Below, one piece after another: positions 1-64,000 of a stretch of 64,000 nt of DNA; position 1 is the first letter of the stretch; every line of letters begins with the position of its first letter. Under the pieces are notes generated by a model that did not search any database, was not told where the DNA came from, and was given only the letters and a program-made list of their open reading frames with translations. Origin of the DNA: Sinomonas atrocyanea (lineage in GTDB: Bacteria; Actinomycetota; Actinomycetes; Actinomycetales; Micrococcaceae); NCBI RefSeq assembly GCF_030811715.1, contig NZ_JAUSRH010000001.1:62001-126000 (forward strand), written 5' to 3'. The position numbers and the translations under genes are program-made.

Positions 1-1
1 C

Positions 2-541
2 CTGAGCGTGATGGAGCTGCTGGGCTTCTGCGCGCTGCTGCTCGTGGCCGGCAATGAGACGACCACCAACCTCCTCGGCAACGCGGTGCTGACCTTCACG
101 GAGTGGCCGGGCACCATCGAGCGGCTCGGGGCCGAGAGCGGTGCCCTGCCCTCGGCGATCGAGGAGGTGCTCCGCTTCCGGTCTCCGGTCCAGTGCATGT
201 TCCGGATCACCACCCAGGACACGACCCTGGGCGGCACCCCGATCCGGGCCGGTTCGCGCCTGGCGGCCTGGATCGGGTCGGCGAACCGCGACGGCCGGCA
301 GTTCCCGGACCCGGAGACCTTCGCCGTGGACCGCCACCCGAAGCGGCACCTCGCGTTCGGGCAGGGTATCCACTTCTGCCTGGGGGCACCGTTGGCGCGG
401 CTCGAGGCGCGGGTCGCGCTGTCAGCCCTTCTCGCGCGCCTGCCCGGCCTGCGCCTGGCGCCGGGCGCCTCCCTGGAGCGCATCGACAGCACGATCATCT
501 TCGGCCCCCGGCAACTGCCGGTGGAGTGGCAGGCGGCCTGA
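2..541 (+). CDS. Cytochrome P450, C-terminal part (5' end outside window)
   Basis: The reading frame is open from the first complete codon, so the gene begins upstream of the window. The visible 179 residues cover the I-helix oxygen-binding motif (AGNETT, near residue 17 of the fragment), the ExxR region (EEVLRFRSP), and the heme-binding loop FGQGIHFCLG with the cysteine that ligates heme iron. It is a soluble bacterial class I type monooxygenase that would need a ferredoxin partner. Substrate cannot be inferred from this fragment, and no redox partner gene lies downstream in the window. The next gene is convergent and only 15 bp away. Confidence 0.93.
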   Translation: MSVMELLGFCALLLVAGNETTTNLLGNAVLTFTEWPGTIERLGAESGALPSAIEEVLRFRSPVQCMFRITTQDTTLGGTPIRAGSRLAAWIGSANRDGRQFPDPETFAVDRHPKRHLAFGQGIHFCLGAPLARLEARVALSALLARLPGLRLAPGASLERIDSTIIFGPRQLPVEWQAA

Positions 542-556
542 TGCGCCGGGCGCTGC

Positions 557-1258
557 TCAGTTCCCGGCGCCGGGAGAAGGCGACGGCGACGCAGGTGCCG
601 ACGGGGAGGCCGACGGCGCGGCGGGCGTCTTCTGCTTCGCCGGAGCCTTCTGGATCGCCTCCGCAAGCTTCTTGACTGCGTCGCCGTAGGTCCCGTCCAG
701 CGCATGCGCCTTGATGGCCTGCGCGTCCGCGACCTCCTGCCCGGAGGGAGCCCCCGCCAAGGTCCACAGGTCCTCGCGGAGCTTCGCGGGGAGGTGCCGG
801 AAGGCAGCCGGGTACCGGTTGGCTGCTGCCCGCGCGATGGCGTGCGCGCGCTGGCCGTACTGGGCGCTCCCGTCCTGGCGGATCACGACGGCGAGCACAC
901 GCCGGAGCGCCGCCCTCGCCGGATGCTTCGCGGAGGAGGCAGAGGCGCTCTGCGACGGCGCCGCGCCTGCCGCGGGACCCGCCGTCTGGATGAGCGAGGC
1001 GTCCTGGGCAGTCACAGCTCCTGAGTCCGCCGCGCCGACGTCGTCGCCGAGGCCGTCGAGCGAGGTCAGGTCCGCCAGCGACTCGTCGGCTTGCGGCTGG
1101 GCCGCCTGCGCGGCCTGGACCGGGGCGCTGTGGGCCTGGAGCGCGACGGCGATGCCGCCGCCCGCAAGGAGTGCTGCGGCGAGCGCGGAGGCGGCGCCGG
1201 CGGCCCAGCGCCGGCGAGGGCGCCGCGGAGAGGTGGCGGGGTTTGGCTGGGGGAACAT
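557..1258 (-). CDS. Membrane-anchored or secreted hypothetical protein
   Basis: This 233-residue protein is not recognised. The ATG at 1258 is chosen because GAAAGG lies just upstream; a longer reading of the frame lacks such a site. An Arg/Pro-rich N-terminus is followed by a hydrophobic stretch around residues 20-40, a signal peptide or anchor. Next come Ala/Gln- and Ser-rich segments, an Ala-rich helical central region, and a Pro/Ser/Ala tail. It is divergent from a response regulator/histidine kinase pair, sharing about 150 bp of intergenic DNA, so it may be a target or accessory of that system. Function is unknown. Confidence 0.7.
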   Translation of the reverse strand: MFPQPNPATSPRRPRRRWAAGAASALAAALLAGGGIAVALQAHSAPVQAAQAAQPQADESLADLTSLDGLGDDVGAADSGAVTAQDASLIQTAGPAAGAAPSQSASASSAKHPARAALRRVLAVVIRQDGSAQYGQRAHAIARAAANRYPAAFRHLPAKLREDLWTLAGAPSGQEVADAQAIKAHALDGTYGDAVKKLAEAIQKAPAKQKTPAAPSASPSAPASPSPSPGAGN

Positions 1259-1410
1259 CGCGATGCCTTTCGGAATGCTGTCGGGAGTTGCTCCGATCGG
1301 CACTGTCGGCCGATCCGCCGCCCAGCATGGCGGAGCGAGGCAAGCGGGGTGTTCGGCGGATGTTCGGGGAATGTAAAGTCTGCGGCGAGCGGCGGCCGCC
1401 ACGCGCCGTC

Positions 1411-2148
1411 GTGCGCTTGAATGAACCCGTGGAAGATCGCAGCGGGAGCACCGGCGGAGAGCGGGGGCTGGTTCTCGTGGTCGAGGACGAGCACGCGATC
1501 GCGGACCTCGAACGCCTCTACCTCGCGCGGGCCGGGTACGGGGTTCACGTCGAATGCGACGGCGGAGCCGCGCTCGCCCGGGTCCGGCAGCTGCGGCCGG
1601 TGGCGATCGTGCTCGACGTCGGGCTGCCGGGGCTCGACGGGATCGACGTATGCCGGCGCCTGCGGGAGGCCGGAGACTGGACGCCCGTGATCTTCGTGAC
1701 GGCGCGGGACGACGAGGTGGACCGGGTCCTCGGCCTCGAGCTGGGTGCCGACGACTACCTCACCAAGCCGTTCTCCCCGCGCGAGCTCGTGGCACGGGTG
1801 AAGGGCCTGCTGCGCCGGGCGGCCGGCCCTCAACCGCCGCGCGTGCTGGCGGTCGGGGCCGTCCTGCTCGACCTCGATCGGCGCACGGCCCAGGCGGACG
1901 GCCAGCCGGTGCCGCTGACGGCGATGGAATTCGATCTCCTCGCCTACCTCATGTCCGAGCCCGGGCGCGTCTTCAGCCGCGGGCAGCTCCTCTCGGCCGT
2001 GTGGGGGCAGGCGGACTACGGCGGCGGCCGCACCGTCGATGTGCACGTGGCCCAGCTTCGGGCCAAGCTCGGCGCGGCGAGCCCGCTGCGCACGGCCCGG
2101 GGCGTGGGCTACAGCGCTTCGGATGAGCCCGACCGGGGACGCCCGTGA
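1411..2148 (+). CDS. OmpR-family response regulator
   Basis: This is a two-component DNA-binding regulator. The receiver domain spans roughly residues 20-135, with acidic residues in VVEDEH, the phospho-acceptor Asp near residue 69 (VLDVGLPG), and the switch Lys in DDYLTKPFSPRE. The C-terminal winged-helix domain has GGRTVDVHVAQLRAKLG and RGVGY, typical of the OmpR/PhoB class. GTG at 1411 is proposed; GTG at 1429 is equally possible because neither has a clear Shine-Dalgarno. The stop overlaps the start of the kinase gene (GTGA), so the two are translationally coupled. The signal is unknown. Confidence 0.9.
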   Translation: MRLNEPVEDRSGSTGGERGLVLVVEDEHAIADLERLYLARAGYGVHVECDGGAALARVRQLRPVAIVLDVGLPGLDGIDVCRRLREAGDWTPVIFVTARDDEVDRVLGLELGADDYLTKPFSPRELVARVKGLLRRAAGPQPPRVLAVGAVLLDLDRRTAQADGQPVPLTAMEFDLLAYLMSEPGRVFSRGQLLSAVWGQADYGGGRTVDVHVAQLRAKLGAASPLRTARGVGYSASDEPDRGRP

Positions 2149-3488
2149 GGGGCTGGCTCGGCTCCCTGCACTTCCGGGTCACCCTGGTCATGGCCGCCGT
2201 CGCCGCGGCCGCGACCCTGATCGCCGGCCTCGTCGGGGCCCAGCTCATCCGGTCCGCGGCCGTGGACCAGGCCCGCTCGAGCCTGGCCCGGGAGGCCACC
2301 GCACTCAGCGCCTCGGGCAGCGTGACCGACCTGGCGTCCCTGCGCGAGCTCGCCTTCGGGGAGGCCGGGCGGATCGCCCTCGTGCAGCCGGACGGCACCG
2401 TGACCGGCGCCGGGCGGCGTCTGGTCAGCGCCGACGCCGCGGCGAAGGTCCGCGCTGGCCGGGCGGTGTCCCAGACTGAGACCGTCGCCGGGATCCCCGT
2501 GGTCGTCGAGGCCCGGCCCATCGCCGCCGGCGGAGGGCTGGTGCTCGCCGAGCCGGTCTCGGCGGTGACGCAGGCGGCCGGGGCGCTCGTGGGACGCCTG
2601 GCCTGGGCACTGGTCCTGGGGTTCTTGTGCGCAGTGCTCGGTGGGGCGCTCGTTGTCCGCTGGGTCGCGACGCCGCTCACCCGCCTCGCCTCCGCCGCGC
2701 GGCGGCTGGCCGGGGGCGAGCGGGGGGTGGCGGTCGACGGCGGCGGGCCGGCTGAGGTCGACCAGGTCTCCCGCGCACTGGCGGCCCTCGACGGATCGCT
2801 CGCGACCAGCGAGGCACGCCAGCGCGACTTCCTCCTGTCCGTCTCGCACGAGATGCGTACCCCCCTCACGGCCCTCCAGGGGTACGCTGAGGCCCTCGCC
2901 GACGGGGTCATCCCGGCCGAGGAGGTCCCGCGGGTGGGCAGGACCCTCTCCGCCGAGACCGAGCGGCTCGACCACTTCGTCCGGGACCTGCTCGAACTCG
3001 CCCGCCTCGAGGCGGACGACTTCCGCATCGACGTCCACGAGGTCGATGCCGCGGAGCTCCTGCCGTCCATCGTCGAGGCGTGGCGCGGCGTGTGGGAGCC
3101 CGTCGGAATCGCTATGCGCGCCGAGGCAGCCGGCCCCCTCCGCGTCGCCACCGACGCGAGGAGACTCCGGCAGCTTCTGGACGGGCTGGTCGAGAACGCG
3201 CTCCGCGCCACGCCCACGGGTTCGCCGGTGGTGCTGGCCGGGCACCGGGAGCCCGGCGCCGTGGTGCTCGAGGTGCGCGACGGCGGTCCGGGGCTGAGCG
3301 AGGAGGACGTGGCCCGGGCCTTCGACCGCGGCGCGCTGCGGGACAGGTACGCCGGCGAGCGCAGGGTGGGCACCGGGCTCGGCCTCTCCATCGCCGCACG
3401 GCTCGCCTCCCGACTCGGGGCCGAGCTCGCCGCCGGCCACGCCCCGGAGGGCGGCGCGGCGTTCGCACTGCGGATGCCCGCACTCTGA
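2145..3488 (+). CDS. Sensor histidine kinase, HAMP/HisKA type
   Basis: This is a 447-residue membrane sensor kinase, partner of the preceding regulator. It has a first transmembrane helix at about residues 10-33, an extracytoplasmic sensor region to about 145, a second helix to about 170, then HAMP. The dimerisation H-box contains the phosphorylated His235 (SHEMRTPL), and the catalytic domain has an N-box (ENALRATP) and G-boxes (RDGGPGLSEED, GTGLGLS). The start GTG overlaps the regulator stop codon. The layout resembles BaeS/MprB-like kinases, but the stimulus cannot be read from the sequence. Confidence 0.92.
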   Translation: MRGWLGSLHFRVTLVMAAVAAAATLIAGLVGAQLIRSAAVDQARSSLAREATALSASGSVTDLASLRELAFGEAGRIALVQPDGTVTGAGRRLVSADAAAKVRAGRAVSQTETVAGIPVVVEARPIAAGGGLVLAEPVSAVTQAAGALVGRLAWALVLGFLCAVLGGALVVRWVATPLTRLASAARRLAGGERGVAVDGGGPAEVDQVSRALAALDGSLATSEARQRDFLLSVSHEMRTPLTALQGYAEALADGVIPAEEVPRVGRTLSAETERLDHFVRDLLELARLEADDFRIDVHEVDAAELLPSIVEAWRGVWEPVGIAMRAEAAGPLRVATDARRLRQLLDGLVENALRATPTGSPVVLAGHREPGAVVLEVRDGGPGLSEEDVARAFDRGALRDRYAGERRVGTGLGLSIAARLASRLGAELAAGHAPEGGAAFALRMPAL

Positions 3489-3544
3489 CCCCCGGTGCCG
3501 GCCCGGTTCTGGACACGTGGGCTGGGGCGCGGAAGGCTTGCGCC

Positions 3545-4111
3545 ATGCGGAAGCTGAGCTACGGCATGAACGTCACACTGGACGGCTACATCGCTGCGCC
3601 CGGGGACGACATCGGCTGGAGCGGACCGCCGAGCGAGGAACTGTTCCAGTGGTGGCTCGAGACCGAGCGGGCGAACACCCTGTCCCTCTACGGACGCAAG
3701 CTGTGGGAGACCATGAGCTCCTACTGGCCCGCCGGTGACGAGCAGCCCGACGCCACCGCGGCGGAGACCGAGTTCGCCCGGATCTGGCGCGACACCCCCA
3801 AGGTGGTCTTCTCCTCGACCCTCAGCACGGTCAGCTGGAACTCCCGGCTGGTCACCGGAGACGCGGTCGCCGAGATCGCCCGCCTCAAGGCCGAGGACGG
3901 CGGCCCGATGAGCATCGGCGGCGCCACCCTCGCCGGGGCCGCCATGCGGGCCGGACTCATCGACGAGTACGTCCTCGCCGTGTATCCCGTGCTGGTGGGC
4001 GGCGGCACCCCGTTCTTCACCGCACTGGACAGCCGGGCGGATCTGGACCTCGTCGAGACGCGGACCTTTCCCGGCGGCGTGGTCCTGACCCGGTACGAGA
4101 CGAGGCGCTGA
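3545..4111 (+). CDS. Dihydrofolate reductase / RibD C-terminal family reductase
   Basis: This 188-residue protein belongs to the RibD_C (DHFR-like) family. The N-terminus has the typical SxTLDGYIA-type pattern (NVTLDGYIAAPGDD), a central LYGRKLWE segment, and a C-terminal SIGGATLAGAAMRAGLIDEY motif followed by YPVLVGGGTPFF, which forms the NADPH-binding fold. ATG 3545 is preceded by GGAAGG. Actinobacteria carry many such stand-alone paralogs of unknown substrate; there is no deaminase domain and no riboflavin gene nearby, so a role in riboflavin synthesis is unlikely. Confidence 0.88.
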   Translation: MRKLSYGMNVTLDGYIAAPGDDIGWSGPPSEELFQWWLETERANTLSLYGRKLWETMSSYWPAGDEQPDATAAETEFARIWRDTPKVVFSSTLSTVSWNSRLVTGDAVAEIARLKAEDGGPMSIGGATLAGAAMRAGLIDEYVLAVYPVLVGGGTPFFTALDSRADLDLVETRTFPGGVVLTRYETRR

Positions 4112-4259
4112 GCGCTTCCCGCCGCTGCCGGGCGCCTGGGCCCTCAGGCCTTGGCCCTCAGTCGCGCGCCCTATGCTTGAACAGCAGGGGCCCCGTGCCC
4201 GACGTCAGACGCAGGTGTCCAACCCGCGGATGGCGCGGTGGCAAGGAAGGAAGTACTCG

Positions 4260-5258
4260 GTGCGGCTGCTGGCAGCGCGTCTCCGCGGCTTCGCGGCGCT
4301 CGGCCCCGCGGAGGAGGACCACTGGCCCGCGCTGAGGATGGTGCTGGGAGTCGGCATCCCCACGGTCGCGCTCCTTGTGGCCGGACACCCGGAGCTCGTG
4401 ATCGACGCCGTGTTCGGCGGCTTCGCGGGAATGTACGGCCGCGGCGCGAACCGAATGCTCAGGCTGCGGCACCAGTCCTCCGCGGGCGTGCTGCTGGTGG
4501 CCGGCGTCGGGCTCGGATCGTCACTGTCCGCGCTGCAGGCCCCGGAACCGACGCTCGTGCTGGCAGAAGCGGCGTTCGCAGGGCTCGCCTCGCTGGGCGC
4601 CGACCTGGCCGGCTTCCGCCCGGCCGGACCCTTCTTCCCCCTCTTTGCCTTCGGGGCATGTGCCGCCCTCCATCGGGCCGATCCCGGGGTCGCGACGGCG
4701 GTTGCACTCGCCTCGGCCGTGTTCGCCATCGCGATCGGCGCCTCGTCCCGCCGCGCGGCGGCACGGCGCGCCGTGAGGCTGCCCCGCACGCGTCCATCCC
4801 TGTGGAGGGCCGGCGGCTATGTGCTCGCGGTCTCGGTGTCTGGTCTTGCCTCCTTGGCGCTCGGCATTGGGCACCCCCATTGGGCCATGGCCGGCGCCGC
4901 GGTGCCCCTCTCGGCCACCGGGTTCCACGGACGGCTGCGGCGCGGCGTGCACCGGGTGGTCGGCACGCTGGCTGGTCTCGCCCTGACGGCGGTGATCCTC
5001 GCCTTCCATCCCTCACCGCTGATGATGGGCGCCCTGGTGGTCGTGCTCCAGTTCCCGACCGAGCTGTTCATGGCACGCCACTACGCCCTCGCCCTGCTCT
5101 TCTTCACACCGCTGATCCTGCTCATGACCCGGCTCGCCCTGCCCGGGCCGGCCCAGACGCTCATTGCGGACCGGGCCGTCGAGACGGTCCTGGGGGTGCT
5201 CGTCGGGTTCGGCGTCATCCTCATCGACGCAGGCCTCCGGCGGCCGGCCCGGGTCTGA
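4260..5258 (+). CDS. Multi-pass membrane protein, FUSC/aromatic-acid-exporter-like
   Basis: This is a 332-residue integral membrane protein with about ten hydrophobic helices in two blocks separated by a short basic cytoplasmic stretch (SSRRAAARRAVRLPRTR). That arrangement fits the FUSC-like transmembrane family, a putative permease. GTG 4260 is chosen because AAGGAAGGAAG lies directly upstream; an upstream ATG at 4173 lacks a ribosome-binding site. Substrate is unknown. It ends 51 bp before methionine aminopeptidase, which has its own strong Shine-Dalgarno. Confidence 0.72.
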   Translation: MRLLAARLRGFAALGPAEEDHWPALRMVLGVGIPTVALLVAGHPELVIDAVFGGFAGMYGRGANRMLRLRHQSSAGVLLVAGVGLGSSLSALQAPEPTLVLAEAAFAGLASLGADLAGFRPAGPFFPLFAFGACAALHRADPGVATAVALASAVFAIAIGASSRRAAARRAVRLPRTRPSLWRAGGYVLAVSVSGLASLALGIGHPHWAMAGAAVPLSATGFHGRLRRGVHRVVGTLAGLALTAVILAFHPSPLMMGALVVVLQFPTELFMARHYALALLFFTPLILLMTRLALPGPAQTLIADRAVETVLGVLVGFGVILIDAGLRRPARV

Positions 5259-5309
5259 TCGGCCAGTGCATGATCAGCTAGTGTCAGTGACCACGAGGAG
5301 AGGCATCAC

Positions 5310-6092
5310 ATGGTCGAGATCCTGAGTCCCACGGAGCTAGAGCGGGCGAGGCGCGCAGGGGCCCTCGTCGCCGACATCCTGCAGGCGCTGAAGGCCCGAA
5401 GCGTTCCGGGCACGAACCTGTTGGACATCGACCGGCAGGCCCGGACGATGATCGCCGAGGCGGGGGCGGTGTCCTGCTATGTCGACTACGCGCCGGCCTT
5501 CGGCCGCGGACCTTTCGGGCACTACATCTGCACCGCCGTCAACGATGCGGTGCTGCATGGGCTGCCCCACGACTACACGCTGGCCGACGGCGATCTGCTC
5601 ACCCTCGATCTGGCCGTCACCAAGGATGGGATCGCCGCAGACTCCGCCATCAGCTTCATCGTGGGCGGATCGGACCGCCCTGAGAGCGCCGCGATGATCA
5701 GGGCCACCGAGCGGGCTCTGGACGCCGGCATCGCCGCCGCGGTGCCCGGGGCCCGCATCGGCGACATCTCGTACGCGATCGGCAGCGTCCTCAGCGCCGA
5801 GGGATATCCGATCAATACGCAGTTCGGCGGCCACGGGATCGGATCGACCATGCACCAGGATCCCCACGTGCCGAACAGCGGGCGGCCTGGCCGGGGCTAT
5901 CGGCTGCGGCCCGGACTGCTGCTCGCGCTGGAGCCGTGGATCATGGAGGACACCGCCGAGCTCGTCACCGACGCCGACGGCTGGACGCTGCGGAGCGCCA
6001 CCGGCGCCCGCACTGCCCACAGCGAGCACACGATCGCCATCACCGAGGACGGGGCCGAGATCCTGACCCTGCCGAAGGCCCTGCGCCGCTAG
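5310..6092 (+). CDS. map: Methionine aminopeptidase, type I
   Basis: This enzyme removes the initiator methionine from nascent proteins. All five metal ligands of the pita-bread fold can be placed: Asp100 and Asp111 (LDLAVTKDGIAADSA), His175 (GGHGIGSTMH), Glu208 (LALEPW) and Glu239 (SEHTIAIT). The catalytic His is in GHYICTAVND. The length of 260 residues is standard for type I, without the N-terminal SH3-binding extension seen in MapB of some actinobacteria. The start ATG follows GAGGAGAGG. It is probably one of several map paralogs. Confidence 0.95.
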   Translation: MVEILSPTELERARRAGALVADILQALKARSVPGTNLLDIDRQARTMIAEAGAVSCYVDYAPAFGRGPFGHYICTAVNDAVLHGLPHDYTLADGDLLTLDLAVTKDGIAADSAISFIVGGSDRPESAAMIRATERALDAGIAAAVPGARIGDISYAIGSVLSAEGYPINTQFGGHGIGSTMHQDPHVPNSGRPGRGYRLRPGLLLALEPWIMEDTAELVTDADGWTLRSATGARTAHSEHTIAITEDGAEILTLPKALRR

Positions 6093-6101
6093 AGACACGA
6101 C

Positions 6102-6125
6102 GTGGAGGGGCCGGGGACCCTCCAC
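6102..6125. terminator. Hairpin between convergent map and the LGFP-protease gene
   Basis: An 8-bp inverted repeat (GTGGAGGG / CCCTCCAC) with an 8-nt loop lies in the 60-bp gap between two convergent genes. There is no clear T-tract, so it is a plausible bidirectional terminator by position only. Confidence 0.5.
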
Positions 6126-6152
6126 CGGGAAGCCGCGGCCGCCGCCCGGGGC

Positions 6153-9146
6153 TCAGAACTTGGCCATGCGGGCCTTCACCTGGGCGACATAGACCTTGGT
6201 GTCGTCATACATGCCCCGGCTCTGGACCGATCCGAGCCCCTGGTAGTAGCCGGCGATGGCCTCGTCCAGGTTCTTCGCCTCGGCTTTGAGCCACCGGAGC
6301 ATCGCGACTCCGCCGGCGATGTTGTCCGCGGTCTTGTTCAGGTCCAGTGTTGGACGTCCGGTCATCCCGGCGAGCCAGTCCCGGTTGGCGGGCATGATCT
6401 GCATGACGCCGATCGCGCCCACCGGGGAGGTGACGTTCTGGCGGAAACTCGATTCCTGCTCCGCGACCGCGAGAGCCAGCGCCGGGTCGACGCCCATCTG
6501 CACAGCGGTCTGACGGACCATGGACTGGATCTGGGCAGAGGTCTCAGTGTTCACGGCGGGCGGCGGGGTCGGTGTGGGCGAGGGGCTCGGCGTCGGGGCC
6601 GGAGCGGGCGGCGGGCTGGGGATCGGCGTGACGGTCCCGCTGGCCGCGCCCACCGACGCGACGGCCTTGATCCCCGAGCTCCTGTTCCACTCGATCCTCC
6701 CGCCCTCGAAATTCTGGGCGACGCCGCCGCTGATCGCGTACTCGCCGCTCGTGGGGTAGCCCATCTTGCCGTTCTCGTAGCCCATGCTCCCCCAGGCTGC
6801 CCGGATGGCGCCCATGGACTCGTGGGCCCCGGTCTTGGGCGACCACATGATGGCGCCGCCCTCGTACTGCTGGTAGACACCCCCGTTCTTCAGACCGCCG
6901 ATCTCGCCGCTCGTGGGGTACCCGAGCGTGCCGTTCTCGGCTCCCATGCTTGACCACAGACCGCGGATCGCCCCGAGGGACTCGTGCGCCCCTGTCCTCG
7001 GCGACCAGACGATGCTCCCGCCCTGGAACGACTGCGAGGCTCCGCCGCCCTTGAGGCCGGTGACCTCTCCCGAGGTGGGGTAGCCGAGCTTCCCGTTCTG
7101 GGAGCCGAGGCTTCCCCACGCGGCGCGGATGGCACCCACCGATTCGAAGGCTCCGGTGGCGGGTGAGAACACGATGGCGCCGCCCTCATAGGACTGGGAG
7201 ATGCCGCCGCCCTTGAGGCCGGTGACCTCGGCAGAGGTGGGATAGCCGAGGTCACCGTTCTGGGCACCGAGCTTCAGCCACCTCTCGCGGAGCGGGCCCG
7301 TCGACTCGAAGGCGCCGGTCTGGGGGGACCAGACGATCGCGCCGCCCTCATACGACTGGGAGACGCCGCCGTTCCTCAGCCCGCCGACCTCCCCCGACGT
7401 CGGATAGCCGAGCTTGCCCTTCTCGAGGCCGAGCCGCTGCCACGCCCCGCGGATGGCACCCACGGACTCGAAGGCGCCCGTCTGGGGCGACCAGACGATC
7501 GCCCCGCCCTCGTACATCTGGGAGACGCCGCCGTTCCGGAGGCCGCCGACCTCGCCGGAGGTGGGGTAGCCCATCTTCCCGTCCTCGAGACCGAGCCGCT
7601 GCCACGCGCCGCGGATGGCACCCTTGGATTCGAACGCACCGTTCTCCGGAGACCAGACGATCGCGCCGCCCTCGTACATCTGGTAGATGCCGCCGCCCTT
7701 GAGTCCACCGATCTCGTCCGAGGTGGGGAAGCCGAGCGACCCGTTCTCGAACCCGAGGCGCTGCCAGGCCCCGCGGATCGCCCCCTTGGAGACGCGGGCG
7801 CCCCCGGAGGGCGTCCAGACCACGGCCCCGCGCTGGTACATGTGGTACAGGCCGCCGTCCCGGAGGGTGCCGATGCCGCCGAAGCCCGGTCCCAGGCCGA
7901 ACTGCGCCGCCTTGGCATCCATCAGTGCAGCCACGTTGTCCGGAAGTGCCCCCTTGGCCGTGATGCTGACCGTCGCGGAGGCGGCGCCGGCGGTGTTGAC
8001 GCTCACGCGGGTGCCGCCGGCGGTGGTGAAGGTCTGGCCCGGCTGCCAGGCGAGATTGGCCGCGTAGACGCCGGAGAACGGCTTGGTGCTCGGCGGGATG
8101 AGGAGGGACTCGGTCTCGTCGAGGCCGCCCTTGATGATCTGCACGCCCTTGTTGCCCGCCAGGGCCGTAGGCGCGTCGTAGCCGACAGGTGCCCTGTACT
8201 GCAGGTAGTACCACTCGCCGGTGGCGGGGTCCTTGAATTTCGCTGCCCGGCGCGCGGCGCCGCCGGCCCAGGGCGTGAGGGTGTGGGTGGCGGACGCACT
8301 GGGGGTGCCGAGGTTGGCGATCTCGTCCCCCCGGCCCATGCCGCCGTACTCGTAGAGGTAGGCGTTCAGCTGCGGCTGGCTGTAGCGGGAGATGCCCATG
8401 ACGTCGGTCCCGTCCCCGTACCCGCGGGTGCCACAGGCGCTGTCCGCGAAGCGGGCCCCGGAACGCACGGCGTCCACCGCCCCGCTGCTGCACTGGAGGG
8501 TGTTGGCGTGGCCGATGCCGAGGATGTGGCCCATCTCGTGCGCGGTGACCGGCCCGGTGAAGCCTGACGGCCGCGGGAGCAGGATCCGCCCGCTGGTCTG
8601 GCTCGCCGCCCACCCCGCCCCGAGGTTCCCCTTGCTGCCGGAGACCACGACGTCGTCCCGGGGCACGGCGAGCAGGAGGACCGTTGCAGAGCCGGGGGTC
8701 CAGCCGAGCTCGCGGGACACCGTGCTCATGATGGACGCGAAGTCGTCGCCCGACGAGGCCGAGGTCTTGAATCCCGCCACGACCTTGGTGACGCGCAGGC
8801 TGATGCGGCCGGCGGACATCGCGGACCAGTAGCTGCTCGCCGAGGCGACCGCGTTGCGGTACGCGGTCGTGTCCAGCGCCGCGGCGTCGGCGGCGCTCTT
8901 GTCCTTGGTCTGCAGGGTCACGATCGTGACCCCCACCTGGGCCGTGCGCTGCGGGTAGCCTGCGGTGACCGCAGGGGCGAGGGCGGCGTGCGCGGGCGCC
9001 CCGCCGAGCAGGGACGGGGCCAGCGCGACCGCGAGCGAGGCGGCGGTGGAGGCGACGGCGCGCGCGTTCTTGGCAGCGTGGCCCCCCAGAGCATCGCCCA
9101 GGGGCCGACCGGCGGGCTCGGCGCGGTGCTTCGGACTGCGGCGCAT
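6153..9146 (-). CDS. Secreted zinc metalloprotease - LGFP repeats - lytic transglycosylase fusion
   Basis: This 997-residue exported protein has three parts. A signal peptide (about residues 20-55) precedes a metzincin-like protease domain with HEMGHILGIGH starting at His203. Eight LGFP-type repeats (about residues 425-822, each with a GGAIVWSP core and a LGYPTSGE linker) probably bind the cell envelope. A Pro-rich linker leads to a C-terminal SLT domain (about 869-997) with the catalytic Glu in VAEQESSFRQN and the GVMQIMP and AGYYQG motifs. ATG 9146 has GGAGG upstream. It thus appears able to cut both protein and peptidoglycan. The gene is next to the flagellar locus and faces GACATGTA boxes, so a link to flagellar assembly through the wall is possible but unproven. 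Confidence 0.9.
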   Translation of the reverse strand: MRRSPKHRAEPAGRPLGDALGGHAAKNARAVASTAASLAVALAPSLLGGAPAHAALAPAVTAGYPQRTAQVGVTIVTLQTKDKSAADAAALDTTAYRNAVASASSYWSAMSAGRISLRVTKVVAGFKTSASSGDDFASIMSTVSRELGWTPGSATVLLLAVPRDDVVVSGSKGNLGAGWAASQTSGRILLPRPSGFTGPVTAHEMGHILGIGHANTLQCSSGAVDAVRSGARFADSACGTRGYGDGTDVMGISRYSQPQLNAYLYEYGGMGRGDEIANLGTPSASATHTLTPWAGGAARRAAKFKDPATGEWYYLQYRAPVGYDAPTALAGNKGVQIIKGGLDETESLLIPPSTKPFSGVYAANLAWQPGQTFTTAGGTRVSVNTAGAASATVSITAKGALPDNVAALMDAKAAQFGLGPGFGGIGTLRDGGLYHMYQRGAVVWTPSGGARVSKGAIRGAWQRLGFENGSLGFPTSDEIGGLKGGGIYQMYEGGAIVWSPENGAFESKGAIRGAWQRLGLEDGKMGYPTSGEVGGLRNGGVSQMYEGGAIVWSPQTGAFESVGAIRGAWQRLGLEKGKLGYPTSGEVGGLRNGGVSQSYEGGAIVWSPQTGAFESTGPLRERWLKLGAQNGDLGYPTSAEVTGLKGGGISQSYEGGAIVFSPATGAFESVGAIRAAWGSLGSQNGKLGYPTSGEVTGLKGGGASQSFQGGSIVWSPRTGAHESLGAIRGLWSSMGAENGTLGYPTSGEIGGLKNGGVYQQYEGGAIMWSPKTGAHESMGAIRAAWGSMGYENGKMGYPTSGEYAISGGVAQNFEGGRIEWNRSSGIKAVASVGAASGTVTPIPSPPPAPAPTPSPSPTPTPPPAVNTETSAQIQSMVRQTAVQMGVDPALALAVAEQESSFRQNVTSPVGAIGVMQIMPANRDWLAGMTGRPTLDLNKTADNIAGGVAMLRWLKAEAKNLDEAIAGYYQGLGSVQSRGMYDDTKVYVAQVKARMAKF

Positions 9147-9196
9147 CGGGTAAGTCCTCCATGGGCGACTGGTTCCAGTCCGAATACTACGGTGAA

Positions 9197-9253
9197 TTTG
9201 ACATGTAAAACTAATTCCCGGACATTTCTCGGTCCAGCTCGCTTTGACATGTA
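9197..9253. promoter_or_regulatory. Two direct TTTGACATGTA boxes in divergent promoter region
   Basis: TTTGACATGTA occurs at 9197-9207 and again at 9243-9253, 46 bp apart in the same orientation, between the divergent LGFP-protease gene and the gene at 9305. The same GACATGTA core forms an inverted repeat at the fliA start (10909-10950). Each copy also contains a TTGACA -35-like hexamer, so they may be promoter elements, operator half-sites or both. Confidence 0.55.
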
Positions 9254-9304
9254 CAATCAGGCGTGCCCGGGAGGGACAGCCCGGGACCGAGGAGACATGC
9301 CCGC

Positions 9305-9928
9305 ATGACCCAGATCAGCCCTGCCATCGCCGCCATCGTGCTGGAAGAGGGCGACCGCTTCGCGCTGCTCGCCGGGGGCGAGGAGCGCACCGGCACGGTG
9401 GCCGGAAGGACCGACACCGGATGCCTCCGCTTCACCGATGACGCCACCGGACGGACCGTCCTGGCGGACCTGTCCCACTGGGACGCGGTGCGGCTCGACA
9501 GCACGAGGCTCGCCCGGCGCCCCGACATCCGCCCCCACTGGCTCCGCGACGAGATCGCCGCGGACCCGGGCCTGCTCGGCCTCGGGGCGCTGCGGCACGC
9601 TCCCCTTTCCCCGAGGGGAATCCACAGCCTCATCCTCGACGATCCGGCCACGGGCATCCGGTACGCCGTCGACGTCCAGCATGGCTCCTGCGACGAGGAC
9701 CAGCTGGCGCGCTCATCTGCCGCCGCGCACGCCGAACAGCTCCGGAGCCCCCACACCACCGTGGTCCCTGTGGTCGTCGCCGAACGGATCCCCGCGCAGG
9801 TGCGGGCGAGGGTCGAGCTGGGCATCGAAGCGAGGGCCACCGCCGTGGGCCGCGGGATCAGCCTCGAGCTGGTCCCGGTCCCGAAGGACTGCCCCGAGCC
9901 GTTCGCCGGGCTCATCGGCGCCGCCTGA
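9305..9928 (+). CDS. Hypothetical protein next to fliA
   Basis: This 207-residue soluble protein is not recognised. There is no signal peptide or membrane helix. The N-terminal half contains short beta-rich segments (RFALLAGGEERTGTV, CLRFTDDATGRTVLADLSHWDAV) and the C-terminal half is an alternating charged/hydrophobic domain ending EPFAGLIGAA. ATG 9305 follows GAGGAG at about 10 nt; an ATG eight bases upstream runs into a stop after three codons. The gene is convergent to fliA, and its promoter region carries two GACATGTA boxes shared with fliA. It may therefore be co-regulated with the flagellum, but no function is proposed. Confidence 0.7.
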   Translation: MTQISPAIAAIVLEEGDRFALLAGGEERTGTVAGRTDTGCLRFTDDATGRTVLADLSHWDAVRLDSTRLARRPDIRPHWLRDEIAADPGLLGLGALRHAPLSPRGIHSLILDDPATGIRYAVDVQHGSCDEDQLARSSAAAHAEQLRSPHTTVVPVVVAERIPAQVRARVELGIEARATAVGRGISLELVPVPKDCPEPFAGLIGAA

Positions 9929-9943
9929 CCCCACCCCTGCCGA

Positions 9944-9964
9944 CCCAGAGGCCCTGCCTCTGGG
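9944..9964. terminator. Bidirectional hairpin between orf9305 and fliA
   Basis: A perfect 9-bp stem (CCCAGAGGC / GCCTCTGGG) with a 3-nt loop lies between two convergent stop codons. It lacks a long T-run but is ideally placed as a shared terminator. Confidence 0.6.
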
Positions 9965-9970
9965 GAGCCC

Positions 9971-10921
9971 CTACGACTCCGCGGCGAAGACGGCCGGGCC
10001 GGCGAACGCGCGGGCGGCCATGGAGGCGGCCTCGCGCCGGAGGCCGCCCCGGCGGATGCCGCTGGCCGCCGCCGCGAAGGCCTCGAGGTACGGCGCCATC
10101 CTTGCCGAACCGGCCGCCGGGGCCTCCAGCGCCCCCGGGCCCTCGGACGCAGCGAGTCCCTCGTGGTCGGAGAAGTGCCGCTCGAGCCCCTCGCGCAGGA
10201 GCCGCATCGCCTCGCTGCGCTGCTGCGACACCGCGGATGAGGTGATGCCGAGCTCCGCGGCGATGTCCTTGACGGCGCGGCCCTCGAGGTAGATGGCGGT
10301 GACGATGGAGCGCAGGCGCTCGGGAAGTGCCTGCACTGCGGCCCGGAGGTATCGGGTGCGCTCGGCGGCGAGCACCGCATCCTCGGGCGCGACCGCCTCG
10401 GCCACGAGCGCTTCCGCAGTGTCGTCGAGCGTTCCCACGGTGCGGGCGGCGTCGGCGAAGCTGTCGCGCACCTGCTCGCGCGTGAGGCCGAGGGCGGTGG
10501 CGAGCTCGTCCTCGGTGGGCTGCCGCCCGAGCCCTCCGGCGAGCGCCTCGGCGGTCGCCTGGACGGCCTTGATGCGCTTGCGCGTGCCGCGCCCTGCCCA
10601 GTCGAGCGAGCGGAGCTCGTCCGAGAGCGCCCCCGTGATGCGCCGCCGGGCGTACGCGCCGAAGGGGACGCCGGTGGAGGGGTCGTAGGAGTCTGCCGCG
10701 AGGACGAGGCCCAGGGCGCCGACGGAGGCCATGTCCTCCCGCGAGAGATGGGTGGCCCGCGCGCACAGGTCGGAGACCAGGTAGCCGACGAGCGGCAGAT
10801 TCTGCAGGACGAGGCTGTTGCGCTCTCCGATATCCACGTGCACCCCTGTGAGACCAAGCCAGCGTGAAGCCCGTGGAGGGACATCGACGACCCCAGCCGT
10901 CACCTCGTTGGACATGTACAT
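9971..10921 (-). CDS. fliA: RNA polymerase sigma factor, FliA/WhiG (sigma-28) type
   Basis: This is a 316-residue flagellar-type sigma factor. Region 2 runs from about residue 35 to 100 and ends with the FliA-family signature (PFGAYARRRITGALSDELRS followed by LDW). Region 3 contains QPTEDELATALGL, and region 4 (LPERLRSIVTAIYLEG ... ITSSAVSQQRSEA) is the -35-binding helix-turn-helix. A C-terminal extension of about 70 residues rich in Ala/Arg is unusual. ATG 10921 is preferred because AGGA lies 5 nt upstream; ATG 10915 is an alternative. Five promoters with sigma-28 spacing occur elsewhere in this locus. No FlgM-like anti-sigma factor was found in the window. Confidence 0.87.
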   Translation of the reverse strand: MYMSNEVTAGVVDVPPRASRWLGLTGVHVDIGERNSLVLQNLPLVGYLVSDLCARATHLSREDMASVGALGLVLAADSYDPSTGVPFGAYARRRITGALSDELRSLDWAGRGTRKRIKAVQATAEALAGGLGRQPTEDELATALGLTREQVRDSFADAARTVGTLDDTAEALVAEAVAPEDAVLAAERTRYLRAAVQALPERLRSIVTAIYLEGRAVKDIAAELGITSSAVSQQRSEAMRLLREGLERHFSDHEGLAASEGPGALEAPAAGSARMAPYLEAFAAAASGIRRGGLRREAASMAARAFAGPAVFAAES

Positions 10922-10950
10922 TCTTATCCTGACAACGTTGTACATGTCCA
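10909..10950. promoter_or_regulatory. Inverted repeat TGGACATGTACA / TGTACATGTCCA at the fliA start
   Basis: Two perfect 12-bp arms at 10909-10920 and 10939-10950 are separated by 18 bp, so the arm centres are 30 bp apart, close to three helical turns. The fliA start codon lies inside one arm. The other arm contains TGGACA (on the minus strand), 18 bp from TAAGAA, so the repeat would also cover a candidate promoter. This is consistent with an operator for a dimeric or tetrameric regulator. Confidence 0.65.
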
Positions 10951-10956
10951 TTCGTG

Positions 10957-10981
10957 GCGCGTGACACGCCGTGTCACGCGC
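10957..10981. promoter_or_regulatory. Hairpin between csrA and fliA
   Basis: An 11-bp perfect stem (GCGCGTGACAC / GTGTCACGCGC) with a 3-nt loop lies 26 bp downstream of the csrA stop. No T-tract follows it on the minus strand, so it may be a processing or stability element, a weak terminator, or part of the adjacent operator region. Confidence 0.5.
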
Positions 10982-11006
10982 GAAAAAGAGGGGTGCCGCG
11001 CCGGCC

Positions 11007-11267
11007 TCAGGCCTTCTCGCCGGGCAGCGCCGCGGGGGGCAGCGCCGCGGGGGGCAGCCCGCGCAGGACCTCCGCGGCGTCGGCGTGGGTCGCGGCGCGG
11101 TTCGCGTCCGCCACGGCCTCGAAGATCTCCTCGCGCTTGACCGTGAGGTGGCGCGGGGCCTCGATGCCGATGCGGATTCCCTCGCCGCCTCGGCTCTCGA
11201 GGAAGGTGATGACGATGTCCTCGCCGATCATGATCTTCTCACCGGGCTTGCGGGTCAGGACGAGCAT
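11007..11267 (-). CDS. csrA: Carbon storage regulator CsrA
   Basis: This is an RNA-binding translational regulator. The canonical CsrA core is intact: MLVLTRKPGEKIMIG, ITFLE and IRIGIEAP, followed by VKREEIFE. The length of 86 residues is longer than the usual 60-75 because of a C-terminal tail with the repeated peptide LPPAALPPAALPGEKA, encoded by two copies of a 15-bp unit. A Shine-Dalgarno GGAAGGGG precedes ATG 11267. It lies between the flhF-like gene and fliA. Together with FliW (40183) and a GGA-loop hairpin in the fliC leader, it probably represses flagellin translation, as in Bacillus. Confidence 0.95.
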   Translation of the reverse strand: MLVLTRKPGEKIMIGEDIVITFLESRGGEGIRIGIEAPRHLTVKREEIFEAVADANRAATHADAAEVLRGLPPAALPPAALPGEKA

Positions 11268-11304
11268 GGGTTCCCCTTCCGTGGGTGGCGGGCGCAGCCC
11301 GCCC

Positions 11305-12264
11305 TCAGAGCACCGTCCGTGGTGCTGGCGATCCGTCCACCCAGCCTAGGGGAATCCCCAGGCGGTTGACGGTGTGGGCGGTGCGGGTCTCCCCCGCGTC
11401 GAGGACCGCGAGCGCATCGACCGGCAGGGTGCCGCGCACCCGGTCGGTCCACTCCGCGGTGTCCTCCGGCTTGTGGCGGGCGTCCACCACGAGCCAGACC
11501 TGGTCTGCGGCGAGCTCGGCGGCGGCCTCGAGGTGCGGCAGCCCGTCGGCGACCCTGCCGAGCGAGCAGGCCACGAGCGCGGCCGTGCCCTCCTCGACGG
11601 CGGCGGCGCGGGCAGCGACGGCGTCCCACCGGCCGGTGAGGTGGGGACGGTCCGCGAGGCCGACGGCGCCCGCCCTGTACAGCGTCCACCTCGCCTCCGG
11701 CCCGGGGTGCTGCGCCGGCCCGGGGTGCTCCGCCGATGCTGCGTGCTCCGCCATCGTCTGGACGACGGCTTCGGCCGCTCCCCCGACGCCGAGGACCAGG
11801 ACGAGGTCGCCGGGCGCTGAGAGCGGCGCGGGGACGGCCCCGGCGTCGACCTCGCGGCGCAGCCGCTGCAGGAGGGCGTCGAAGTCGGTGGCCTCCGTCG
11901 AGACCGCGCGCCGCGGAGCGCCGGCCACCGCTTCCGTCGCGCCGGCCCCTGAGCGGCCTGCGTGCGGCGCGTGGCCCACGTGCAGGGCGTCCTCGGCGCT
12001 CTCGGCCTCCTCCAGGAGCGCCGCGATCCCGGTGCGGGCGGTGAGCACGTGCGGGACGGCGGGCGCGACCGCCGCGGCCGGCGCCTCGCCGTCGTCCGGG
12101 ACGTGCACGGTGACCTCGATGTGGCGGCGCCCGAGGAAGCCGCCGAGGCCGCCGTCGAGGACCCGCTCGGCGCGGACGATCCGCGCCGCGGCACCGTAGG
12201 TCTGGGCGGCCTCGCGGGCGAGGTCCTCGAGGGAGGCGCCCCTAAGCTGGAACTGCTGTGCCAA
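11305..12264 (-). CDS. FlhF-like protein with a degenerate nucleotide-binding site
   Basis: Position after flhA and the N-terminal pattern (FQLRGASLEDLAREA, then IVRAER, GGFLGRRHIEVTV) match FlhF, the SRP-type GTPase that positions flagella. The C-terminal stretch DALAVLDAGETRTAHTVNRL and GIPLGWVDG also fits the end of the FlhF G-domain. However, where the P-loop (GxTGxGKTT) should be, the protein reads LVLVLGVGGAAEAVVQ, and no DTAG-type box is seen. It is therefore probably a pseudo-GTPase scaffold. Start TTG 12264 overlaps the flhA end by 23 bp. No FlhG/MinD partner was found in the window. Confidence 0.65.
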   Translation of the reverse strand: MAQQFQLRGASLEDLAREAAQTYGAAARIVRAERVLDGGLGGFLGRRHIEVTVHVPDDGEAPAAAVAPAVPHVLTARTGIAALLEEAESAEDALHVGHAPHAGRSGAGATEAVAGAPRRAVSTEATDFDALLQRLRREVDAGAVPAPLSAPGDLVLVLGVGGAAEAVVQTMAEHAASAEHPGPAQHPGPEARWTLYRAGAVGLADRPHLTGRWDAVAARAAAVEEGTAALVACSLGRVADGLPHLEAAAELAADQVWLVVDARHKPEDTAEWTDRVRGTLPVDALAVLDAGETRTAHTVNRLGIPLGWVDGSPAPRTVL

Positions 12265-14278
12265 GGCGCACCACCCCGACGGTCTCGATGGCCAGCTCCG
12301 CGGAGGTCACCTCGGCATAGGAGAGGACCGGCACCCCTGCGGGCGGATGGGGCACGAGCCTGCGCAGCGCCGGCCGCAGCATCGGCGCGCACACGAGCAC
12401 TGCGGCCTTGCCCGCCGACTCGGCCGCGGCCACCGCGGAGCTGAGCGAGGTCAGGATGGCATCGAGCTTCGACGGGTCCATGACGAGCTGGGTCCCGGTC
12501 TCCCCCGGGCGCAGGTCCTGGACGAGGGTCTGCTCGAGCACCGGCTCCACAGTGATGACGGACAGGCGGCCGTTCTCGGCGAACCGCGCGACGAGAGCCG
12601 GCCCGAGCGCGAGCCGTGCGGCCTCGATGAGGCCCTCCGGGTCCGCGGAGGCCTTGGCCCGCAGCGCGAGGGCCTCGTAGATGCGGGTGAGGTCGTTGAT
12701 GGGCACCTGTTCGGACAGCAGCCCCTGGAGCACGCGGTGGATCTCGGCGAGGGTCAGCAGCGCCGGGGTGAGCTCCTCGACCGCCGCCGGGCTCGCGGCC
12801 CGCACCCCTTCGGTGAGCACCCGGACGTCCTCGCGGGAGAGGAGGCGGGCGGCGCTGGCGGTCACGATCGAGGACAGGTGCGTGACGAGCACGCTCACGC
12901 GGTCGATCACGGTGGCCCCGGTCATCTCGGCGCTGTGCCGCATCTCGGCGGGGATCCACTTGCCGGCGAGGCCGAAGACGGGCTCGACGATCGCCGTGCC
13001 GGGCAGCGCGTCGAGGAAGTCGCCGAGCGCGAGGAGCCTGCCGGCGGGGGCGGTGCCGCGCCCGGCCTCGACGCCGGCGACGCGGATCGCGTACGTGGCA
13101 GGCGGCAGCTCCACGCTGTCGCGGGTGCGCACGGCGGGGATGACGACGCCGAGGTCCATGGCGACCTTGTGCCGCAGCGCCTTGACCCGGGCCAGGAGGT
13201 CGTCCGGCGAGCCGCCCACGAGGTCCACGAGGTCGGGGGCGAGCAGGATCTCGAGCGGGTGGACCCGCATCTGCTCGATCAGCAGCTGGTTCGCGTCCGG
13301 CTCCGGCGCGGCGTCCGCGGAGGCGGCGGCAGCAGCGGCGTCGTCCGCGGGCTTCACGCGGCGCGAGGCGAGGACGAGGACGGCGCCGACCCCGAGGAAG
13401 GGCAGCGGCGGCATGCCCGGGATGAGCGCCATCACCACGGCGGCGCAGCCGGCGATGAGGAGCGCGTTGCGGGACTGGGAGAGCTGCTTCGACGCGGCCT
13501 GGCCGAGGTCCGCCTCGGCGTTGGAGCGGGTGACGATCATGCCGGTGGAGACGGCCATGAGCAGCGCGGGGATCTGGGTGACGAGCCCGTCGCCCATCGT
13601 CAGGAGGCTGTAGGTGCCCACGGCGTCGCCGAGGGAGAGGCCGCGCTGGGCCATGCCCACCCCGATGCCGCCCACGATGTTCACCACGATGATCACGATC
13701 CCGGCGATCGCGTCTCCCTTGACGAACTTCGAGGCGCCGTCCATGGCTCCGTAGAAGTCGGCCTCTGCGGAGACCTCCGCGCGCCGCTGCCGGGCCACCA
13801 CGTCGGTGATGAGCCCCGCGTTGAGGTCGGCGTCGATGGCCATCTGCTTGCCCGGCATGGCGTCGAGGGTGAACCGGGCCCCGACTTCGGCGACGCGCTC
13901 GGCGCCCTTGGTGACCACGACGAACTGGATCACCACGAGGATCACGAACACGACCGCGCCGATGATGAGGGACCCGCCCACGGTGACCTTGCCGAACGCG
14001 GCGATGACCTGGCCCGCGAAGCCCTGCCCGAGCACGAGGCGGGTGGAGGCGACATTGAGGCCGAGCCGGAACAGGGTCGCGACGAGCAGCAGGGACGGGA
14101 ACACGGAGAAGTCGAGCGGCTTCTTGACGAACATGCTCGTCAGCAGGATCACCAGCGCGAGCAGGATGTTGCACACGATCAGGACGTCGAGCAGCGGCGC
14201 CGGCACGGGCACCACGAGGAGCAGGACGATGCCGACGATCCCGATCGGCACGGCGAGCCGGGAGAGGGTGCGGTTCAC
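12242..14278 (-). CDS. flhA: Flagellar type III export protein FlhA
   Basis: This 678-residue inner-membrane export-gate subunit has eight N-terminal hydrophobic segments (to about residue 310). The conserved FHIPEP-like region contains PSLLLVATLFRLGLNVASTR, DAMPGKQMAIDADLNAG and GAMDGASKFVKGDA, followed by a large cytosolic domain that docks chaperone-substrate complexes. The length is standard. The start overlaps the flhB stop (ATGA), so expression is coupled within the fliM-to-flhA operon. Confidence 0.97.
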   Translation of the reverse strand: MNRTLSRLAVPIGIVGIVLLLVVPVPAPLLDVLIVCNILLALVILLTSMFVKKPLDFSVFPSLLLVATLFRLGLNVASTRLVLGQGFAGQVIAAFGKVTVGGSLIIGAVVFVILVVIQFVVVTKGAERVAEVGARFTLDAMPGKQMAIDADLNAGLITDVVARQRRAEVSAEADFYGAMDGASKFVKGDAIAGIVIIVVNIVGGIGVGMAQRGLSLGDAVGTYSLLTMGDGLVTQIPALLMAVSTGMIVTRSNAEADLGQAASKQLSQSRNALLIAGCAAVVMALIPGMPPLPFLGVGAVLVLASRRVKPADDAAAAAASADAAPEPDANQLLIEQMRVHPLEILLAPDLVDLVGGSPDDLLARVKALRHKVAMDLGVVIPAVRTRDSVELPPATYAIRVAGVEAGRGTAPAGRLLALGDFLDALPGTAIVEPVFGLAGKWIPAEMRHSAEMTGATVIDRVSVLVTHLSSIVTASAARLLSREDVRVLTEGVRAASPAAVEELTPALLTLAEIHRVLQGLLSEQVPINDLTRIYEALALRAKASADPEGLIEAARLALGPALVARFAENGRLSVITVEPVLEQTLVQDLRPGETGTQLVMDPSKLDAILTSLSSAVAAAESAGKAAVLVCAPMLRPALRRLVPHPPAGVPVLSYAEVTSAELAIETVGVVRLGTAVPA

Positions 14279-15423
14279 AGCGGGGCTCCTCGGGACGGGT
14301 CAGGGAGGGCGGGCAGCTTCGGGCGGGCCGTGCGCGCGAGCGCCGGCCGCTGCGGGACGGTGTGCACGCCGGCCGCGGCGCCGCGGCCCTTGAGGGCCAT
14401 GACGAACGCGAGGACGCCGGCCACGGCGGTGTAGAACTCGAGCGGGATCTCCTGCCCGAGGTCGCACGCGCCGTGCAGGGCCCGCGCGAGCGGGACATCG
14501 CGGACCATGGGCACGCGCTCCTTCTCGGCCTCCTCGCGGATGCGGGCGGCGACGGTTCCGGCGCCCTTGGCGACGATGCGCGGGGCGGACTTGCCGGGGT
14601 CGTAGCGCAGGGCCACGGCCACGTGGGTCGGGTTGACGAGGACGACGTCGGCACTCGCCACCGCGGCGATCATCCGGTTGCGGGACATCGCCAGCTGCCG
14701 GGAGCGGCGCTGGGAGCGCACGAGCGGGTCGCCTTCGCTCGTCTTGGCCTCCTCCTTGACCTCCCGCTTGGTCATGCGCGTCTTGGTGCGGTTGCGCCGC
14801 ATCACGACGGCGACGTCCGCGATGGCGAGCAGCACGCCGGCGGCGACGGCGAACTGCAGCAGGGACGCGGCGCCGCTGCCCGCCTCCGCCAGCAGGCCCG
14901 AGACGGGCAGCCCGCCGGCCGAGAGCAGGACCGGCACGAGCCCCTGGACCACGTTCCACAGCACGAGCCCCACCACGGCCGTCTTCGCGAGCGACTTCAC
15001 GCCGCCCCAGAGGGCCTGGACGCCGAACATGCGCTTGAGCCCCTGGGCGGCGTTGAAGTTCTCGAACGAGGCCTTGAACCGCTTCACGTGCACGCCGCCC
15101 TGCAGGGCCGAGCCGGCGAGCACCGCGGCGAAGACGGCCGCGACGAGCGGCCCGACGGTGCCGGCGAGGGAGCCGAACCCGTCGGCGAGCGCCGCGAGGG
15201 CCTTGGCCGGGTCGGGGCTCGCCGCGACGGAGGCGGCCGTGAACAGCTGGGCGGCCCCCGCGTCCGCGGCGCGGGAGACCGTGGAGGGCAGCATGATGGC
15301 GCCGACGCCGACGGCGAGCCACGCGGTGAGGTCCTGCGAGCGCGAGAGCTGGCCCTTGGACCGGACTTCGCGCAGGCGCTTGTCGGTGGCCTTTTCGGTG
15401 CGCTCCTGGGAGTCCGCCATCAC
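14275..15423 (-). CDS. flhB: Flagellar type III export protein FlhB
   Basis: This is the 382-residue export substrate-switch protein. It has an N-terminal EKATDKRLREVRSKGQ motif, four hydrophobic helices and a cytoplasmic domain. The autocleavage motif NPTH is present (VVLVNPTHVAVALRYD). A Pro/Ala/Arg-rich C-terminal tail follows. It sits between fliR and flhA, with 4-bp overlaps on both sides. Confidence 0.97.
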   Translation of the reverse strand: MMADSQERTEKATDKRLREVRSKGQLSRSQDLTAWLAVGVGAIMLPSTVSRAADAGAAQLFTAASVAASPDPAKALAALADGFGSLAGTVGPLVAAVFAAVLAGSALQGGVHVKRFKASFENFNAAQGLKRMFGVQALWGGVKSLAKTAVVGLVLWNVVQGLVPVLLSAGGLPVSGLLAEAGSGAASLLQFAVAAGVLLAIADVAVVMRRNRTKTRMTKREVKEEAKTSEGDPLVRSQRRSRQLAMSRNRMIAAVASADVVLVNPTHVAVALRYDPGKSAPRIVAKGAGTVAARIREEAEKERVPMVRDVPLARALHGACDLGQEIPLEFYTAVAGVLAFVMALKGRGAAAGVHTVPQRPALARTARPKLPALPDPSRGAPL

Positions 15424-16178
15424 CTCACCCCCATCAGGAGGGAGGCTGCCTGCTGGGCGAGCGCGGCGACGACGCGGGGCAGGGCGAGGAACATGACGCC
15501 GGCCAGGCCGAGCGTGATGAGGACCTTGAGCGGGAAGCCCATCTGGAACGCGTTGAGCGCGGGCGCCACGCGGGTGAGGAGGCCGAGCCCCACGTCGGCC
15601 AGGAAGAGGACGGCCATGAGCGGCCCGGCGATCTGGACTGCGGAGACGAACATGCCGGTCGCGGCCGTCGCCATCGCCGCCACGGGCTTGGCCAGGTCCA
15701 GGCCCCCGCCGAGGGGGATGGCCGTGACGCTGCCGGTCAAACCCGCGAGGACCACCTGGTAGCCGTCCGAGGAGAAGAGCAGGGCCAGGGCCGCCATCTG
15801 CACGAGCCGGGTGAACTGCGCCCCGTTGACCATGCTCTGCGGGTCATACCCCTGCGCGAGCTGGAACCCGCCGGAGAGGTCGATGAGGGAGCCGGCGGCC
15901 TGGAGGGCGGCGAACACGAGGTAGACGAGGAAGCCGAGGGCGAGGCCTGTGACGAGTTCGAGGACGAGCCCGGTGACGAAGCCGGCCGTGTCGAGGGGCT
16001 GCCGCCCGGCGGCCGCGCGGGAGGACACGGCGAGCCCGAGCCCGACGCCGAGCATGGCCTTGATCCGGGCCGGGAACGCATTGTGGGAGAACGGGGGCGC
16101 GATGAAGAGGAACGCCGTCATGCGGACCGCGGCGAGCATGACCGCCTCGATCCAGCCCTGGTCGATGGGGATGTCCAT
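15420..16178 (-). CDS. fliR: Flagellar type III export protein FliR
   Basis: This is a 252-residue membrane protein of the FliP-FliQ-FliR export gate. Six hydrophobic segments, AFLFIAPPFSHNAFPARIKA near the N-terminus and LLTRVAPALNAFQMGFPLKV near the C-terminus are typical of FliR. It overlaps flhB by 4 bp and follows fliQ by 7 bp. Confidence 0.96.
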   Translation of the reverse strand: MDIPIDQGWIEAVMLAAVRMTAFLFIAPPFSHNAFPARIKAMLGVGLGLAVSSRAAAGRQPLDTAGFVTGLVLELVTGLALGFLVYLVFAALQAAGSLIDLSGGFQLAQGYDPQSMVNGAQFTRLVQMAALALLFSSDGYQVVLAGLTGSVTAIPLGGGLDLAKPVAAMATAATGMFVSAVQIAGPLMAVLFLADVGLGLLTRVAPALNAFQMGFPLKVLITLGLAGVMFLALPRVVAALAQQAASLLMGVR

Positions 16179-16185
16179 GCGGCCC

Positions 16186-16461
16186 TCACGCCGATCCGAG
16201 GAGGGAGGGCAGCCGGGCGAAGAGGTCGTTGGTGAAGGAGACCATCTCGGTGATCATCCAGTGCCCGCAGACCACGAGGGCCACGGCGACGGCGAGCGCC
16301 TTGGGCACGAAGGAGAGGGTGGCCTCCTGCAGCTGGGTGATGGACTGGACGAGGGAGACCGCGAGCCCGACCACAAGGGCCGTGACGAGGACGGGCGCGG
16401 AGAGCTTGGCCGCGGCGATGAGGCCCTGCAGGAGGATGTCGAGGACGGCGGAGGTGTTCAC
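16186..16461 (-). CDS. fliQ: Flagellar type III export protein FliQ
   Basis: This 91-residue protein has two membrane helices around a short cytoplasmic loop. The segments VLDILLQGLIAAAKLSAPVL and VGLAVSLVQSITQLQEATLS match FliQ. The start is GTG 16461, which overlaps the fliP stop (GTGA); this choice gives the family's usual length. Confidence 0.95.
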   Translation of the reverse strand: MNTSAVLDILLQGLIAAAKLSAPVLVTALVVGLAVSLVQSITQLQEATLSFVPKALAVAVALVVCGHWMITEMVSFTNDLFARLPSLLGSA

Positions 16462-17336
16462 GAGGGGCCGCCGTGGTAGCTCTGGATGAGCGAGGTGATG
16501 ATGAGTCCCCACCCGTCCACGAGGATGAAGAGCAGGATCTTGAACGGCAGCGAGATCATCACCGGCGGGAGCATCATCATGCCCATCGACATGAGCGCGG
16601 CGGAGACCACGAGGTCGATGATGAGGAACGGGATGAAGATGACGAACCCGATGATGAACGCCGAGCGCAGCTCCGAGATCATGAACGCGGGGATCAGCGT
16701 CTGCAGCGGGGTGGCCGCGGGCGTGGCGGGGTTCTCGAGCCCGGCCGCCCGGGTCATGAGGGCGATGTCCTCCTGGCGGGTGTGCGCGGCCATGAACTTC
16801 GACAGCGGGCCGCTCGCCGCCGTGAATGCGTGGCCGAAGTCGAGGTGGCCGCCGAGGTAGGGCTGGACGGCGAGGTTGTTGATGTCGCTCACCACCGGCC
16901 ACATGATGAACAGGGACAGGAACAGGGCCAGGCCCGCGAGGACCTGGTTGGGCGGCACGGAGGCGAGCCCGAGCGCGTTCCGGGTCATCGCCAGGACCAC
17001 GAAGATCTTGGTGAACGAGGACATCATGAGCAGCAGCGCGGGCGCGACCGAGAGCAGCGTGATGCCGATGAGGGTCACGACCGCGGAGGACGGCGCGTTG
17101 TCCGGGGTGTTGATCTGCAGGGTCAGGCCCCCGGTGCCGCCCGGCGCGGCGGGGGCGGTCGGGTCGCCGGGGCCGGCCGGCCCGGCGGGCTCGAGCGGCA
17201 GTCCTGCGGCGTGGGCCGCCGCGGCGGCGGCGAGCAGGAGCGCGATCGCGGCGAGGGCCGCGACGGCGAGGAGCACGACGGCGCGGGGCGCCCACGCGGG
17301 CACCCGCACCCTCCGCGCGTCCACGGCGAGGGTCAC
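16458..17336 (-). CDS. fliP: Flagellar type III export protein FliP
   Basis: This is a 292-residue export-gate subunit. An N-terminal signal/hydrophobic stretch and a Pro/Gly-rich linker precede the conserved domain with SFTKIFVVLAMTRNALG, LALFLSLFIMWPV and FKILLFILVDGWGLI. GTG 17336 is used because it overlaps the fliO stop and keeps the signal-like segment (residues about 12-40); FliP of other bacteria also has a cleaved signal peptide. Confidence 0.96.
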   Translation of the reverse strand: MTLAVDARRVRVPAWAPRAVVLLAVAALAAIALLLAAAAAAHAAGLPLEPAGPAGPGDPTAPAAPGGTGGLTLQINTPDNAPSSAVVTLIGITLLSVAPALLLMMSSFTKIFVVLAMTRNALGLASVPPNQVLAGLALFLSLFIMWPVVSDINNLAVQPYLGGHLDFGHAFTAASGPLSKFMAAHTRQEDIALMTRAAGLENPATPAATPLQTLIPAFMISELRSAFIIGFVIFIPFLIIDLVVSAALMSMGMMMLPPVMISLPFKILLFILVDGWGLIITSLIQSYHGGPS

Positions 17337-17791
17337 GGCCGCCGTCCGGCGCGGAGCGCGCCGGCGGCGAGCCGCCACGTGCCGGGGTCGAGGATGGAGC
17401 CGGCCAGCGGTGCCGGCTGCTCGGCGAGGCGACCCTGCTGGGCCGCCAGTTCGGCGTCGAACCGTTGGGCGCCGAACGACGCCGCGTGGCGGGCTGCGCG
17501 GCGCGTCGCGGCGGCGGGGGCCTCGGCCTCGGCAGGCTCGGGCGCGGGCACCTCGGCGGTGTGCAGGACGCTGATGCCGTGCTCGGTGACGCCGAGCATG
17601 AACCGCTTCCCGTCCGTGTCCACGAGCACCACGGACGCCTTCGGCCCCACGCTCTGACGGGAGACCAGGCTGAGGGGCCGGCCCTTCGCCGCCGCGGGGC
17701 CGCGGCGCAGGCGCCGGTACAGGAGCCACATGACCCCCAGTACGGCGCCGAGCGAGACGAGGACCCGCAGGCCCAGCATGAGCGAGTCCAT
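17333..17791 (-). CDS. fliO: Flagellar biosynthetic protein FliO
   Basis: This 152-residue single-pass membrane protein has its helix at residues 4-24 (LMLGLRVLVSLGAVLGVMWL), followed by a basic patch and a small beta domain (SVGPKASVVLVDTDGKRFMLGVTEHGISVL) typical of FliO, an assembly scaffold for FliP. The Ala/Gln-rich C-terminus is variable. It is placed between fliN and fliP as expected. Confidence 0.9.
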   Translation of the reverse strand: MDSLMLGLRVLVSLGAVLGVMWLLYRRLRRGPAAAKGRPLSLVSRQSVGPKASVVLVDTDGKRFMLGVTEHGISVLHTAEVPAPEPAEAEAPAAATRRAARHAASFGAQRFDAELAAQQGRLAEQPAPLAGSILDPGTWRLAAGALRAGRRP

Positions 17792-18481
17792 TCAGCGCTG
17801 GGCCTCGGCGGTGTCGAGGATCCGCGAGATGCGCACGGCGTAGTCCTGGTCGACGACGACGACCTCGCCGAGCGCGATCCGGCGCCCGTTGAGGAGCACG
17901 TCCACGGGCGCGCCTGCCGAGCGGTCGAGCTCGATGACCTTCCCCGGCTCCATCGCGAGGGCCTCACGGATGCTCATCCGGGTGCGGCCGATCTCCACGG
18001 TCAGCGCCATCTCGACATCCTGGATGCGGCCGAGCCTGTCAGCGAAGGTCCCGGGGTCCTCGGACTGCCAGGCCTGGTCCGCGACCCGGACCGCGAACCA
18101 GCCGAACGGCGCGGCGCCGTCAGAGATCTCGTACACGGCGACGCCGTCGGCCTCGGGGCCGCCGGCGAGGAGCCCGGCGGGGTCTCCCTCGACCAGCTCG
18201 GACAGGACCCCGTCGCCGAGCGCCGCAGCGGCGCGCTCGAGCGCGGGCCGGAGCACCGCCGTCGTGCGCGCGGCCGGCCCGCCGCCCGCCTCGGCGACGA
18301 AGCCGGTGTCGGCGAGCCCGAGCACGATCTCTGCCGTGGCGGGCCCGATGAGGGAGGCCGAGACCACGGCGGCCACGGGGGCGGGCGCCCCGGCGAGCTG
18401 GCCCGAGACGCGCAGGCCGGGGACGGGGAGGGCGGCCGCGAGCTGCTCGGCGGCGGAGGCGGTGCGGGCCGGAGTGCTCAC
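17792..18481 (-). CDS. fliN: Flagellar motor switch protein FliN
   Basis: This is a C-ring subunit. The C-terminal 80 residues form a SpoA domain (VEIGRTRMSIREALAMEPG, IELDRSAGAPVDVLLNG, RIALGEVVVVDQDYAVRI). The 229-residue length includes an extra N-terminal domain, as in FliY-like long FliN proteins, but no CheC-phosphatase signature (ExxN) could be identified. It overlaps fliM by 4 bp and abuts fliO. Confidence 0.93.
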   Translation of the reverse strand: MSTPARTASAAEQLAAALPVPGLRVSGQLAGAPAPVAAVVSASLIGPATAEIVLGLADTGFVAEAGGGPAARTTAVLRPALERAAAALGDGVLSELVEGDPAGLLAGGPEADGVAVYEISDGAAPFGWFAVRVADQAWQSEDPGTFADRLGRIQDVEMALTVEIGRTRMSIREALAMEPGKVIELDRSAGAPVDVLLNGRRIALGEVVVVDQDYAVRISRILDTAEAQR

Positions 18482-19443
18482 GGGCGGGGCTCCTTGTGGG
18501 GGACGGCGGAGTAGTGGGCTGCGGGATGGGCGCCGGCGGGCGGCGGGGCGGGTGGCCCCGGCGGCGCGCTCTCGGGCGGGGGCGCCGTGAGCGCGACGAT
18601 GCGGGCGGCGGCCCGGGATCCGCTGCGGACCACCATCGCCTGGGCGAGGTCGCGGCCGCCCACGCTCACCCGGAACGGCTCGCGTTCGTGGTGGGGCAGC
18701 GGGATCGTGTCCCCGACGGCCAGGGCGAGGACCTGCTCGGGGGTGATGGTCGCCTCGGCGAGCCGGACGGCGACCTCGACGGGCACCTCGGCGAGCTGAC
18801 GGCGCACGAGCTGGGGGGCGTCCTCGGCGCTGGCCACCGGGTTCACGGCGCCCAGCTGCGGCAGCAGCGCATCGGCGGGGATCGCGACCGTCACGGCGGT
18901 CGCGGACTCCCCCACCCGGACGGTGAATGCCACGACCACCATGAGGTCCGCGGTCGCGGCGGCCTGGGCGAACTGGGAGTTGTGCTGGATGGACTCGACC
19001 CGGGCCGTGGCGGGCAGGAGCGGGCCGAGCGAGTAGGCGAGGACGTCGAGGGCCTCGTCCACGAGATTCTTCACGAGTGCGTGCTCGAGGGGGGTGAACT
19101 TCCGCTCGAGGCCGGCCTTGTCCACGTGGCCGCCGAGCATCCGGGCCACCCAGCCGAGCGCGGCCGGTGTGGGGAACTGGACCACCATCTTGGCGGGGTG
19201 CTCACCGAGGACGCAGCGGACCATGGTGGTCACGGGGGCCAGGGAGGCGACGTACTCGTCGTAGGTCTGCACGAGCAGGGACTCGGTGGTGACCGTGGAC
19301 TTGGTGCGGACCTTCGCGGTCAGCTGGGTGCCCCACTGGCGGGCGAACGAGTCGAAGGCCGCTTCGAGGATGCGGCTGTGCTCGCGCGCGAGAGTGGTGG
19401 GGCGCCGGAAGTCGTACGGCTCGGCGGTTCTGGCCTGGGGCAT
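18478..19443 (-). CDS. fliM: Flagellar motor switch protein FliM
   Basis: This C-ring protein has the middle domain (ILEAAFDSFARQWGTQL ... HALVKNLVDEALDVL) and a C-terminal SpoA domain (VRLAEATITPEQVLALAVGD). The N-terminal CheY-binding peptide is not recognisable. ATG 19443 is chosen because AGGA lies 7 nt upstream; GTG 19464 would be only about 2 nt from the transcription start predicted by the sigma-28 promoter at 19473-19499. It is the first gene of the fliM-csrA operon. Confidence 0.94.
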   Translation of the reverse strand: MPQARTAEPYDFRRPTTLAREHSRILEAAFDSFARQWGTQLTAKVRTKSTVTTESLLVQTYDEYVASLAPVTTMVRCVLGEHPAKMVVQFPTPAALGWVARMLGGHVDKAGLERKFTPLEHALVKNLVDEALDVLAYSLGPLLPATARVESIQHNSQFAQAAATADLMVVVAFTVRVGESATAVTVAIPADALLPQLGAVNPVASAEDAPQLVRRQLAEVPVEVAVRLAEATITPEQVLALAVGDTIPLPHHEREPFRVSVGGRDLAQAMVVRSGSRAAARIVALTAPPPESAPPGPPAPPPAGAHPAAHYSAVPHKEPRP

Positions 19444-19472
19444 GCCGAGGTCCTGCACAGTCACGCCCCGGA

Positions 19473-19499
19473 CTATCGGCAGGCGTGGCCGAGCGGTAA
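19473..19499 (-). promoter_or_regulatory. Sigma-28-type promoter of the fliM operon
   Basis: On the minus strand, TTACCGCT (19499-19492), 11 bp, then GCCGATAG (19480-19473). The -10 and spacing match the FliA consensus; the -35 resembles the other copies in this locus rather than the enterobacterial TAAAGTTT. Confidence 0.78.
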
Positions 19500-19568
19500 G
19501 GGGCTCTGGCGTCTTCCGCGCTCACGGGCGTAGCGTCGTCTTCATCCACACCGTTGGGAGGATCAGCC

Positions 19569-19808
19569 ATGGGACTCGAGGACAAGTTCGACGCGGCCGC
19601 GGACAAGCTCAAGGGCAAAGTCGAAGAGGCCGTCGGCAGGGCCACCGACGACCGTTCGAAGGTGGTCAAGGGCAAGGTGGACCAGGCCAAGGGCGGCCTG
19701 AAGGACACGGTCGCTGACCTCAAGGCCCACACGAAGGACAGCGTCGACGAGGCCAGCCCAGACCGCCGGCGCACCGGCGAAGCGGGCGGGGACGGGCTCG
19801 TCCCCTAG
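19569..19808 (+). CDS. CsbD-family stress protein
   Basis: This 79-residue hydrophilic protein is rich in Lys, Asp and Ala. The CsbD signature is near the N-terminus (KFDAAADKLKGKVEEAVGRA), followed by a second helix-like copy (VKGKVDQAKGGLKDTVADL). It is a general-stress protein family of unknown activity. ATG 19569 follows GGGAGG. It is divergent from fliM and is the first gene of a non-flagellar patch inside the flagellar locus. Confidence 0.85.
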   Translation: MGLEDKFDAAADKLKGKVEEAVGRATDDRSKVVKGKVDQAKGGLKDTVADLKAHTKDSVDEASPDRRRTGEAGGDGLVP

Positions 19809-19836
19809 CCCGCCCGCGCTGGGCAGCTCCTCGGGC

Positions 19837-20136
19837 CTACTCCTCTGGGCCCTCGTCTTCGCCGGTCGAGGGGTATTCCTCTTCCTCGGCACCTGGCGGG
19901 TAGTCCTCGTCGCTGCCCGGGATCCCCTCGGCCTGCTCCAGCAGGTCCGCCTCGGAGGCCTCGGCGTCCATGCGGGGGCGGGACGTCTCCTCGGACGGGA
20001 GTGCCGGGGCGTGCTGCTCTGCATAGTCCGCCTCCGGCGCCTCCACGGGCGGCGTGCCGACGGGATCGGCCTGCGCGGCGGGTTCCGCGGGCAGGGCCTG
20101 CTCGAAAGCGTCGGCCTCGGGCTTTTCCTCAGTCAT
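19837..20136 (-). CDS. Small acidic hypothetical protein
   Basis: This 99-residue, strongly acidic, probably disordered protein is rich in Glu, Ala, Asp and Pro, with no membrane helix. Short DYAEQ- and DEDYP-type segments recall DUF5709-like acidic proteins, but this is only a resemblance. ATG 20136 has GGAGG at a good distance. It converges on the CsbD gene; both look like stress-related genes unconnected with flagella. Confidence 0.62.
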   Translation of the reverse strand: MTEEKPEADAFEQALPAEPAAQADPVGTPPVEAPEADYAEQHAPALPSEETSRPRMDAEASEADLLEQAEGIPGSDEDYPPGAEEEEYPSTGEDEGPEE

Positions 20137-20310
20137 CGCGATGCCTCCAGCTGTGAGTTGCGGGGGGGTCCGGCTGGATTTCCCCCTGTCCATGACACCA
20201 GTGTGCGTTCCCGTCCCTGGGCGTCCTCAAACCGGCTGTGCTCCCCGGCCCTCAGGACCGCCGGCACACCATGAGCGGGTTCGTTGGATGGGGCTGTCCA
20301 TGGTGGGAAT

Positions 20311-20799
20311 CTAGCTCCCGAAGGTCAGGCCGACGGTGAGCGGCGCCGAGGGGAACTGGGTGCCGACCGTGAAGGACTGCGCGCCGAGCGCCGCGGCGAC
20401 CGGACGTAGCGGGCCGGCAAGCACGAGGCCGATCGAGCCGAGGACGGCGACGGCCTTCTTCGCGGCGGTGGCGAGGCCGTGATGCCACGGGCTCCTCGGC
20501 CCGTAGACGCGGGCGACCACGTAGGACGCCAAGGCCGCCCACGCCTGGACCGCCGCGTAGAGGTCCATGGCGTCGTCACGGTCCAGGGCCGCGTCGCCGG
20601 CGGCGAACCGCCCGTCCGACTCGACGTCGTGCCGGCATTCCTCCAGGACGCGGTCGACCAGCCGGACGACGTCCTCCTCGATCTCCCGGACCCACGCGCT
20701 GATGTCGGGAAGCCTCTGGTCCGCCTCGGCCAGCTCGCGCTCGAGGGAGTCGATGCGCCGCTCGACCTCGGTGCGGAGTTCCTCGCTGGGCCCGTTCAT
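20311..20799 (-). CDS. Hypothetical protein with coiled-coil N-terminus
   Basis: This 162-residue protein is not recognised. Residues 5-45 form a charged amphipathic helix (RIDSLERELAEADQRL), the middle is acidic, and a hydrophobic stretch near residues 115-150 (AVAVLGSIGLVLAGPLRPV) could be a membrane or buried helix. ATG 20799 follows GAAAGG. It belongs to the patch that separates motB from fliM. Confidence 0.6.
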   Translation of the reverse strand: MNGPSEELRTEVERRIDSLERELAEADQRLPDISAWVREIEEDVVRLVDRVLEECRHDVESDGRFAAGDAALDRDDAMDLYAAVQAWAALASYVVARVYGPRSPWHHGLATAAKKAVAVLGSIGLVLAGPLRPVAAALGAQSFTVGTQFPSAPLTVGLTFGS

Positions 20800-20950
20800 C
20801 GCGCGCCTTTCAGGTGCAGGTGGAGCACGATTCTGCGCTATCTCCGTGCCGCGGTCCAGAGGCCGATGGCCCGCCCGGGGCACGTTCGCGGCCGGGCATC
20901 TGCTTCCCCCGCCCGGCCGCGGGCCCCTGGTGCTCGAGGAGAGCCCTGCG

Positions 20951-21415
20951 ATGATGGCGCGCGTGGAGAACGTCGAAGTCGTCGTCGCCCATCAGGCCCG
21001 CGCCACCGTGAGGGTCGGCGACGGGTTCCTAAAGATCGACGCCGACCAGGCGCACCTCGACACCGAGGTCGCGGCCATAGCGCTCTCGCCGATCCCGGCC
21101 CCGGAGGTCCTGTGGCAGCAGCCGTCCGTGCTGGCGATCAGGGCCGTCACGGGCGTGATCGACTGGTCGGAGGCGGGCCGAGGCGATCCGGTGTTCGACC
21201 TCGCCACCCTGACGCTGGGCCACCCGGAGCGACTCGGAGACGTCCTGGCCGGCTACGGCGAAGACGTGGACGCCGAGGCGGTCCGGGCGGCGTGGTCGCT
21301 GCGGAGCCTGCTGGCCGCGGGCCCGCATGTGAGCGGCGCGGGTGCCCGGCCAACAGCCCCCCCCCCCCCCCCCGTCGCTGGGGGCCCACCTACTTCTGCC
21401 CGGCCCGGGCCTTGA
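20951..21415 (+). pseudogene. Remnant of an aminoglycoside/kanosamine-type phosphotransferase
   Basis: The N-terminal part (VVVAHQARATVRVGDGFLK, then IDADQ) and the C-terminal part (TGVIDWSEAGRGDPVFDLAT) match the two ends of APH-family phosphotransferases common in actinobacteria. The whole central region with the catalytic HGDxxxxN motif is missing between residues about 67 and 69, an in-frame internal deletion of roughly one hundred codons. The 3' end runs through a 17-C tract into the end of motB, so the C-terminus is lost too. It keeps a GAGGAG ribosome-binding site but cannot encode an active kinase. Confidence 0.75.
21357..21373. repeat. Homopolymeric C17 tract
   Basis: Seventeen consecutive C residues lie 17 bp from the motB stop codon and inside the decayed phosphotransferase frame. 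Such tracts slip during replication and are also error-prone in sequencing. Confidence 0.9.
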
Positions 21416-22187
21416 GCGCCTCCGTGATGAGGGCGCGGACCTGCTCTGACTGGTCGGAGAGCACGACGACGTCGACGCGGCGGTTCTGCTCGTAGTCGGC
21501 GTCGCTCGTGCCCGTGTTGGCGGGGCGGGAGGAGCCGTAGCCGGTGGCGCCGATCCGGGCACCGGGCAGGTTGTCGCGCTCGACCATCACGCGCAGCACC
21601 TTGGTGGCGCGCTCGGAGGAGAGCTCCCAGACCGAGGGGTAGCCCGTGATGAGGTTCGCGGCGTGGCCCTCGACCGAGACGTGGAGCGGGGTCGGGACGA
21701 TCACGGGCGTGATGGCGTCGAGCACGCTCACCGCGCGCGGCGTGAGCGCCGAGCTGTCCGGGCTGAAGAACGTCTGCGATCCGACGAGGCGCACCGTGAG
21801 CCCGCGTTGGTCGATCGTGAACTGCACGTCCTTCGTGAGGCCCTTCGCGTCGAGGCGTGCGGTCATCTGCTCCTTCAGGGCGGTGAGCCTCTCGACCTCC
21901 TTGGTCGCGAGGGCCAGGCTCGAGAACCCCTCGGTGTCCTTGCTGGCCTGGTCCGGGGGCACTACGGTGCCGGTGGCGGTGTCGATCTTCTGGGTGACGG
22001 TGGTGCCGAAGCCCGTGGCCAGGGAGTTGCGCAGCTTCTCGAACCGGTTCTGGTCCACGCTGGACATCGCGTAGAGCACTACGAACAGGCAGAACAGGAC
22101 CGTGATCATGTCCATGTAGGAGATGGCCCAGCGCTCGTCGACGTGGAAGGGCTCGGGGGGCTTGCGCGGCGAGCGGCGTCGGCTCAC
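21390..22187 (-). CDS. motB: Flagellar motor stator protein MotB
   Basis: This is a 265-residue proton-channel and peptidoglycan anchor subunit. It has a short basic N-terminus, then one membrane helix (ISYMDMITVLFCLFVVLYAM) with the proton-binding Asp in YMDM. A plug-like segment follows, then a C-terminal OmpA-like peptidoglycan-binding domain (VEGHAANLITG, LSSERATKVLRVMVE, GYGSSRP, NRRVDVVVL). It overlaps motA by 4 bp. Confidence 0.96.
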   Translation of the reverse strand: MSRRRSPRKPPEPFHVDERWAISYMDMITVLFCLFVVLYAMSSVDQNRFEKLRNSLATGFGTTVTQKIDTATGTVVPPDQASKDTEGFSSLALATKEVERLTALKEQMTARLDAKGLTKDVQFTIDQRGLTVRLVGSQTFFSPDSSALTPRAVSVLDAITPVIVPTPLHVSVEGHAANLITGYPSVWELSSERATKVLRVMVERDNLPGARIGATGYGSSRPANTGTSDADYEQNRRVDVVVLSDQSEQVRALITEALKARAGQK

Positions 22188-22984
22188 GCGGCGGCCCTCA
22201 TCTTCTCCTTCGCATCCGCACGCCCCCGGTCCTTGACGTGGTGCTCAGGGACCATGGCGCGGAGGCGGTCCGCGAGGAGCATGGGCTGGGCCCCTCCCTG
22301 CACGGCCAGGATGCCCTCCATGATGAGCGTCATGCGCTCGATCTCGAGCTCGGACAGGCGGGCGATGCGGGCCGAGATCGGCAGCCAGATGAAGTTGGCG
22401 GAGAGCAGGCCCCACAGGGTCGCGATGAAGGCGCTGGCGATCATCGGGCCCAGCGACGTGGGATCGGAGAGGTTCTCGAGCACGTGGGTGAGCGAGACTA
22501 CCGTGCCGATGATGCCCATCGTGGGGGCGTACCCGCCGAGGGCGGCGAAGAACTTGGAGTCGGCGTGGTCCGCACGGGACTTCGTGCCGATCTCGTCCTC
22601 CATCATGATGCGCAGTTCCTCGGCGTCGGTGCCGTCGGCCACGTTCTGCAGGGCGCGGGAGAGAAAGGGATCCTTCGTGTCGGTGGCCTCGGCCTCGAGC
22701 GCGAGAAGCCCCTCGGCGCGGGCCTTCTCCGCGAGCGCGATGATCTTGTCGATGCTCTCCTGCGGCTTCGGCGCGCGGCCGGTCGCCGCCCGGGGGACGG
22801 CGCGGAAGGCGCGCAGCGTGTCCTTGAGGGTGTTGCCGGCGAGGCCGACGGCGAGCGTGGCGCCGAAGACGAGGATCATGGGCGGCGGGAGGATGAGTGC
22901 CGTGACGCTCGCGCCCTCCATCGACACGATCGCGACGACGGACCCGAACGCGAGGACGAGTCCGACGATGAGTGACGGGTCCAT
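22184..22984 (-). CDS. motA: Flagellar motor stator protein MotA
   Basis: This is a 266-residue stator protein with four membrane helices: two near the N-terminus and two around residues 145-200 (GYAPTMGIIGTVVSLTHVLE, ASAFIATLWGLLSANFIWLP). The cytoplasmic loop contains RALQNVADGTDAEELRIMME. The start ATG follows GGAG at about 10 nt. It follows flbD by 12 bp, the usual order in Gram-positive flagellar operons. Confidence 0.96.
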   Translation of the reverse strand: MDPSLIVGLVLAFGSVVAIVSMEGASVTALILPPPMILVFGATLAVGLAGNTLKDTLRAFRAVPRAATGRAPKPQESIDKIIALAEKARAEGLLALEAEATDTKDPFLSRALQNVADGTDAEELRIMMEDEIGTKSRADHADSKFFAALGGYAPTMGIIGTVVSLTHVLENLSDPTSLGPMIASAFIATLWGLLSANFIWLPISARIARLSELEIERMTLIMEGILAVQGGAQPMLLADRLRAMVPEHHVKDRGRADAKEKMRAAA

Positions 22985-22996
22985 GGTGGTGTTCTC

Positions 22997-23287
22997 CTAG
23001 CGCTGGGTGGGGCGCAGGGGTGTGGCCCCCGGGCCTGGATCGTGCTCCGTTGTCCCCCGCACGAGGCTGAGCTGCTGCCCCTGGCCCACCGTGAGCCCGC
23101 GTGCTGTGGCGAGCACGAGGGCGCGGTAGTCCGCGATGAGCCCGATGATCTCGGCGAGGCTCTCCCGCACCACGTAAGTGGCGCCCCCGACCATCACGAG
23201 GGTCGTGTCAGGGTTCTCCTGCACGCGCTCGATGAGGTCTGGGTTGACTGCGAAGCGTGACCCGTTGAGGCGGGTGACTGCGATCAT
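22997..23287 (-). CDS. flbD: FlbD-family flagellar protein
   Basis: This 96-residue protein matches the small FlbD family found before motA: MIAVTRLNGSRFAVNPDLIE at the N-terminus, then ENPDTTLVMVGGATYVVRES. Despite the name it is unrelated to the Caulobacter regulator FlbD; its role is unknown. The C-terminal 25 residues are Gly/Pro-rich. A sigma-28-type promoter lies about 50 bp upstream. Confidence 0.9.
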   Translation of the reverse strand: MIAVTRLNGSRFAVNPDLIERVQENPDTTLVMVGGATYVVRESLAEIIGLIADYRALVLATARGLTVGQGQQLSLVRGTTEHDPGPGATPLRPTQR

Positions 23288-23305
23288 GGGGCCGTTCTTC
23301 TGCTC

Positions 23306-23334
23306 GGGGGGCGAGGCTCAGTGCCTCGCCCCCC
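23306..23334 (-). terminator. Terminator-like hairpin after flgE, overlapping the flbD promoter start
   Basis: A perfect 12-bp stem (GGGGGGCGAGGC / GCCTCGCCCCCC) with loop TCAGT stands 51 bp after the flgE stop. The flbD transcription start predicted from the -10 at 23336-23343 falls inside the first arm, so only read-through RNA from flgE would fold the whole hairpin. No T-run follows. Confidence 0.6.
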
Positions 23335-23335
23335 A

Positions 23336-23362
23336 CTATCGGCCGCCGAACCCGCGGCGTAA
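23336..23362 (-). promoter_or_regulatory. Sigma-28-type promoter of flbD-motA-motB
   Basis: On the minus strand, TTACGCCG (23362-23355), 11 bp, GCCGATAG (23343-23336). Same spacing and -10 as the fliM, flgB and fliC sites. Confidence 0.78.
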
Positions 23363-23384
23363 GGCCGGCATCCTTCCCGGAGAA

Positions 23385-24560
23385 CTAGCGCTTGAGGTCC
23401 ACGAGCTCCTGGAGGACCTGGTCCGAGGTAGTGATGATGCGCGCGTTGGCCTGGAAGCCGCGCTGGGCCACGATGAGGTTGGTGAATTCCTGGGAGAGGT
23501 CCACGTTGCTCATCTCGAGCGCTCCTCCGGCCAGGGTGCCGAAGCCCGGGTCGCCGGCCTGCCCGACCTGGGCCGTGCCGGAGTTCGCGGTCACCGTGTA
23601 GGAGGAGTCCCCGGCCTTCTCGAGCCCGGAGGCGTTGGTGAACTTCGCGAGGGCGATCCGGCCCACGGTCTGCTTCAGCCCGTTGCTGAAGGAGCCGATG
23701 AGGGAGCCGTCCGAGCCGAGGGTGAAGGCCTCGAGCGTGCCGGCAGAGGAGCCGTTCTGGCTCGTCGCCGCCACGGTGGTCATCCCCGCGTAGCCGGTCA
23801 CCGCACCGAGGTCAACCGTGATGCCGCCGACGGTGAGCGCCGCCCCCGCTGCCTGCTTGCCGCCGGTGAAGGCGAGGGAGCCCGCCCCGGTGGCCCCGTC
23901 GGCGTCGGCCGCGGCGACGTTCCACCCGCCGGCGGTCTTCGTGAAGGTGAGCGCGAGGTTCCGGGCGGTGCCGTTCGCGTCGTACACCTTGATGTCCCGC
24001 TCGAGGGAGGTGCCGGCCGCGGCGTCGGAGGGCAGGTTGCCGTCCACCCCGACCTGGCTCGTGGCGACCGCAGGGATCGTGGCGGTCGGTGAGAGCGTGA
24101 CGTCGCCGATCGGGGAACCGGTGTTGACCACCCCGGCGGCATCCGCGGTCCAGCCCTGGAGGATGCCGCCGTCGGGCCCCACGAGGCGTCCGCCGGCGTC
24201 GAAGCCGAAGGAGCCGGCGCGGGTGTAGAGCTGCTGGCCGCCGCGGCTCGTGATGAAGAACCCGTCCCCGGAGATCATCATGTCCGTGGCCTTGCCCGTG
24301 GTCTGCGCTGAGCCCTGGGTGAAGTTCGTGGTCACGGCCGCGACCTTCACGCCGAGGCCGATCTGCGCGGGGTTGGTGCCGCCCGTGGCCGGCTGCGGGC
24401 CGCTGGCGCCCTGGGTCAGCTGCGAGAGGGTGTCCTCGAACTGGGTCGAGGATCCCTTGAAGCCGGTGGTGTTGACGTTGGCGATGTTGTTGCCGGTGAC
24501 GTCCAGCATGGTCTGGTGGGCGCGCAGGCCCGAGATGCCGGAGTAGAGCGAGCGGAGCAT
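23385..24560 (-). CDS. flgE: Flagellar hook protein FlgE
   Basis: This is the hook subunit. The N-terminal rod/hook signature is MLRSLYSGISGLRAHQTMLD, then TGNNIANVNTTGFKGS; the C-terminal helix contains MSNVDLSQEFTNLIVAQRGF, then QANARII. The length of 391 residues and central beta domains (TMISGDGFFI-type segment, Gly/Ala-rich domains) fit FlgE rather than FlgG. It is preceded by flgD and fliK, as expected for hook assembly. AAAGG precedes ATG 24560. Confidence 0.95.
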   Translation of the reverse strand: MLRSLYSGISGLRAHQTMLDVTGNNIANVNTTGFKGSSTQFEDTLSQLTQGASGPQPATGGTNPAQIGLGVKVAAVTTNFTQGSAQTTGKATDMMISGDGFFITSRGGQQLYTRAGSFGFDAGGRLVGPDGGILQGWTADAAGVVNTGSPIGDVTLSPTATIPAVATSQVGVDGNLPSDAAAGTSLERDIKVYDANGTARNLALTFTKTAGGWNVAAADADGATGAGSLAFTGGKQAAGAALTVGGITVDLGAVTGYAGMTTVAATSQNGSSAGTLEAFTLGSDGSLIGSFSNGLKQTVGRIALAKFTNASGLEKAGDSSYTVTANSGTAQVGQAGDPGFGTLAGGALEMSNVDLSQEFTNLIVAQRGFQANARIITTSDQVLQELVDLKR

Positions 24561-24650
24561 GGTGGCTGCCTTTCGTCGGGCGGTGAGGGGGGCGGATCAG
24601 GGAGGGCGGGTGGGTCAGGGAGGGCGGGCGAACCTGAGAGGACGTGCGGG

Positions 24651-25088
24651 TCAGGCGCCGGCGATGCCGGTGATCGAATCGAGCGGGATCGAGGCGCCGC
24701 CGATCGTCACCGTGGGCGCGGAGCCGGTGTAGGAGACGCTGCTGGGGGTGCCGACGCCGGTGGAGCCGTCCGCGGCGAGGTACGTCACGGCCTTGCCGAT
24801 GAGGGCTGCCGCCGCGGCGCGCTGCTGCATGCTCAGGCCCTGGGCGCTGTCCGTGGCCAGCTGGGTGAGCTTCTCCATCATGGACAGCTGCGTGGTCTGG
24901 TTGATCATCGCGTTGGTGTCCATGGGCGAGCTCGGGTCCTGGTTCTTCAGCTGCGTGACGAGCAGGTCCATGAAGACCGTCGAGTCCATGGTCTGCTTCG
25001 GTGCGCGCACCGGGGCCGAGGAGGTGAGGCTCGTGCTCCCGACGGAGCCGATGGGGCTCCCGACGGGGGCGATGGGGCTGGTGCTCAT
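24651..25088 (-). CDS. flgD: Flagellar hook-capping protein FlgD
   Basis: This 145-residue hook scaffold has the family signature FMDLLVTQLKNQDPSSPMDT followed by MINQTTQLSMMEKL. A short beta C-terminal region (VTYLAADGSTG, SVSYTG) is present, but the full tudor/FnIII domain of longer FlgD proteins is absent. It sits between fliK and flgE, 90 bp before flgE; that gap contains two direct copies of TCAGGGAGGGCGGG. Confidence 0.93.
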   Translation of the reverse strand: MSTSPIAPVGSPIGSVGSTSLTSSAPVRAPKQTMDSTVFMDLLVTQLKNQDPSSPMDTNAMINQTTQLSMMEKLTQLATDSAQGLSMQQRAAAAALIGKAVTYLAADGSTGVGTPSSVSYTGSAPTVTIGGASIPLDSITGIAGA

Positions 25089-25101
25089 GGATGCCTTTCT
25101 C

Positions 25102-26616
25102 TCAGACGAGGATGTCGAGGCCGGTGGCCGTGGGGGCGGTGGTGGGCGATGGGCTTAGGCCCGCGGGCGACGCCCCAAGGAGGCCGTCCCTGAGGATGCC
25201 GCCGCTCCCCCGCCCGGAGGCGTAACCTCCCGGGGTGGCGCCGGGCTGGCCCTGGGCGGACCCGCCCGCGGCGCCGCCCGCAGTGCCTCCCGCTTGGCTC
25301 CCGGGCTGGCTGCCCGGGTGCCCGCGGTCCCCCTGCCCGCCCGGCTGCTGCGGGGTGCCGCGCTGGGAGAGGTCGAGGCTGGCGCCGAGGCCGGTCCCGG
25401 CGAGGTCGCGGCGCAGGTCGGGCAGCACGGCCTGCACGGCGGCGCGCCCGGCATCGGTCGGGGCGAACAGCTCGATCCGCACCCCGTCCGCGCCGATGCG
25501 CGCCTGAACGGTGACCGGGCCGAGGTTCTCCGGGGTCACCTTCACGGTCATGATGTGCTCGCCCGGCCCCGCCTGCGCGAGCGTCGCTACGGGCCGCGAG
25601 AGCTGGCTGGCGAACGCCTGCGGCGGCGCCGCCGGTGGACGCACGACGGCGGTCGGCAGCACTGCGTCGAGCGTCGCCGCCGGGACGGGCACCGCCGCGG
25701 GGAGCCCCGCGGCTGCAGACACCGCAGCGGAGGCCAGGCCGTCCTGGGCCTGGCCGGCCAGCCCTGAACCGGCCAGCCCTGAACCGGCCAGCGCAGAACC
25801 GGCCAGCGCGGAACCGGCCAGCGCAGAACCGGTCAGCACTGCGCCAGGCTGGTCTGGACCTGGCTGTGCCCAACCTGACTGTGCCGAACCGGACTGGGCC
25901 GAACCGGACTGGGCCGAACCCGGGCCGCCGGTCGAGACGCCTGCGGGGGCGGTGGCAGGTAGGGCCGGGCCCGGTGCCGTCCCTGTGCCGCCGGAGGACA
26001 CGCCGCCCACGGGGCCGGTGGCCCCTGCAGCCGATGGTCCCGGAGTACCGGCCCCCATCGCCGGTACTCCGGAAGTCTGTATTCCGGAAGTCTGTCCGGG
26101 CCCCGCAGCGCCGAGCCCCGCAGCACCCGGCCCTGCCGCGGCCGCGGGTCCCGCCGCGACGGGCGCCGCACCCGGGACGGCCGCCATCCCGCCGCCGGGG
26201 GCCACGGCACCGATGCCCGGACCACTGCCGGGTGCGCCGGGGGCGGCAAGCACCCCGGCGGCGGCCGAGGACGCCGACGCGGTGGCGAGGGCCGGCGTCG
26301 TGCTTGCGGCGTCGGAAGGTGTCGCCGGGACCGTGCCCGCGGAGGCAGCGGCGGCCACCTGGGCGGCGACGAACCCGGCCAGTGCGGCTGCACCGGCGGA
26401 ACCGGAGTCTGCTCCGGCGTCGGGCGTCGCGTCGGCCGCGCGGCGCGGCTCGGCCGGCCGGGCCCCGGAGCGCGGGGCCGGCCGCCCCTGGACGTCGGCG
26501 AGCGCCGCGGCGAACTGCCCCGGTCCCCCGTCCGCGGACGTGGCACCACGAGGGGCAGGCCGGGCGGCCGCAGCGGGCGCCGGGACGGCGGGCGCGGCGG
26601 AGATGAGGGCGGCCAT
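25102..26616 (-). CDS. fliK: Flagellar hook-length control protein FliK
   Basis: This is a 504-residue ruler protein. The first two thirds are Ala/Gly/Pro-rich and disordered. The C-terminal Flg_hook domain is clear (IMTVKVTPENLGPVTVQARI, then VRIELFAPTDAGRAAV, VLPDLRRDLAGTG). Two blocks of 15-bp tandem repeats encode repeated AGSAL/GSAQS pentapeptides, so ruler length could vary between strains. ATG 26616 overlaps the stop of the preceding hydrolase gene (TGATG). Confidence 0.9.
   Translation of the reverse strand: MAALISAAPAVPAPAAAARPAPRGATSADGGPGQFAAALADVQGRPAPRSGARPAEPRRAADATPDAGADSGSAGAAALAGFVAAQVAAAASAGTVPATPSDAASTTPALATASASSAAAGVLAAPGAPGSGPGIGAVAPGGGMAAVPGAAPVAAGPAAAAGPGAAGLGAAGPGQTSGIQTSGVPAMGAGTPGPSAAGATGPVGGVSSGGTGTAPGPALPATAPAGVSTGGPGSAQSGSAQSGSAQSGWAQPGPDQPGAVLTGSALAGSALAGSALAGSGLAGSGLAGQAQDGLASAAVSAAAGLPAAVPVPAATLDAVLPTAVVRPPAAPPQAFASQLSRPVATLAQAGPGEHIMTVKVTPENLGPVTVQARIGADGVRIELFAPTDAGRAAVQAVLPDLRRDLAGTGLGASLDLSQRGTPQQPGGQGDRGHPGSQPGSQAGGTAGGAAGGSAQGQPGATPGGYASGRGSGGILRDGLLGASPAGLSPSPTTAPTATGLDILV
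25756..25830. repeat. Five 15-bp tandem repeats inside fliK
   Basis: Units of the form GGCCAGCGCAGAACC occur five times with one to three base differences and encode repeated Ala-Gly-Ser-Xaa-Leu-type pentapeptides. A second shorter block (GGACTGGGCCGAACC type) follows at about 25875-25920. Confidence 0.88.
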
Positions 26617-27746
26617 CAGACGCCTCCGGGGTAGAGGGCAGCGACGACGGCGCGGGCCGTGGGCTCCCACTTGGCGTAGGCGTCGGGGAAGGCGGAGCGC
26701 TGCACGGCCTGGTCGGCGGCAGTGACGGACATGCTCTGCCACCCGGGGAGCGCGGTGAGGCGGTCCAGGAACATCCGGGTCGAGGCCCGCGGGTCCATCG
26801 CGTCCGCGACGCTGCCCCACGAGAACTGGCTCCCGTTGACCTGCTGCTGGAACAGGCCCACGGAGTAGCCGTCGGTGCCCACGGCGGACGGATCGGGCGC
26901 GAGCGCCTGAGACCCCGCGACCTTCGGGTTCCAGTACATCTTCAGGGAGGACTCCTGCAGCGCGGTGGAGACCGCGTTGACCGCGGCCTGCGCGGGAAGG
27001 CCGCGGGCCCGGACCTCGCCGACGATCGTGCGGGCGTAGCCCAGCTGGGACGCAGTGAGGCCGGCCACGCCCGACGGCTCTGATCCGGCAGCCGCAGCGC
27101 CCGCCGCGCCGATGCCTCCCGCCCCGGGGACCCCGCCGTCCGGCACGATCCGCCGGATCGCCGTGAGCCCGGTGTACTTCTCCCACGCGTCGCGGACCTG
27201 GATGGTCTTGCCCGGCTCGGGGGCGTCGATGGCCTTGCCGTTGCCGAGGTAGATGGCCACATGCTCGCCGCCGAAGTCGATCAGCAGGTCGCCCGGCTTG
27301 GCCTCGGCGAGAGACGCGACCGGCGTGCCCTGGGTCATCTGATCGTGCACAACCCGCGGCAAGGAGATGCCGAGGTCCTGGTAGACGCGCTGGACGAACC
27401 CGGAGCAGTCCATCCCCGTGGCCGGGTTGGTTCCGCCCCACACGTAGGGCACGCCCACGTACTTCTGCGCCGCGGCGGCGACCTGGTCCCCGGTGACCCC
27501 GCCCGTGCTCCCGGCTGCGGCGAGGGGCGCCGCGGCGTCGGCGGCCGCCGGGGCGGGGGCGAGCAGGCCCGCGAGCGCCTGGGCGAAGGCCGCGGCGGTC
27601 TGGGGCGTGGCGGTGGTGGAGCCCGGGCTGGCGGCGCCCTTGGCGCCCGCCGCGGACGACGCCGGCCGTTGGGCTGCCGCCGGATCGAACCCGGCGATGG
27701 TGGTCTGGATCTGGGCCACGCGCCCCATGGCCTCGGTGATGCTCAT
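26616..27746 (-). CDS. Bifunctional peptidoglycan hydrolase of the flagellar operon (NlpC/P60 plus transglycosylase-like)
   Basis: This is a 376-residue protein. After an Ala/Pro-rich N-terminus without signal peptide comes an NlpC/P60 endopeptidase domain (about residues 90-200) with catalytic Cys in GMDCSGFVQRVYQDLGI, His in GGEHVAIYLG and a third polar residue after DAPEPG. A second domain (about 225-370) has ALQESSLKMYWNP, VGLFQQQVNG and DPRASTRMFLDRL, a pattern of actinobacterial lysozyme-like hydrolases. Its place between fliJ and fliK and the lack of FlgJ suggest a functional FlgJ analogue that opens the wall for the rod, exported by the flagellar apparatus itself. Confidence 0.85.
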   Translation of the reverse strand: MSITEAMGRVAQIQTTIAGFDPAAAQRPASSAAGAKGAASPGSTTATPQTAAAFAQALAGLLAPAPAAADAAAPLAAAGSTGGVTGDQVAAAAQKYVGVPYVWGGTNPATGMDCSGFVQRVYQDLGISLPRVVHDQMTQGTPVASLAEAKPGDLLIDFGGEHVAIYLGNGKAIDAPEPGKTIQVRDAWEKYTGLTAIRRIVPDGGVPGAGGIGAAGAAAAGSEPSGVAGLTASQLGYARTIVGEVRARGLPAQAAVNAVSTALQESSLKMYWNPKVAGSQALAPDPSAVGTDGYSVGLFQQQVNGSQFSWGSVADAMDPRASTRMFLDRLTALPGWQSMSVTAADQAVQRSAFPDAYAKWEPTARAVVAALYPGGV

Positions 27747-28192
27747 GCGCCCGAGCCTCCGGAGCCGGGCTCGTGGGCGCCGCGGAGCCGGGCCGCCGAG
27801 CCGAGCTCGTCGAGGACCACCTGCTCGGCGGCGAGCGCGGAGGCCGCGGCCGCGGCGGCGTGGCGGGCCTCGAGTTTCTCGAGCCCCACGGTGCGGGCCC
27901 GGGCGGCGCCGAACTCGCGCTCCGCCTCGTCCCGCTCGGCCTCGACCGTGGCGGCGAGGCTGCGCAGCTCCGTGAGCATGCTCATCGAGGAGGCCCGGGC
28001 GGCGGCGACGGCCAGCAGCGCGGCCGAGGTGTCGGCGTCGGACGGGATGCGCTCGGCCTCCGCGACGGTCCGGCCCTCGCGCGCGGCGATCGCGGCGAGG
28101 CGGGAGTTCGCGGCGCCGAGGTGGCCGGCGGCCTGGTCCTGCTCGAGCCGGCGCAGCCTGAGCAGTCCGGCGAGGGGGAAGGGTGCCGTCAT
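27743..28192 (-). CDS. fliJ: Flagellar export chaperone FliJ
   Basis: This 149-residue, almost entirely helical, charged coiled-coil protein has FPLAGLLRLRRLEQDQAAGH at the N-terminus, as expected for FliJ, which couples the FliI ATPase ring to FlhA. The sequence is weakly conserved, so the call rests mainly on position after fliI and on size. ATG 28192 overlaps the fliI stop. Confidence 0.85.
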   Translation of the reverse strand: MTAPFPLAGLLRLRRLEQDQAAGHLGAANSRLAAIAAREGRTVAEAERIPSDADTSAALLAVAAARASSMSMLTELRSLAATVEAERDEAEREFGAARARTVGLEKLEARHAAAAAASALAAEQVVLDELGSAARLRGAHEPGSGGSGA

Positions 28193-29505
28193 CGGGGACC
28201 TCCGAGAGTCGTGGCGAGTCGGGAGAGCCGGGCCCATGCGTCCTCGGACGCGGTGCGCTCGTCGAGGCCCTGGCGCAGGAACGCGTCGATCTCCCCGGCG
28301 TGGTCGAGGGCGGCGTCGACGAGCGGGTTGCCGCCGCGCTGGTAGGCGCCCACGTCGATGAGGTCCTGGGCGGCGGTGCGGGCCGCGAGCACGCGGCGCA
28401 GGGCCGCGGCCCACGCGGTGCGCTCGGGCGGGTTGACCTTGGCTGCGACGCGGGAGACGGAGCCGAGGACGTCGATGGGCGGGAAGTGGCCCATGACGGA
28501 GAGCTTGCGCTCGAGCACCACGTGCCCGTCGAGGATGGAGCGGGCGGCGTCCGCGACGGGCTCGTTGTGGTCGTCGCCGTCCACGAGGACGGTGTAGATG
28601 CCGGTGACGGACCCGGTGCGCGCGGTCCCGGCCCGCTCGAGGAGGCGGGCGAGGAGCGCGAAGGCCGACGGCGGGTAGCCGCGGGTGGCGGGCGGCTCGC
28701 CGGCGGAGAGGCCGATCTCGCGCTGGGCCATCGCCACGCGCGTGAGCGAGTCCATCATGAGCAGGGCGTGGGCCCCCTGCTCGCGGAACGATTCGGCGAT
28801 GCGGGTGGCGGTCGAGGCCGCGCGCAGGCGCATGAGGGCCGGCTCGTCCGAGGTGGCGACCACCACGACCGAGCGGGCCAGCCCTTCGGGGCCGAGGTCG
28901 TCCTCGAGGAACTCGCGCACCTCGCGGCCGCGCTCCCCCACGAGCGCGATCACGGAGACCTCCGCCTCGGTGCCGCGGGCCACCATGGACAGGAGCGAGG
29001 ACTTCCCCACGCCGGAGCCTGCGAACAGGCCGAGGCGCTGGCCGCGGCCCACGGTGGCGAGGGTGTCCAGGGCGCGGACGCCGGTCTGCAGCGGGGTGTC
29101 GATCCTGGCCCGCTCGAGGGCGGACGGTACGGCGCCCTCGTCGGGCACCCGGGGGCCGGCGATGGGCCCGCGCCCGTCGATCGGGCGGCCGAGGCCGTCG
29201 AGGACGCGGCCGAACAGCGCCGGGCCCGTGGGGACGAGGGCGCCGCCGCGGTGGGCCCGCACCGGGTGGCCCACGCGGAGGCCGCCGAGCGGTCCGAGCG
29301 GCATGCACGTGAGCGTCCCCCGCGCGGAGGCGACCACCTGGGCGCCGGTGACCGATCCGGCGTCGCCCGTGATCTCCACGAGGTCCCCGACGGCGCAGCC
29401 GAGCCCGGCCACCTCGAGCCCGAGGCCGCGGACCGCAGTGACGGTGCCGACCCGTTCGGGCGCCGCGGCGGCGACGGCGCCGGGGAGGCCCTGCAGGACG
29501 CTCAT
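28189..29505 (-). CDS. fliI: Flagellum-specific ATP synthase FliI
   Basis: This is a 438-residue export ATPase. It has Walker A at GLFAGSGVGKSSL, the catalytic Glu region LVGERGREVREFLED, Walker B VIALV/LLMMDSLTRVAMAQREIGL, and the C-terminal export-ATPase helices. Length and motifs are standard. Overlaps of 4 bp with fliH and fliJ show tight translational coupling. Confidence 0.97.
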   Translation of the reverse strand: MSVLQGLPGAVAAAAPERVGTVTAVRGLGLEVAGLGCAVGDLVEITGDAGSVTGAQVVASARGTLTCMPLGPLGGLRVGHPVRAHRGGALVPTGPALFGRVLDGLGRPIDGRGPIAGPRVPDEGAVPSALERARIDTPLQTGVRALDTLATVGRGQRLGLFAGSGVGKSSLLSMVARGTEAEVSVIALVGERGREVREFLEDDLGPEGLARSVVVVATSDEPALMRLRAASTATRIAESFREQGAHALLMMDSLTRVAMAQREIGLSAGEPPATRGYPPSAFALLARLLERAGTARTGSVTGIYTVLVDGDDHNEPVADAARSILDGHVVLERKLSVMGHFPPIDVLGSVSRVAAKVNPPERTAWAAALRRVLAARTAAQDLIDVGAYQRGGNPLVDAALDHAGEIDAFLRQGLDERTASEDAWARLSRLATTLGGPR

Positions 29506-30218
29506 GCCGGCGCCCCCGGCGGCAGGGCCCCGTCGCCGGGCCCGGTCAGGGCCGCGGCGGCGCGGGCGAGGGCGGTGCCGATCCGGGCGTCCAGCTCGCC
29601 ATCGGGGTAGACGGCCACGGCGTCGCCGCGGGCGAGGGACGGGTCCGGCTCGAGGGTGACGCCCGCGGGGACCGAGCCGGCGGACGGGCCGAGGAGGGCG
29701 AGGTCCGCCGGGTGGAGGCGGACGGCGAGGACGGCGGCCGCGTCCGGCGCGGACAGGGCGCGGGCGAGGGCGGCGCGGGCGCTGCCGGGGGCGTCGTCCA
29801 GTTCGCGGCCGATCACGGCCTCGGCGACGGCGAGGGCCGCGGCAGCGAGCTGGGCCTCGGCCTCGGCGAGGACCGGAACCGTGCGCGCCTCGAGGGCACG
29901 GGCGGCGGCGGCGAGGATTGCCACGGCGGCGTCGGCCCGCGAGCGTGCGGCGGCGAGCGCGGCCGCGTGCTCGGCACGGCGCTGCTCCTCGCGCTCGGCG
30001 GCCTCGGCGGCGGCGCGGCGCAGCCCGGCGGCGTAGCCGGCGGCGTGGCCGCGCGCGTACCCCTCGGACTCACCGGCCGGGTCCAGATCCGGGAACACGA
30101 CCGGGCGCACCGGGGCCCCGGGCAGGAGCCCACCGGGCACGGGCGTACCGAATTCGGGTGCGCCGAGCACGGGCGTACCGAACCCGGGCGCGCGGACGTT
30201 CGCGGTGTCAGTAGACAA
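29502..30218 (-). CDS. fliH: Flagellar assembly protein FliH
   Basis: This is a 238-residue negative regulator and stator of FliI. It contains the GxxxG-type region (GYARGHAAGYAAGLRRAAAE), a long Ala/Glu helix and the conserved C-terminal domain (VRLHPADLALL ... PDPSLARGDAVAVYPDGELD). The start is TTG 30218, supported by GAGGAGG at 6-7 nt and overlap with the fliG stop. The N-terminal 35 residues are repeated GFGTPV/EFGTPV segments. Confidence 0.9.
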   Translation of the reverse strand: MSTDTANVRAPGFGTPVLGAPEFGTPVPGGLLPGAPVRPVVFPDLDPAGESEGYARGHAAGYAAGLRRAAAEAAEREEQRRAEHAAALAAARSRADAAVAILAAAARALEARTVPVLAEAEAQLAAAALAVAEAVIGRELDDAPGSARAALARALSAPDAAAVLAVRLHPADLALLGPSAGSVPAGVTLEPDPSLARGDAVAVYPDGELDARIGTALARAAAALTGPGDGALPPGAPA

Positions 30219-31245
30219 GGTCGTCCTCCTCGCCGCGGCGCATCGTGATGGCCCCGGTAGCCTCGAGCTCGCGGATCGAGCGGACGATCTCGGCGCGCGC
30301 CTCCTCCACCTCGGAGGCCCGCACCGGGCCCAGGGCCGCGATCTCGGAGGTGAGGATGTCCCGGTTGCGGTCGGAGACGTTGCCCGTGATCGCGTCCAGC
30401 ACCGGCTGGGAGGCGCCCTTCATCGCGCGGGCGAGCAGGCCGGCGTCGACCCCGCGGAGGATGAGCTGGATGTCCTTGCGCTCGAGCTTGACGATGTCCG
30501 CGAAGGTGAGCATCTTCGAGCGGACCTCCTCGGCCAGCTCGGGGTCGCGCTCGGCGAGCCCGTCCAGGACGGTGCGCTCGGTGGCCACGTCGGAGCGGTT
30601 GATGATGTCCACGAGCGGCTGGACGCCGCCCATGACCTCGACCTGCCGCTGGCCGGGGCTCAGGGCCGTGCCGGTGCGCGCGCGCAGGCTCTCGGCCACG
30701 ACGCTCACGGCCTCGGGGGTCGCGGAGCCCATGGTGGCCAGGGCGTGCGCCACATCCGTGGCCTGCGCCGGGCCGAGCCCCGCGACCACGTGGGAGGCCT
30801 GCTCGGGGCGCAGGTGCGCGAGCACGAGCGCGATCGTCTCGGGCAGCTCCCCGTCGAGGAGGGTCAGCAGCTGCGCGGGATCCACGGTGTCGAGGAACTC
30901 GAAGGACTTCCCGGCCATGGTGGAGGCGAGCCGGTCCATGACCCCCGCGGCCCGGTCGGGGCCGAAGGAGGATTCGAGGAGGCCGACGGCGAAGTCCCGG
31001 CCCCCGCGCGTCATGCGCCGCCCCGAGACGGCGATCTCGTGGAACTCGGCGATGACCTCGTCGGAGACCGCGGGGTCCACGCGGCTGAGCCGGACGATCT
31101 CGGCGGCGATGTCCTCCGCCTCGGCCTCGGTGAAGTGGGCCATGACCTTTGCGGCCGACTCGGGGCTCATCTGCATGAGCACGATCGCGACCTTCTGCGT
31201 CCCGGTGAGCCTGAGCTCGCCGGCCTGGGCCAGCGCGGGCGTCAT
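30208..31245 (-). CDS. fliG: Flagellar motor switch protein FliG
   Basis: This is a 345-residue rotor protein. The N-terminal domain (LTGTQKVAIVLMQMSPESAA) binds FliF, the middle domain has HPQ-like LAHLRPEQASHVV, and the C-terminal torque helix shows RSKMLTFADIVKLERKDIQ with the charged residues that contact MotA. ATG 31245 overlaps the fliF stop. Confidence 0.97.
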   Translation of the reverse strand: MTPALAQAGELRLTGTQKVAIVLMQMSPESAAKVMAHFTEAEAEDIAAEIVRLSRVDPAVSDEVIAEFHEIAVSGRRMTRGGRDFAVGLLESSFGPDRAAGVMDRLASTMAGKSFEFLDTVDPAQLLTLLDGELPETIALVLAHLRPEQASHVVAGLGPAQATDVAHALATMGSATPEAVSVVAESLRARTGTALSPGQRQVEVMGGVQPLVDIINRSDVATERTVLDGLAERDPELAEEVRSKMLTFADIVKLERKDIQLILRGVDAGLLARAMKGASQPVLDAITGNVSDRNRDILTSEIAALGPVRASEVEEARAEIVRSIRELEATGAITMRRGEEDDLVY

Positions 31246-32849
31246 ACGGTCTGCCTCTCGTCCATGAGCGCGCGCAGGTACTCGGCGGTCTTCTGGGGCT
31301 CCGTGGCGCCCAGCCGGTCCACCTGGGCGCGGCGCCGCTCGGCGTCGAGCACCTCCTCGCCGGGATCGGGCAGGGCGGGCACGAGCGGCTCCACCGCCGG
31401 CAGGGCCGTCGTGACCGAGGGCTCGATGGCGACGGGGACCGGCAGCTCTTCGAGGAGGATGTCCCCGCCGAGCTCCAGGGGCTCGCGGGCTGCCATGCGG
31501 CGCCGGCGCATCCACAGCAGCACGGCCGTGACGATGAGCGCCAGGATCGCCACCCCGGCCCAGATCATGGTGGCCAGCAGCTGGCCCTGCAGCCTGGCGG
31601 CCTCGTCGGCCTGCTGCTGGGCGAGAGCGGCCTTGGCCTGGTCCGCGGCTGCGGTGCTGAAGGGGACCACCTGCATCGAGAGCACGTCGCCGCGGGTCGT
31701 GTCGATCCCGGCGGCGGCGGAGACGAGCGCGTTGAGGTTCTGGATGTTCACCCCGGTGGCGGCCGAGGAGTTGACGGCAACGGAGACCGACTGCCGCTTG
31801 AGCGCCCCGGCCGGGATGGTGCGGTCCTCGGTGACCTTGTTCACCGCGTTGTCCCGGGTGTCCTTGGTCGAGTCGTACGTGCCGTTGCCGCCGGCCGCGC
31901 CCGAGGGCACGGCGATGTTGTCCGGCCCGAGGACCCCGGAGGCGCCCGAGGCGCCGGTGCCGCTGTACTTCTCGGTGGTGGTCGACTGGCTCAGCGGGGC
32001 CGCCGAGGCGCTCGCGTAGGTCTCGGACTTCTGCTGGGCGGACTGCTGGTCCACCTCGGGCACCACGGCCACGGTCGCGTTGCCGGGGCCGAGCACGCGG
32101 TCGAGCACGGCCTGGACGGCGGCCTGCGTGCGCTGCTGGTAGTCGGAGGCCTGCTTCGCGCCGTTCGCGCTCAGGCCGGCGCCGACGGCGGAGAGCACGT
32201 TGCCCTGGGCGTCCACCACGGAGACGTTGGCGGCCTTGAGGCTCGGCACGGCCGCCGAGGTCAGGTGCACGATCGCCTCGACCTTGTCCGCCGAGAGGGT
32301 CTGCCCGGGCACGGTCTCGACGAACACGGACGCCGTGGGGTCGACCTGCTGGGACGTGAACACCGTCTTCTGCGGCAGGGCGAGCTGCACCGTGGCGGTC
32401 TTGACGCCGTCGAGGTGCGAGATCGTGGTGCCCAGCTCCCCCTCGATGGCCCGCTTGTAGGTGACGTCCTGCTGGAACTCGGAGGAGGTCACGCCCATCT
32501 TGTCCAGGAGCGAGTAGCCGGTGGCGGGCGCGGCCGGGAGGCCGGCGGAGGCGGCCTTGAGCCGCTCGTCGTAGACCTTCTCCTGCGGCACGAGCACCGT
32601 CGCCCCGCCGTCGGCGAGCTGGTAGGGCACGTTGTCCTTGCCGAGCTGGGCCACCACGGCGCTCGCGTCCGAGCTCTGCAGCCCGGTGAACAGCGGCGCG
32701 TACGTGGGACGGCCCAGCCAGGAGACGAGGGCCACGGTGCCCAGGGCCAGGACGGCGAGGCCGATGACGGCGAGGGTGCGCTGCCCGGTCGTGAAGCCCC
32801 TGACGGTGACCGCGAGGCGCCTGCCCGCGGCCAGGAGGAACGGCGGCAT
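31242..32849 (-). CDS. fliF: Flagellar MS-ring protein FliF
   Basis: This is a 535-residue MS-ring protein with two membrane helices, at about residues 25-46 and 410-432, flanking a large periplasmic-side region. Recognisable motifs are PTYAPLFTGLQSSDASAVV, ERLKAASAGLPAAPATGYSL and GELGTTISHLDGVKTATVQL. The C-terminal tail that binds FliG ends ATEPQKTAEYLRALMDERQ. It is the fourth gene of the flgB operon. Confidence 0.97.
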   Translation of the reverse strand: MPPFLLAAGRRLAVTVRGFTTGQRTLAVIGLAVLALGTVALVSWLGRPTYAPLFTGLQSSDASAVVAQLGKDNVPYQLADGGATVLVPQEKVYDERLKAASAGLPAAPATGYSLLDKMGVTSSEFQQDVTYKRAIEGELGTTISHLDGVKTATVQLALPQKTVFTSQQVDPTASVFVETVPGQTLSADKVEAIVHLTSAAVPSLKAANVSVVDAQGNVLSAVGAGLSANGAKQASDYQQRTQAAVQAVLDRVLGPGNATVAVVPEVDQQSAQQKSETYASASAAPLSQSTTTEKYSGTGASGASGVLGPDNIAVPSGAAGGNGTYDSTKDTRDNAVNKVTEDRTIPAGALKRQSVSVAVNSSAATGVNIQNLNALVSAAAGIDTTRGDVLSMQVVPFSTAAADQAKAALAQQQADEAARLQGQLLATMIWAGVAILALIVTAVLLWMRRRRMAAREPLELGGDILLEELPVPVAIEPSVTTALPAVEPLVPALPDPGEEVLDAERRRAQVDRLGATEPQKTAEYLRALMDERQTV

Positions 32850-33178
32850 CAGCCCTGCATCCTCATGATCTCGTTGAACGCGTCCACGCCCTTGTTGCGC
32901 ACGGTGGCCGCGAGCTCGAGGGTGACCTGGGCGCGGGTCGCGGCGATGGTCGCGTTGTGGATGTCATCCAGGTTCCCCGTCACCGCCTGGACGGAGAGCT
33001 GGTTCGAGGTGGACTGGAGCTGCTGCAGGTTGTCCACCGCGCCGGCGAGGCTCGCCGCGAAGCCGCCGCCCGCCGTCGTGCTCGCCGAGGTCCCGGTGAC
33101 TCCGGCGGCTCCGGTGATCCCGTCGAGGCCCTGCACGCCCTGCAGCGGGGAGACCGGTCCGATGGGTGCGATGCTCAT
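32849..33178 (-). CDS. fliE: Flagellar hook-basal body protein FliE
   Basis: This 109-residue adaptor lies between MS ring and rod. The C-terminal helix motif (IHNATIAATRAQVTLELAAT, then VRNKGVDAFNEIMRM) is the FliE signature. ATG 33178 overlaps the flgC stop. Confidence 0.95.
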   Translation of the reverse strand: MSIAPIGPVSPLQGVQGLDGITGAAGVTGTSASTTAGGGFAASLAGAVDNLQQLQSTSNQLSVQAVTGNLDDIHNATIAATRAQVTLELAATVRNKGVDAFNEIMRMQG

Positions 33179-33570
33179 GATGACTTGCCGATCTGCAGCG
33201 CGGACTCGTACATGGTGCGGGCGCGGTCCACGACCTGGGCGTTGGCCTGATAGCCGCGCTGGGCCATGATGAGCGAGCCCATCTGCTCGTTGAGGTCGAT
33301 GTCCGGGTAGCGCACGTAGCCCTGCGCGTCGGCGACCGGATTGGTGGGCTCGTAGACCATGCGGCCGGACGCGCTGCCCTGCGGAGTGCTCTTGACGTAC
33401 ACGCCGGAGGTGCCCGGCCCGGCCTGCGCCTCGATGAAGCGTGCCTGGAACGCGGGCCCGCTCGTGGGGGCGGCGTCGTTGACGTTGGCGAGGTTGTCCG
33501 AGATGGCGTCGAGCCACTTGCGGTGGACTGTGAGGGCGGTGCCGGCGATGCCGATCGCGTCGAAGGTCAT
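33175..33570 (-). CDS. flgC: Flagellar basal-body rod protein FlgC
   Basis: This is a 131-residue proximal rod protein. The N-terminal rod signature (WLDAISDNLANVNDAAPTSG) and C-terminal helix (DIDLNEQMGSLIMAQRGYQA, then NAQVV) are intact. ATG 33570 overlaps the flgB stop (TGATG). Confidence 0.96.
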   Translation of the reverse strand: MTFDAIGIAGTALTVHRKWLDAISDNLANVNDAAPTSGPAFQARFIEAQAGPGTSGVYVKSTPQGSASGRMVYEPTNPVADAQGYVRYPDIDLNEQMGSLIMAQRGYQANAQVVDRARTMYESALQIGKSS

Positions 33571-33911
33571 CAGGCCGTCCTCATCGCCGTGCGGAGCCCC
33601 GTGAACTGCGCGTTGATGGCCTGCGAGGCGAACTGGTAGCGCAGCACGGTGTCGACGTTGGACAGGGTCTCCGTGTCGAGGTTGACGTTGTTGCCGTCGG
33701 TGCGGGTCGGCTCCGCGGAGACGGACGTCGTGGCGGACGCGTGGCCGTCGCCGGCCTGCACGGACGCGGCGAGCGCGGACTCGAAGGAGACACGCTGGGC
33801 GTGGTAGCCGGGGGTGTTGACGTTCGCGATGTTGTCCGCGATGGCGCGCTGGCGCTGCGAGAGTCCGTCGAGGGCGCTGGTGAGCGCGGCGGACGTCACG
33901 GATTCGAGCAC
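33570..33911 (-). CDS. flgB: Flagellar basal-body rod protein FlgB
   Basis: This 113-residue proximal rod protein starts at GTG 33911 (VLESVTSAALTSALDG), supported by AGGAG directly upstream; a TTG at 33926 lies upstream of that site. The rod signature IADNIANVNTPGYHAQRVSF and the C-terminal YQFASQAINAQFTGLRTAM are present. It is the first gene of the long flgB-to-flgE operon, with a sigma-28-type promoter at 33987-34013. Confidence 0.94.
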   Translation of the reverse strand: MLESVTSAALTSALDGLSQRQRAIADNIANVNTPGYHAQRVSFESALAASVQAGDGHASATTSVSAEPTRTDGNNVNLDTETLSNVDTVLRYQFASQAINAQFTGLRTAMRTA

Positions 33912-33986
33912 AGTTCTCCTGCCCAAGAGGAACGCGAGGAGGCCGGTCCGTGGCCTGGTCTGAGAGCAATCCGTGCTCGCAGGGCA

Positions 33987-34013
33987 CTATCGGCAGGGGA
34001 TGCGCGGGCGTTA
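33987..34013 (-). promoter_or_regulatory. Sigma-28-type promoter of the flgB operon
   Basis: On the minus strand, TAACGCCC (34013-34006), 11 bp, GCCGATAG (33994-33987). It lies about 75 bp upstream of the flgB start and just after the stop of the gene at 34027. Confidence 0.8.
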
Positions 34014-34026
34014 GCGCTCGGGAGGT

Positions 34027-34365
34027 TCAGCCTCGGACGTCGAGGTACACCGGAGCGTCGCGCCGCGCTGAGGGAACGGCCCGAAGCGCGCCGAGGTGGG
34101 TCGCCACGGTCGAGCGCGCCTCGGCGAGCCTGGCCGCGAGGTCCTGTTGGGCCGCCTCAAGCGCGCGGGCCCGCTCGGCGAGGCTCTCGGGCAGCGGTCC
34201 GAGGCCAGCAGGCGGGGCCCAGCGCACGACGGCGGGTGGGAGCCCCGCGGGGGCCGGCCGGCCGCCGTCGTGCTGGCCGAGCAGCCGCCCGCACGCGGCG
34301 ACACCCTCCTCGAGCGCCGCGAGCACCGACTCCCACGTTCCGGTCGCAGGGACAGCGTCACCCAA
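34027..34365 (-). CDS. Hypothetical protein downstream of fliS (possible FliT-like chaperone)
   Basis: This is a 112-residue protein without recognised domain. Two helical stretches (WESVLAALEEGVAACGRLLG and RARALEAAQQDLAARLAEA) surround a Pro-rich middle. The start TTG 34365 overlaps the fliS stop, so it is the third gene of the fliD-fliS unit, the place where FliT (FliD chaperone) occurs in other bacteria. The assignment is positional only. Confidence 0.6.
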   Translation of the reverse strand: MGDAVPATGTWESVLAALEEGVAACGRLLGQHDGGRPAPAGLPPAVVRWAPPAGLGPLPESLAERARALEAAQQDLAARLAEARSTVATHLGALRAVPSARRDAPVYLDVRG

Positions 34366-34783
34366 CGGCGTACCCCTGGGAGGCCTCGATCCCGGCGGAC
34401 TCCTGCTCCGCCACCACTCCCGCGGCGGCGTGCCAGGACTGCTGCAGCGGCTCGAGCAGGGTGATCGCCTCGCGGGTCCGCTCCGGGTCGCGGTGGATGT
34501 TGGCGTTCACGAGGGCCACGCGCACGTACTCGTAGATGGCCCGCAGGCCGTCCGCGCCGTCCCAGACGCCCGGCCGGAGGGTCGCGGTGAGCTCGCCGAT
34601 GATGTCCTGCGCGTGCAGGAGGTTGTCGCTCGCCGCCTGCCAGTCCGCGGACCCCTGGGCGAGCTCGGCGCGGCGCAGGTCCAGCAAGAGCCGGTCGTAG
34701 AGCATGGTCAGCAGCCGGGCGGGGCTCGCGGAGAGCACCGCGTCCCGGGTGTACTGCTGCCGAGCGTAGGATGCGCCTCTCAC
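34358..34783 (-). CDS. fliS: Flagellin export chaperone FliS
   Basis: This 141-residue helical chaperone keeps flagellin unfolded before export. The family pattern is clear: YARQQYTRDAVLSASPARLL, then TMLYDRLLLDL and the C-terminal YEYVRVALVNANIHRDPE. It follows fliD by 22 bp. GTG start at 34783, preceded by AAAGGGG. Confidence 0.93.
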   Translation of the reverse strand: MRGASYARQQYTRDAVLSASPARLLTMLYDRLLLDLRRAELAQGSADWQAASDNLLHAQDIIGELTATLRPGVWDGADGLRAIYEYVRVALVNANIHRDPERTREAITLLEPLQQSWHAAAGVVAEQESAGIEASQGYAVG

Positions 34784-34805
34784 GGGCGGTCCCCTTTCTT
34801 CGGGC

Positions 34806-36215
34806 TCACTTCGAGCTCTGGCTGTAGGTCGGGAGCCCGGCGATCTGGCTCGTGAGCCAGGACTGCTGGGCCTTGAGGGTGCCGAGGGCCGTGTCCATCG
34901 CGTTGTACACCGCCGTGAGGGACGCCTTGCGGTCGGCGAGGCGCAGGTCCCAGTCGCTGATCTGGGTGCCGAGGTCGCTGACGGTGCTCTGGTGCCCCTG
35001 GATGAGCGAAGTGATCGACCCTGTCACGGGATCCGAGGCGTTCTTGGCCGCCGTGGCCACGCGGCCGGCGATCTCCGAGAGGGCCGCCTGCGTCCCGGCC
35101 GGGTCCGCCGCGAGGGCCGCGGAGAACTTGGTCGAGTCGAAGGAGAAGGTGCCGTCGCGCTGGATCACGATGCCGATCTGCGAGGGCGACTGCCCGTTCG
35201 AGGTCGGCATATAGACGGCGTCGGTGATGGCCGAGCCGACCGCGCGGACGCTCGAGTCGCCCGTGAAGAGGCCGCCACTGGCCGACGAGGTGCCCGCCGA
35301 CGTGCTCGTCGTCGTGACCGCCGAGTTGCTCGCGATGGTGCCGAGCAGATCGTTGACCGAGGCCACGAGGTCGCTGGCCTGCTTCGAGACGCCTGCCGAG
35401 TCGCTCGCCACCGTGACCGCCACCGTGCTGCCCACGGCCCCCGCGGAGGCGGTGACGTTCACGCCGGGGAGCAGGTTCGTGAAGGTGTTGGTGGAGGAGG
35501 TGATGGTCTGCTGGGCGGCCGTTCCGGCGTACAGGGTCGCCTTCGCGTCTTGCGCGGTGGTGACGACGGCGGCGCCCGGCTGGGACATGAGGTCCGTCGC
35601 CGTGCCGGCGCTCACGTCGGCGGACGTGCCCTGGTAGGCGGTGAACGCGCCCGCGGCGCCCGACTGTGCGGCCGTGAGCTGGAGCCGGTAGAGTGGATTG
35701 CCGCTCGCGTCTGTTCCGGCGGCGACCTTGAGGGCCTTGGCCGGTCCACCTGAGGCGTTGATGGCCGTGACCACGTCGTCGAGGGACGTGCTCGCCGGCG
35801 TGATCTGGGTCTGCTTCCCGGTGGAGTCGACGAGGGTCAGCGCCGAGGGCGCCCCGGTCGAGTCGGTGGGCCACGAGGCCATGGCAGCGGTGACGTCGAC
35901 CTGGGTCTGCGCGAGCTGGTTGACCGTCACGCTGAAGGTCCCCGCGGTCGCCGTGGTGCCGGCCGTCGCGGTCGCCGCGGTGTTGTCCGTCGTCGCGGTG
36001 AAGAGGTTGGTCGCCCCGGGCATTGAAATCTTGGTGGCGAGGTCGCTGAGCGCGGAGGCCTTGCTGTTGAGGCCCTGCAGGGCCGTGATCATGCTCTGCT
36101 GGTCCGATTGGGCCTGCTTGAGCTGCTGCTGGGGAAGCGCCTCGACGTTCATGAGCGAGGTGATGATGGACGTGATGTCCAGGCCACTGCCCAGTCCGTT
36201 GACCGATACTCCCAT
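34806..36215 (-). CDS. fliD: Flagellar filament cap protein FliD
   Basis: This is a 469-residue filament cap. The N-terminal FliD_N domain starts GLGSGLDITSIITSLMNVEA and the C-terminal domain contains DLGTQISDWDLRLADRKASL, with Thr/Ala/Ser-rich beta domains between. The length is normal. No sigma-28-like site was seen directly upstream, so it may depend on read-through from fliC past the hairpin at 36274-36303. Confidence 0.95.
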   Translation of the reverse strand: MGVSVNGLGSGLDITSIITSLMNVEALPQQQLKQAQSDQQSMITALQGLNSKASALSDLATKISMPGATNLFTATTDNTAATATAGTTATAGTFSVTVNQLAQTQVDVTAAMASWPTDSTGAPSALTLVDSTGKQTQITPASTSLDDVVTAINASGGPAKALKVAAGTDASGNPLYRLQLTAAQSGAAGAFTAYQGTSADVSAGTATDLMSQPGAAVVTTAQDAKATLYAGTAAQQTITSSTNTFTNLLPGVNVTASAGAVGSTVAVTVASDSAGVSKQASDLVASVNDLLGTIASNSAVTTTSTSAGTSSASGGLFTGDSSVRAVGSAITDAVYMPTSNGQSPSQIGIVIQRDGTFSFDSTKFSAALAADPAGTQAALSEIAGRVATAAKNASDPVTGSITSLIQGHQSTVSDLGTQISDWDLRLADRKASLTAVYNAMDTALGTLKAQQSWLTSQIAGLPTYSQSSK

Positions 36216-36273
36216 GGGTGTGCTCCTTCGGTCCGGCCTCCGCGACGGGGCCGGCTACGGGTGGGACGCCGAG

Positions 36274-36303
36274 GGCGGCCAGGCCGTGGAGGGCCTGGCC
36301 GCC
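36274..36303 (-). terminator. Hairpin after fliC
   Basis: A perfect 12-bp inverted repeat (GGCGGCCAGGCC / GGCCTGGCCGCC) with a 6-nt loop lies 20 bp downstream of the fliC stop. It is suited to stabilising the abundant fliC transcript or giving partial termination before fliD. Confidence 0.7.
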
Positions 36304-36322
36304 GTTGGCGCTATTGCACTGA

Positions 36323-37159
36323 TCAGCCGAGGAGCTTGAGGATGCCCTGGCCGGACTGGTTGGCCTGGGCGAGCATCGCCGTGCCGGCCTGCGAGAGGAT
36401 GGAGTCCTTCGTGTAGTTGACCATTTCGGACGCCATGTCGGTGTCCGCGATGTGCGACTGCGAAGCCGCGAGGTTCTGCGCCGAGACGTTGGCGATGTTC
36501 ATCGCGTGGGACAGCCGGTTCTGGGAAGCGCCGAGGCTCGCCCGGTCGGTCGAGATCGCGGTGATCGCGGTATCGATCGCCGTGATCGTCGTCTGCGCAC
36601 TTCCGTTCGAGGTCACGTCGAACCCGGTCGCTCCCGCCGCGCCGCCGAGCGTGCCGACGGAGGTGGCCACGTCAGCCAGCGTCACCGCAATCGTGTCATT
36701 CGCGGTGCCCCCGGCGCCGACCTGGAACGACTTCGACCCACCCTTGAGGAGGTCGATGCTGTTGAAGTTCGTCCCATTGGTGATGCGGTCGAGCTCCTTG
36801 CCGAGTTCGTCCGCCTCGGCCTTGATCGCGGTGCGCGAATCAGTGTTGTTCGAGTCGTTTGCGCCCTGCACCGCGAGGTCGCGCATGCGCTGAAGGATCG
36901 AGTGCACCTCGCCCAGGGCACCGTCGGCGGTCTGGATCAGGTTGATGCCGTCCTGCGCGTTGCGGGCACCGATGCCGTAGCCGTTGACCTGTGCCTTGAG
37001 GCCCTCGGAGATCGAGAGGCCCGCGGCGTCGTCCGCGGCGGTGTTGATGCGGAGGCCGCTCGAGAGCTTGGCCATGGAGTTGGCCATGCTGATCGAGGTC
37101 TTGTTGAGGTTCTGGTAGGCCTGCATGGCCGAAAGGTTGGTGTTGACGGTCAGTGCCAT
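36323..37159 (-). CDS. fliC: Flagellin
   Basis: This 278-residue flagellin consists mainly of the conserved D0/D1 parts with a short variable centre. The N-terminal region has LSSGLRINTAADDAAGLSIS and QDGINLIQTADGALGEV; the C-terminal region has IADTDMASEMVNYTKDSILS and QAGTAMLAQANQSGQGILKL. ATG 37159 is preceded by GGAGGAA. The leader has a sigma-28 promoter and CsrA-type elements. It is the only flagellin gene in the window. Ser/Thr-rich central residues could be glycosylation sites. Confidence 0.96.
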   Translation of the reverse strand: MALTVNTNLSAMQAYQNLNKTSISMANSMAKLSSGLRINTAADDAAGLSISEGLKAQVNGYGIGARNAQDGINLIQTADGALGEVHSILQRMRDLAVQGANDSNNTDSRTAIKAEADELGKELDRITNGTNFNSIDLLKGGSKSFQVGAGGTANDTIAVTLADVATSVGTLGGAAGATGFDVTSNGSAQTTITAIDTAITAISTDRASLGASQNRLSHAMNIANVSAQNLAASQSHIADTDMASEMVNYTKDSILSQAGTAMLAQANQSGQGILKLLG

Positions 37160-37214
37160 CGTGGGTTCCTCCGTGAGTGGGTAGGGGTACTGCTCCGGGC
37201 CCGTCCGTGGGCCC
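37160..37214 (-). promoter_or_regulatory. fliC leader with GGA-loop hairpin and GGA-containing Shine-Dalgarno (predicted CsrA sites)
   Basis: The minus-strand leader folds GGGCCC-ACGGAC-GGGCCC (37214-37197), a 6-bp stem presenting ACGGAC in a hexaloop. A second element, CACGGAGGAACC, contains the ribosome-binding site just before the ATG. This two-site layout, one upstream hairpin and one over the Shine-Dalgarno, is like the Bacillus hag leader bound by CsrA. Confidence 0.65.
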
Positions 37215-37224
37215 TCCACCGCAC

Positions 37225-37251
37225 CTATCGGCGGCCGCGAGGAACGCGTTA
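37225..37251 (-). promoter_or_regulatory. Sigma-28-type promoter of fliC
   Basis: On the minus strand, TAACGCGT (37251-37244), 11 bp, GCCGATAG (37232-37225). Transcription should begin near 37218, giving a leader of about 59 nt. Confidence 0.82.
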
Positions 37252-37277
37252 GCTGCACGCCGAAAAATGTGCCCGCC

Positions 37278-37304
37278 TAATTTTTCGCCCCGCCCTGCCG
37301 ACAG
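37278..37304 (+). promoter_or_regulatory. Sigma-28-type promoter of flgN-flgK-flgL-fliW
   Basis: On the plus strand, TAATTTTT (37278-37285), 11 bp, GCCGACAG (37297-37304). It is back to back with the fliC promoter, about 75 bp upstream of the flgN start. Confidence 0.72.
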
Positions 37305-37378
37305 TCCTCTGTACACGGCGCGCGTGCACGCCACGCACCCGGCACTGTTTGCCTCATGGATGAGGAGTTGGCCAAGGA

Positions 37379-37864
37379 ATGGCGATCCACGACCTGTCGG
37401 CCCAGCTCTGGCATGAGCGCGAGCTGCTGGACCTGCTGACGTTCAAGCTCGAGGAAGAGCAGCTGCTGCTGACCGCGGGGAAGACGCGGTGGCTCTCGCA
37501 CGCGACCCGCGAGGTCGAGCACGTCCTCGAGCGCCTCCAGGCGGCGGGGCTCGAGCGGGCGGTGACGGCCGCCGCCGTCGCCCGGGAATGGGGTCTGGAC
37601 GAGGAGGCGACGCTCCGCGACCTCGCCGCAGGCGCTCCCGACGCCGCGTGGGCGGACATCCTCTCGGCCCATCTCAAGGCGATGACGGACCAGGCCGCCC
37701 TCATCCGGCAGCTGCGCGATGCGAACGCCCAGTTCCTCCGCGCCGCCGCCCGGTCCACGCAGGAGACCCTCGCGGAGACCGAGGCCTCCGTCACCACCCT
37801 CTACGACGCGCGCGGGCGCTCGGCTGCCCAGGGCAGCGCGCGCCTGTTCGACCAGAACCTCTGA
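37379..37864 (+). CDS. flgN: FlgN-like export chaperone for FlgK/FlgL
   Basis: This is a 161-residue helical protein. The FlgN pattern (LSAQLWHERELLDLLTFKLE, then EEQLLLTAGKTRWL) is visible at the N-terminus, followed by a long coiled helix (ANAQFLRAAARSTQETLAET). It is first in the operon before flgK, exactly where FlgN is expected. ATG 37379 has GAGGAG at a long distance (about 12 nt). Confidence 0.85.
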   Translation: MAIHDLSAQLWHERELLDLLTFKLEEEQLLLTAGKTRWLSHATREVEHVLERLQAAGLERAVTAAAVAREWGLDEEATLRDLAAGAPDAAWADILSAHLKAMTDQAALIRQLRDANAQFLRAAARSTQETLAETEASVTTLYDARGRSAAQGSARLFDQNL

Positions 37865-37877
37865 GCGAAGGAACCCC

Positions 37878-39299
37878 GTGAGCACCTTCGGCGCCCTCAA
37901 CACCGCCTACCGCGGCCTCTCCGCCGCGCAGCAGGCCATGGACCTCGCCGGCCACAACATCTCCAACGCCGGCACCGACGGCTACACGCGCCAGCGCATC
38001 GAGCAGTCCTCCGTGGCGGCGCCGGCGGCGATGGGCCTCGCCGCGACCGGCCCTCAGGTGGGCCAGGGCGTCTCGGTGGACCGGATCGCCCGCCTCGGCA
38101 ACGCTCTGCTGGACGCGTCGGCCCGCACCACCGCGGCCACGGCCGGCTACACGGCGCAGCGCTCGTCCGCCTACCAGCAGATCGAGGCGACCCTGAAGGA
38201 GCCCGGCACCGACGGGCTCTCCGCCCGGCTCCAGTCCTTCTGGTCCGCGTGGCAGGACGTGGCCAACCAGCCCGGCGAGGCCGCCCCGGCGAGCGCCCTG
38301 ATCCAGGCCGGGAACCAGCTCGCCTCCACGCTCTCCGCCGGCTACGGCGCCCTCGACGCCCAGTGGTCCGCCACCCGCGCCGACGCCCAGTCCATGGTCG
38401 CCTCGCTCAACGACGCCGCGTCCCAGGTCGCGGCCCTGAACAAGAGCATCCGCTCCACGCTCGGCGCGGGCGGTTCGGCCAACGAGCTCATCGACGCCCG
38501 CGCCAAGCTCACCGAGTCCATCGCCTCCCTCGCCGGCGGCACGGTGCGCGAGGAGGCCGACGGTACCGCCACGGTGTACCTCGGCGGGAACGCGTTGGTC
38601 AGCGGCGACTCCGCCCGCTCGGTCCAGCTCGCCGGTGCGGCCACCATGGCGGACACCGCCTCGGGCGCCCTCACCCTCGTGTGGGCGGACCGCCCGGCTC
38701 AGGGGGTGGGGCTCGATGGCGGTTCAATCGCCGGGGCCCTCTCCGTCCTCGCCCCCGCGAACGGCGGCAACGGCGGCGCGATCGCCGAGGCCGCCGCCCA
38801 GTACAACGCGGCCGCCGCAGCGCTGGCTGCCTCCGTCAACGCAGTCCACAGCGCCGGGCAGACCACCACCGGGACCCCGGGCGGACCCTTCTTCGCCTTC
38901 TCGGCCTCGCTCCCCGCCGCCCAGGGCCTCACCGTGGCCGTCACCGGCGCGGACCAGATCGCCTCCGGCGCGCCGGGCGCGGGCGCCCTCGACGGCTCGA
39001 CCGCGGACGCGATCGCCCAGCTCGGCGTCGCCCCGGGATCGCCGGACGCCAGCTGGGCCGCGTTCGTCACGGCCACCGGCTCCGCCTCCCGCGCCGCCCA
39101 GCAGCAGGGCGACCTCGCGGACACCGCGGCCGCGAACGCCAAGCAGGCCCAGGCCTCCGGCGCGTCGGTGAGCCTCGACGAGGAGAACGTGAACCTGCTT
39201 GCGGCCCAGCACGCCTACCAATCCGCGGCCCGGGTCCTCACGGCCGTCGACCAGGCGCTCGACACCCTCATCAACCACACCGGAACGGTAGGACTGTAG
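37878..39299 (+). CDS. flgK: Flagellar hook-associated protein 1 FlgK
   Basis: This is a 473-residue hook-filament junction protein. The N-terminus has GALNTAYRGLSAAQQAMDLA followed by GHNISNAGTDGYTRQRIEQ, and the C-terminus ends NVNLLAAQHAYQSAARVLTA. GTG 37878 follows AAGGA, 13 bp after flgN. The Ala-rich central part is typical of high-GC actinobacteria. Confidence 0.95.
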   Translation: MSTFGALNTAYRGLSAAQQAMDLAGHNISNAGTDGYTRQRIEQSSVAAPAAMGLAATGPQVGQGVSVDRIARLGNALLDASARTTAATAGYTAQRSSAYQQIEATLKEPGTDGLSARLQSFWSAWQDVANQPGEAAPASALIQAGNQLASTLSAGYGALDAQWSATRADAQSMVASLNDAASQVAALNKSIRSTLGAGGSANELIDARAKLTESIASLAGGTVREEADGTATVYLGGNALVSGDSARSVQLAGAATMADTASGALTLVWADRPAQGVGLDGGSIAGALSVLAPANGGNGGAIAEAAAQYNAAAAALAASVNAVHSAGQTTTGTPGGPFFAFSASLPAAQGLTVAVTGADQIASGAPGAGALDGSTADAIAQLGVAPGSPDASWAAFVTATGSASRAAQQQGDLADTAAANAKQAQASGASVSLDEENVNLLAAQHAYQSAARVLTAVDQALDTLINHTGTVGL

Positions 39300-39301
39300 C
39301 C

Positions 39302-40186
39302 ATGCTCCGCGTGACCGACCAGACCATGACCCTCGCGGCCCAGCGCGCCCTCGGCGCCCGGCAGGCGAGGCTCGCCGCGGCCCAGGCCACCGCGACCTCC
39401 GGCGCCCGGATCACCCGGCCCTCCGACGATCCCGTGGGCACGGGGGATGCGATGCGCGTGCGGGCCCAGATCGCCGCGGGGGCGCAGTACAAGCGGAACA
39501 TCGACGACGGCACCGCCTGGCTCGGCACCCTGGACTCGGCCCTCGGCTCCGCGACGGACCTGCTCCGGCAGGTCCGGGACGCCACGATCCAGGGCGGCAA
39601 CGGCTCGCTCAACCAGGACGGCCGCGCCGCCCTCGCGACCCAGATAGACTCCCTCCGGCAGGACCTGCTGGCCACCGCCAACACGCAGTACATGGGCCGC
39701 AGCGTCTTCGCCGGGACCTCGGACGCCGCGAGCGCGTTCACGGACGGGACCCCGCCCACCTTCAACGGCACCCAGGGAGGCACCGTGCAGCGCCGGATCG
39801 GACCCGACCAGACCGTCCGGGTGGACGTCGACGGCGCGGCCGCCTTCGGAACGGGGCCCGGCTCCGTCTTCGCGGTCCTGGACCGCATCGCCGCCGATCT
39901 CCGCTCGGGTGCGGACCCGACGTCGCGCCTCACCGCGCTCGACGACGGCATGAAGGCCGTGGCCGCCGCGCGCTCCGACGTGGGCGGGCGGCTCTCCCAG
40001 CTCGCCCGCGCCGGCCAGGCCACCGCGGATGCCGCCACCTCGCTCGAGGCGCGCCGCAGCGGCATCGAGGACATGGACCTCGGCAAGGCCGTGCTGGACC
40101 TCCAGCTGCAGCAGACCGCCTACCAGGCTGCACTCGCCGTCACCGCGAAGGTGCTCCAGCCGAGCCTGACGGACTTCCTCCGGTGA
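39302..40186 (+). CDS. flgL: Flagellar hook-associated protein 3 FlgL
   Basis: This is a 294-residue junction protein related to flagellin. It has MLRVTDQTMTLAAQRALGAR at the start, then SGARITRPSDDPVGTGDAMR, and a C-terminal flagellin-like helix (IEDMDLGKAVLDLQLQQTAY). It starts 2 bp after flgK and overlaps fliW by GTGA. Confidence 0.94.
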   Translation: MLRVTDQTMTLAAQRALGARQARLAAAQATATSGARITRPSDDPVGTGDAMRVRAQIAAGAQYKRNIDDGTAWLGTLDSALGSATDLLRQVRDATIQGGNGSLNQDGRAALATQIDSLRQDLLATANTQYMGRSVFAGTSDAASAFTDGTPPTFNGTQGGTVQRRIGPDQTVRVDVDGAAAFGTGPGSVFAVLDRIAADLRSGADPTSRLTALDDGMKAVAAARSDVGGRLSQLARAGQATADAATSLEARRSGIEDMDLGKAVLDLQLQQTAYQAALAVTAKVLQPSLTDFLR

Positions 40187-40548
40187 GCGCCCTCGCCTTC
40201 GCGGAGCCCCTCCCCGGCCTCGCCCCCCACACGGACTACCTGCTCGAGGCGGTCGACGGCGCCCCCGGGCTCTTCAGCCTCTGCCCCCCAGGGGATCCGG
40301 CGATCAGGCTCTTCGTCCTCGACGCGGCAGTGTACGTCCCGGGCTACTCCCCCGATGTCGCGGCGCCGGCTGCCCGGATCGGGCTCGGGGCGCAGGACCG
40401 GCCGCGCATCCTCGTCGTGGCGACCCCCGCGGGCGGGGCGACGACCGTGAACCTCGCGGCCCCGGTGCTGGTCAACGACGCCGACGGGCGGGCGGTGCAG
40501 GCCGTGCTCGACGGGTGGCCCGTGCGGGCCGGGCTCGGCGCCCAATAA
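40183..40548 (+). CDS. fliW: Flagellar assembly factor FliW
   Basis: This 121-residue protein antagonises CsrA; free flagellin releases FliW, which then relieves CsrA repression of flagellin translation. FliW features are PGLFSLCPPGDPAIRLFVLD, RILVVATPAG and TTVNLAAPVLVNDADGRAVQ. It is translationally coupled to flgL. The partner csrA lies 29 kb away in the same locus. Confidence 0.92.
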   Translation: MSALAFAEPLPGLAPHTDYLLEAVDGAPGLFSLCPPGDPAIRLFVLDAAVYVPGYSPDVAAPAARIGLGAQDRPRILVVATPAGGATTVNLAAPVLVNDADGRAVQAVLDGWPVRAGLGAQ

Positions 40549-40550
40549 GC

Positions 40551-40595
40551 GTCGGGCACAGCAGGGTCGGGCACAGCAGGGTCGGGCACAGCAGG
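40551..40595. repeat. Three perfect 15-bp tandem repeats after fliW
   Basis: GTCGGGCACAGCAGG is repeated three times without spacer, directly after the fliW stop. It does not code for an obvious peptide and is too short for a CRISPR array. Confidence 0.9.
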
Positions 40596-40618
40596 GCGGC
40601 CCTTCCGTGGGGTTGCGG

Positions 40619-41464
40619 CTAGTCCTGGTTGCCGCGGCCAGCGTGGCCGTTGCCCTTGCCCTGGTTCCTGCCGTTGCCCTGACCGTTGCCCTTGGCTGGG
40701 CCGTTTCCATTCCCCTGGCCCACGGAGACCGAGATTCCGTAGGGGTCCGTCAGACCGAGGATCCGGTCGAGGGTGCTCACGAGCTGTCCGGCAGCGGCCG
40801 CGTTGCCGTTGCCCTGCCCCCTGGCGCCATTCCCGTTCCCAGAGCCGCGGCCGTTTCCGTTGGCCTGGCCGCTTCCGTTGGCCCGGCCGTCACCCTTGCC
40901 CTGGCCGTTTCCGTTGCCCTGGCCGCTCGCGTCCGATGCCGCCCCGCCCTGGCCGCGGCCGTTCGGCCCGCCGTTGCCCTGGCCGTTCCCGTTCGGGCCG
41001 TTGGCGCCCGCGCCGGCGCTGCCCTGGCCCTTGCCCGCGGCGCCCGGCTGGCCGCCCGTGGAGTCCCGATCGTGGCCCGGCGCGCTGTCCTGTCCCCCGC
41101 CGCCGCTGCTGTCGGGGCTCCCGTCGTCACCGCCCTGGGCGGCCGCAGGGCCGCCGTCGGCCGGTGACGTCGCGGCAGGGGTGAGCACGACGGAGGGGTC
41201 ACCGCAGAGGGCATGGATGCAGGGGTCGGGGGGCGGCATTGCGACGGGACCGGAGCCGCCGGCAGCCGCGCCCTCTGAAGGCGCCAAGGAGGCGGGCACG
41301 GCACGGAGCGCGGCGGCCGATGCGCTGGCCCGCGCCGACTGGACAGTGGCACCGTACTGCTGGAGCGGGCCGTTCATGGCCGCCTGCAGGGTGCTGACGC
41401 CGCAGAATGTCAGAACAGCTGTCCCGCCGACCACGGCCGGCAGCTGCCACACCAACTTCTTCAT
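40619..41464 (-). CDS. Secreted Gly/Asn-rich low-complexity protein
   Basis: This 281-residue protein is not recognised. A signal peptide or anchor covers about residues 5-30 (LPAVVGGTAVLTFCGVST). Two cysteines in DPCIHALCGDP may form a disulfide. The C-terminal half is made of degenerate GNGQGNG/GNGRG hexapeptide-like repeats interrupted by one ordered block (QLVSTLDRILGLTDPYGISV). Such repeats suggest an extracellular, flexible or adhesive matrix protein. The gene converges on fliW and is divergent from the ImmA/IrrE cassette. Confidence 0.75.
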   Translation of the reverse strand: MKKLVWQLPAVVGGTAVLTFCGVSTLQAAMNGPLQQYGATVQSARASASAAALRAVPASLAPSEGAAAGGSGPVAMPPPDPCIHALCGDPSVVLTPAATSPADGGPAAAQGGDDGSPDSSGGGGQDSAPGHDRDSTGGQPGAAGKGQGSAGAGANGPNGNGQGNGGPNGRGQGGAASDASGQGNGNGQGKGDGRANGSGQANGNGRGSGNGNGARGQGNGNAAAAGQLVSTLDRILGLTDPYGISVSVGQGNGNGPAKGNGQGNGRNQGKGNGHAGRGNQD

Positions 41465-41584
41465 TTTTCAGCCTTGATGTCGCGCGGCCGTTCATCCGGC
41501 CCTCACGCAGACCTTACACTGTGTCCAGTGGTGCTGGTGCCACTGGTGCTGGCGGGACCACGGGGGACTAAGGGGGGTTGTGTC

Positions 41585-42070
41585 ATGGACACAGACGTTC
41601 TCCGGCGGCAGGCGGCCGCCGCGTTCGAGGCGCTCGGCGCGCCTGATCATCTTACGCTCGACTCGCTCGCGGAGCGGATCGAACAGCATCGTGGCCGGAA
41701 GATCGTGGTCCGCGCGGTCGACCATCTCGGTGCCGACAAGGTCTCCGGCCTGTGGCTCTCGCTGCCCGCAGCCGAGCTGGTGCTCCATGCCAAGACCGGC
41801 TCGGAGCTGCACCGCGAGCAGATCATCCTCCACGAGCTGGCCCACATGGTGCTCCAGCACGACCTCCTCGTGGGCGAAGACCGCCACGTCTCCTCCCTCC
41901 TGCCGGACCTGGACCGCAGCATGGTGTCGCGGGTCCTGGCGCGCTGCCGGCGGCAGTCCGAGCCGGAGATCGTCGCGGAGTCCCTCGCCGACCTCTTTGC
42001 CGGCGCCATCGCCCGCGGCCGGCGGGCCCGCCGGGACGAACCCCTCAACTTCCGGGGCGTGTTCGGGTGA
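41585..42070 (+). CDS. ImmA/IrrE-family metalloprotease-like protein
   Basis: This 161-residue cytoplasmic protein carries the zinc-protease motif HELAHMVLQHD near residue 85 and a later Glu-rich helix (EPEIVAESLADLFAGAI) that can supply the third ligand. ImmA/IrrE proteases typically cut an XRE-type repressor. ATG 41585 has AAGGGGGG upstream. It is the first of three overlapping genes (protease, membrane protein, XRE regulator), so the substrate is probably the regulator encoded two genes downstream. Confidence 0.88.
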   Translation: MDTDVLRRQAAAAFEALGAPDHLTLDSLAERIEQHRGRKIVVRAVDHLGADKVSGLWLSLPAAELVLHAKTGSELHREQIILHELAHMVLQHDLLVGEDRHVSSLLPDLDRSMVSRVLARCRRQSEPEIVAESLADLFAGAIARGRRARRDEPLNFRGVFG

Positions 42071-43029
42071 CGCCGCTCGCGGCCGCGACCGCGGCACTGT
42101 GGATCCTGGTCCTCACGCGGCTCGGACCGTTCCTGCGAAAGCGCGGGGACCTGGTGTTCTTCGCCGCTCTTGCCGGGGCCGCCGCAGCGGTGCTCATGGC
42201 GCCCGCGGTGAGCGACACCGTCTTCGCTGGGGGCGCGGCGGTGCCCACGGTCGGATCCCTCATCATGCTCGGCCTCGGGCTCGTGCGCGCGGCGATCGTC
42301 CGGGCCGTCGTGCTGCCCGCCCACCAGGCCCCGGTGCTGCAGCGCGGCCTCCTCCAGACGGCCGCGGCGATGACGGCATACTGCTCGGCCTACGCCTGCG
42401 CGGCCATAGTCGGCGCCGTCCCCCTGCGCGGACTGCCGGCGGTCCCCGAGGCGCAGGTGGACGTCGGGGTGTTCGTGTTCACCACGACGCTCTCCATCTA
42501 CGTCATCTTCGCCGCCGTCCAGATCGCGCTGGTGTGCCTGCGCTATGTGCCGCAGATGGCTTCCGGCCTGTTCAGGATCGGCTTCACCACCGTGGCAGTC
42601 GGGTGCGGCTCGGCGGTCGCCGGCATGGCCGCCAACGTGCTCCGCGAAGCCGGAGACCTCACCTCGCTCGGCCTCGACGCCGGGCCTGCGCTCGAGGCCT
42701 CCTTCGAGTGGTTCGCCGGCTGCGCCGGCGTACTGCTGCCGCTGGGGCTCGCGCTCCCGTCGCTGACGCGGTGGGCCGATGCGTGGCAGGTGTACGAGCG
42801 CTACTGCCTGCTGCGGCTCGACCGGGTCTGGCGGCGCGCGGCCGACACCAACCTCGTGATGGACGCACTCACGGCGCCCCTCAGCGGCGTCGTCAGCAGG
42901 GATCCCCGATCCCGCCTGCACCGCGCCCTCGTCGAAATCATGGACAGCGAACTCGCCGCAGGCGGCTCGCTCCTGACATCATCGGAATCGAGACTCGTCA
43001 AGAAATCGGAGGAAGCCTTCTATGCCTGA
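42067..43029 (+). CDS. MAB_1171c/DUF6545-like multi-pass membrane protein
   Basis: This is a 320-residue protein with about seven membrane helices in the first 250 residues and a soluble C-terminal tail containing WADAWQVYERYCLLRLDRVW, a segment typical of the MAB_1171c-like family. GTG 42067 overlaps the protease stop (GTGA), and its own stop overlaps the start of the XRE gene. It may be the sensor or effector at the membrane; transport function is only a database-style guess for this family. Confidence 0.8.
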   Translation: MTPLAAATAALWILVLTRLGPFLRKRGDLVFFAALAGAAAAVLMAPAVSDTVFAGGAAVPTVGSLIMLGLGLVRAAIVRAVVLPAHQAPVLQRGLLQTAAAMTAYCSAYACAAIVGAVPLRGLPAVPEAQVDVGVFVFTTTLSIYVIFAAVQIALVCLRYVPQMASGLFRIGFTTVAVGCGSAVAGMAANVLREAGDLTSLGLDAGPALEASFEWFAGCAGVLLPLGLALPSLTRWADAWQVYERYCLLRLDRVWRRAADTNLVMDALTAPLSGVVSRDPRSRLHRALVEIMDSELAAGGSLLTSSESRLVKKSEEAFYA

Positions 43030-43462
43030 GAATCTCCCGCCGGAGCCACAGGAAGTCTTGGCGGAACGCCTCAACACGCTCCTCGACGTCGTGGCTGCCG
43101 AGGGCGGCAACCGCTACACGTTCCCGGAGATCAAGACCGCCATGGAGGCCCGCGGCGTCCACATCTCCCGCCAGCGTTGGCACTACATGCGCGCCGGAAC
43201 CGGCCCCATGACCACGGACACGCCCCTCCTCGAAGCCCTCGCCGACTTCTTCGGCGTCCCCGTCTCCTTCCTCACCGACGCCGACGCCGCGGTCCCCTCG
43301 CGCGTGACGGCCCAGCTTGAGCTGCTCCGCACGCTCAAGGAGGCCGAGGTCAAGAACTTCGCTGCCCGCGCCCTGACGAGCGACCTCTCCCCCGAGACCC
43401 TCCTGGAGATCCGCGACATCATCGACCAGACCCTCAACCGGCAGTCGCACGACCACGACTGA
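43022..43462 (+). CDS. XRE-like helix-turn-helix regulator (EspR-like)
   Basis: This is a 146-residue DNA-binding protein. The helix-turn-helix lies in residues 10-75 (YTFPEIKTAMEARGVHISRQ, then RWHYMRAG, LLEALADFFGVPVSFLTD), a layout as in EspR/XRE regulators, followed by a dimerisation helix (EIRDIIDQTLNRQ). Start 43022 overlaps the preceding stop. As third gene of the cassette it is the likely target of the ImmA/IrrE-type protease. Confidence 0.85.
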   Translation: MPENLPPEPQEVLAERLNTLLDVVAAEGGNRYTFPEIKTAMEARGVHISRQRWHYMRAGTGPMTTDTPLLEALADFFGVPVSFLTDADAAVPSRVTAQLELLRTLKEAEVKNFAARALTSDLSPETLLEIRDIIDQTLNRQSHDHD

Positions 43463-43504
43463 ATCCCGCTGGCCCGTCGCAGGCACGGCCTCGGGACGTG
43501 AAAG

Positions 43505-43530
43505 GGCCGCGGCCCCTGCGGGCCGCGGCC
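43505..43530. terminator. Bidirectional hairpin between the XRE and SPW genes
   Basis: An 11-bp stem (GGCCGCGGCCC / GGGCCGCGGCC) with a CTGC loop lies between two convergent genes. Confidence 0.75.
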
Positions 43531-43550
43531 GGTGGTGAAGGATGATTCGC

Positions 43551-43910
43551 TCAGTGCGAGGGCATCACGCGGTGGTGCCTGGCGTCGTTGGCCGGTTTGA
43601 AGGCCGCAGCTGTCACTCCAGCGGCGACGATGCCGGCGATCCACGAGGTCCAGGACGCTCCCGTATGAGTCGTGTACATGCCCATCCACGGGGACACGAA
43701 CAGCAGGACGCCCAGAGCGCACTGCACGTATTCGAGCCACGGTGTGCCGGGCAACGACAGGTTGAGGACGGCCGATGCGATCAGCAGGATCCCGAACACG
43801 AGCATGAGCGAAGTCGACGACGCGGTCTGCGACGTCCACATCGTTGCAAGCGCCGCGTAGAGGCCGCAGATGAGCGCGACGTAGTCCTCCCAGCGCGTCC
43901 ACTTGTTCAT
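43551..43910 (-). CDS. SPW-repeat membrane protein
   Basis: This is a 119-residue protein with four membrane helices in two similar halves. The SPW signature is visible (LLFVSPWMGMY), and the first half has the related EDYVALICGLYAALATMWTS. Function is unknown; the family is common in actinobacteria. ATG 43910 has GGAGGAG upstream and gives the usual length. Confidence 0.88.
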   Translation of the reverse strand: MNKWTRWEDYVALICGLYAALATMWTSQTASSTSLMLVFGILLIASAVLNLSLPGTPWLEYVQCALGVLLFVSPWMGMYTTHTGASWTSWIAGIVAAGVTAAAFKPANDARHHRVMPSH

Positions 43911-44059
43911 GGGTTTGCACTCCTCCCAACTCTCCACCCCCGGTCCCCCCGGGGGACTCGGTCAGTGCTCGGCTGGTCGGTGCAACTGCGCCGGCGCATG
44001 GGCGCTGGCCACTTCAAGTACACGCCGGAGAACGCGGGCTGTAAAGGGCGGAAGTCCCC

Positions 44060-44560
44060 CTAGCTGCGGGTGAGCTCCTGCGCGTCGAGGGGCTCTCCCG
44101 CCTGCTCGTCGCCCTGCGCGTGCAGCACCATGACGGGGCAGGAGGCGTGCTCGGCGACGGCGCGGCTCACCGAGCCGAGCAGCATGCCCATGAATCCGCC
44201 GAGGCCGCGGGAACCGACAACGAGCATGGTCGCCTCGCGGCTGGCCCGGATGAGGACCTGCGCCGGGCGCCCCTCCACGGTGAGCGCCCTCAGGCCCTCC
44301 GGCTGGTGGTCCCCGTAGGCCTCCTTGAGGGCAGACTGCAGCACCGTCGCCGCGTCCTCCTCGGGGTTCCAGTCGATGCCTGGATAGGAGACGTACCCGG
44401 CGCTGCTCGTGGGGATGTGCCAGGCGGCGATCGCGGTGATCGGGCCGCCTACCGTGGGCTCGAGCCGCGCAGCCCATTTCAGGGCCTCGATCGAGAGGGG
44501 CGAACCGTCGACGCCGACGACGATCCCTTGGACGGGGGCAGACTCCTGTGCTTCGCTCAT
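44060..44560 (-). CDS. Universal stress protein (UspA family)
   Basis: This is a 166-residue single-domain USP. The N-terminal strand IVVGVDGSPLSIEALKWAAR and the ATP-binding motif LVVGSRGLGGFMGMLLGSVS (GxxGxxxxxxG[S/T]) followed by CPVMVL are intact, so it is an ATP-binding type. It lies downstream of the NRAMP-like transporter gene in the same direction, 84 bp away. Confidence 0.93.
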   Translation of the reverse strand: MSEAQESAPVQGIVVGVDGSPLSIEALKWAARLEPTVGGPITAIAAWHIPTSSAGYVSYPGIDWNPEEDAATVLQSALKEAYGDHQPEGLRALTVEGRPAQVLIRASREATMLVVGSRGLGGFMGMLLGSVSRAVAEHASCPVMVLHAQGDEQAGEPLDAQELTRS

Positions 44561-44644
44561 GGCCAGAGCCTAGGGCCGAGGCCCGTCCGGAGCTAGGGAA
44601 CTTGGGCCCCCGTGCACGGCAGCCCCGGCTGGCGGAGCCCGACC

Positions 44645-45955
44645 CTAGTGAGAGCCAGCGAGCTGCGACCAGAGGGCCAGGACACCGCAGACGGCCATGG
44701 CACCCGCGGTGGTCCATCCCAGCACGTTGGAGAGGACTCCGTTGCGGGCATTGCCCATGATCTTCCTGCTGCGCGCGATGAGGAGGACCACCACGAGGAA
44801 GGGCGCGGCAGCCACGGCGTTGATCATGGCGCTGAGCACGAGCATGGTCATCGGGTTGGGGAAGAGGCTTGCGAGCAGCGTGCCGCCCACCGTCCCCAGG
44901 AGCACGAGCCCGTAGAACACCGGCGCCCTGCGCACACTGCGCTCGAAACCCCAGGACTTTCCCGTCAGGCTGCTCAGGCCGATGCAGGCGGCGGACGCCA
45001 GCACCGGCACGCCGAGGAGGCCGGTCCCGATGAACCCCACGGCGAAGACCGCGCCGGCCAGCGGGCCCGCGATCGGGCTGAGGGCCTTCGCGGCATCCGC
45101 CGCCGTCTGGATCGACTGGCCATGCTGCCCCAGAGTGGCGCCCGTGGCCACGATGACGGCGAACATCACGACCACCGAGAGGGTCATCCCGGTCACGACG
45201 TCGATCCGGCGCTCGTTCCTCCTCCGGTGGGCACGATGGAGCGGCATATCACGGCCCGGCACGGCCGAGGGGCCTCCATGGCGCTTCTCGGCCCGCATCT
45301 CCTCGACCCTCTGGCCACTCTCCCAGAAGAAGAGGTATGGCGAGATGGAGGTGCCGAAGACGCCGGCGACGAGGCCCCAGTAGGGGAGGTCTCCCGTGAG
45401 CTGCTGGAACGAGAGTCCCTTCAGGACCTCGAGCCAGTCGACATGGGCCACGAACATCACGGCCACGTACGTGAACAGTGCGAGGCAGAGGCCTGTGAAG
45501 ATGCGGGAGACGATGCGGTACGAGCCCGCAACGAGTAGCACGGCGATGGCGAGGCCCGCGAGTGCGCTCCACAGCTGGGCGGGACCGGCACCGAGGAGTT
45601 CCATTCCTCCCCCGACGGCCATGAGATCGGCGGAGAGGTTGACGGTGTTCGACACCAGCAGGAGGACGAGGAGGATCCCGACGGTGATTCTTCCGGCGCG
45701 GGGAAAGCGCTCCCGCACGATCGCGCCGATGCTCTTGCCGGTTGCCGCGGCCGTGCGGTCGGACATCTCCTGGGCGGCGATCATCAGCGGGAGCACGACA
45801 GGGGCCGTCCAGACCATGCCGAAGCCGTACAGGGCCCCGGCCTGGGCGTAGGTCGCGATGCCGGAGGGATCGTTGTCCGAGGCGCCTGTGACCACCCCGG
45901 GTCCGAGGGTCTTCGCCGCGCACTTCCACCACGGGCCCGCGCGCTTGCTGCTCAT
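44645..45955 (-). CDS. NRAMP-family divalent metal transporter-like protein
   Basis: This is a 436-residue protein with eleven membrane helices. The TM1 metal site reads NDPSGIATYAQAG instead of the canonical DPGN of MntH/NRAMP, and the TM6 MPH motif is not found. This is the pattern described for NRAMP-related magnesium transporters, so the substrate may be Mg2+ rather than Mn2+/Fe2+; this is inference. ATG 45955 has GAGG at 9 nt; a GTG at 45970 overlapping the upstream stop is an alternative. Confidence 0.82.
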   Translation of the reverse strand: MSSKRAGPWWKCAAKTLGPGVVTGASDNDPSGIATYAQAGALYGFGMVWTAPVVLPLMIAAQEMSDRTAAATGKSIGAIVRERFPRAGRITVGILLVLLLVSNTVNLSADLMAVGGGMELLGAGPAQLWSALAGLAIAVLLVAGSYRIVSRIFTGLCLALFTYVAVMFVAHVDWLEVLKGLSFQQLTGDLPYWGLVAGVFGTSISPYLFFWESGQRVEEMRAEKRHGGPSAVPGRDMPLHRAHRRRNERRIDVVTGMTLSVVVMFAVIVATGATLGQHGQSIQTAADAAKALSPIAGPLAGAVFAVGFIGTGLLGVPVLASAACIGLSSLTGKSWGFERSVRRAPVFYGLVLLGTVGGTLLASLFPNPMTMLVLSAMINAVAAAPFLVVVLLIARSRKIMGNARNGVLSNVLGWTTAGAMAVCGVLALWSQLAGSH

Positions 45956-45966
45956 GTGGCGCCGCC

Positions 45967-46611
45967 TCACTCCGCCGGCAGTCCGTGTGCCTCATGGTCG
46001 TGCGGCGCTGGTTTCTGGTGCGCTTCCTGGCCCGGTTCGGCCGCCTGCTCCTGGCCCGCGGTCTCCGTCTCGGGCAGCTTGGTCGGCTCAGGGAAGCGTG
46101 AGATCGCGGCCGGCACCGCGAGGAACATCATGATGCAGAGCACGCAGAGCACTCCCCCGGCCACGAGGGACTGCCACCGCCCCAGCACCACATCGAAGAT
46201 CAGCGACGAGGTGCCCATGATGAGCAGGGCAGCCAGCCCGAGGGCCACCTTCGCTGCCCAGGACCCGCTCGCCACAAGGCGGTCCTTGACCTGCTTTCGG
46301 AAGAGCCACCGGTGCACGCTCAACGGCGTGAGCACCACGAGGAGGGCGATCGCCGCGACCACGACCAGCACGAGGTACAGCGTCCGGGCGTACTCGTCCA
46401 GCGCGGTGAAGCGGGCCTGGAACGGCAGCGTCATGAGGAATCCCGCGATGAGCTGCAGGCCCGTCTGCAGGATGCGGAGCTCCTGCAGGATTTCGGCCCA
46501 GTTCCGGTCCAGCTTCTCCGCGTACGTCTCGCGCCGGTGGTAGAGGAGGTGGCGCTGGGACTTCCGCTCGGCGGTCCGCTCAGTGGTTCCGGAGGGCATC
46601 GATGAGCTCAC
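45967..46611 (-). CDS. DUF6328-like membrane protein
   Basis: This is a 214-residue protein with four membrane helices (residues about 55-75, 80-105, 125-145, 152-172). The conserved stretch NWAEILQELRILQTGLQLIA and GFLMTLPFQARF before the first helices resembles the DUF6328 family. The tail is rich in Glu/His/Pro. Its start (GTG 46611 or ATG 46599) is inside the upstream miniprotein frame, and its stop abuts the transporter gene, so all three form one unit. Confidence 0.72.
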   Translation of the reverse strand: MSSSMPSGTTERTAERKSQRHLLYHRRETYAEKLDRNWAEILQELRILQTGLQLIAGFLMTLPFQARFTALDEYARTLYLVLVVVAAIALLVVLTPLSVHRWLFRKQVKDRLVASGSWAAKVALGLAALLIMGTSSLIFDVVLGRWQSLVAGGVLCVLCIMMFLAVPAAISRFPEPTKLPETETAGQEQAAEPGQEAHQKPAPHDHEAHGLPAE

Positions 46612-46663
46612 TCTTGCGCAGGGACGAGTACCCTTTCAGGCCGAGCGCCTTCTCCGCCGGCAT
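46580..46663 (-). CDS. 27-residue Rho_N/SAP-like miniprotein
   Basis: A very short frame from ATG 46663 with an excellent AAGGAG at 7 nt encodes a peptide with the core LGLKGYSSLRKSELIDALR, which matches the N-terminal (SAP-like) domain of Rho-type proteins and of small actinobacterial Rho_N proteins. It overlaps the 5' end of the DUF6328-like gene in another frame. It may be a true microprotein or the coupling leader of that gene. Confidence 0.6.
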   Translation of the reverse strand: MPAEKALGLKGYSSLRKSELIDALRNH

Positions 46664-46735
46664 GGCCGTTCTCCTTCCATCGCGGGCCGCGTCTTCCAGC
46701 CCCGCTGAGATGTTCTTTCCCTTCCAGTACCGGGT

Positions 46736-47626
46736 TCACACCTCTTCGGGACCCTGGCGGCCGTCTCCCGCCAGGACCACGGACGCCTCAACTGAACGGT
46801 CCGTGACCGTGGTAGGGCTCTCGAGGTGCACGGCCTGGGACGGAATGATGCCGGCACCGCCGTACCGCTCCATGACCCGCCACTGCGCCACGACATCCTC
46901 GCCGGCGTGGGCAGGCGGAAGGTCGCGCCAGAACCGGAATCCGCCGCATTCCTCGAGGGCCTCCCGCCGGTACAGCACGCATCCGCCGACCCAGGCCACG
47001 CGGTACGGGAGCCACTCCCCCGCACGCAGTCGGCCCGTACGGCGCAGCTCGGCCGCGAGATGGGCCAGATTCGCCGCGTTGTGCAGGCTCCACCGCTCGA
47101 ACCCCGGAGCCCCGCGCTCCATCCGCTCGGGCCGCACCGGCCCATCCCACAGCGAGAACGACTCGACCTCCTCCGGGCGCGGGTCGTCGAGGTAGGAGAG
47201 GCCTTGGACCGCCATCCCCACGAACCCGCAGCCGAGGGTGCCGAGCGCCTCTCCCAGGGTGCGGACGGCACCGGGAGCCAGCCACACGTCGTCGTCCAGG
47301 AAGAGCACCCGCGGGGCGGTGGAGGCCTCGAGGAGGAACTGCCGATGCTCGGCCAGGCCCCTCCGAGGGTGGTGCCGGAGCGCGCGCACGGGGCGGCCCT
47401 GCGCTTCGAGCAGCCGCAGCATCGCGGCGGGCCCCTCGTACTCCCAGCCGGCCGGCCCGTCGCTCTGGTCGCTCACGACGACGCCGAAGCCGTCCGCGTC
47501 CTGGGCGGCGAGCCCGGCCAAGGTGGTCGCGAGCTCGGTGGGGCGGTTGCAGGTCGGGATGAGGACCTCGAGGAGCGGCTCGCTGTCCGGACCGGGCGCG
47601 GCCCAGTCCTCGGGCCCGCGGTTCAC
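46736..47626 (-). CDS. Glycosyltransferase family 2
   Basis: This is a 296-residue GT-A fold enzyme. It has the N-terminal VLIPTCNRPTELATTLAGLA, the DXD-like VLFLDDDVWLAPGAV, and a C-terminal acceptor segment GGCVLYRREALEECGGFRF, then AGEDVVAQWR. No membrane helix is present. GTG 47626 overlaps the hldE stop (GTGA). It is the last gene of the ALDH-like/hldE/GT2 unit; sugar and acceptor are unknown. Confidence 0.88.
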   Translation of the reverse strand: MNRGPEDWAAPGPDSEPLLEVLIPTCNRPTELATTLAGLAAQDADGFGVVVSDQSDGPAGWEYEGPAAMLRLLEAQGRPVRALRHHPRRGLAEHRQFLLEASTAPRVLFLDDDVWLAPGAVRTLGEALGTLGCGFVGMAVQGLSYLDDPRPEEVESFSLWDGPVRPERMERGAPGFERWSLHNAANLAHLAAELRRTGRLRAGEWLPYRVAWVGGCVLYRREALEECGGFRFWRDLPPAHAGEDVVAQWRVMERYGGAGIIPSQAVHLESPTTVTDRSVEASVVLAGDGRQGPEEV

Positions 47627-49074
47627 CGGTCCACCGTGCTGCCGGTCGGGCGGCTGTCGGTCGGGTGACGCTGCCCGCGCTCGGTCCAGCCCAGAGTCTC
47701 GAGGCGTCCGCCGACGGCCTCCACGGCACCCGCCTCGGCCAGCATGCCCGGAAGGTAGTCGCCGCCCTTGACGTACACGTCCGGGGCGAGGGCCTCGATG
47801 AGCGGAACCGCCGTCTCGGAGTCGAAGACGAGGGCATGGTCCACGGACGCGAGGGCCGCGACGACGGCGGCCCTGTCGCCCTCCGCGGTCAACGGCGGGG
47901 CGCCGTGGAGGCGGTGCGCGGACTGATCGGAGTTGACGCCGACCACGAGGAGGCCGCCCATCCGTGCCGCCTCCTCGAGGAAGGCGGTGTGGCCGCGGTG
48001 GAGCCCATCGAACACCCCGTTGGTGAGGACCACCGTCTGCCCGGCGGCCCGGGCCGCGGCCACGGCCTCGCGGGCGGCCTCGAGGGTGCTGACCTGACGG
48101 GCCGGTTCGCGGCGGAGGGCGGCGGCCAGGCGCTCCCCCGTGCACGTGCTCGTCCCCGGGAGGCCGACGACGACATCCGCGGCGGCCTGCCCGACGTCAG
48201 CGGCAGCCTCGACGGGCAGGCCCAGTGCAAGGGCGTAGGCGAGTCCGGCCACGAAGGTGTCCCCGGCTCCGACCGCGTTCTGCTCGGGGGCCGGGCGGGC
48301 CGCAGTCGCGTGCACGCTCCCGGGCCGCCCCAGGAGCACCGTCCCGTCCCGGTCGAGGGTCACGAGCGTGTGTGCGGCGCCGGTCGCCGACCCGAGCTCG
48401 CGCGCATGGCCCTCGGCCCAGGCTCGGCGGTCTCCGTGGGGCGTCGGCTCGCCGAGGAGATCGGCCGCTTCCTGGGCGTTGGGGGTGGCGACGTCGGCCC
48501 TGAGGCTGGCCCAGTCGTGGAAGCGCCGGGCGTCCACCACGAGCGCATGGGCTCCGCGGCGGATCGCGGCGCGGTCCAGCGCCGCGAGCGCGCCGAGGCC
48601 GTAGTCGCATACGACGACGGCGTCGGCCCAGGCCAGCGCGGCGAGCGAGCGGTCCGAGACCTCGCGGGCCTCGGCCTGGTCCGCAGGCCGGCACGAGTCC
48701 ACCCGCAGGAGCAGCTGGCCGCCGGCGAGCATCCGGGACTTCACCGACGTGGAGCGGCCGGCACGCCGCACGAGCGTTCCCTCGGTGCTGATCCCCGCCC
48801 GATCCAGGCACGCGGCGAGCGCGGCGCCAGGTTCGTCGTCGCCCGCTACCCCGGCGAGCACCACCTCGGCGCCGAGCGCGGCGAGGTTCATTGCGGTGTT
48901 CCCGGCTCCTCCCGGCGCGTCCACGACGCGGGCCACGTCCAGCACAGGGACGGGCCCCTCGCGGCAGAGCCTTTCGGCGCCGCCCTCGCACCAGCGGTCG
49001 AGGAGCACGTCCCCGAGCACGAGGATCTTGGGCCGGCGGCGGCCCAGGGCGGTGAGGATCTCAGCGGCGTCCAC
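47623..49074 (-). CDS. hldE: Bifunctional heptose 7-phosphate kinase / heptose 1-phosphate adenylyltransferase (copy 1)
   Basis: This is a 483-residue two-domain enzyme. The N-terminal PfkB kinase domain has GGAGNTAMNLAALGAEV and the catalytic NAVGAGDTFVAG. The C-terminal cytidylyltransferase-like domain has TNGVFDGLHRGH, VVGVNSD and DVYVKGGDY. It phosphorylates D-glycero-beta-D-manno-heptose 7-phosphate at C1 and later adenylates heptose 1-phosphate, giving ADP-heptose. GTG start at 49074. A second copy is at 55585. Confidence 0.93.
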   Translation of the reverse strand: MDAAEILTALGRRRPKILVLGDVLLDRWCEGGAERLCREGPVPVLDVARVVDAPGGAGNTAMNLAALGAEVVLAGVAGDDEPGAALAACLDRAGISTEGTLVRRAGRSTSVKSRMLAGGQLLLRVDSCRPADQAEAREVSDRSLAALAWADAVVVCDYGLGALAALDRAAIRRGAHALVVDARRFHDWASLRADVATPNAQEAADLLGEPTPHGDRRAWAEGHARELGSATGAAHTLVTLDRDGTVLLGRPGSVHATAARPAPEQNAVGAGDTFVAGLAYALALGLPVEAAADVGQAAADVVVGLPGTSTCTGERLAAALRREPARQVSTLEAAREAVAAARAAGQTVVLTNGVFDGLHRGHTAFLEEAARMGGLLVVGVNSDQSAHRLHGAPPLTAEGDRAAVVAALASVDHALVFDSETAVPLIEALAPDVYVKGGDYLPGMLAEAGAVEAVGGRLETLGWTERGQRHPTDSRPTGSTVDR

Positions 49075-49075
49075 C

Positions 49076-50566
49076 TCAGATCACCAGCCCTGGCCCGGGC
49101 CGGGAGACCACGGGCGGCTCGAGGTGGATCACCTTGGGGCGGCTGAGCTCGTCGAGCAGACGCGGGCCGAACCCCACGGGACTGCCGGTCTGCGGCAGGC
49201 CGGGCGCATCGGTCCCCGTGGCCCCCTGCGCGACGCCGTTCACCACGACGGTGCCGACCGGCAGCTCGGCCGCGGCGATCTGGGCGTGGGCGATGTCCCG
49301 GGTGAGCACGGTTGCGGATGCGCCGCAGGGGCAGTGGGCGGCCTCGGCGATCGCCTCGCCGAAGCTTCCTACCCGGATGACTGCGGCCACGGGACCGCGG
49401 ACCTCCTCGGTGAAGCCCTCGAGGGTGGCGGCGGGGCCGCTGAGGATGGTCGGCGGGTAGTAGGAACCGGGCCCGTCGGGGACGGCGCCGCCGGCGAGGC
49501 GGAGGGCGCCGCGGTCCATGGCGTCGGCGACTGCGCGGTGGACGTCCTCCCGCGCGCCGGCGTCGACGAGCGGACCGAGCCGGTCGCCCCCGGACCATTG
49601 GAGGGCCTGGTCGGCGAAGGCCGCGAGGAAGTCCTCGGCCATGTCCTCGAGCACGTAGATCCGGCTTGCGGCGGAGCGCAGCTGGCCTGCGTGCCGGAAG
49701 GCCGCCTCCGCCGCGCACGAGGCGGCCCAGCCGGGATCCACCTCTCGGTCCACGATGAAGACGCCGTTGCCGGGCCGACCGCGGACCAGATGGGCGCCGG
49801 TGCTGCACGCCAGGCCGGCCAGGCTGTCCGCCACCTCCGAGGAGCCGAGGTGGACGATCGCGTCGACGCGTCCGTCCGCGGCGAGGGCCGCGCCCACGGC
49901 GCCGCTGCCGGTCACGGTGCCGATCACCCCGGCGGGGACCGCGGAGGCGAAGAGGCGGCCGAGGCGCCGGCCCAGCGCTGGGCAGCGGCCACTCGGCTTG
50001 AGGACCACGGCGTTGCCCGCGGCCAGGGACGCCCCGACGACCGCGCAGGACACGGCTACGGGGTCGTCCCAGGACGTCAGCCCGAGCACGACTCCGCGGG
50101 GCTCGAAGACGGTGAAGTCGAGCCCGGAGAAGGCTCCGGCGAGGCTCGGGCCCGAGCGAAGCAGGCCAAGCTCCGCGAAGCGGCGCAGGGCCTCGGCTCC
50201 CGAGCGAACCCCCTCCAATGCGTCGTCGAAGAGGCGGCCTGTCTCCCGGGAGTTCAGGTCGGCGAGCTCGTGGGCCGCCGACTCGACGGCTGCGGCGATC
50301 TCACGCAGCGCTGTGGAGCGTTCCGCCTGGGGCGTGCGTCGCCACAGCGCTGACGCCCGGCGAGCCGATTGGAGTGCGCTCTCGGCCCGCTGCGCGTCGG
50401 GCGCGGCCAGCGCCTCCGCCCCCGTGTCCGGTCCGGGGGTGGCTCCTCCTGCTGTGTCCGCTCCTCCTGCTGTGTCCGCTCCGGCCGCGTCCGTTCCGGC
50501 TCCGTGTTCTCCTGATGGGTGCGGCGCACCCGCGTAGTCTGCCTCGTCCGGCAGGACAGCGCTCAT
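49076..50566 (-). CDS. Aldehyde-dehydrogenase-fold protein lacking catalytic residues
   Basis: This is a 496-residue member of the ALDH superfamily by overall pattern: LKPSGRCPALGRRLGRL, VHLGSSEVADSLAGLA, EEVRGPVAAVIRV, ASATVLTRDIAHA. The catalytic cysteine position reads HAGQLRSAASR (Cys replaced by Arg), and the general-base Glu of the ELGG motif is missing (HLVRGRPGNG). It is therefore probably not an active dehydrogenase. ATG 50566 follows AGGAGG. It lies upstream of hldE in the same direction, so it may act as a scaffold or cofactor-binding regulator. Confidence 0.82.
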   Translation of the reverse strand: MSAVLPDEADYAGAPHPSGEHGAGTDAAGADTAGGADTAGGATPGPDTGAEALAAPDAQRAESALQSARRASALWRRTPQAERSTALREIAAAVESAAHELADLNSRETGRLFDDALEGVRSGAEALRRFAELGLLRSGPSLAGAFSGLDFTVFEPRGVVLGLTSWDDPVAVSCAVVGASLAAGNAVVLKPSGRCPALGRRLGRLFASAVPAGVIGTVTGSGAVGAALAADGRVDAIVHLGSSEVADSLAGLACSTGAHLVRGRPGNGVFIVDREVDPGWAASCAAEAAFRHAGQLRSAASRIYVLEDMAEDFLAAFADQALQWSGGDRLGPLVDAGAREDVHRAVADAMDRGALRLAGGAVPDGPGSYYPPTILSGPAATLEGFTEEVRGPVAAVIRVGSFGEAIAEAAHCPCGASATVLTRDIAHAQIAAAELPVGTVVVNGVAQGATGTDAPGLPQTGSPVGFGPRLLDELSRPKVIHLEPPVVSRPGPGLVI

Positions 50567-50709
50567 GTCGACCTCCTGTACAGCTTCTCTCGGCCTACTA
50601 CCCCTGCCTTTCGCTCCCAAGCGGCCCCTTCCGGGGACTTCTCCGGGCGCGTTTGCACCCGGGCCGCGGGGGTAGCGGATCCGCACGGCGCTGTCTGCGG
50701 CGGCGCCGA

Positions 50710-50751
50710 CGATCGATCGGGACGAGCCGGCGATCGATCGGGACGAGCCGG
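50710..50751. repeat. Two perfect 21-bp tandem repeats in a divergent promoter region
   Basis: Two adjacent identical 21-bp units, each with the palindromic core CGATCGATCG, lie between the ALDH-like gene and the divergent GT9 gene. Two helical turns apart, they could be operator sites. Confidence 0.7.
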
Positions 50752-50808
50752 CGAGAGACAGCGTCAACGGGCACGACCAGGTGAGAACAACGGCGAGAAC
50801 AAGGAGGC

Positions 50809-51924
50809 ATGATGGCGCGAGCCGCCCACGGTGAGGACGGGCCCTTCGACGGGGTGGAGCGGATCGCGGTGCTCCGCGGCGGCGGGATCGGGGATCTGCT
50901 CTCCGCCCTCCCCGCGCTGGAGGCCCTGTCGGAGACCTACCGGCCCACGCACCTGACCCTGCTGACGACGCCGCTCCTGGCGGCGCTGCTCCAGGACCGG
51001 CCGGGTCCGTGGGACCGCGTGGCCGTGGTCCCGACCTTCCCTGAGGCCCCGGACGCGTCGGGGCGCACCTGGCGGGATGACCCGCGTACGGGCGAGCTCG
51101 TCTCGGCCCTGCAGGCCGAGCGGATCGGGCTCGCCGCTCAGCTGCACGGCGGCGGCAAGAACTCGAACCCGTTCGTCCTCGCCCTCGGCGCCGCCCATAC
51201 GGTCGGCTGCTCGACCCCGGATGCAGACCCGCTCGAGCGCCAGCTCGCACACGTCTACTATCAGCGCGAGGTGGACCGCTGGCTCGAGGTTGCCGCTCTC
51301 GCCGGGGCCGAGACGAGCCACCTCGAACCGCGGCTCACTGCGGTCCCCGCAGACGCCGAGGCTGCCGCACCCTGGGTGCAGGCCGAGGCGAGGGGCCTCG
51401 TCGTCGTCCATCCCGGGGCGACCGATCCTCGGCGCCGCTGGCCGGCGCCCCGTTTTGCCCGTGTGGCGGCGGCGCTCGCAGACGAGGGCTGGCAGGTGCT
51501 CGTGGTGGGCGATCCGGGAGAGCGTGACCTCGCCGAAGGGATCGCGCACGACGCCGCGGGGGCGGCTCCCAGCGCTGCGCACCTGATCGGGTCGGCGGCT
51601 GGGCGGACGGACTTGCACGGGCTGGTGGGCCTGCTCGACGCGGCGCGGCTCGTGGTCGCCAATGACAGCGGTCCGCGGCACCTCGCGCAGGCGCTCGGGA
51701 CCCCGACTGCGTCCGTCTACTGGGGGCCCAATCTGGTCAATGCCGGGCCGCGCCAGCGGAGGATGCACCGAGTCCAGATTTCCTGGCGCCAGCTGTGTCC
51801 GGTGTGCGGGGCGGATGGCACCGACCCGTTCGGCAGGTCCTGCGATCACTCCGAACCGTGGGTCTCCGACGTGCCCGTCGAGGGTGTGCTTGCCGATGCC
51901 CGAGCCCTCCTCGCCGGGCGGTAG
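50809..51924 (+). CDS. Glycosyltransferase family 9 (heptosyltransferase-like)
   Basis: This is a 371-residue GT9 protein. N-terminal IAVLRGGGIGDLLSALPALE and C-terminal VVHPGATDPRRRWPAPRFAR, then VANDSGPRHLAQALGTPTAS, are the donor-binding motifs of ADP-heptose transferases. A Cys-containing segment (WRQLCPVCGADGTDPFGRSC) resembles a small metal-binding motif not typical of WaaC/WaaF. AAGGAGG precedes ATG 50809/50812. It is one of three GT9 genes in the window. Confidence 0.9.
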   Translation: MMARAAHGEDGPFDGVERIAVLRGGGIGDLLSALPALEALSETYRPTHLTLLTTPLLAALLQDRPGPWDRVAVVPTFPEAPDASGRTWRDDPRTGELVSALQAERIGLAAQLHGGGKNSNPFVLALGAAHTVGCSTPDADPLERQLAHVYYQREVDRWLEVAALAGAETSHLEPRLTAVPADAEAAAPWVQAEARGLVVVHPGATDPRRRWPAPRFARVAAALADEGWQVLVVGDPGERDLAEGIAHDAAGAAPSAAHLIGSAAGRTDLHGLVGLLDAARLVVANDSGPRHLAQALGTPTASVYWGPNLVNAGPRQRRMHRVQISWRQLCPVCGADGTDPFGRSCDHSEPWVSDVPVEGVLADARALLAGR

Positions 51925-51957
51925 GCAGGACCTCCGACCCCCTCCGCCGAGTCGGCG

Positions 51958-53721
51958 CTAGAAGGGTGGGGGTGGGTCGTGGTGGGGGTAGGTGGTGTAG
52001 GGCAGTCCTGCTGGTGAGGTCCAGTGGAGGGTGCCCGGTGGTGTGAGGGGTCTGGGTGGGCCCGGTGCCTTGGGGCTGGGTGTCTTGGGGGTGGGTGCTG
52101 GTGGGCTGTGCGGGGCGTTGTGGCTCTGGGCGGGCGGGGTGGGCTGGGCGGTATCCGCCTGGGTGAGGGTCCAGTGGCGTTGTGTTTTGAGGTGGTGGTG
52201 TTCGCGGCAGAGGAGGGCGAGGTTGGCTACGGCGGTGTGGCCGCCGGTGTGCCATTCGGTGGTGTGGTCGGCCTCGGTGGTGGGGGCGGGGCGGTCGCAG
52301 CCGGGGAAGCGGCAGGTCGCGTCGCGGGCGCCGAGGTAGCGGCGCATGGCGGCGGTGGGGGTGTAGCGGGCGCGGCCGATGGCCAGGGGCGCCCCGGTGG
52401 CGGGGTCTGCCCACAGGCGGGTCCAGGTGGCGGCCTGGGCGGCGAGGAGGCGGGCCGCGCCGGGGTCGATGGGGCCGTAGCCGAGCAGTTCGGCCGGGGT
52501 GTCGGCGGTGCCGGCGGCGGTCGCGGCCGGCAGGACGAGGACGACCTCGCACCGCACCCCCGACCCCGCAGCACCCGCAACACCCGCAGGCCCCCCATGA
52601 CCCGCAGGGCCCGCGGGCCCGGGAGACCCGGCGGGCCCGATGGGCTGTGGGGTGGGGTTGTCGGGGAGGGTGTGGGCGGTGGTGAGGAGGTCGGCGAGGG
52701 CGTCGGCGCGCAGCTGCGGGAGGGTGCGGGCCTCGTCGGGGCCCTGGAGGGAGCGGGCGATGGCCTCGAGGCGGGTGTCGACCGCGGCCCCGTGTTCCAG
52801 GGGCAGGTAGGCGGTGAGCCAGCACATCCCGTCCGGGGCGGGGTCGAGGTCGACCCGGCGGCCGCCGGCGGCGTGGGCCCTGCGCACGGTCAGGGGTTCC
52901 TCGGCGTGGTCCTCGACGAGGCGGCGCAGGCGCCGGGTGAGCGCCGCGGGGGACAAGGTCCGGTCGGGGTCGGCGGGGCAGGCGGCCTCGGTGGCGGCGG
53001 CCAGGAAGGCCGCCGCGCGGGCCGGGGGGACGGGGACGGCGGCGTCCAGGACGGCCCTGGCCCGGCGGCGGGAGAGCCGCCCGGAGGCGAGCGCTGCCAG
53101 GACGGGGGCGGCGGCGGGGTCGGTCAGGGACAGGGCCTCGCTGACCAGGCCCTTGGCGGTGCGGGCGGAGACCTTCAGGGCCGCGGATACCTCCGAGGCC
53201 GCGACCGTGGCCGCCTCCGCGGTGCGGAGGGGGTCGGTCCCGTCGCCGGCGCAGAGGTCCACGAGCGCGCCCAGGACGGCGGCCTGCTCGGCCAGGCGGG
53301 CGGCCTCGAGCTGCTCGAGGCGGACCAGACGGCGCACGAGCCCGGCCGCGGCCACCTCCCGCAGCTCCGCCCGCACCACCGGGGCGGGGAAGACCTCGAG
53401 CTCCTCCGGGGAGGCGAACAGCCCCGCATCCACCCCGCTGTCCCACGGACCCGACCCGCCGCCCGAGGGACCCACGCCCGAACGGCAGACCCCGCCGCGC
53501 TCCAGAGCCGAGGCGGCGAGCTCGCGGTCCGGGGCTCCGCGGAACGCCGCCCAGAGCACCGGCCCCAGCTCCTCGGCGCCGGCCCCCTGCGGCCTGGCCC
53601 GGTCATTGAGCTCCCACTCCAGCCGCAGCCACTCCGGCGGCTCCGGCGGTACCCAGGCAGACGACGCGCCGGCACCGGGAGGCCCTTCCGCCCCCGCTGC
53701 CAGACCACCGTCTCGTTCCAT
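51958..53721 (-). CDS. 13E12-repeat family protein (DUF222 plus HNH endonuclease)
   Basis: This is a 587-residue protein. The DUF222 domain covers most of the first 400 residues (LVDLCAGDGTDPLRTAEAAT, SPAALTRRLRRLVEDHAEEP) and an HNH nuclease domain follows (CRFPGCDRPAPTTEADHTTE, NLALLCREHHHLKT), then a Pro-rich tail. These proteins occur in many copies in Micrococcaceae and mycobacteria and behave like mobile or domesticated homing nucleases. It interrupts the glycosyl region. The upstream 80 bp are strikingly AT-rich. Confidence 0.92.
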   Translation of the reverse strand: MERDGGLAAGAEGPPGAGASSAWVPPEPPEWLRLEWELNDRARPQGAGAEELGPVLWAAFRGAPDRELAASALERGGVCRSGVGPSGGGSGPWDSGVDAGLFASPEELEVFPAPVVRAELREVAAAGLVRRLVRLEQLEAARLAEQAAVLGALVDLCAGDGTDPLRTAEAATVAASEVSAALKVSARTAKGLVSEALSLTDPAAAPVLAALASGRLSRRRARAVLDAAVPVPPARAAAFLAAATEAACPADPDRTLSPAALTRRLRRLVEDHAEEPLTVRRAHAAGGRRVDLDPAPDGMCWLTAYLPLEHGAAVDTRLEAIARSLQGPDEARTLPQLRADALADLLTTAHTLPDNPTPQPIGPAGSPGPAGPAGHGGPAGVAGAAGSGVRCEVVLVLPAATAAGTADTPAELLGYGPIDPGAARLLAAQAATWTRLWADPATGAPLAIGRARYTPTAAMRRYLGARDATCRFPGCDRPAPTTEADHTTEWHTGGHTAVANLALLCREHHHLKTQRHWTLTQADTAQPTPPAQSHNAPHSPPAPTPKTPSPKAPGPPRPLTPPGTLHWTSPAGLPYTTYPHHDPPPPF

Positions 53722-53804
53722 GCACCAATTTTAGTACATAGATTCGATTAAATGAAGAAGATTAGATCGCATATTCGACCATGGGCCCGCTCCCCGCCAG
53801 AACC

Positions 53805-54772
53805 TCACAGTCCTTCGTAGCTCTGCCCGTGGGGACCGGCGAGCCCGCGAGGACGCCCGTTCACCGCGACGACCGTCCTCCCTCGGGCGGGCGTGACGAG
53901 GTCCCCACCAACGGTGGGCAGGACGCGCTCGCCCTCGTTGCTGATCCAGGTGACTCCTGGCAGCGAATGCATCAGCTCAATGAATTGGGCCCGCCGAACC
54001 CGGTCGAGGTAGACGAGCGCGGAGCTGTGGAAGACCACCACGTGCGCACCGGGCGGGGCCTCCTCCACGAGCCCCGTGATGCTGTCCACGAGGTCGCCGC
54101 GCAGGATCCTCGGGGGATCCGCTGCCGCGGCTGCCGCTGCGGCGCGGAGACGATCACGGCGGTCCTGGTGTTCGGGCCAGATGAGCGTCTCGAGCCACTC
54201 CATCTCGGATGCGTCGCCGACGTCGAGCGGATTCAGGTCGATGCCGCAACGCGCCACACGACCTCGGGCAGCCGCGCAGGGACGCTCCCCGCATCGATGC
54301 GGCAGGGCAGCTCAACGGCGCTCGCCCCAGTGGCGGGATCGAGGGACACGGTGCGGTCGCCGAGGTCGTAGCGGTAGCTGTACCTGTCCGGATAGAGGCA
54401 CAGTCCCGCGGAGGCGCCGGCCTCAATGAGCGCCAGCGGCCCCTCCAAGCGGCTCAGCACCGGGAGGAGGACCGCGCACCGGCCCGCCTCGTTGGTCTGC
54501 GTGGACCGCGTCAGGACCACGGGCTCCACCGTGGCCCAGTGGGACAGCAGCCACGAGCGGAACCCGGAGTAGGGCCCCACCGGCGCCCCCCGCAGACGGG
54601 CCGCCGCGAAGACGAGGTTGGGCTGCCGCTTGGCTTGCGGGAGAGACTCGAGGAGTCCGACGACGGCGGCATCCTCCGCGATGGAGCTCGCCCAATCGAA
54701 GAAGACGTCGGACACCCCTTGCGCCTCGACCTCGGCGAAGGCCCGGTAGACCTCGGCGGTCCCGTTCTGCAT
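53805..54772 (-). pseudogene. DUF2332 family protein, broken by a frameshift
   Basis: Residues 1-175 (from ATG 54772: FAEVEAQGVSDVFFDWASSI, then SYRYDLGDR) and the last 150 residues (CGIDLNPLDVGDASEMEWLE to SNEGERVLP) form one DUF2332 protein, but in different frames. The join is near 54250, where CGCG stands instead of CG: the first frame ends VVWRVAAST and the other continues RCGIDLNP. A 2-bp insertion, or a sequencing error, explains it. Confidence 0.85.
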
Positions 54773-54791
54773 GGACCCAATCTATGCCGGC

Positions 54792-55532
54792 CTACGGCCA
54801 GGAATCCTCCATGGAACCTGCCACGAGCAGCTCGCGGACCTCGCAGCCCCGCGGCTGCGAGAGGGCGAAGATCACCGATCGGGCCACGTCCGAGGGCCGG
54901 TTGAGGGTGCTGCGGTCATGGGGCTTGTACTCCTCGGGCCGGTCATCGAAGAAGGCCGTGTCCATGCCGCCGGGGATGAGCGTCGTGACGCCCACCCTGC
55001 CCTTGAGCTCAGCGGCCAGGGCCCTGCTGAAGCCGATCACGCCGAACTTGGAGGCGCAGTAGGCCGTGGCGCCCGCCGCCCCGCGGAGGCCGAGGGTCGA
55101 CGCGACCGTCACCACCCGGCCGTGCGACTCGAGCAGATGCGGAACGGCGGCGCGCACCACGGCGGCAGTCCCGAGGAGGTTCACGCGCAGCACGCGTTCC
55201 CACTCATCCGCGGGCACCTCCGCCAGCTCGCCGCAGCGGTCGATGCCCGCGGCGCACACCACCGCATCGAGCCCGCCCGCCTCTTCGACGGCGCGGGCGA
55301 CGGCGGCCTCCGCCTCCTCGCGCACGGAGAGGTCCGCGACCACGCCGGTCACGCCTTCGGGGGCAGGCTGCCGGTCGACGACGATCGGCCGGGCGCCCTG
55401 CCCGGCGGCGGCTTCGACGATGGCAGCGCCCAGCCCCGAGGCTCCTCCCGTCACGAGGATTCGCGCCCCGCGCAGGGGCTCCTGGGCGGACTGGTCGGTC
55501 TCGTGGCTGATGCTCGTATCCGTGGTGGTCAT
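54792..55532 (-). CDS. Short-chain dehydrogenase/reductase
   Basis: This 246-residue classical SDR has the NAD(P)-binding TGGASGLGAAIVE near residue 30, NNAG-like VCAAGID, catalytic Ser in VASTLG and YCASK (Tyr/Lys). It is last in the heptose operon, 52 bp after hldE copy 2. It is too short for the HldD epimerase (extended SDR of about 310 residues), so a sugar-modifying reductase is possible but the substrate is unknown. Confidence 0.9.
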   Translation of the reverse strand: MTTTDTSISHETDQSAQEPLRGARILVTGGASGLGAAIVEAAAGQGARPIVVDRQPAPEGVTGVVADLSVREEAEAAVARAVEEAGGLDAVVCAAGIDRCGELAEVPADEWERVLRVNLLGTAAVVRAAVPHLLESHGRVVTVASTLGLRGAAGATAYCASKFGVIGFSRALAAELKGRVGVTTLIPGGMDTAFFDDRPEEYKPHDRSTLNRPSDVARSVIFALSQPRGCEVRELLVAGSMEDSWP

Positions 55533-55584
55533 GGGAGTCCTTCCGGTTCTGTGGTGATGGTCTTTGGTCTGGCGGCGCCCAGCG

Positions 55585-56994
55585 TCAGCCGAGCCCCGCG
55601 ATCGCGGAGGCGAGGCCCGTCGTCGACCGTCCCGGCTCGAGCGGCACGGTCACGACGTCGCCGCCCCACCTCCGCAGGAGCGAGGTCTCGGGCAGCTGCT
55701 CGGCGTCGTAGTCGGCGCCCTTGACCCAGACGTCGGGCCGGAGCTCGTTGAGCAGCTGCTCCGGAGTGTCCTCGGAGAAGACCTCGACGGCATCCACGCA
55801 GCTGAGCCCGAGGAGCAGGTCCACCCTGTCGGCCTGGGACATGAGCGGGCGGGAGTCGCCCTTGAGGCGCCGGATCGACTCGTCGGAGTTGAGGCACACG
55901 ATGAGGCAGTCGCCGAGGCCGCGGGCGGCCTCGAGGAGGCGGAGATGGCCCGCGTGCAGGAGGTCGAAGCAGCCGCCCGCGGCGACCACCCGGCCGCCGG
56001 TGGACTGGATGCGCCGGGCGAGGGCGAAGGCCGCACTCTCCTCCGGCTCGCCCTCCCCCGCGGACAGCGCCTTGGAGCTGTCCCCGGACGCCGCGGGAGG
56101 CAGGGGCGCCTGGCTGCGCTCGAGCGAGGAGACGCCGCCTGCGCCGAGGAACTCCACCGCCCCGGAGATGGCGGCCTCGACCGCCTTCTCAAGTCCGTGG
56201 CCGGCGCCGAGCGCGACGGCAAGCGAGGCGGCGAACCGGTCCCCCGCACCGCACGAGTCCTCGATCCTCAGCCCGGCCGCGGGGGCCGCGATGTGGGTGT
56301 CGGTCTCGGATCCGCAGATGAGGGCGCCCCGTTCGGCGAGGGTGACGACCACCGAGTGCGCGTTCCAGCGCTCCCTCAGCCGCCCCGCCGCGGTCGCGAC
56401 AGCGCCGAGCCCGTTGACCGCACGCCCGGAGAATGCGAGCAGCTCGGGCAGGTTCGGGGTCACGGCGGCGGCCCTCGAGACGGGCCGGGCACCCTGGGGG
56501 TGCGGGTCCCACACCACGGGGACGTGCCGGGCCGCCGATTCGATCGCCGCCCGGAGGGTGGGGGCTTCCGCGAGCCGCCGGCCGTAGTCGGCGACGACGA
56601 TGGCGTCAGCGCCGGCGATCCGCTCGAGCATGGCCTCGTCGACGAGCGGGAACGGCTTCTGGCCACAGCCCTCGTCGATCCGCGCGACCCGCTGGCCGTC
56701 CGCGATGACCCGCATCTTGACCGGCGTCGGGCCGCCGAGCGCGCCGGCCGTCACCCGCACCCCGCTGAGCAGGGCGCGAAGCCGTGCCGCCGCGGGGTCA
56801 ATCGAGAGGGCGGTGACGAGGTCGACGTCGTGCCCGTCCTCCGCGAGCATCGTCGCCACGAGCCCCGCCCCGCCCGCGCGCTCGAGGCGGCGGGCCACCT
56901 CGACGATGGGCGCCGGCGCGTCCGGGCAGAGGCGGCTCGCGTGGCCGTGCAGGTCGATGTCCATGAGGGTGTCTCCCACCACGGCAATTCTCAT
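55585..56994 (-). CDS. hldE: Bifunctional heptose 7-phosphate kinase / heptose 1-phosphate adenylyltransferase (copy 2)
   Basis: This is a 469-residue HldE paralog. The kinase half has the Gly-rich ERAGGAGLVATMLAEDGHDV and the catalytic DSCGAGDRFAASLA; the transferase half has AAGGCFDLLHAGHLRLLEAA, CLNSDES and DVWVKGADY. Sequence differs widely from copy 1 at 47623, so they are not a recent duplication. ATG 56994 overlaps the gmhA stop. This copy sits in an operon with gmhA and gmhB and is the likely housekeeping heptose enzyme. Confidence 0.94.
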   Translation of the reverse strand: MRIAVVGDTLMDIDLHGHASRLCPDAPAPIVEVARRLERAGGAGLVATMLAEDGHDVDLVTALSIDPAAARLRALLSGVRVTAGALGGPTPVKMRVIADGQRVARIDEGCGQKPFPLVDEAMLERIAGADAIVVADYGRRLAEAPTLRAAIESAARHVPVVWDPHPQGARPVSRAAAVTPNLPELLAFSGRAVNGLGAVATAAGRLRERWNAHSVVVTLAERGALICGSETDTHIAAPAAGLRIEDSCGAGDRFAASLAVALGAGHGLEKAVEAAISGAVEFLGAGGVSSLERSQAPLPPAASGDSSKALSAGEGEPEESAAFALARRIQSTGGRVVAAGGCFDLLHAGHLRLLEAARGLGDCLIVCLNSDESIRRLKGDSRPLMSQADRVDLLLGLSCVDAVEVFSEDTPEQLLNELRPDVWVKGADYDAEQLPETSLLRRWGGDVVTVPLEPGRSTTGLASAIAGLG

Positions 56995-57752
56995 CGGGGG
57001 TCCCTTCCTGGGGCGCTTCGGCCGGACCGGGGCTGCGGCGCCGGGAGGTCTGCGATGCACGCGTCGAAGCACACGCACAGCGCATGGATCGCCACAAGCT
57101 GGGACTCCTGGACGTGGCAGTTCCTCCCGTCGAGGAGCACGGCCTCGTCCACGGCGGAGGAGAGCGGGTTCGGTCCCGGGCCCGTCATGGCCCAGCTCAC
57201 CGCCCCGACTTCCCGCGCCGCCGCGGCCGCGCAGAGGAGATTGGGGCTCTTCCCGGACGTGGAGAGGAGCACCACGACGTCGCCTTCGCGAGCGTGGGCC
57301 CGGATCTGCCGGGCGAAGACCTCGTCGTAGCCGTAGTCGTTCCCGATCGCCGTCATCGCGGAGGTGTCCCCGTGGAGGGCGATCGCCGAGAACGGGGCCC
57401 GCTCGCCGTCGTACCTCCCCACGAGCTCGGCCGTGAGGTGCTGGGCCTCGGCCGCCGAGCCGCCGTTGCCGGCCACGAGGAGCCTGCCGCCCTGGGAGAG
57501 CCGATGGGCGAGATCGTGCCCCCACCGGGCGAGCACGAGGGAGTGGCGCTCGAGCACCTCGAGGGCCACCATCGATTCCGCGATATGGGCGGCCACCGTG
57601 CGTGCGAGCGCAGCGGTGGGGTCGCTGCCGGCCCGGGCGCGCTGGGCGGCGGAGCGGAAGGCGCCGCTCGCGGCGCCGGGTACGGGCCGCAGGGCCGCGC
57701 GGGAGCGGGGCGCAGTCCGGGCGGCGTCCAGTCCTCGGTGAGCTGCACACAT
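56991..57752 (-). CDS. gmhA: Phosphoheptose isomerase GmhA (SIS domain)
   Basis: This is a 253-residue SIS-domain protein. It carries VAGNGGSAAEAQHLTAELVG and LLSTSGKSPNLLCAAAAARE, the sugar-phosphate binding loops of GmhA, which converts sedoheptulose 7-phosphate to D-glycero-D-manno-heptose 7-phosphate. About 60 residues at the N-terminus are extra compared with GmhA of about 190-200 residues. ATG 57752 is preceded by GGAGGG; a later start is possible. Confidence 0.9.
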   Translation of the reverse strand: MCAAHRGLDAARTAPRSRAALRPVPGAASGAFRSAAQRARAGSDPTAALARTVAAHIAESMVALEVLERHSLVLARWGHDLAHRLSQGGRLLVAGNGGSAAEAQHLTAELVGRYDGERAPFSAIALHGDTSAMTAIGNDYGYDEVFARQIRAHAREGDVVVLLSTSGKSPNLLCAAAAAREVGAVSWAMTGPGPNPLSSAVDEAVLLDGRNCHVQESQLVAIHALCVCFDACIADLPAPQPRSGRSAPGRDPR

Positions 57753-57754
57753 CC

Positions 57755-59041
57755 TCAGGCTCCCTCCTCGACGCGGCGCAGCCTGCGCCGGGACCGGAGG
57801 ACATCCGGCTCGGGCTGCTGCCAGTGCTCGCGCACCACCCGATAGATGCGCTCGGTGTCCGATGCCACCTTGTCCCACGTGTAGCGGCTCCGCGCGCGCT
57901 CGACCCCGGCCGCGCCGAGGGCGGCGCGCCGCTGCGGATCGTCCGCGAGGGCGGCGACCGCGTCTGCGAGGGCCTCGGGGTCCTTGGGCGGGATGTGGAG
58001 ACCGGTGACGCCGTCGACCGTGGTCTCGGCGAGGCCGCCCACGGCCGCCACGATGGTGGGGACGCCGCAGGCCATCGCCTCGAGCGGCACGATGCCGAAG
58101 GGCTCGTACCAGGGGCAGCAGACCACAGCATCGAGGCTGCGCATGAGCTGGGGCATGGCATCGCGGGCGACCTGGCCCGTGAAGATGATCTGGCTGCCGA
58201 TCCCGAGGGAGTCGGCGAGGTCCCGCAGGCGCCGCGCCTCCGGATCGCCGGCGACGCGCTCCTTCTCCACGGAGCCGCCGACCACGAGGAGCTCGATGTC
58301 CCTGCGCCCCGACGCGGCGAGGAGGGCGAGCGCACGGATCACGGTGTCCACGCCCTTGCGCGGCACGAGGCGGCCGATCGTGGCGATCCGGAACCGCTTT
58401 CCCCGTGCTCGGGCAGGGCCGTCCGGTGTGAAGAGCGCCGTGTCCACGCCGCACGGCGCAATCGAGATGTGCCGGCGGCTCACCCCCATGGTGCGCAGCT
58501 CGAACGCCTCGTCAGGGCAGGTGGCGATGACGCGGTCCACCGAACGGGCGACCCACGGCTCGAGGGTCTCGCGTTCGGGAGGACTCGTGTCCTCGACTCC
58601 CTGGTGCCGGCGCTTGACCACGCCCAGGGCGTGGAAGGTCTCCGCCACGACCGGCGGCGTCAGCCCCAGGCGCTGCACCTTGTCCGCAGCCTCGATGCAG
58701 GCGACTCCGGACATCCAGAAGTGCCCGTGCACGACGTCCGGCGTGTCCTGCGCCCAGTACTCGCTGATCCGGTCCGCGAATTCGGGGATGAAGGGCAGGA
58801 GCTTGTCCTTGGGAACGGCGCGCGGAGGCCCGGCGTCGACGTTGACGAGGCCCACGCCGGTGGGGAGCATCTGCTCCCAGTGGAGCCTGTTGCTGTCACG
58901 GCGGGTGAACACCGTGACCGCGTGCCCGCGGCGGACGAGCGCCGCGGAGAGCTCAGCGACATGCACGTTCTGCCCTCCCGCGTCCTCGCCTCCGATGACG
59001 GCGAGCGGGCTCGCGTGCTCCGAGACCATGGCGATCTTCAT
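57755..59041 (-). CDS. Glycosyltransferase family 4
   Basis: This is a 428-residue GT-B enzyme. The N-terminal acceptor domain starts MKIAMVSEHASPLAVIGGED with the GGQNVHVAEL loop, and the C-terminal donor domain has IGRLVPRKGVDTVIRALALL and the EPFGIVPLEAMACGVP motif. It resembles the sucrose-phosphate-synthase-like GT4 proteins of actinobacteria. AAAGGAG precedes ATG 59041. It is located two bases upstream of gmhA in the heptose operon. Confidence 0.92.
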   Translation of the reverse strand: MKIAMVSEHASPLAVIGGEDAGGQNVHVAELSAALVRRGHAVTVFTRRDSNRLHWEQMLPTGVGLVNVDAGPPRAVPKDKLLPFIPEFADRISEYWAQDTPDVVHGHFWMSGVACIEAADKVQRLGLTPPVVAETFHALGVVKRRHQGVEDTSPPERETLEPWVARSVDRVIATCPDEAFELRTMGVSRRHISIAPCGVDTALFTPDGPARARGKRFRIATIGRLVPRKGVDTVIRALALLAASGRRDIELLVVGGSVEKERVAGDPEARRLRDLADSLGIGSQIIFTGQVARDAMPQLMRSLDAVVCCPWYEPFGIVPLEAMACGVPTIVAAVGGLAETTVDGVTGLHIPPKDPEALADAVAALADDPQRRAALGAAGVERARSRYTWDKVASDTERIYRVVREHWQQPEPDVLRSRRRLRRVEEGA

Positions 59042-60042
59042 CGTTGTGCTCCTTTCAGCGTGCTCGCGCCGCGGACACCTTTCGCGGCCTCTGCGAGCAC
59101 CTCGTCCCACGCGGCGTGGAACCGATGCAGCCCGTAGCGGGCCAGGGCGGCCTCGCGGGCGTTGAGCCCTGCCTCGACGGCCTCGTCCGGGCGGGTGAGC
59201 ATCCGGCGCGCGGCGGCGAGGAGTTCCTTAGGGTCGGAGCTGACGCAGCCCGCCCCGGGGGGCACGGCCCGCCACGCCTCCGTGGAGCCCACTACGAGCA
59301 CCGGAAGTCCGAGGAACATGGCCTCGATGAGGGCGAGCCCCAGAGAGGTCCAGCGGAAGGGGTGGAGGTAGGCCCGGCGGCGTGCGAGCTCGGCGTGCAG
59401 CGTCCCGGAGGGCAGGTCCCCGGCCCAGACGAGGCGGTCCGGGCCGACCCCGGTGGCCTCCTCCAGGCCGCCGCCGCCCATGCCGAAGACATCGATGGGC
59501 GCTGCTTCCGAGAAGGTGGGCAGCAGGTCCGTGCCGGCGACCCGGCGGCGCCGGACGGGCTCGTTCACGGCCGCCCCGAGCCTCTCGAGTTCTCCCGTGT
59601 AGGCCAAGCCGGGGTCGTTCACCCCGTGCTCGACCACGAAGACGGGGGCGCTGCCGCTGTCCCACATCAGCGCGTTGAAGTGGGTCACGTGCACGATCGG
59701 GATGTCCGCCTGGTCGGCGAGGGGATGCCGGGTCTCCGGGACGGAGCCCTTGGGCGTGTTGTGCTCGACGAACACCGCGGGGACGTCGATTCCGGGCCGC
59801 AGCCCCGTCAGGGACTGGACCAGCCCGATCTCCTCGGTGCGCTGGAGCACGACGACGTCGATCTCGCCTCCGCGGGCCGAGAGCTCCTCGGCTGTGGCCT
59901 CCACGGCGCGCGGCCACGGCCTGCCCGCGAGGCCGAGCCCCCAGGGCCCCCGCTCGGGGTCCACGGGCACCACGTACTCGTGCGGGCCGCGGACGAAGCC
60001 GTCCATCCAACCGCCGTGGACGTGCCACACCAGGACGCGCAT
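59038..60042 (-). CDS. Glycosyltransferase-like protein (GT-B fold)
   Basis: This is a 334-residue protein starting MRVLVWHVHGGWMDGFVRGP. A central HNTPKGSVPETRH and a C-terminal donor-domain pattern (LHPFRWTSLGLALIEAMFLG, then LPVLVVGSTEAW) indicate a GT4-like transferase. It overlaps both neighbours (ATGA/TGATG). Sugar donor is unknown; proximity suggests an ADP-heptose or related step. Confidence 0.83.
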   Translation of the reverse strand: MRVLVWHVHGGWMDGFVRGPHEYVVPVDPERGPWGLGLAGRPWPRAVEATAEELSARGGEIDVVVLQRTEEIGLVQSLTGLRPGIDVPAVFVEHNTPKGSVPETRHPLADQADIPIVHVTHFNALMWDSGSAPVFVVEHGVNDPGLAYTGELERLGAAVNEPVRRRRVAGTDLLPTFSEAAPIDVFGMGGGGLEEATGVGPDRLVWAGDLPSGTLHAELARRRAYLHPFRWTSLGLALIEAMFLGLPVLVVGSTEAWRAVPPGAGCVSSDPKELLAAARRMLTRPDEAVEAGLNAREAALARYGLHRFHAAWDEVLAEAAKGVRGASTLKGAQR

Positions 60043-61067
60043 CAGGCCACCGCCCCGGTCTGCGCGGTGAGGAGATCCTGCACGGCCTCGACGACCTGCT
60101 CGGCACGCACGCCGGCCAGGCACGGATGGCCCGGGATCGGGCAGATGCGGGCACGGCTGCCTGCGCACGGCGCCGTCTGGTCGCCGAGGAGGACGGTGGG
60201 CGCCCCCCGGGGCCGCCATACCTCGGCAGGCACCACGGGGGCGAAGAGGCTCACCACGGGGGTCCGGACGGCGGCCGCGAGGTGCGCGGGGCCGGTATTG
60301 CCGGCCACGACCACGCTCGCGCCCGCGAGCACGTCGACGAGGCCGGGCAGGCCCGTGCGGCCGCCGAGGTCGACGCCGCGGGAGCCCGCCACGCGGGCGG
60401 TCAGCGCGCGCTCGTCCGGCCCGCCCGTGACCAGCACGCGCAGGCCCGCGGCGGCGAGCAGTTCGACCAGCGCCGCGGCGTTCTCGGCCGGCCAGGACCG
60501 CGCGGGCGCGTCCGCGCCCGGGTGCACCACGACGTAGGGGCCCTCGGGCCGGATGCCGCTGCGGTGCTGCGTCACGAGGGCCGGCAGACCGTCGTCGTCC
60601 GCCGGAAGCGGGAAGCCCGCTGCAGCCGCGATGCCGAGCGCCCGGTCCACCTCATGGGTGTTCCAGGGGAGCTCGCTGGAGGTCACCCGCACATCGAGCA
60701 GGGAGCCGGGGTAGTCCTCCGAGAGCGCCGTGATCCGGGGGACCCCGCAGAGCCGGAGTTCAAGGGCAAGGGGCAGGGGGGACTGGTGGAAGGACGTGAA
60801 GATGACGGCCTCGTCCGGGACGATGTCCGAGACCAGCCGCTCGAGCCTGCGGAGGTGGCGCGGGGTTGCCTCGGGCGCCGGGTTGCCGATCCACGGACAG
60901 TCCCATTCCCGCGTGTGGCGCACCTCGGGAAGCAGGCGGGCGGCGCCGCTTCCGCGCGGTCCGGTGAGCAGGTAGGGCTCCGCGTGGGCGGCGATCGCCC
61001 GGACGGCGGGGCCGGCCATGACGACGTCTCCGAGGCTGTCGAGCCGGACAACGAGGACGCGCCTCAT
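60042..61067 (-). CDS. Glycosyltransferase family 9 (ADP-heptose transferase-like)
   Basis: This is a 341-residue GT9 enzyme. VLVVRLDSLGDVVMAGPAVR at the N-terminus, VVVHPGADAPARSWPAENAA and VVAGNTGPAHLAAAVRTPVV are the family motifs. A CAGSRARICPIPGHPCL segment near the C-terminus contains three cysteines. The start overlaps the gmhB stop, so the precursor phosphatase and transferase are coupled. Confidence 0.92.
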   Translation of the reverse strand: MRRVLVVRLDSLGDVVMAGPAVRAIAAHAEPYLLTGPRGSGAARLLPEVRHTREWDCPWIGNPAPEATPRHLRRLERLVSDIVPDEAVIFTSFHQSPLPLALELRLCGVPRITALSEDYPGSLLDVRVTSSELPWNTHEVDRALGIAAAAGFPLPADDDGLPALVTQHRSGIRPEGPYVVVHPGADAPARSWPAENAAALVELLAAAGLRVLVTGGPDERALTARVAGSRGVDLGGRTGLPGLVDVLAGASVVVAGNTGPAHLAAAVRTPVVSLFAPVVPAEVWRPRGAPTVLLGDQTAPCAGSRARICPIPGHPCLAGVRAEQVVEAVQDLLTAQTGAVA

Positions 61068-61669
61068 GCTGCACTCCCGAGGGACGGGGCCTCGCCGCCG
61101 GACCCTGTGCTGTGCACGGGCTCGGGCCCGAGCGCGAGCATGACCGCAGAGGAGAGGTCTCCGGCGACCGCGGGCGCCGCGAGGATCTCGGGACGCAGGG
61201 TCACGGGGGTGGGCACCAGGATGCCGCGCGCGCCGGCTCGGCGGGCTGCCTCCATGTCCTTGCCGATGTCCCCGATGACCACGACGTCCTCGGGCTCGAC
61301 CTCGAGGTCCCGGCACGCGGCGTGCACGAGGCCCGGCTTGGGCTTGCGGCACTCGCAGCGGTCCTCGGGAGCGTGCGGGCAGACCTGCCAGGTGTCGAAC
61401 GGCCCGAGGATCCTCTCGATGCGGTCGTTGACGGCCCGGAGCTCGCGCTCGGTGATGAGCCCGAGGCCGACGCCGGACTGGTTGGTCACGACCCCGCAGG
61501 CGATCCCGAGGGCGCGGAGCCGGCCGAGCGTCTGCAGCGCTCCCGGCATCGGAACCACCAGATCGGGGTCCGTGTTGTAGGGCACGTCGGCGACGAGCGT
61601 GCCGTCGCGGTCGAAGAGGATCGCAGACGGCACAGGCCGCTGCTTCCTCTCGCCATTGGTCTTCCTCAT
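61064..61669 (-). CDS. gmhB: D-glycero-D-manno-heptose 1,7-bisphosphate 7-phosphatase GmhB (HAD-IIIA)
   Basis: This is a 201-residue HAD phosphatase. The catalytic motif AILFDRDGTLVADVPY, motif II VVTNQSGVG, the zinc ribbon CPHAPEDRCECRKPKPG and motif IV VIGDIGKDMEAAR are all present, and length is normal. It removes the C7 phosphate between the two HldE steps. ATG 61669 gives this length; no strong Shine-Dalgarno is seen. It is the first gene of the seven-gene heptose operon. Confidence 0.92.
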   Translation of the reverse strand: MRKTNGERKQRPVPSAILFDRDGTLVADVPYNTDPDLVVPMPGALQTLGRLRALGIACGVVTNQSGVGLGLITERELRAVNDRIERILGPFDTWQVCPHAPEDRCECRKPKPGLVHAACRDLEVEPEDVVVIGDIGKDMEAARRAGARGILVPTPVTLRPEILAAPAVAGDLSSAVMLALGPEPVHSTGSGGEAPSLGSAA

Positions 61670-61797
61670 AGGAGAAGCAGTGCCCTTGCAGCAGTACACT
61701 AAACGGAACTGCAAGGACTTCTTCTCCTCCTTCTCCTTCCCTCGAATTCGCTCAAGCCGCGGGCGTACCGTCACATCCCCACACTCAGGGAGCAGCC
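61670..61797. promoter_or_regulatory. Divergent promoter region of gmhB operon and GT9 gene
   Basis: 128 bp, lower in GC than its surroundings, with a polypyrimidine tract on the plus strand around 61708-61735. It must carry promoters for both directions, but no convincing -35/-10 pair could be assigned. Confidence 0.45.
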
Positions 61798-62775
61798 GTG
61801 GCACAGCGCGCAACGAAGCCGACCGTCCTCGCCCTCCGGGCACTCAAACTGGGCGACCTCCTTGTCGCCGTCCCGGCCCTCCGGGGCCTCCGTCGGGCTT
61901 TCCCCGACCACGAGCTTGTCCTCGCCGCACCACGCTGGCTCGCACCGATCGTCCCCCTCATCGGCGGCATCAACGCGCTCCTGCCCACTCCTGGCCTCGA
62001 TCGCCCGCTGGCCTGGCGCCGTCCCGTGGATGTGGCCGTCAACCTGCACGGCAATGGCCCCGAGAGCAGGGGCCGGCTCGAGGCGCTGAAGCCCACCTAC
62101 CGGATCGGCCACGCGGCACCGGGCTGGGCCGGGCCCGAATGGGACGACTTCCTCCATGAGCGTGACCGCTGGGTGCGCCTGCTGACATGGAACGGCATCG
62201 TGGCCGACTCCTCCGACTTCCGCCTCTGCCCGCCCGAGACGCCGGCGCCGGTGGACCGCGCGACGATCCTCCACGTCGGCGCCGCGTACGGCAGCCGGCG
62301 CTGGCCCATCGAGCGGTTCGCGGACGTCGCAGCCGTGCTCGCCCTCCGCGGCCATCAGGTGATGGTCACCGGCGGGCCGGACGACGTCTTCCGCGCCTCC
62401 GCAGTGGTCAAGGCCGCCGGGCTGCATGCCTCGGCCTGCGTGGCCGGACGCTGGGAGCTCGACCAGTTCGCCGCCGCGATCGCTGCGGCGCGGGCCGTGG
62501 TCACCGCCGACACGTCGGCGGCCCATCTGGCCACGGCCTACGGCACGCCGTCGGTGGTCATCTTCGGGCCCGCGGCCCCAGAGCAGTGGGGGCCTCCCGC
62601 CGAGGGACCGCACGTGGTCCTCACGGACCCTCTCGTACGCCTGGGCGACCCGTTCGCCGAAGACCCCGACCCGGCGCTGCTCGCCGTCCTGCCTGGCCAC
62701 GTCCTCGACGCGTTGGACGGGCTGGAGGAGGACGACGCCGCCGGCCGGGAGGGCGGCGAGGTCGCCTTCACGTAG
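61798..62775 (+). CDS. Glycosyltransferase family 9 (ADP-heptose transferase-like)
   Basis: This is a 325-residue GT9 enzyme. VLALRALKLGDLLVAVPALR, the Asn-Leu-His acceptor segment (DVAVNLHGNGPES), HVGAAYGSRRWPIERFADVA and VVTADTSAAHLATAYGTPSV are the donor and acceptor loops. GTG 61798 follows AGGGAG. It faces the gmhB operon divergently and ends before a strong bidirectional terminator. Confidence 0.92.
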   Translation: MAQRATKPTVLALRALKLGDLLVAVPALRGLRRAFPDHELVLAAPRWLAPIVPLIGGINALLPTPGLDRPLAWRRPVDVAVNLHGNGPESRGRLEALKPTYRIGHAAPGWAGPEWDDFLHERDRWVRLLTWNGIVADSSDFRLCPPETPAPVDRATILHVGAAYGSRRWPIERFADVAAVLALRGHQVMVTGGPDDVFRASAVVKAAGLHASACVAGRWELDQFAAAIAAARAVVTADTSAAHLATAYGTPSVVIFGPAAPEQWGPPAEGPHVVLTDPLVRLGDPFAEDPDPALLAVLPGHVLDALDGLEEDDAAGREGGEVAFT

Positions 62776-62813
62776 GGCCTGCCGAGCTGGTCCGGGCGGC
62801 GGGACGCCCGGGC

Positions 62814-62853
62814 ACGCAGGAGGGCGCGGTGCACGCACCGCGCCCTCCTGCGT
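62814..62853. terminator. Strong bidirectional terminator between GT9 and the sigma gene
   Basis: A perfect 18-bp inverted repeat (62814-62831 and 62836-62853) with a CACG loop lies between convergent genes. Confidence 0.9.
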
Positions 62854-62913
62854 TCCCCGTCCGGACCTCATGCCGCCCCCCTTGCTCCGGCATGAGTCCC
62901 GGACGGACGGGTC

Positions 62914-63747
62914 TCAGGCCGCCATCCTCCTCCGGAGCCTGTCGAGCAGGCGCTTGAGGAGCCGCGAGACCTGCATCTGGCTCACGCCGAGCTCCTTGGC
63001 GATCTCGTCCTGGGTCATCTCCTGGACGAACCGGAGGTCGAGGAGCTGCTTGTCGTTGTCCGTCGCGTCGGACATCGCCCCCGCGAGGGCGTGCATCTGC
63101 TCGACGTGCTCGTAGCCGGGGTCCTCAGCACCGAGGACGACGTTCAGCCGGCGTTCCTCCGGGTCCTCGGATGAGTCCCCGTGCTCGACCGGCTGGCCGA
63201 CCATGGCCGAGTCCGCGATCTGCGCCTCCGCGATGTCCGAGGCGGGGACTCCGGCTGCCTTGCTCAGCTCGGCCGTGGTCGGGTCGTGGCCCAGCTCCTG
63301 GGCGAGCCCCGGGCGCAGGCCGTTGACCTTGAGCCGGAGTTCCTGGAGCGCACGGGGCGGGCGGACCACCCAGGACTGGTCGCGGAGGTAGCGCTTGAGT
63401 TCCCCGGTGATGGTGGGCACCGCGTAGGGCACGAACCCGTGGCCGAGGGGCTCCCGGTAGCGGTGGGCCGCCTTCAGGAGGCCCAGGCGCGCCACCTGGC
63501 GCAGGTCGTCCGCATCATGCCCCGCGCAGCGGAACCTGCGGGCGAGGGCGTCGGCAACGCCGAGGTACTCGACGGCGAGCTGGCCCGCTGCCGCTGCCTC
63601 AGTGCCGGCAGTTGGAGGCTCGCTGCGGCGTGCCGGGCCTTCGGGCGCGGCTCCCAGGACGACGCCGTTGACGCTGTCTGGAGCGCCGGCAAGGTCTGGA
63701 TCGTTGGGCACTGGGAGCAGATGGTTCTGCCGTGGAGCTTCCTGCAT
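62914..63747 (-). CDS. Stress sigma factor, SigB/SigF type
   Basis: This is a 277-residue sigma-70 family factor. Region 2 has GHDADDLRQVARLGLLKAAH and FVPYAVPTITGELKRYLRDQ, then SWVVRPPRALQEL, the classic SigB/SigF/SigG pattern; region 4 ends MTQDEIAKELGVSQMQVSRL. It probably controls general stress genes. No RsbW/RsbV-type anti-sigma gene is adjacent within the window. ATG 63747 follows GGAGG. The 253 bp beyond it to the window end show no gene and no clear promoter. Confidence 0.93.
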   Translation of the reverse strand: MQEAPRQNHLLPVPNDPDLAGAPDSVNGVVLGAAPEGPARRSEPPTAGTEAAAAGQLAVEYLGVADALARRFRCAGHDADDLRQVARLGLLKAAHRYREPLGHGFVPYAVPTITGELKRYLRDQSWVVRPPRALQELRLKVNGLRPGLAQELGHDPTTAELSKAAGVPASDIAEAQIADSAMVGQPVEHGDSSEDPEERRLNVVLGAEDPGYEHVEQMHALAGAMSDATDNDKQLLDLRFVQEMTQDEIAKELGVSQMQVSRLLKRLLDRLRRRMAA

Positions 63748-64000
63748 GGCGAGTTGCCTCCTCGCTGGGATTGGAAAGATTGTGGGGCGTCAGTGACTGC
63801 CGGGCGCCTCCTGAGACGAATGGTCCGCGGCGTGCGCGGGGAATTGTGCGGGCCAGGTCCCGGTGTCTCGAGTCCTGGTATCGGGGTTGTCTGCGTCGCC
63901 TCGAGCGGAAGAGGGACACCGGCTGGCCACGGCGGCTGGAGCGTGCCTTGTTTCGCGCCCTGAGGTTTCGCACGCCAAGGCGCGACGGGCGTCTTCGGTG

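Follow-up and report, generated by a model that had tools for sequence, protein, structure and literature searches.

Here, we propose that a group of genes in a 64,000-nucleotide stretch of Sinomonas atrocyanea DNA (the window) is probably the Sinomonas form of the cwg operon of actinobacteria, whose enzymes would make an NDP-heptose and build it into a short cell-envelope glycan. Which genes are present, how they are ordered and conserved, what motifs they carry and how they correspond to cwg are direct observations, and from them we infer the enzymatic steps, the sugar donor and the envelope location. Pfam and NCBIfam models confirm GmhA, GmhB, two HldE-family proteins, three GT9, two GT4 and one GT2 (Table 1), as an earlier note on this DNA had listed them, and support its view that a Gram-positive carries an NDP-heptose pathway with dedicated glycosyltransferases. 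That note had left the acceptor undefined, with a wall glycan among its options, and this is upheld. Its list lacked the short-chain dehydrogenase (SDR) and aldehyde dehydrogenase (ALDH) genes. Family calls rest on both model collections, except for GT2 and ALDH (Pfam only).

Table 1. Genes of the heptose cluster and one neighbouring gene, in window coordinates
Gene	Position	Strand	Evidence
DUF6328 gene	45967-46611		family scan
GT2 glycosyltransferase	46736..47626	-	PF00535 1.8e-11; 4-base overlap with HldE1
HldE1: heptose-7-phosphate kinase domain and nucleotidyltransferase domain without LKGxxRP and STT	47623..49074	-	PRK11316 2.2e-89 (below cut-off); PDB 4e84 4.9e-33
ALDH, aldehyde dehydrogenase family protein, in line with HldE1	49076..50566	-	PF00171 1.7e-80
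GT9a, heptosyltransferase-like	50809..51924	+	PF01075 3.8e-25
SDR, classical short-chain dehydrogenase, adjoins HldE2	54792..55532	-	PF00106 3.8e-41; TGGASGLG and YCASK motifs
HldE2 (cwgI counterpart): kinase and nucleotidyltransferase, LEPGRSTT (STTR5)	55585..56994	-	PRK11316 6.4e-81 (below cut-off); PDB 5x9q 4.1e-36, 4e84 2.7e-20
GmhA, sedoheptulose-7-phosphate isomerase (cwgH counterpart)	56991..57752	-	PRK13936 3.4e-44, TIGR00441 4.4e-40 (both below cut-off); 59% to G871 gene
GT4a, MshA-like (cwgG counterpart)	57755..59041	-	PF00534 7e-42; TIGR03449 8.4e-66 (below cut-off)
GT4b (cwgF counterpart)	59038..60042	-	PF13692 1.2e-6
GT9b, heptosyltransferase-like (cwgE counterpart)	60042..61067	-	PF01075 6.2e-24; PDB 2gt1 7.4e-12
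GmhB, heptose bisphosphate phosphatase, HAD-IIIA (cwgD counterpart)	61064..61669	-	PRK08942 4.8e-33 (below cut-off); TIGR01656 1.3e-33 (above cut-off)
GT9c, heptosyltransferase-like, divergent from operon (cwgJ counterpart)	61798..62775	+	PF01075 2.1e-23; PDB 1psw 1.1e-17

All heptose-specific NCBIfam models fall short of their curated cut-offs and general domain models alone pass, the nearest miss being the adenylyltransferase domain of HldE2 (180.7 vs 181.5 bits). A motif check found the active-site motifs in GmhA and GmhB and the N-terminal Asp in each GT9; the three GT9 genes of the cluster are the only PF01075 matches in the whole genome (E <= 0.001). GmhB, GT9b, GT4b, GT4a, GmhA and HldE2 form a single minus-strand row with gaps of -4, -1, -4, 2 and -4 bases, and an alternative start of GmhB is possible at 61633. 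Also within the stretch, and not counted as part of the cluster, are an HNH/DUF222 gene (51958-53721) and a DUF2332 gene in two frames (53805-54772).

This arrangement (GmhB-GT9-GT4-GT4-GmhA-HldE in line, with a second GT9 nearby) is the pattern of the operon that was named 'cell wall glycan' (cwg) in Streptomyces in 2002. The cwg operon comprises sco6179-6190 of Streptomyces coelicolor, belongs to the sigma-E regulon and is described in PMC6767563 as vancomycin-induced and partly sigma-E-dependent. The exact cwg promoter printed in Table 1 of that paper was found in one genome, the Streptomyces-type G871, 147 bases before a start codon, which is the distance printed in the same source. It is followed there by a row of 12 genes: epimerase, carbamoyltransferase, GT2, GmhB, GT9b, GT4b, GT4a, GmhA, HldE2, GT9c, GT2 and GT2. 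The position of GmhA and HldE2 in this row agrees with the names of cwgH ('phosphoheptose isomerase') and cwgI ('bifunctional synthase/transferase') in PMC5839063. Counterparts of cwgD to cwgJ (GmhB, GT9b, GT4b, GT4a, GmhA, HldE2 and GT9c) occur in the same order in the window, which differs in its divergent GT9c and in its additional SDR, HldE1, ALDH and GT9a genes. The promoter does not always precede heptose genes, since G768 carries it with one mismatch and the 18 kb behind it show no more than a GT4a counterpart and a stretch of 40 residues resembling GmhB, HldE and GmhA being absent. The single sigma-E-like promoter pattern searched for before GmhB in the window gave no match.

Outside Sinomonas, counterparts of cwgA (NAD epimerase/dehydratase) and of cwgB (carbamoyltransferase) each occur at 18 of 27 loci. 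Neither has a counterpart in the window, at any of 13 distinct loci of Micrococcaceae (of 16 searched, three were duplicates) or at loci L065 and L066. As both are missing in Sinomonas, its product must differ from that of Streptomyces. For the cwgB-type carbamoyltransferase, the S. atrocyanea genome as a whole also gives no PF16861 match. The literature searched gives no product for cwg, PMC11005364 doing no more than cite the cwg paper, and its titles and abstract openings name no heptose product of actinobacterial walls.

There is nothing exotic in this setting: the Sinomonas cluster is its own version of a little-studied cluster common to many actinobacteria. The rarity implied by the earlier note gives way to an HldE2 relative in 93 of 394 genomes of the class (46 of 138 genera), and to a core that corresponds to the cwg operon. 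GmhB, GT9b, GT4b, GT4a, GmhA, HldE2 and GT9c are found as a group in no fewer than 17 families of actinomycetes; at the 27 loci outside Sinomonas, GT9b and HldE2 are found at all 27, GmhB, GT4a and GT4b at 26, GmhA at 25 and GT9c at 23. The order of the six-gene row is the same at 13 of these loci, interrupted by an inserted gene at two and altered by moved or missing genes at 12. Within Sinomonas the cluster is dispensable: four of 15 genomes lack it, and three more (G002, G011 and G013) have a split or broken HldE2. GT2 stays behind HldE1 in Sinomonas genomes with a readable HldE1 and also at loci L056 and L098; ALDH is missing or partial in some Sinomonas (loci L052, L054 and L064).

The two HldE proteins are not equivalent. 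HldE2 has all four motifs of a bifunctional HldE (kinase GAGD, GxFDxLHxGH, LKGxxRP and STT) and HldE1 retains the first two, LKGxxRP being lost in 9/9 and STT in 10/10 Sinomonas copies. Because both nucleotidyltransferase motifs are lost in every readable copy, HldE1 is probably a kinase only, which leaves unsupported the earlier claim that both HldE proteins can make ADP-heptose. HldE1 as a decaying gene was considered and rejected, as its nucleotidyltransferase domain is better conserved than its kinase domain (mean identity among nine Sinomonas 0.837 vs 0.733); a domain conserved without its motifs is a small enzymological puzzle. The LxPGRSTT (STTR5) motif of HldE2 is present in 10/10 Sinomonas genomes and wholly absent from HldE1. 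Its form in the window, LEPGRSTT, fits the (F/L)XXGRSTT motif reported to permit ADP-, CDP- and UDP-heptose (Tang et al. 2024, as described in PMC11461863 and PMC11573728). Judged by this motif, HldE2 would probably make CDP- or UDP-heptose in addition to ADP-heptose.

The reported absence of HldD is borne out, with nothing above the TIGR02197 cut-off in the S. atrocyanea genome (seven weaker matches) or in any of the 394 class genomes, a search in which the E. coli and Caulobacter controls were detected. The possibility of an HldD hidden elsewhere in the genome was rejected: the best match (L009) reaches 138.5 bits, below the cut-off, and its neighbours read, by eye, as an oxidoreductase and an aminotransferase of a different sugar pathway. 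Epimerase-like genes are present elsewhere in the genome. The SDR gene next to HldE2 may be considered a candidate for the HldD step or for another sugar modification. As a homologue of HldD it was rejected, since it is of the classical SDR type and the solved structures nearest to it are a hydroxyacyl-CoA dehydrogenase and FabG-like enzymes; its ORF family is common to 21 of the 27 loci outside Sinomonas, while certain lineages, among them L122, have no such gene at the locus.

What, then, might the cluster make? GmhA would convert sedoheptulose 7-phosphate to heptose 7-phosphate, the HldE kinase domains would yield the 1,7-bisphosphate and GmhB would take off the 7-phosphate. HldE2, and not HldE1, would load the nucleotide, giving ADP-heptose and, going by STTR5, probably also CDP-/UDP-heptose. 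GT9b and GT9c (of the core), with GT9a, the two GT4 and GT2, may then assemble a short heptose-containing envelope glycan, which would probably help to keep the wall intact under stress, a role already suggested for cwg.

The same kinds of enzyme supply the activated sugar of the Gram-negative LPS inner core (GmhA, HldE, GmhB, HldD and WaaC/WaaF), and for GT9b and GT9c, the two GT9 searched, the closest relatives of solved structure are WaaC and WaaF. Unlike that pathway, Sinomonas has no HldD over the cut-off and has extra GT4 and GT2 enzymes; Gram-positives are not known to offer lipid A or Kdo as an acceptor. A heptose gene is likewise tied to an actinobacterial envelope polymer in Rhodococcus ruber YYL, where PMC12298843 links gmhD, of a GDP-heptose route, to the capsule. 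That route uses a guanosyltransferase, whereas the HldE-type fusion of Sinomonas has an adenylyltransferase, and Rhodococcus gmhD (PMC12298843 and PMC12786566) was set aside as belonging to a different route. In Frankia, an 'ADP-heptose:LPS heptosyltransferase' is up under salt (PMC5563000); its cluster context is not given, and the case was left out of the comparison.

The earlier note had placed the cluster next to flagellar genes, and one alternative is that it adds heptose to flagellin or another flagellar protein in the cytosol. A flagellar cluster does lie in the window, but some 6 kb separate GT2 from the end of FliW (40548), the last gene assigned to a flagellar family, and this interval holds Usp, Nramp and DUF6328 genes as well as ORFs of no family. 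Such vicinity is found in two of the seven Sinomonas genomes that have both; in G009 HldE2 and the flagellar genes are megabases apart on one contig, and in four others they are on different contigs. Among 245 Micrococcaceae genomes HldE2 and FlhA co-occur above expectation (both 41, HldE2 only 28, FlhA only 41, neither 135; Fisher p 1.7e-7, in a test that ignores kinship), but FlhA is lacking in 28 of 69 genomes with HldE2, and HldE2 in 41 of 82 with FlhA. An HldE2 gene without FlhA occurs in four of 15 Sinomonas genomes, G004 and G012 having the whole cluster (ALDH partial in G012). The core is also found in Nonomuraea pusilla (L067) and in G871, which presumably lack flagella. Flagellin as the main acceptor was rejected on co-occurrence and distance, and the link implied by the earlier note is not supported: flagellin is an unlikely acceptor, and modification of any flagellar protein is a quite improbable role.

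The product might instead be a diffusible natural product, as the heptose-bearing hygromycin B is, or resemble septacidin, and not be an envelope polymer. In Streptomyces fimbriatus, ADP-heptose is used to make septacidin (as described in PMC11461863), and the classical SDR and ALDH could act as tailoring enzymes. No membrane-protein family that might supply a flippase or polymerase is common to at least four of the 27 loci, which favours both this reading and the flagellin one. A secondary metabolite would, however, not usually have seven core genes shared by at least 17 families, none of the gene families common to the loci was noticed to be one that builds an aglycone, and the vancomycin response of cwg through sigma-E (PMC6767563) also speaks against a natural product, which we consider unlikely. 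That the pathway is degenerate in Sinomonas and yields no product is suggested by the two catalytic motifs missing from HldE1 and by the broken HldE2 genes, G002 also having no matches for GmhA, GT9b, GT4b, SDR and HldE1. Against this, HldE2 is intact in the window and in eight other Sinomonas genomes, there with GmhA, GmhB and all six glycosyltransferases, and its domains are well conserved, making degeneracy very unlikely. Lastly, NDP-heptoses are immune agonists and can accumulate in Burkholderia (PMC11461863 and PMC11573728), so the sugar could be mainly stored or released as a signal, with a minor part for the glycosyltransferases. GT9b, GT9c, GT4a and GT4b are retained with the pathway, each at 23 to 27 of 27 loci, and an ALPK1 agonist is of no obvious use to a soil bacterium; hence this role seems extremely unlikely.

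A wider form of the envelope-glycan proposal is tentative and on balance doubtful: that a D-glycero-manno-heptose wall glycan (with an ADP-/CDP-/UDP-heptose donor) forms an actinobacteria-wide, undescribed carbohydrate class, carbamoylated in many lineages, in which Sinomonas HldE1 would pair a kinase with a conserved, catalytically dead nucleotidyltransferase and act as partner or regulator of HldE2, and SDR would replace HldD. Reading cwg as an NDP-heptose pathway with glycosyltransferases shared by at least 17 families yields a chemical prediction for this operon, namely a heptose-containing, often carbamoylated envelope glycan. If this is true, many Gram-positives may produce ALPK1 agonists.

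Here, we propose that the heptose-type gene cluster (contig 1; total genome 4.23 Mb) is a real, intact, variant form of a kind known by name but not by product. This is based on its correspondence with the Streptomyces "cell wall glycan" (cwg) operon, in which, according to PMC5839063, the cluster spans SCO6179-6190, SCO6186 (cwgH) is a phosphoheptose isomerase and SCO6187 (cwgI) a bifunctional synthase/transferase. The printed cwg promoter (PMC6767563) is found with at most 2 mismatches in 5 of 246 genomes of the genus of genome G428 and exactly only in G871, where it ends 147 bases upstream of a start codon and is followed by 12 genes: epimerase/dehydratase, carbamoyltransferase, GT2, GmhB, GT9b, GT4b, GT4a, GmhA, HldE2, GT9c, GT2, and GT2. 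Because this row lies behind the exact promoter, we equate the Sinomonas core with cwgD-cwgJ. The G871 deacetylase divergent from the promoter also sits where SCO6178 would be expected, and we infer that G871 belongs to S. coelicolor or something close to it. The place of cwgD is held by a GmhB-like phosphatase in the rows examined here, whereas PMC5839063 labels it a "dehydratase", which we take as a HisB-type annotation.

Features of the cluster, its surroundings and the G871 comparison locus
Feature	Coordinates	Strand	Remarks
GmhB, GT9b, GT4b, GT4a, GmhA, HldE2	61669 down to 55585	minus	first row; gaps -4, -1, -4, 2, -4 bases
SDR			52 bases beyond HldE2
ALDH-HldE1-GT2	50566 to 46736		second row
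GT9a and GT9c		plus
HNH/DUF222 gene	51958-53721		between the two rows
DUF2332 gene	53805-54772		between the two rows; two overlapping frames, PF10094 in both parts
Sigma-70-family factor (our label, SigF)	62914-63747		after GT9c; regions 2, 3, 4
LGFP-repeat protein	6153-9146		large; 8 LGFP repeats, transglycosylase SLT domain; beside flagellar cluster
Polysaccharide deacetylase	L122 (G871) 17407-18231		divergent from cwg promoter

A simple picture in which the promoter implies heptose genes is contradicted by G768, where the promoter has one mismatch and the 18 kb behind it hold nothing of the cluster but a GT4a counterpart and a GmhB trace of 40 residues. The stretch examined (L123, 2080-19901) has no HldE, GmhA or GT9 matches; hence the heptose genes were lost or replaced there, and the cwg operon is reduced or replaced.

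The HldE2 query (E <= 1e-40) finds matches in 69 of 245 Micrococcaceae genomes and in 93 of 394 genomes of the class (46 of 138 genera). Its named relatives at 92-73% identity are Sinomonas atrocyanea, S. notoginsengisoli, S. sp. R1AF57, and S. cellulolyticus, which places the genome in Sinomonas (Micrococcaceae). We compared 27 loci outside Sinomonas (20 picked among the 93 class genomes that gave a match, together with L058, L060, and L065-L069), which carry 17 different family numbers and three named/MAG records possibly within the same families. GT9b and HldE2 occur in all 27, GmhB, GT4a, and GT4b in 26 each, GmhA in 25, and GT9c in 23, followed by SDR (22), carbamoyltransferase and epimerase/dehydratase (18 each), ALDH (9), and HldE1 (4). 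By hand count, GmhB-GT9b-GT4b-GT4a-GmhA-HldE2 follow one another without a break in 13 loci; a gene is inserted in 2 (L068, L114), and in the other 12 genes have moved or are absent. Of 22 ORFs with at least 4 hydrophobic stretches across the loci, none is common to more than 3, and therefore the cluster has no flippase/polymerase family. The sigma-70-family gene stands behind GT9c in six further stretches from Sinomonas as well as in L056, L057, and L098, and is a possible regulator.

Within Sinomonas, 11 of 15 genomes have HldE2; it is split or broken in G002, G011, and G013 (L046, L053, L055), whose clusters are decaying or carry split HldE genes, and in G013 assembly error may be responsible. 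The HNH/DUF222 gene is near full-length in the window and, among the Sinomonas loci compared, otherwise only in G013, whereas L048 keeps a short remnant of it. It has the look of a mobile insertion of recent date. We therefore count it and the DUF2332 gene as bystanders. The DUF2332 parts share one frame in G013, and their two-frame reading in the window probably reflects a broken frame or an error in the assembly.

As the earlier note claimed, there are three GT9 genes, which are the sole PF01075 matches in the whole genome (profile search, E <= 0.001), and HldD is absent. Matches to heptose-specific NCBIfam models in the window all fall under the curated cut-offs. With up to five candidates scored per genome and E. 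coli and Caulobacter controls positive, no HldD match at E <= 1e-70, and none above cut-off, was found in 394 class genomes; the absence is thus the rule in the class and nothing peculiar to the present genome. This leaves two routes: direct use of D-glycero-heptose, or epimerisation by some other enzyme. Position and conservation both point to the SDR, found in 21 of the 27 loci by all-ORF clustering as well (a weak test of absence, as two groups fused several families), as the obvious candidate for that enzyme, but it is missing from the Streptomyces-type locus L122, which is evidence against an essential role.

The two HldE genes were both assigned to ADP-heptose synthesis in the earlier note, an assignment that is not supported for HldE1. 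In a maximum-likelihood tree, 15 HldE1 and 37 HldE2 sequences fall into two fully separate groups (support 100/100), with the HldE1 branch extending to Pseudonocardia, and so the pair is old; the Sinomonas stem is long for HldE1 (0.95, vs 0.48 for HldE2). HldE2 carries L[EQA]PGRSTT, the STTR5 motif, in 10 of 10 Sinomonas genomes, a motif described in the available text of two papers (PMC11573728, PMC11461863) as a hallmark of CTP and UTP use. In the same 10, all those with a readable HldE1 C-terminus, HldE1 has lost STT, and all 9 Sinomonas copies that were aligned show L[HR]G in place of LKGxxRP. HldE1 of other genera keeps LKGxxRP and S-T-T in 6 of 6, although differing flanking letters leave the full (F/L)xxGxSTT unmatched. 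The remaining nucleotidyltransferase domain of HldE1 is more conserved than its kinase domain (0.837 vs 0.733), the same pattern as in HldE2 (0.82 and 0.743). Judged by sequence, HldE1 would be a kinase with a non-catalytic yet still constrained domain; the conservation could also mean activity of another kind.

What might the acceptor be? Flagellin, one of the acceptors listed in the earlier note, is ruled out as a needed acceptor by co-occurrence and by a distance that is not kept. FlhA (PF00771) is present in 82 of 245 Micrococcaceae genomes: 41 have both FlhA and HldE2, 28 HldE2 only, 41 FlhA only, and 135 neither. This association (Fisher p 1.7e-7, uncorrected for kinship) leaves room for a shared lifestyle. 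In Sinomonas the corresponding numbers are 7, 4, 2, and 2. The two genes lie ~43 kb apart in G000 and G013, megabases apart in G009 (less if the contig is circular), and on separate contigs in the remaining four genomes having both. Of the ORFs at 9971-42070, 22 were scanned; 16 of these belong to flagellar families, and no glycosyltransferase is among the 22. ARAGORN calls a tRNA of unknown type at 13034-13130, inside flhA, which was taken as a false hit. The neighbouring LGFP/SLT protein is perhaps a wall-remodelling enzyme.

The literature found naming the cwg operon states, in its available text, no product. What makes the cluster of interest is less that a Gram-positive has heptose genes than the chemistry it predicts for an operon named long ago, along with the unusual HldE1.
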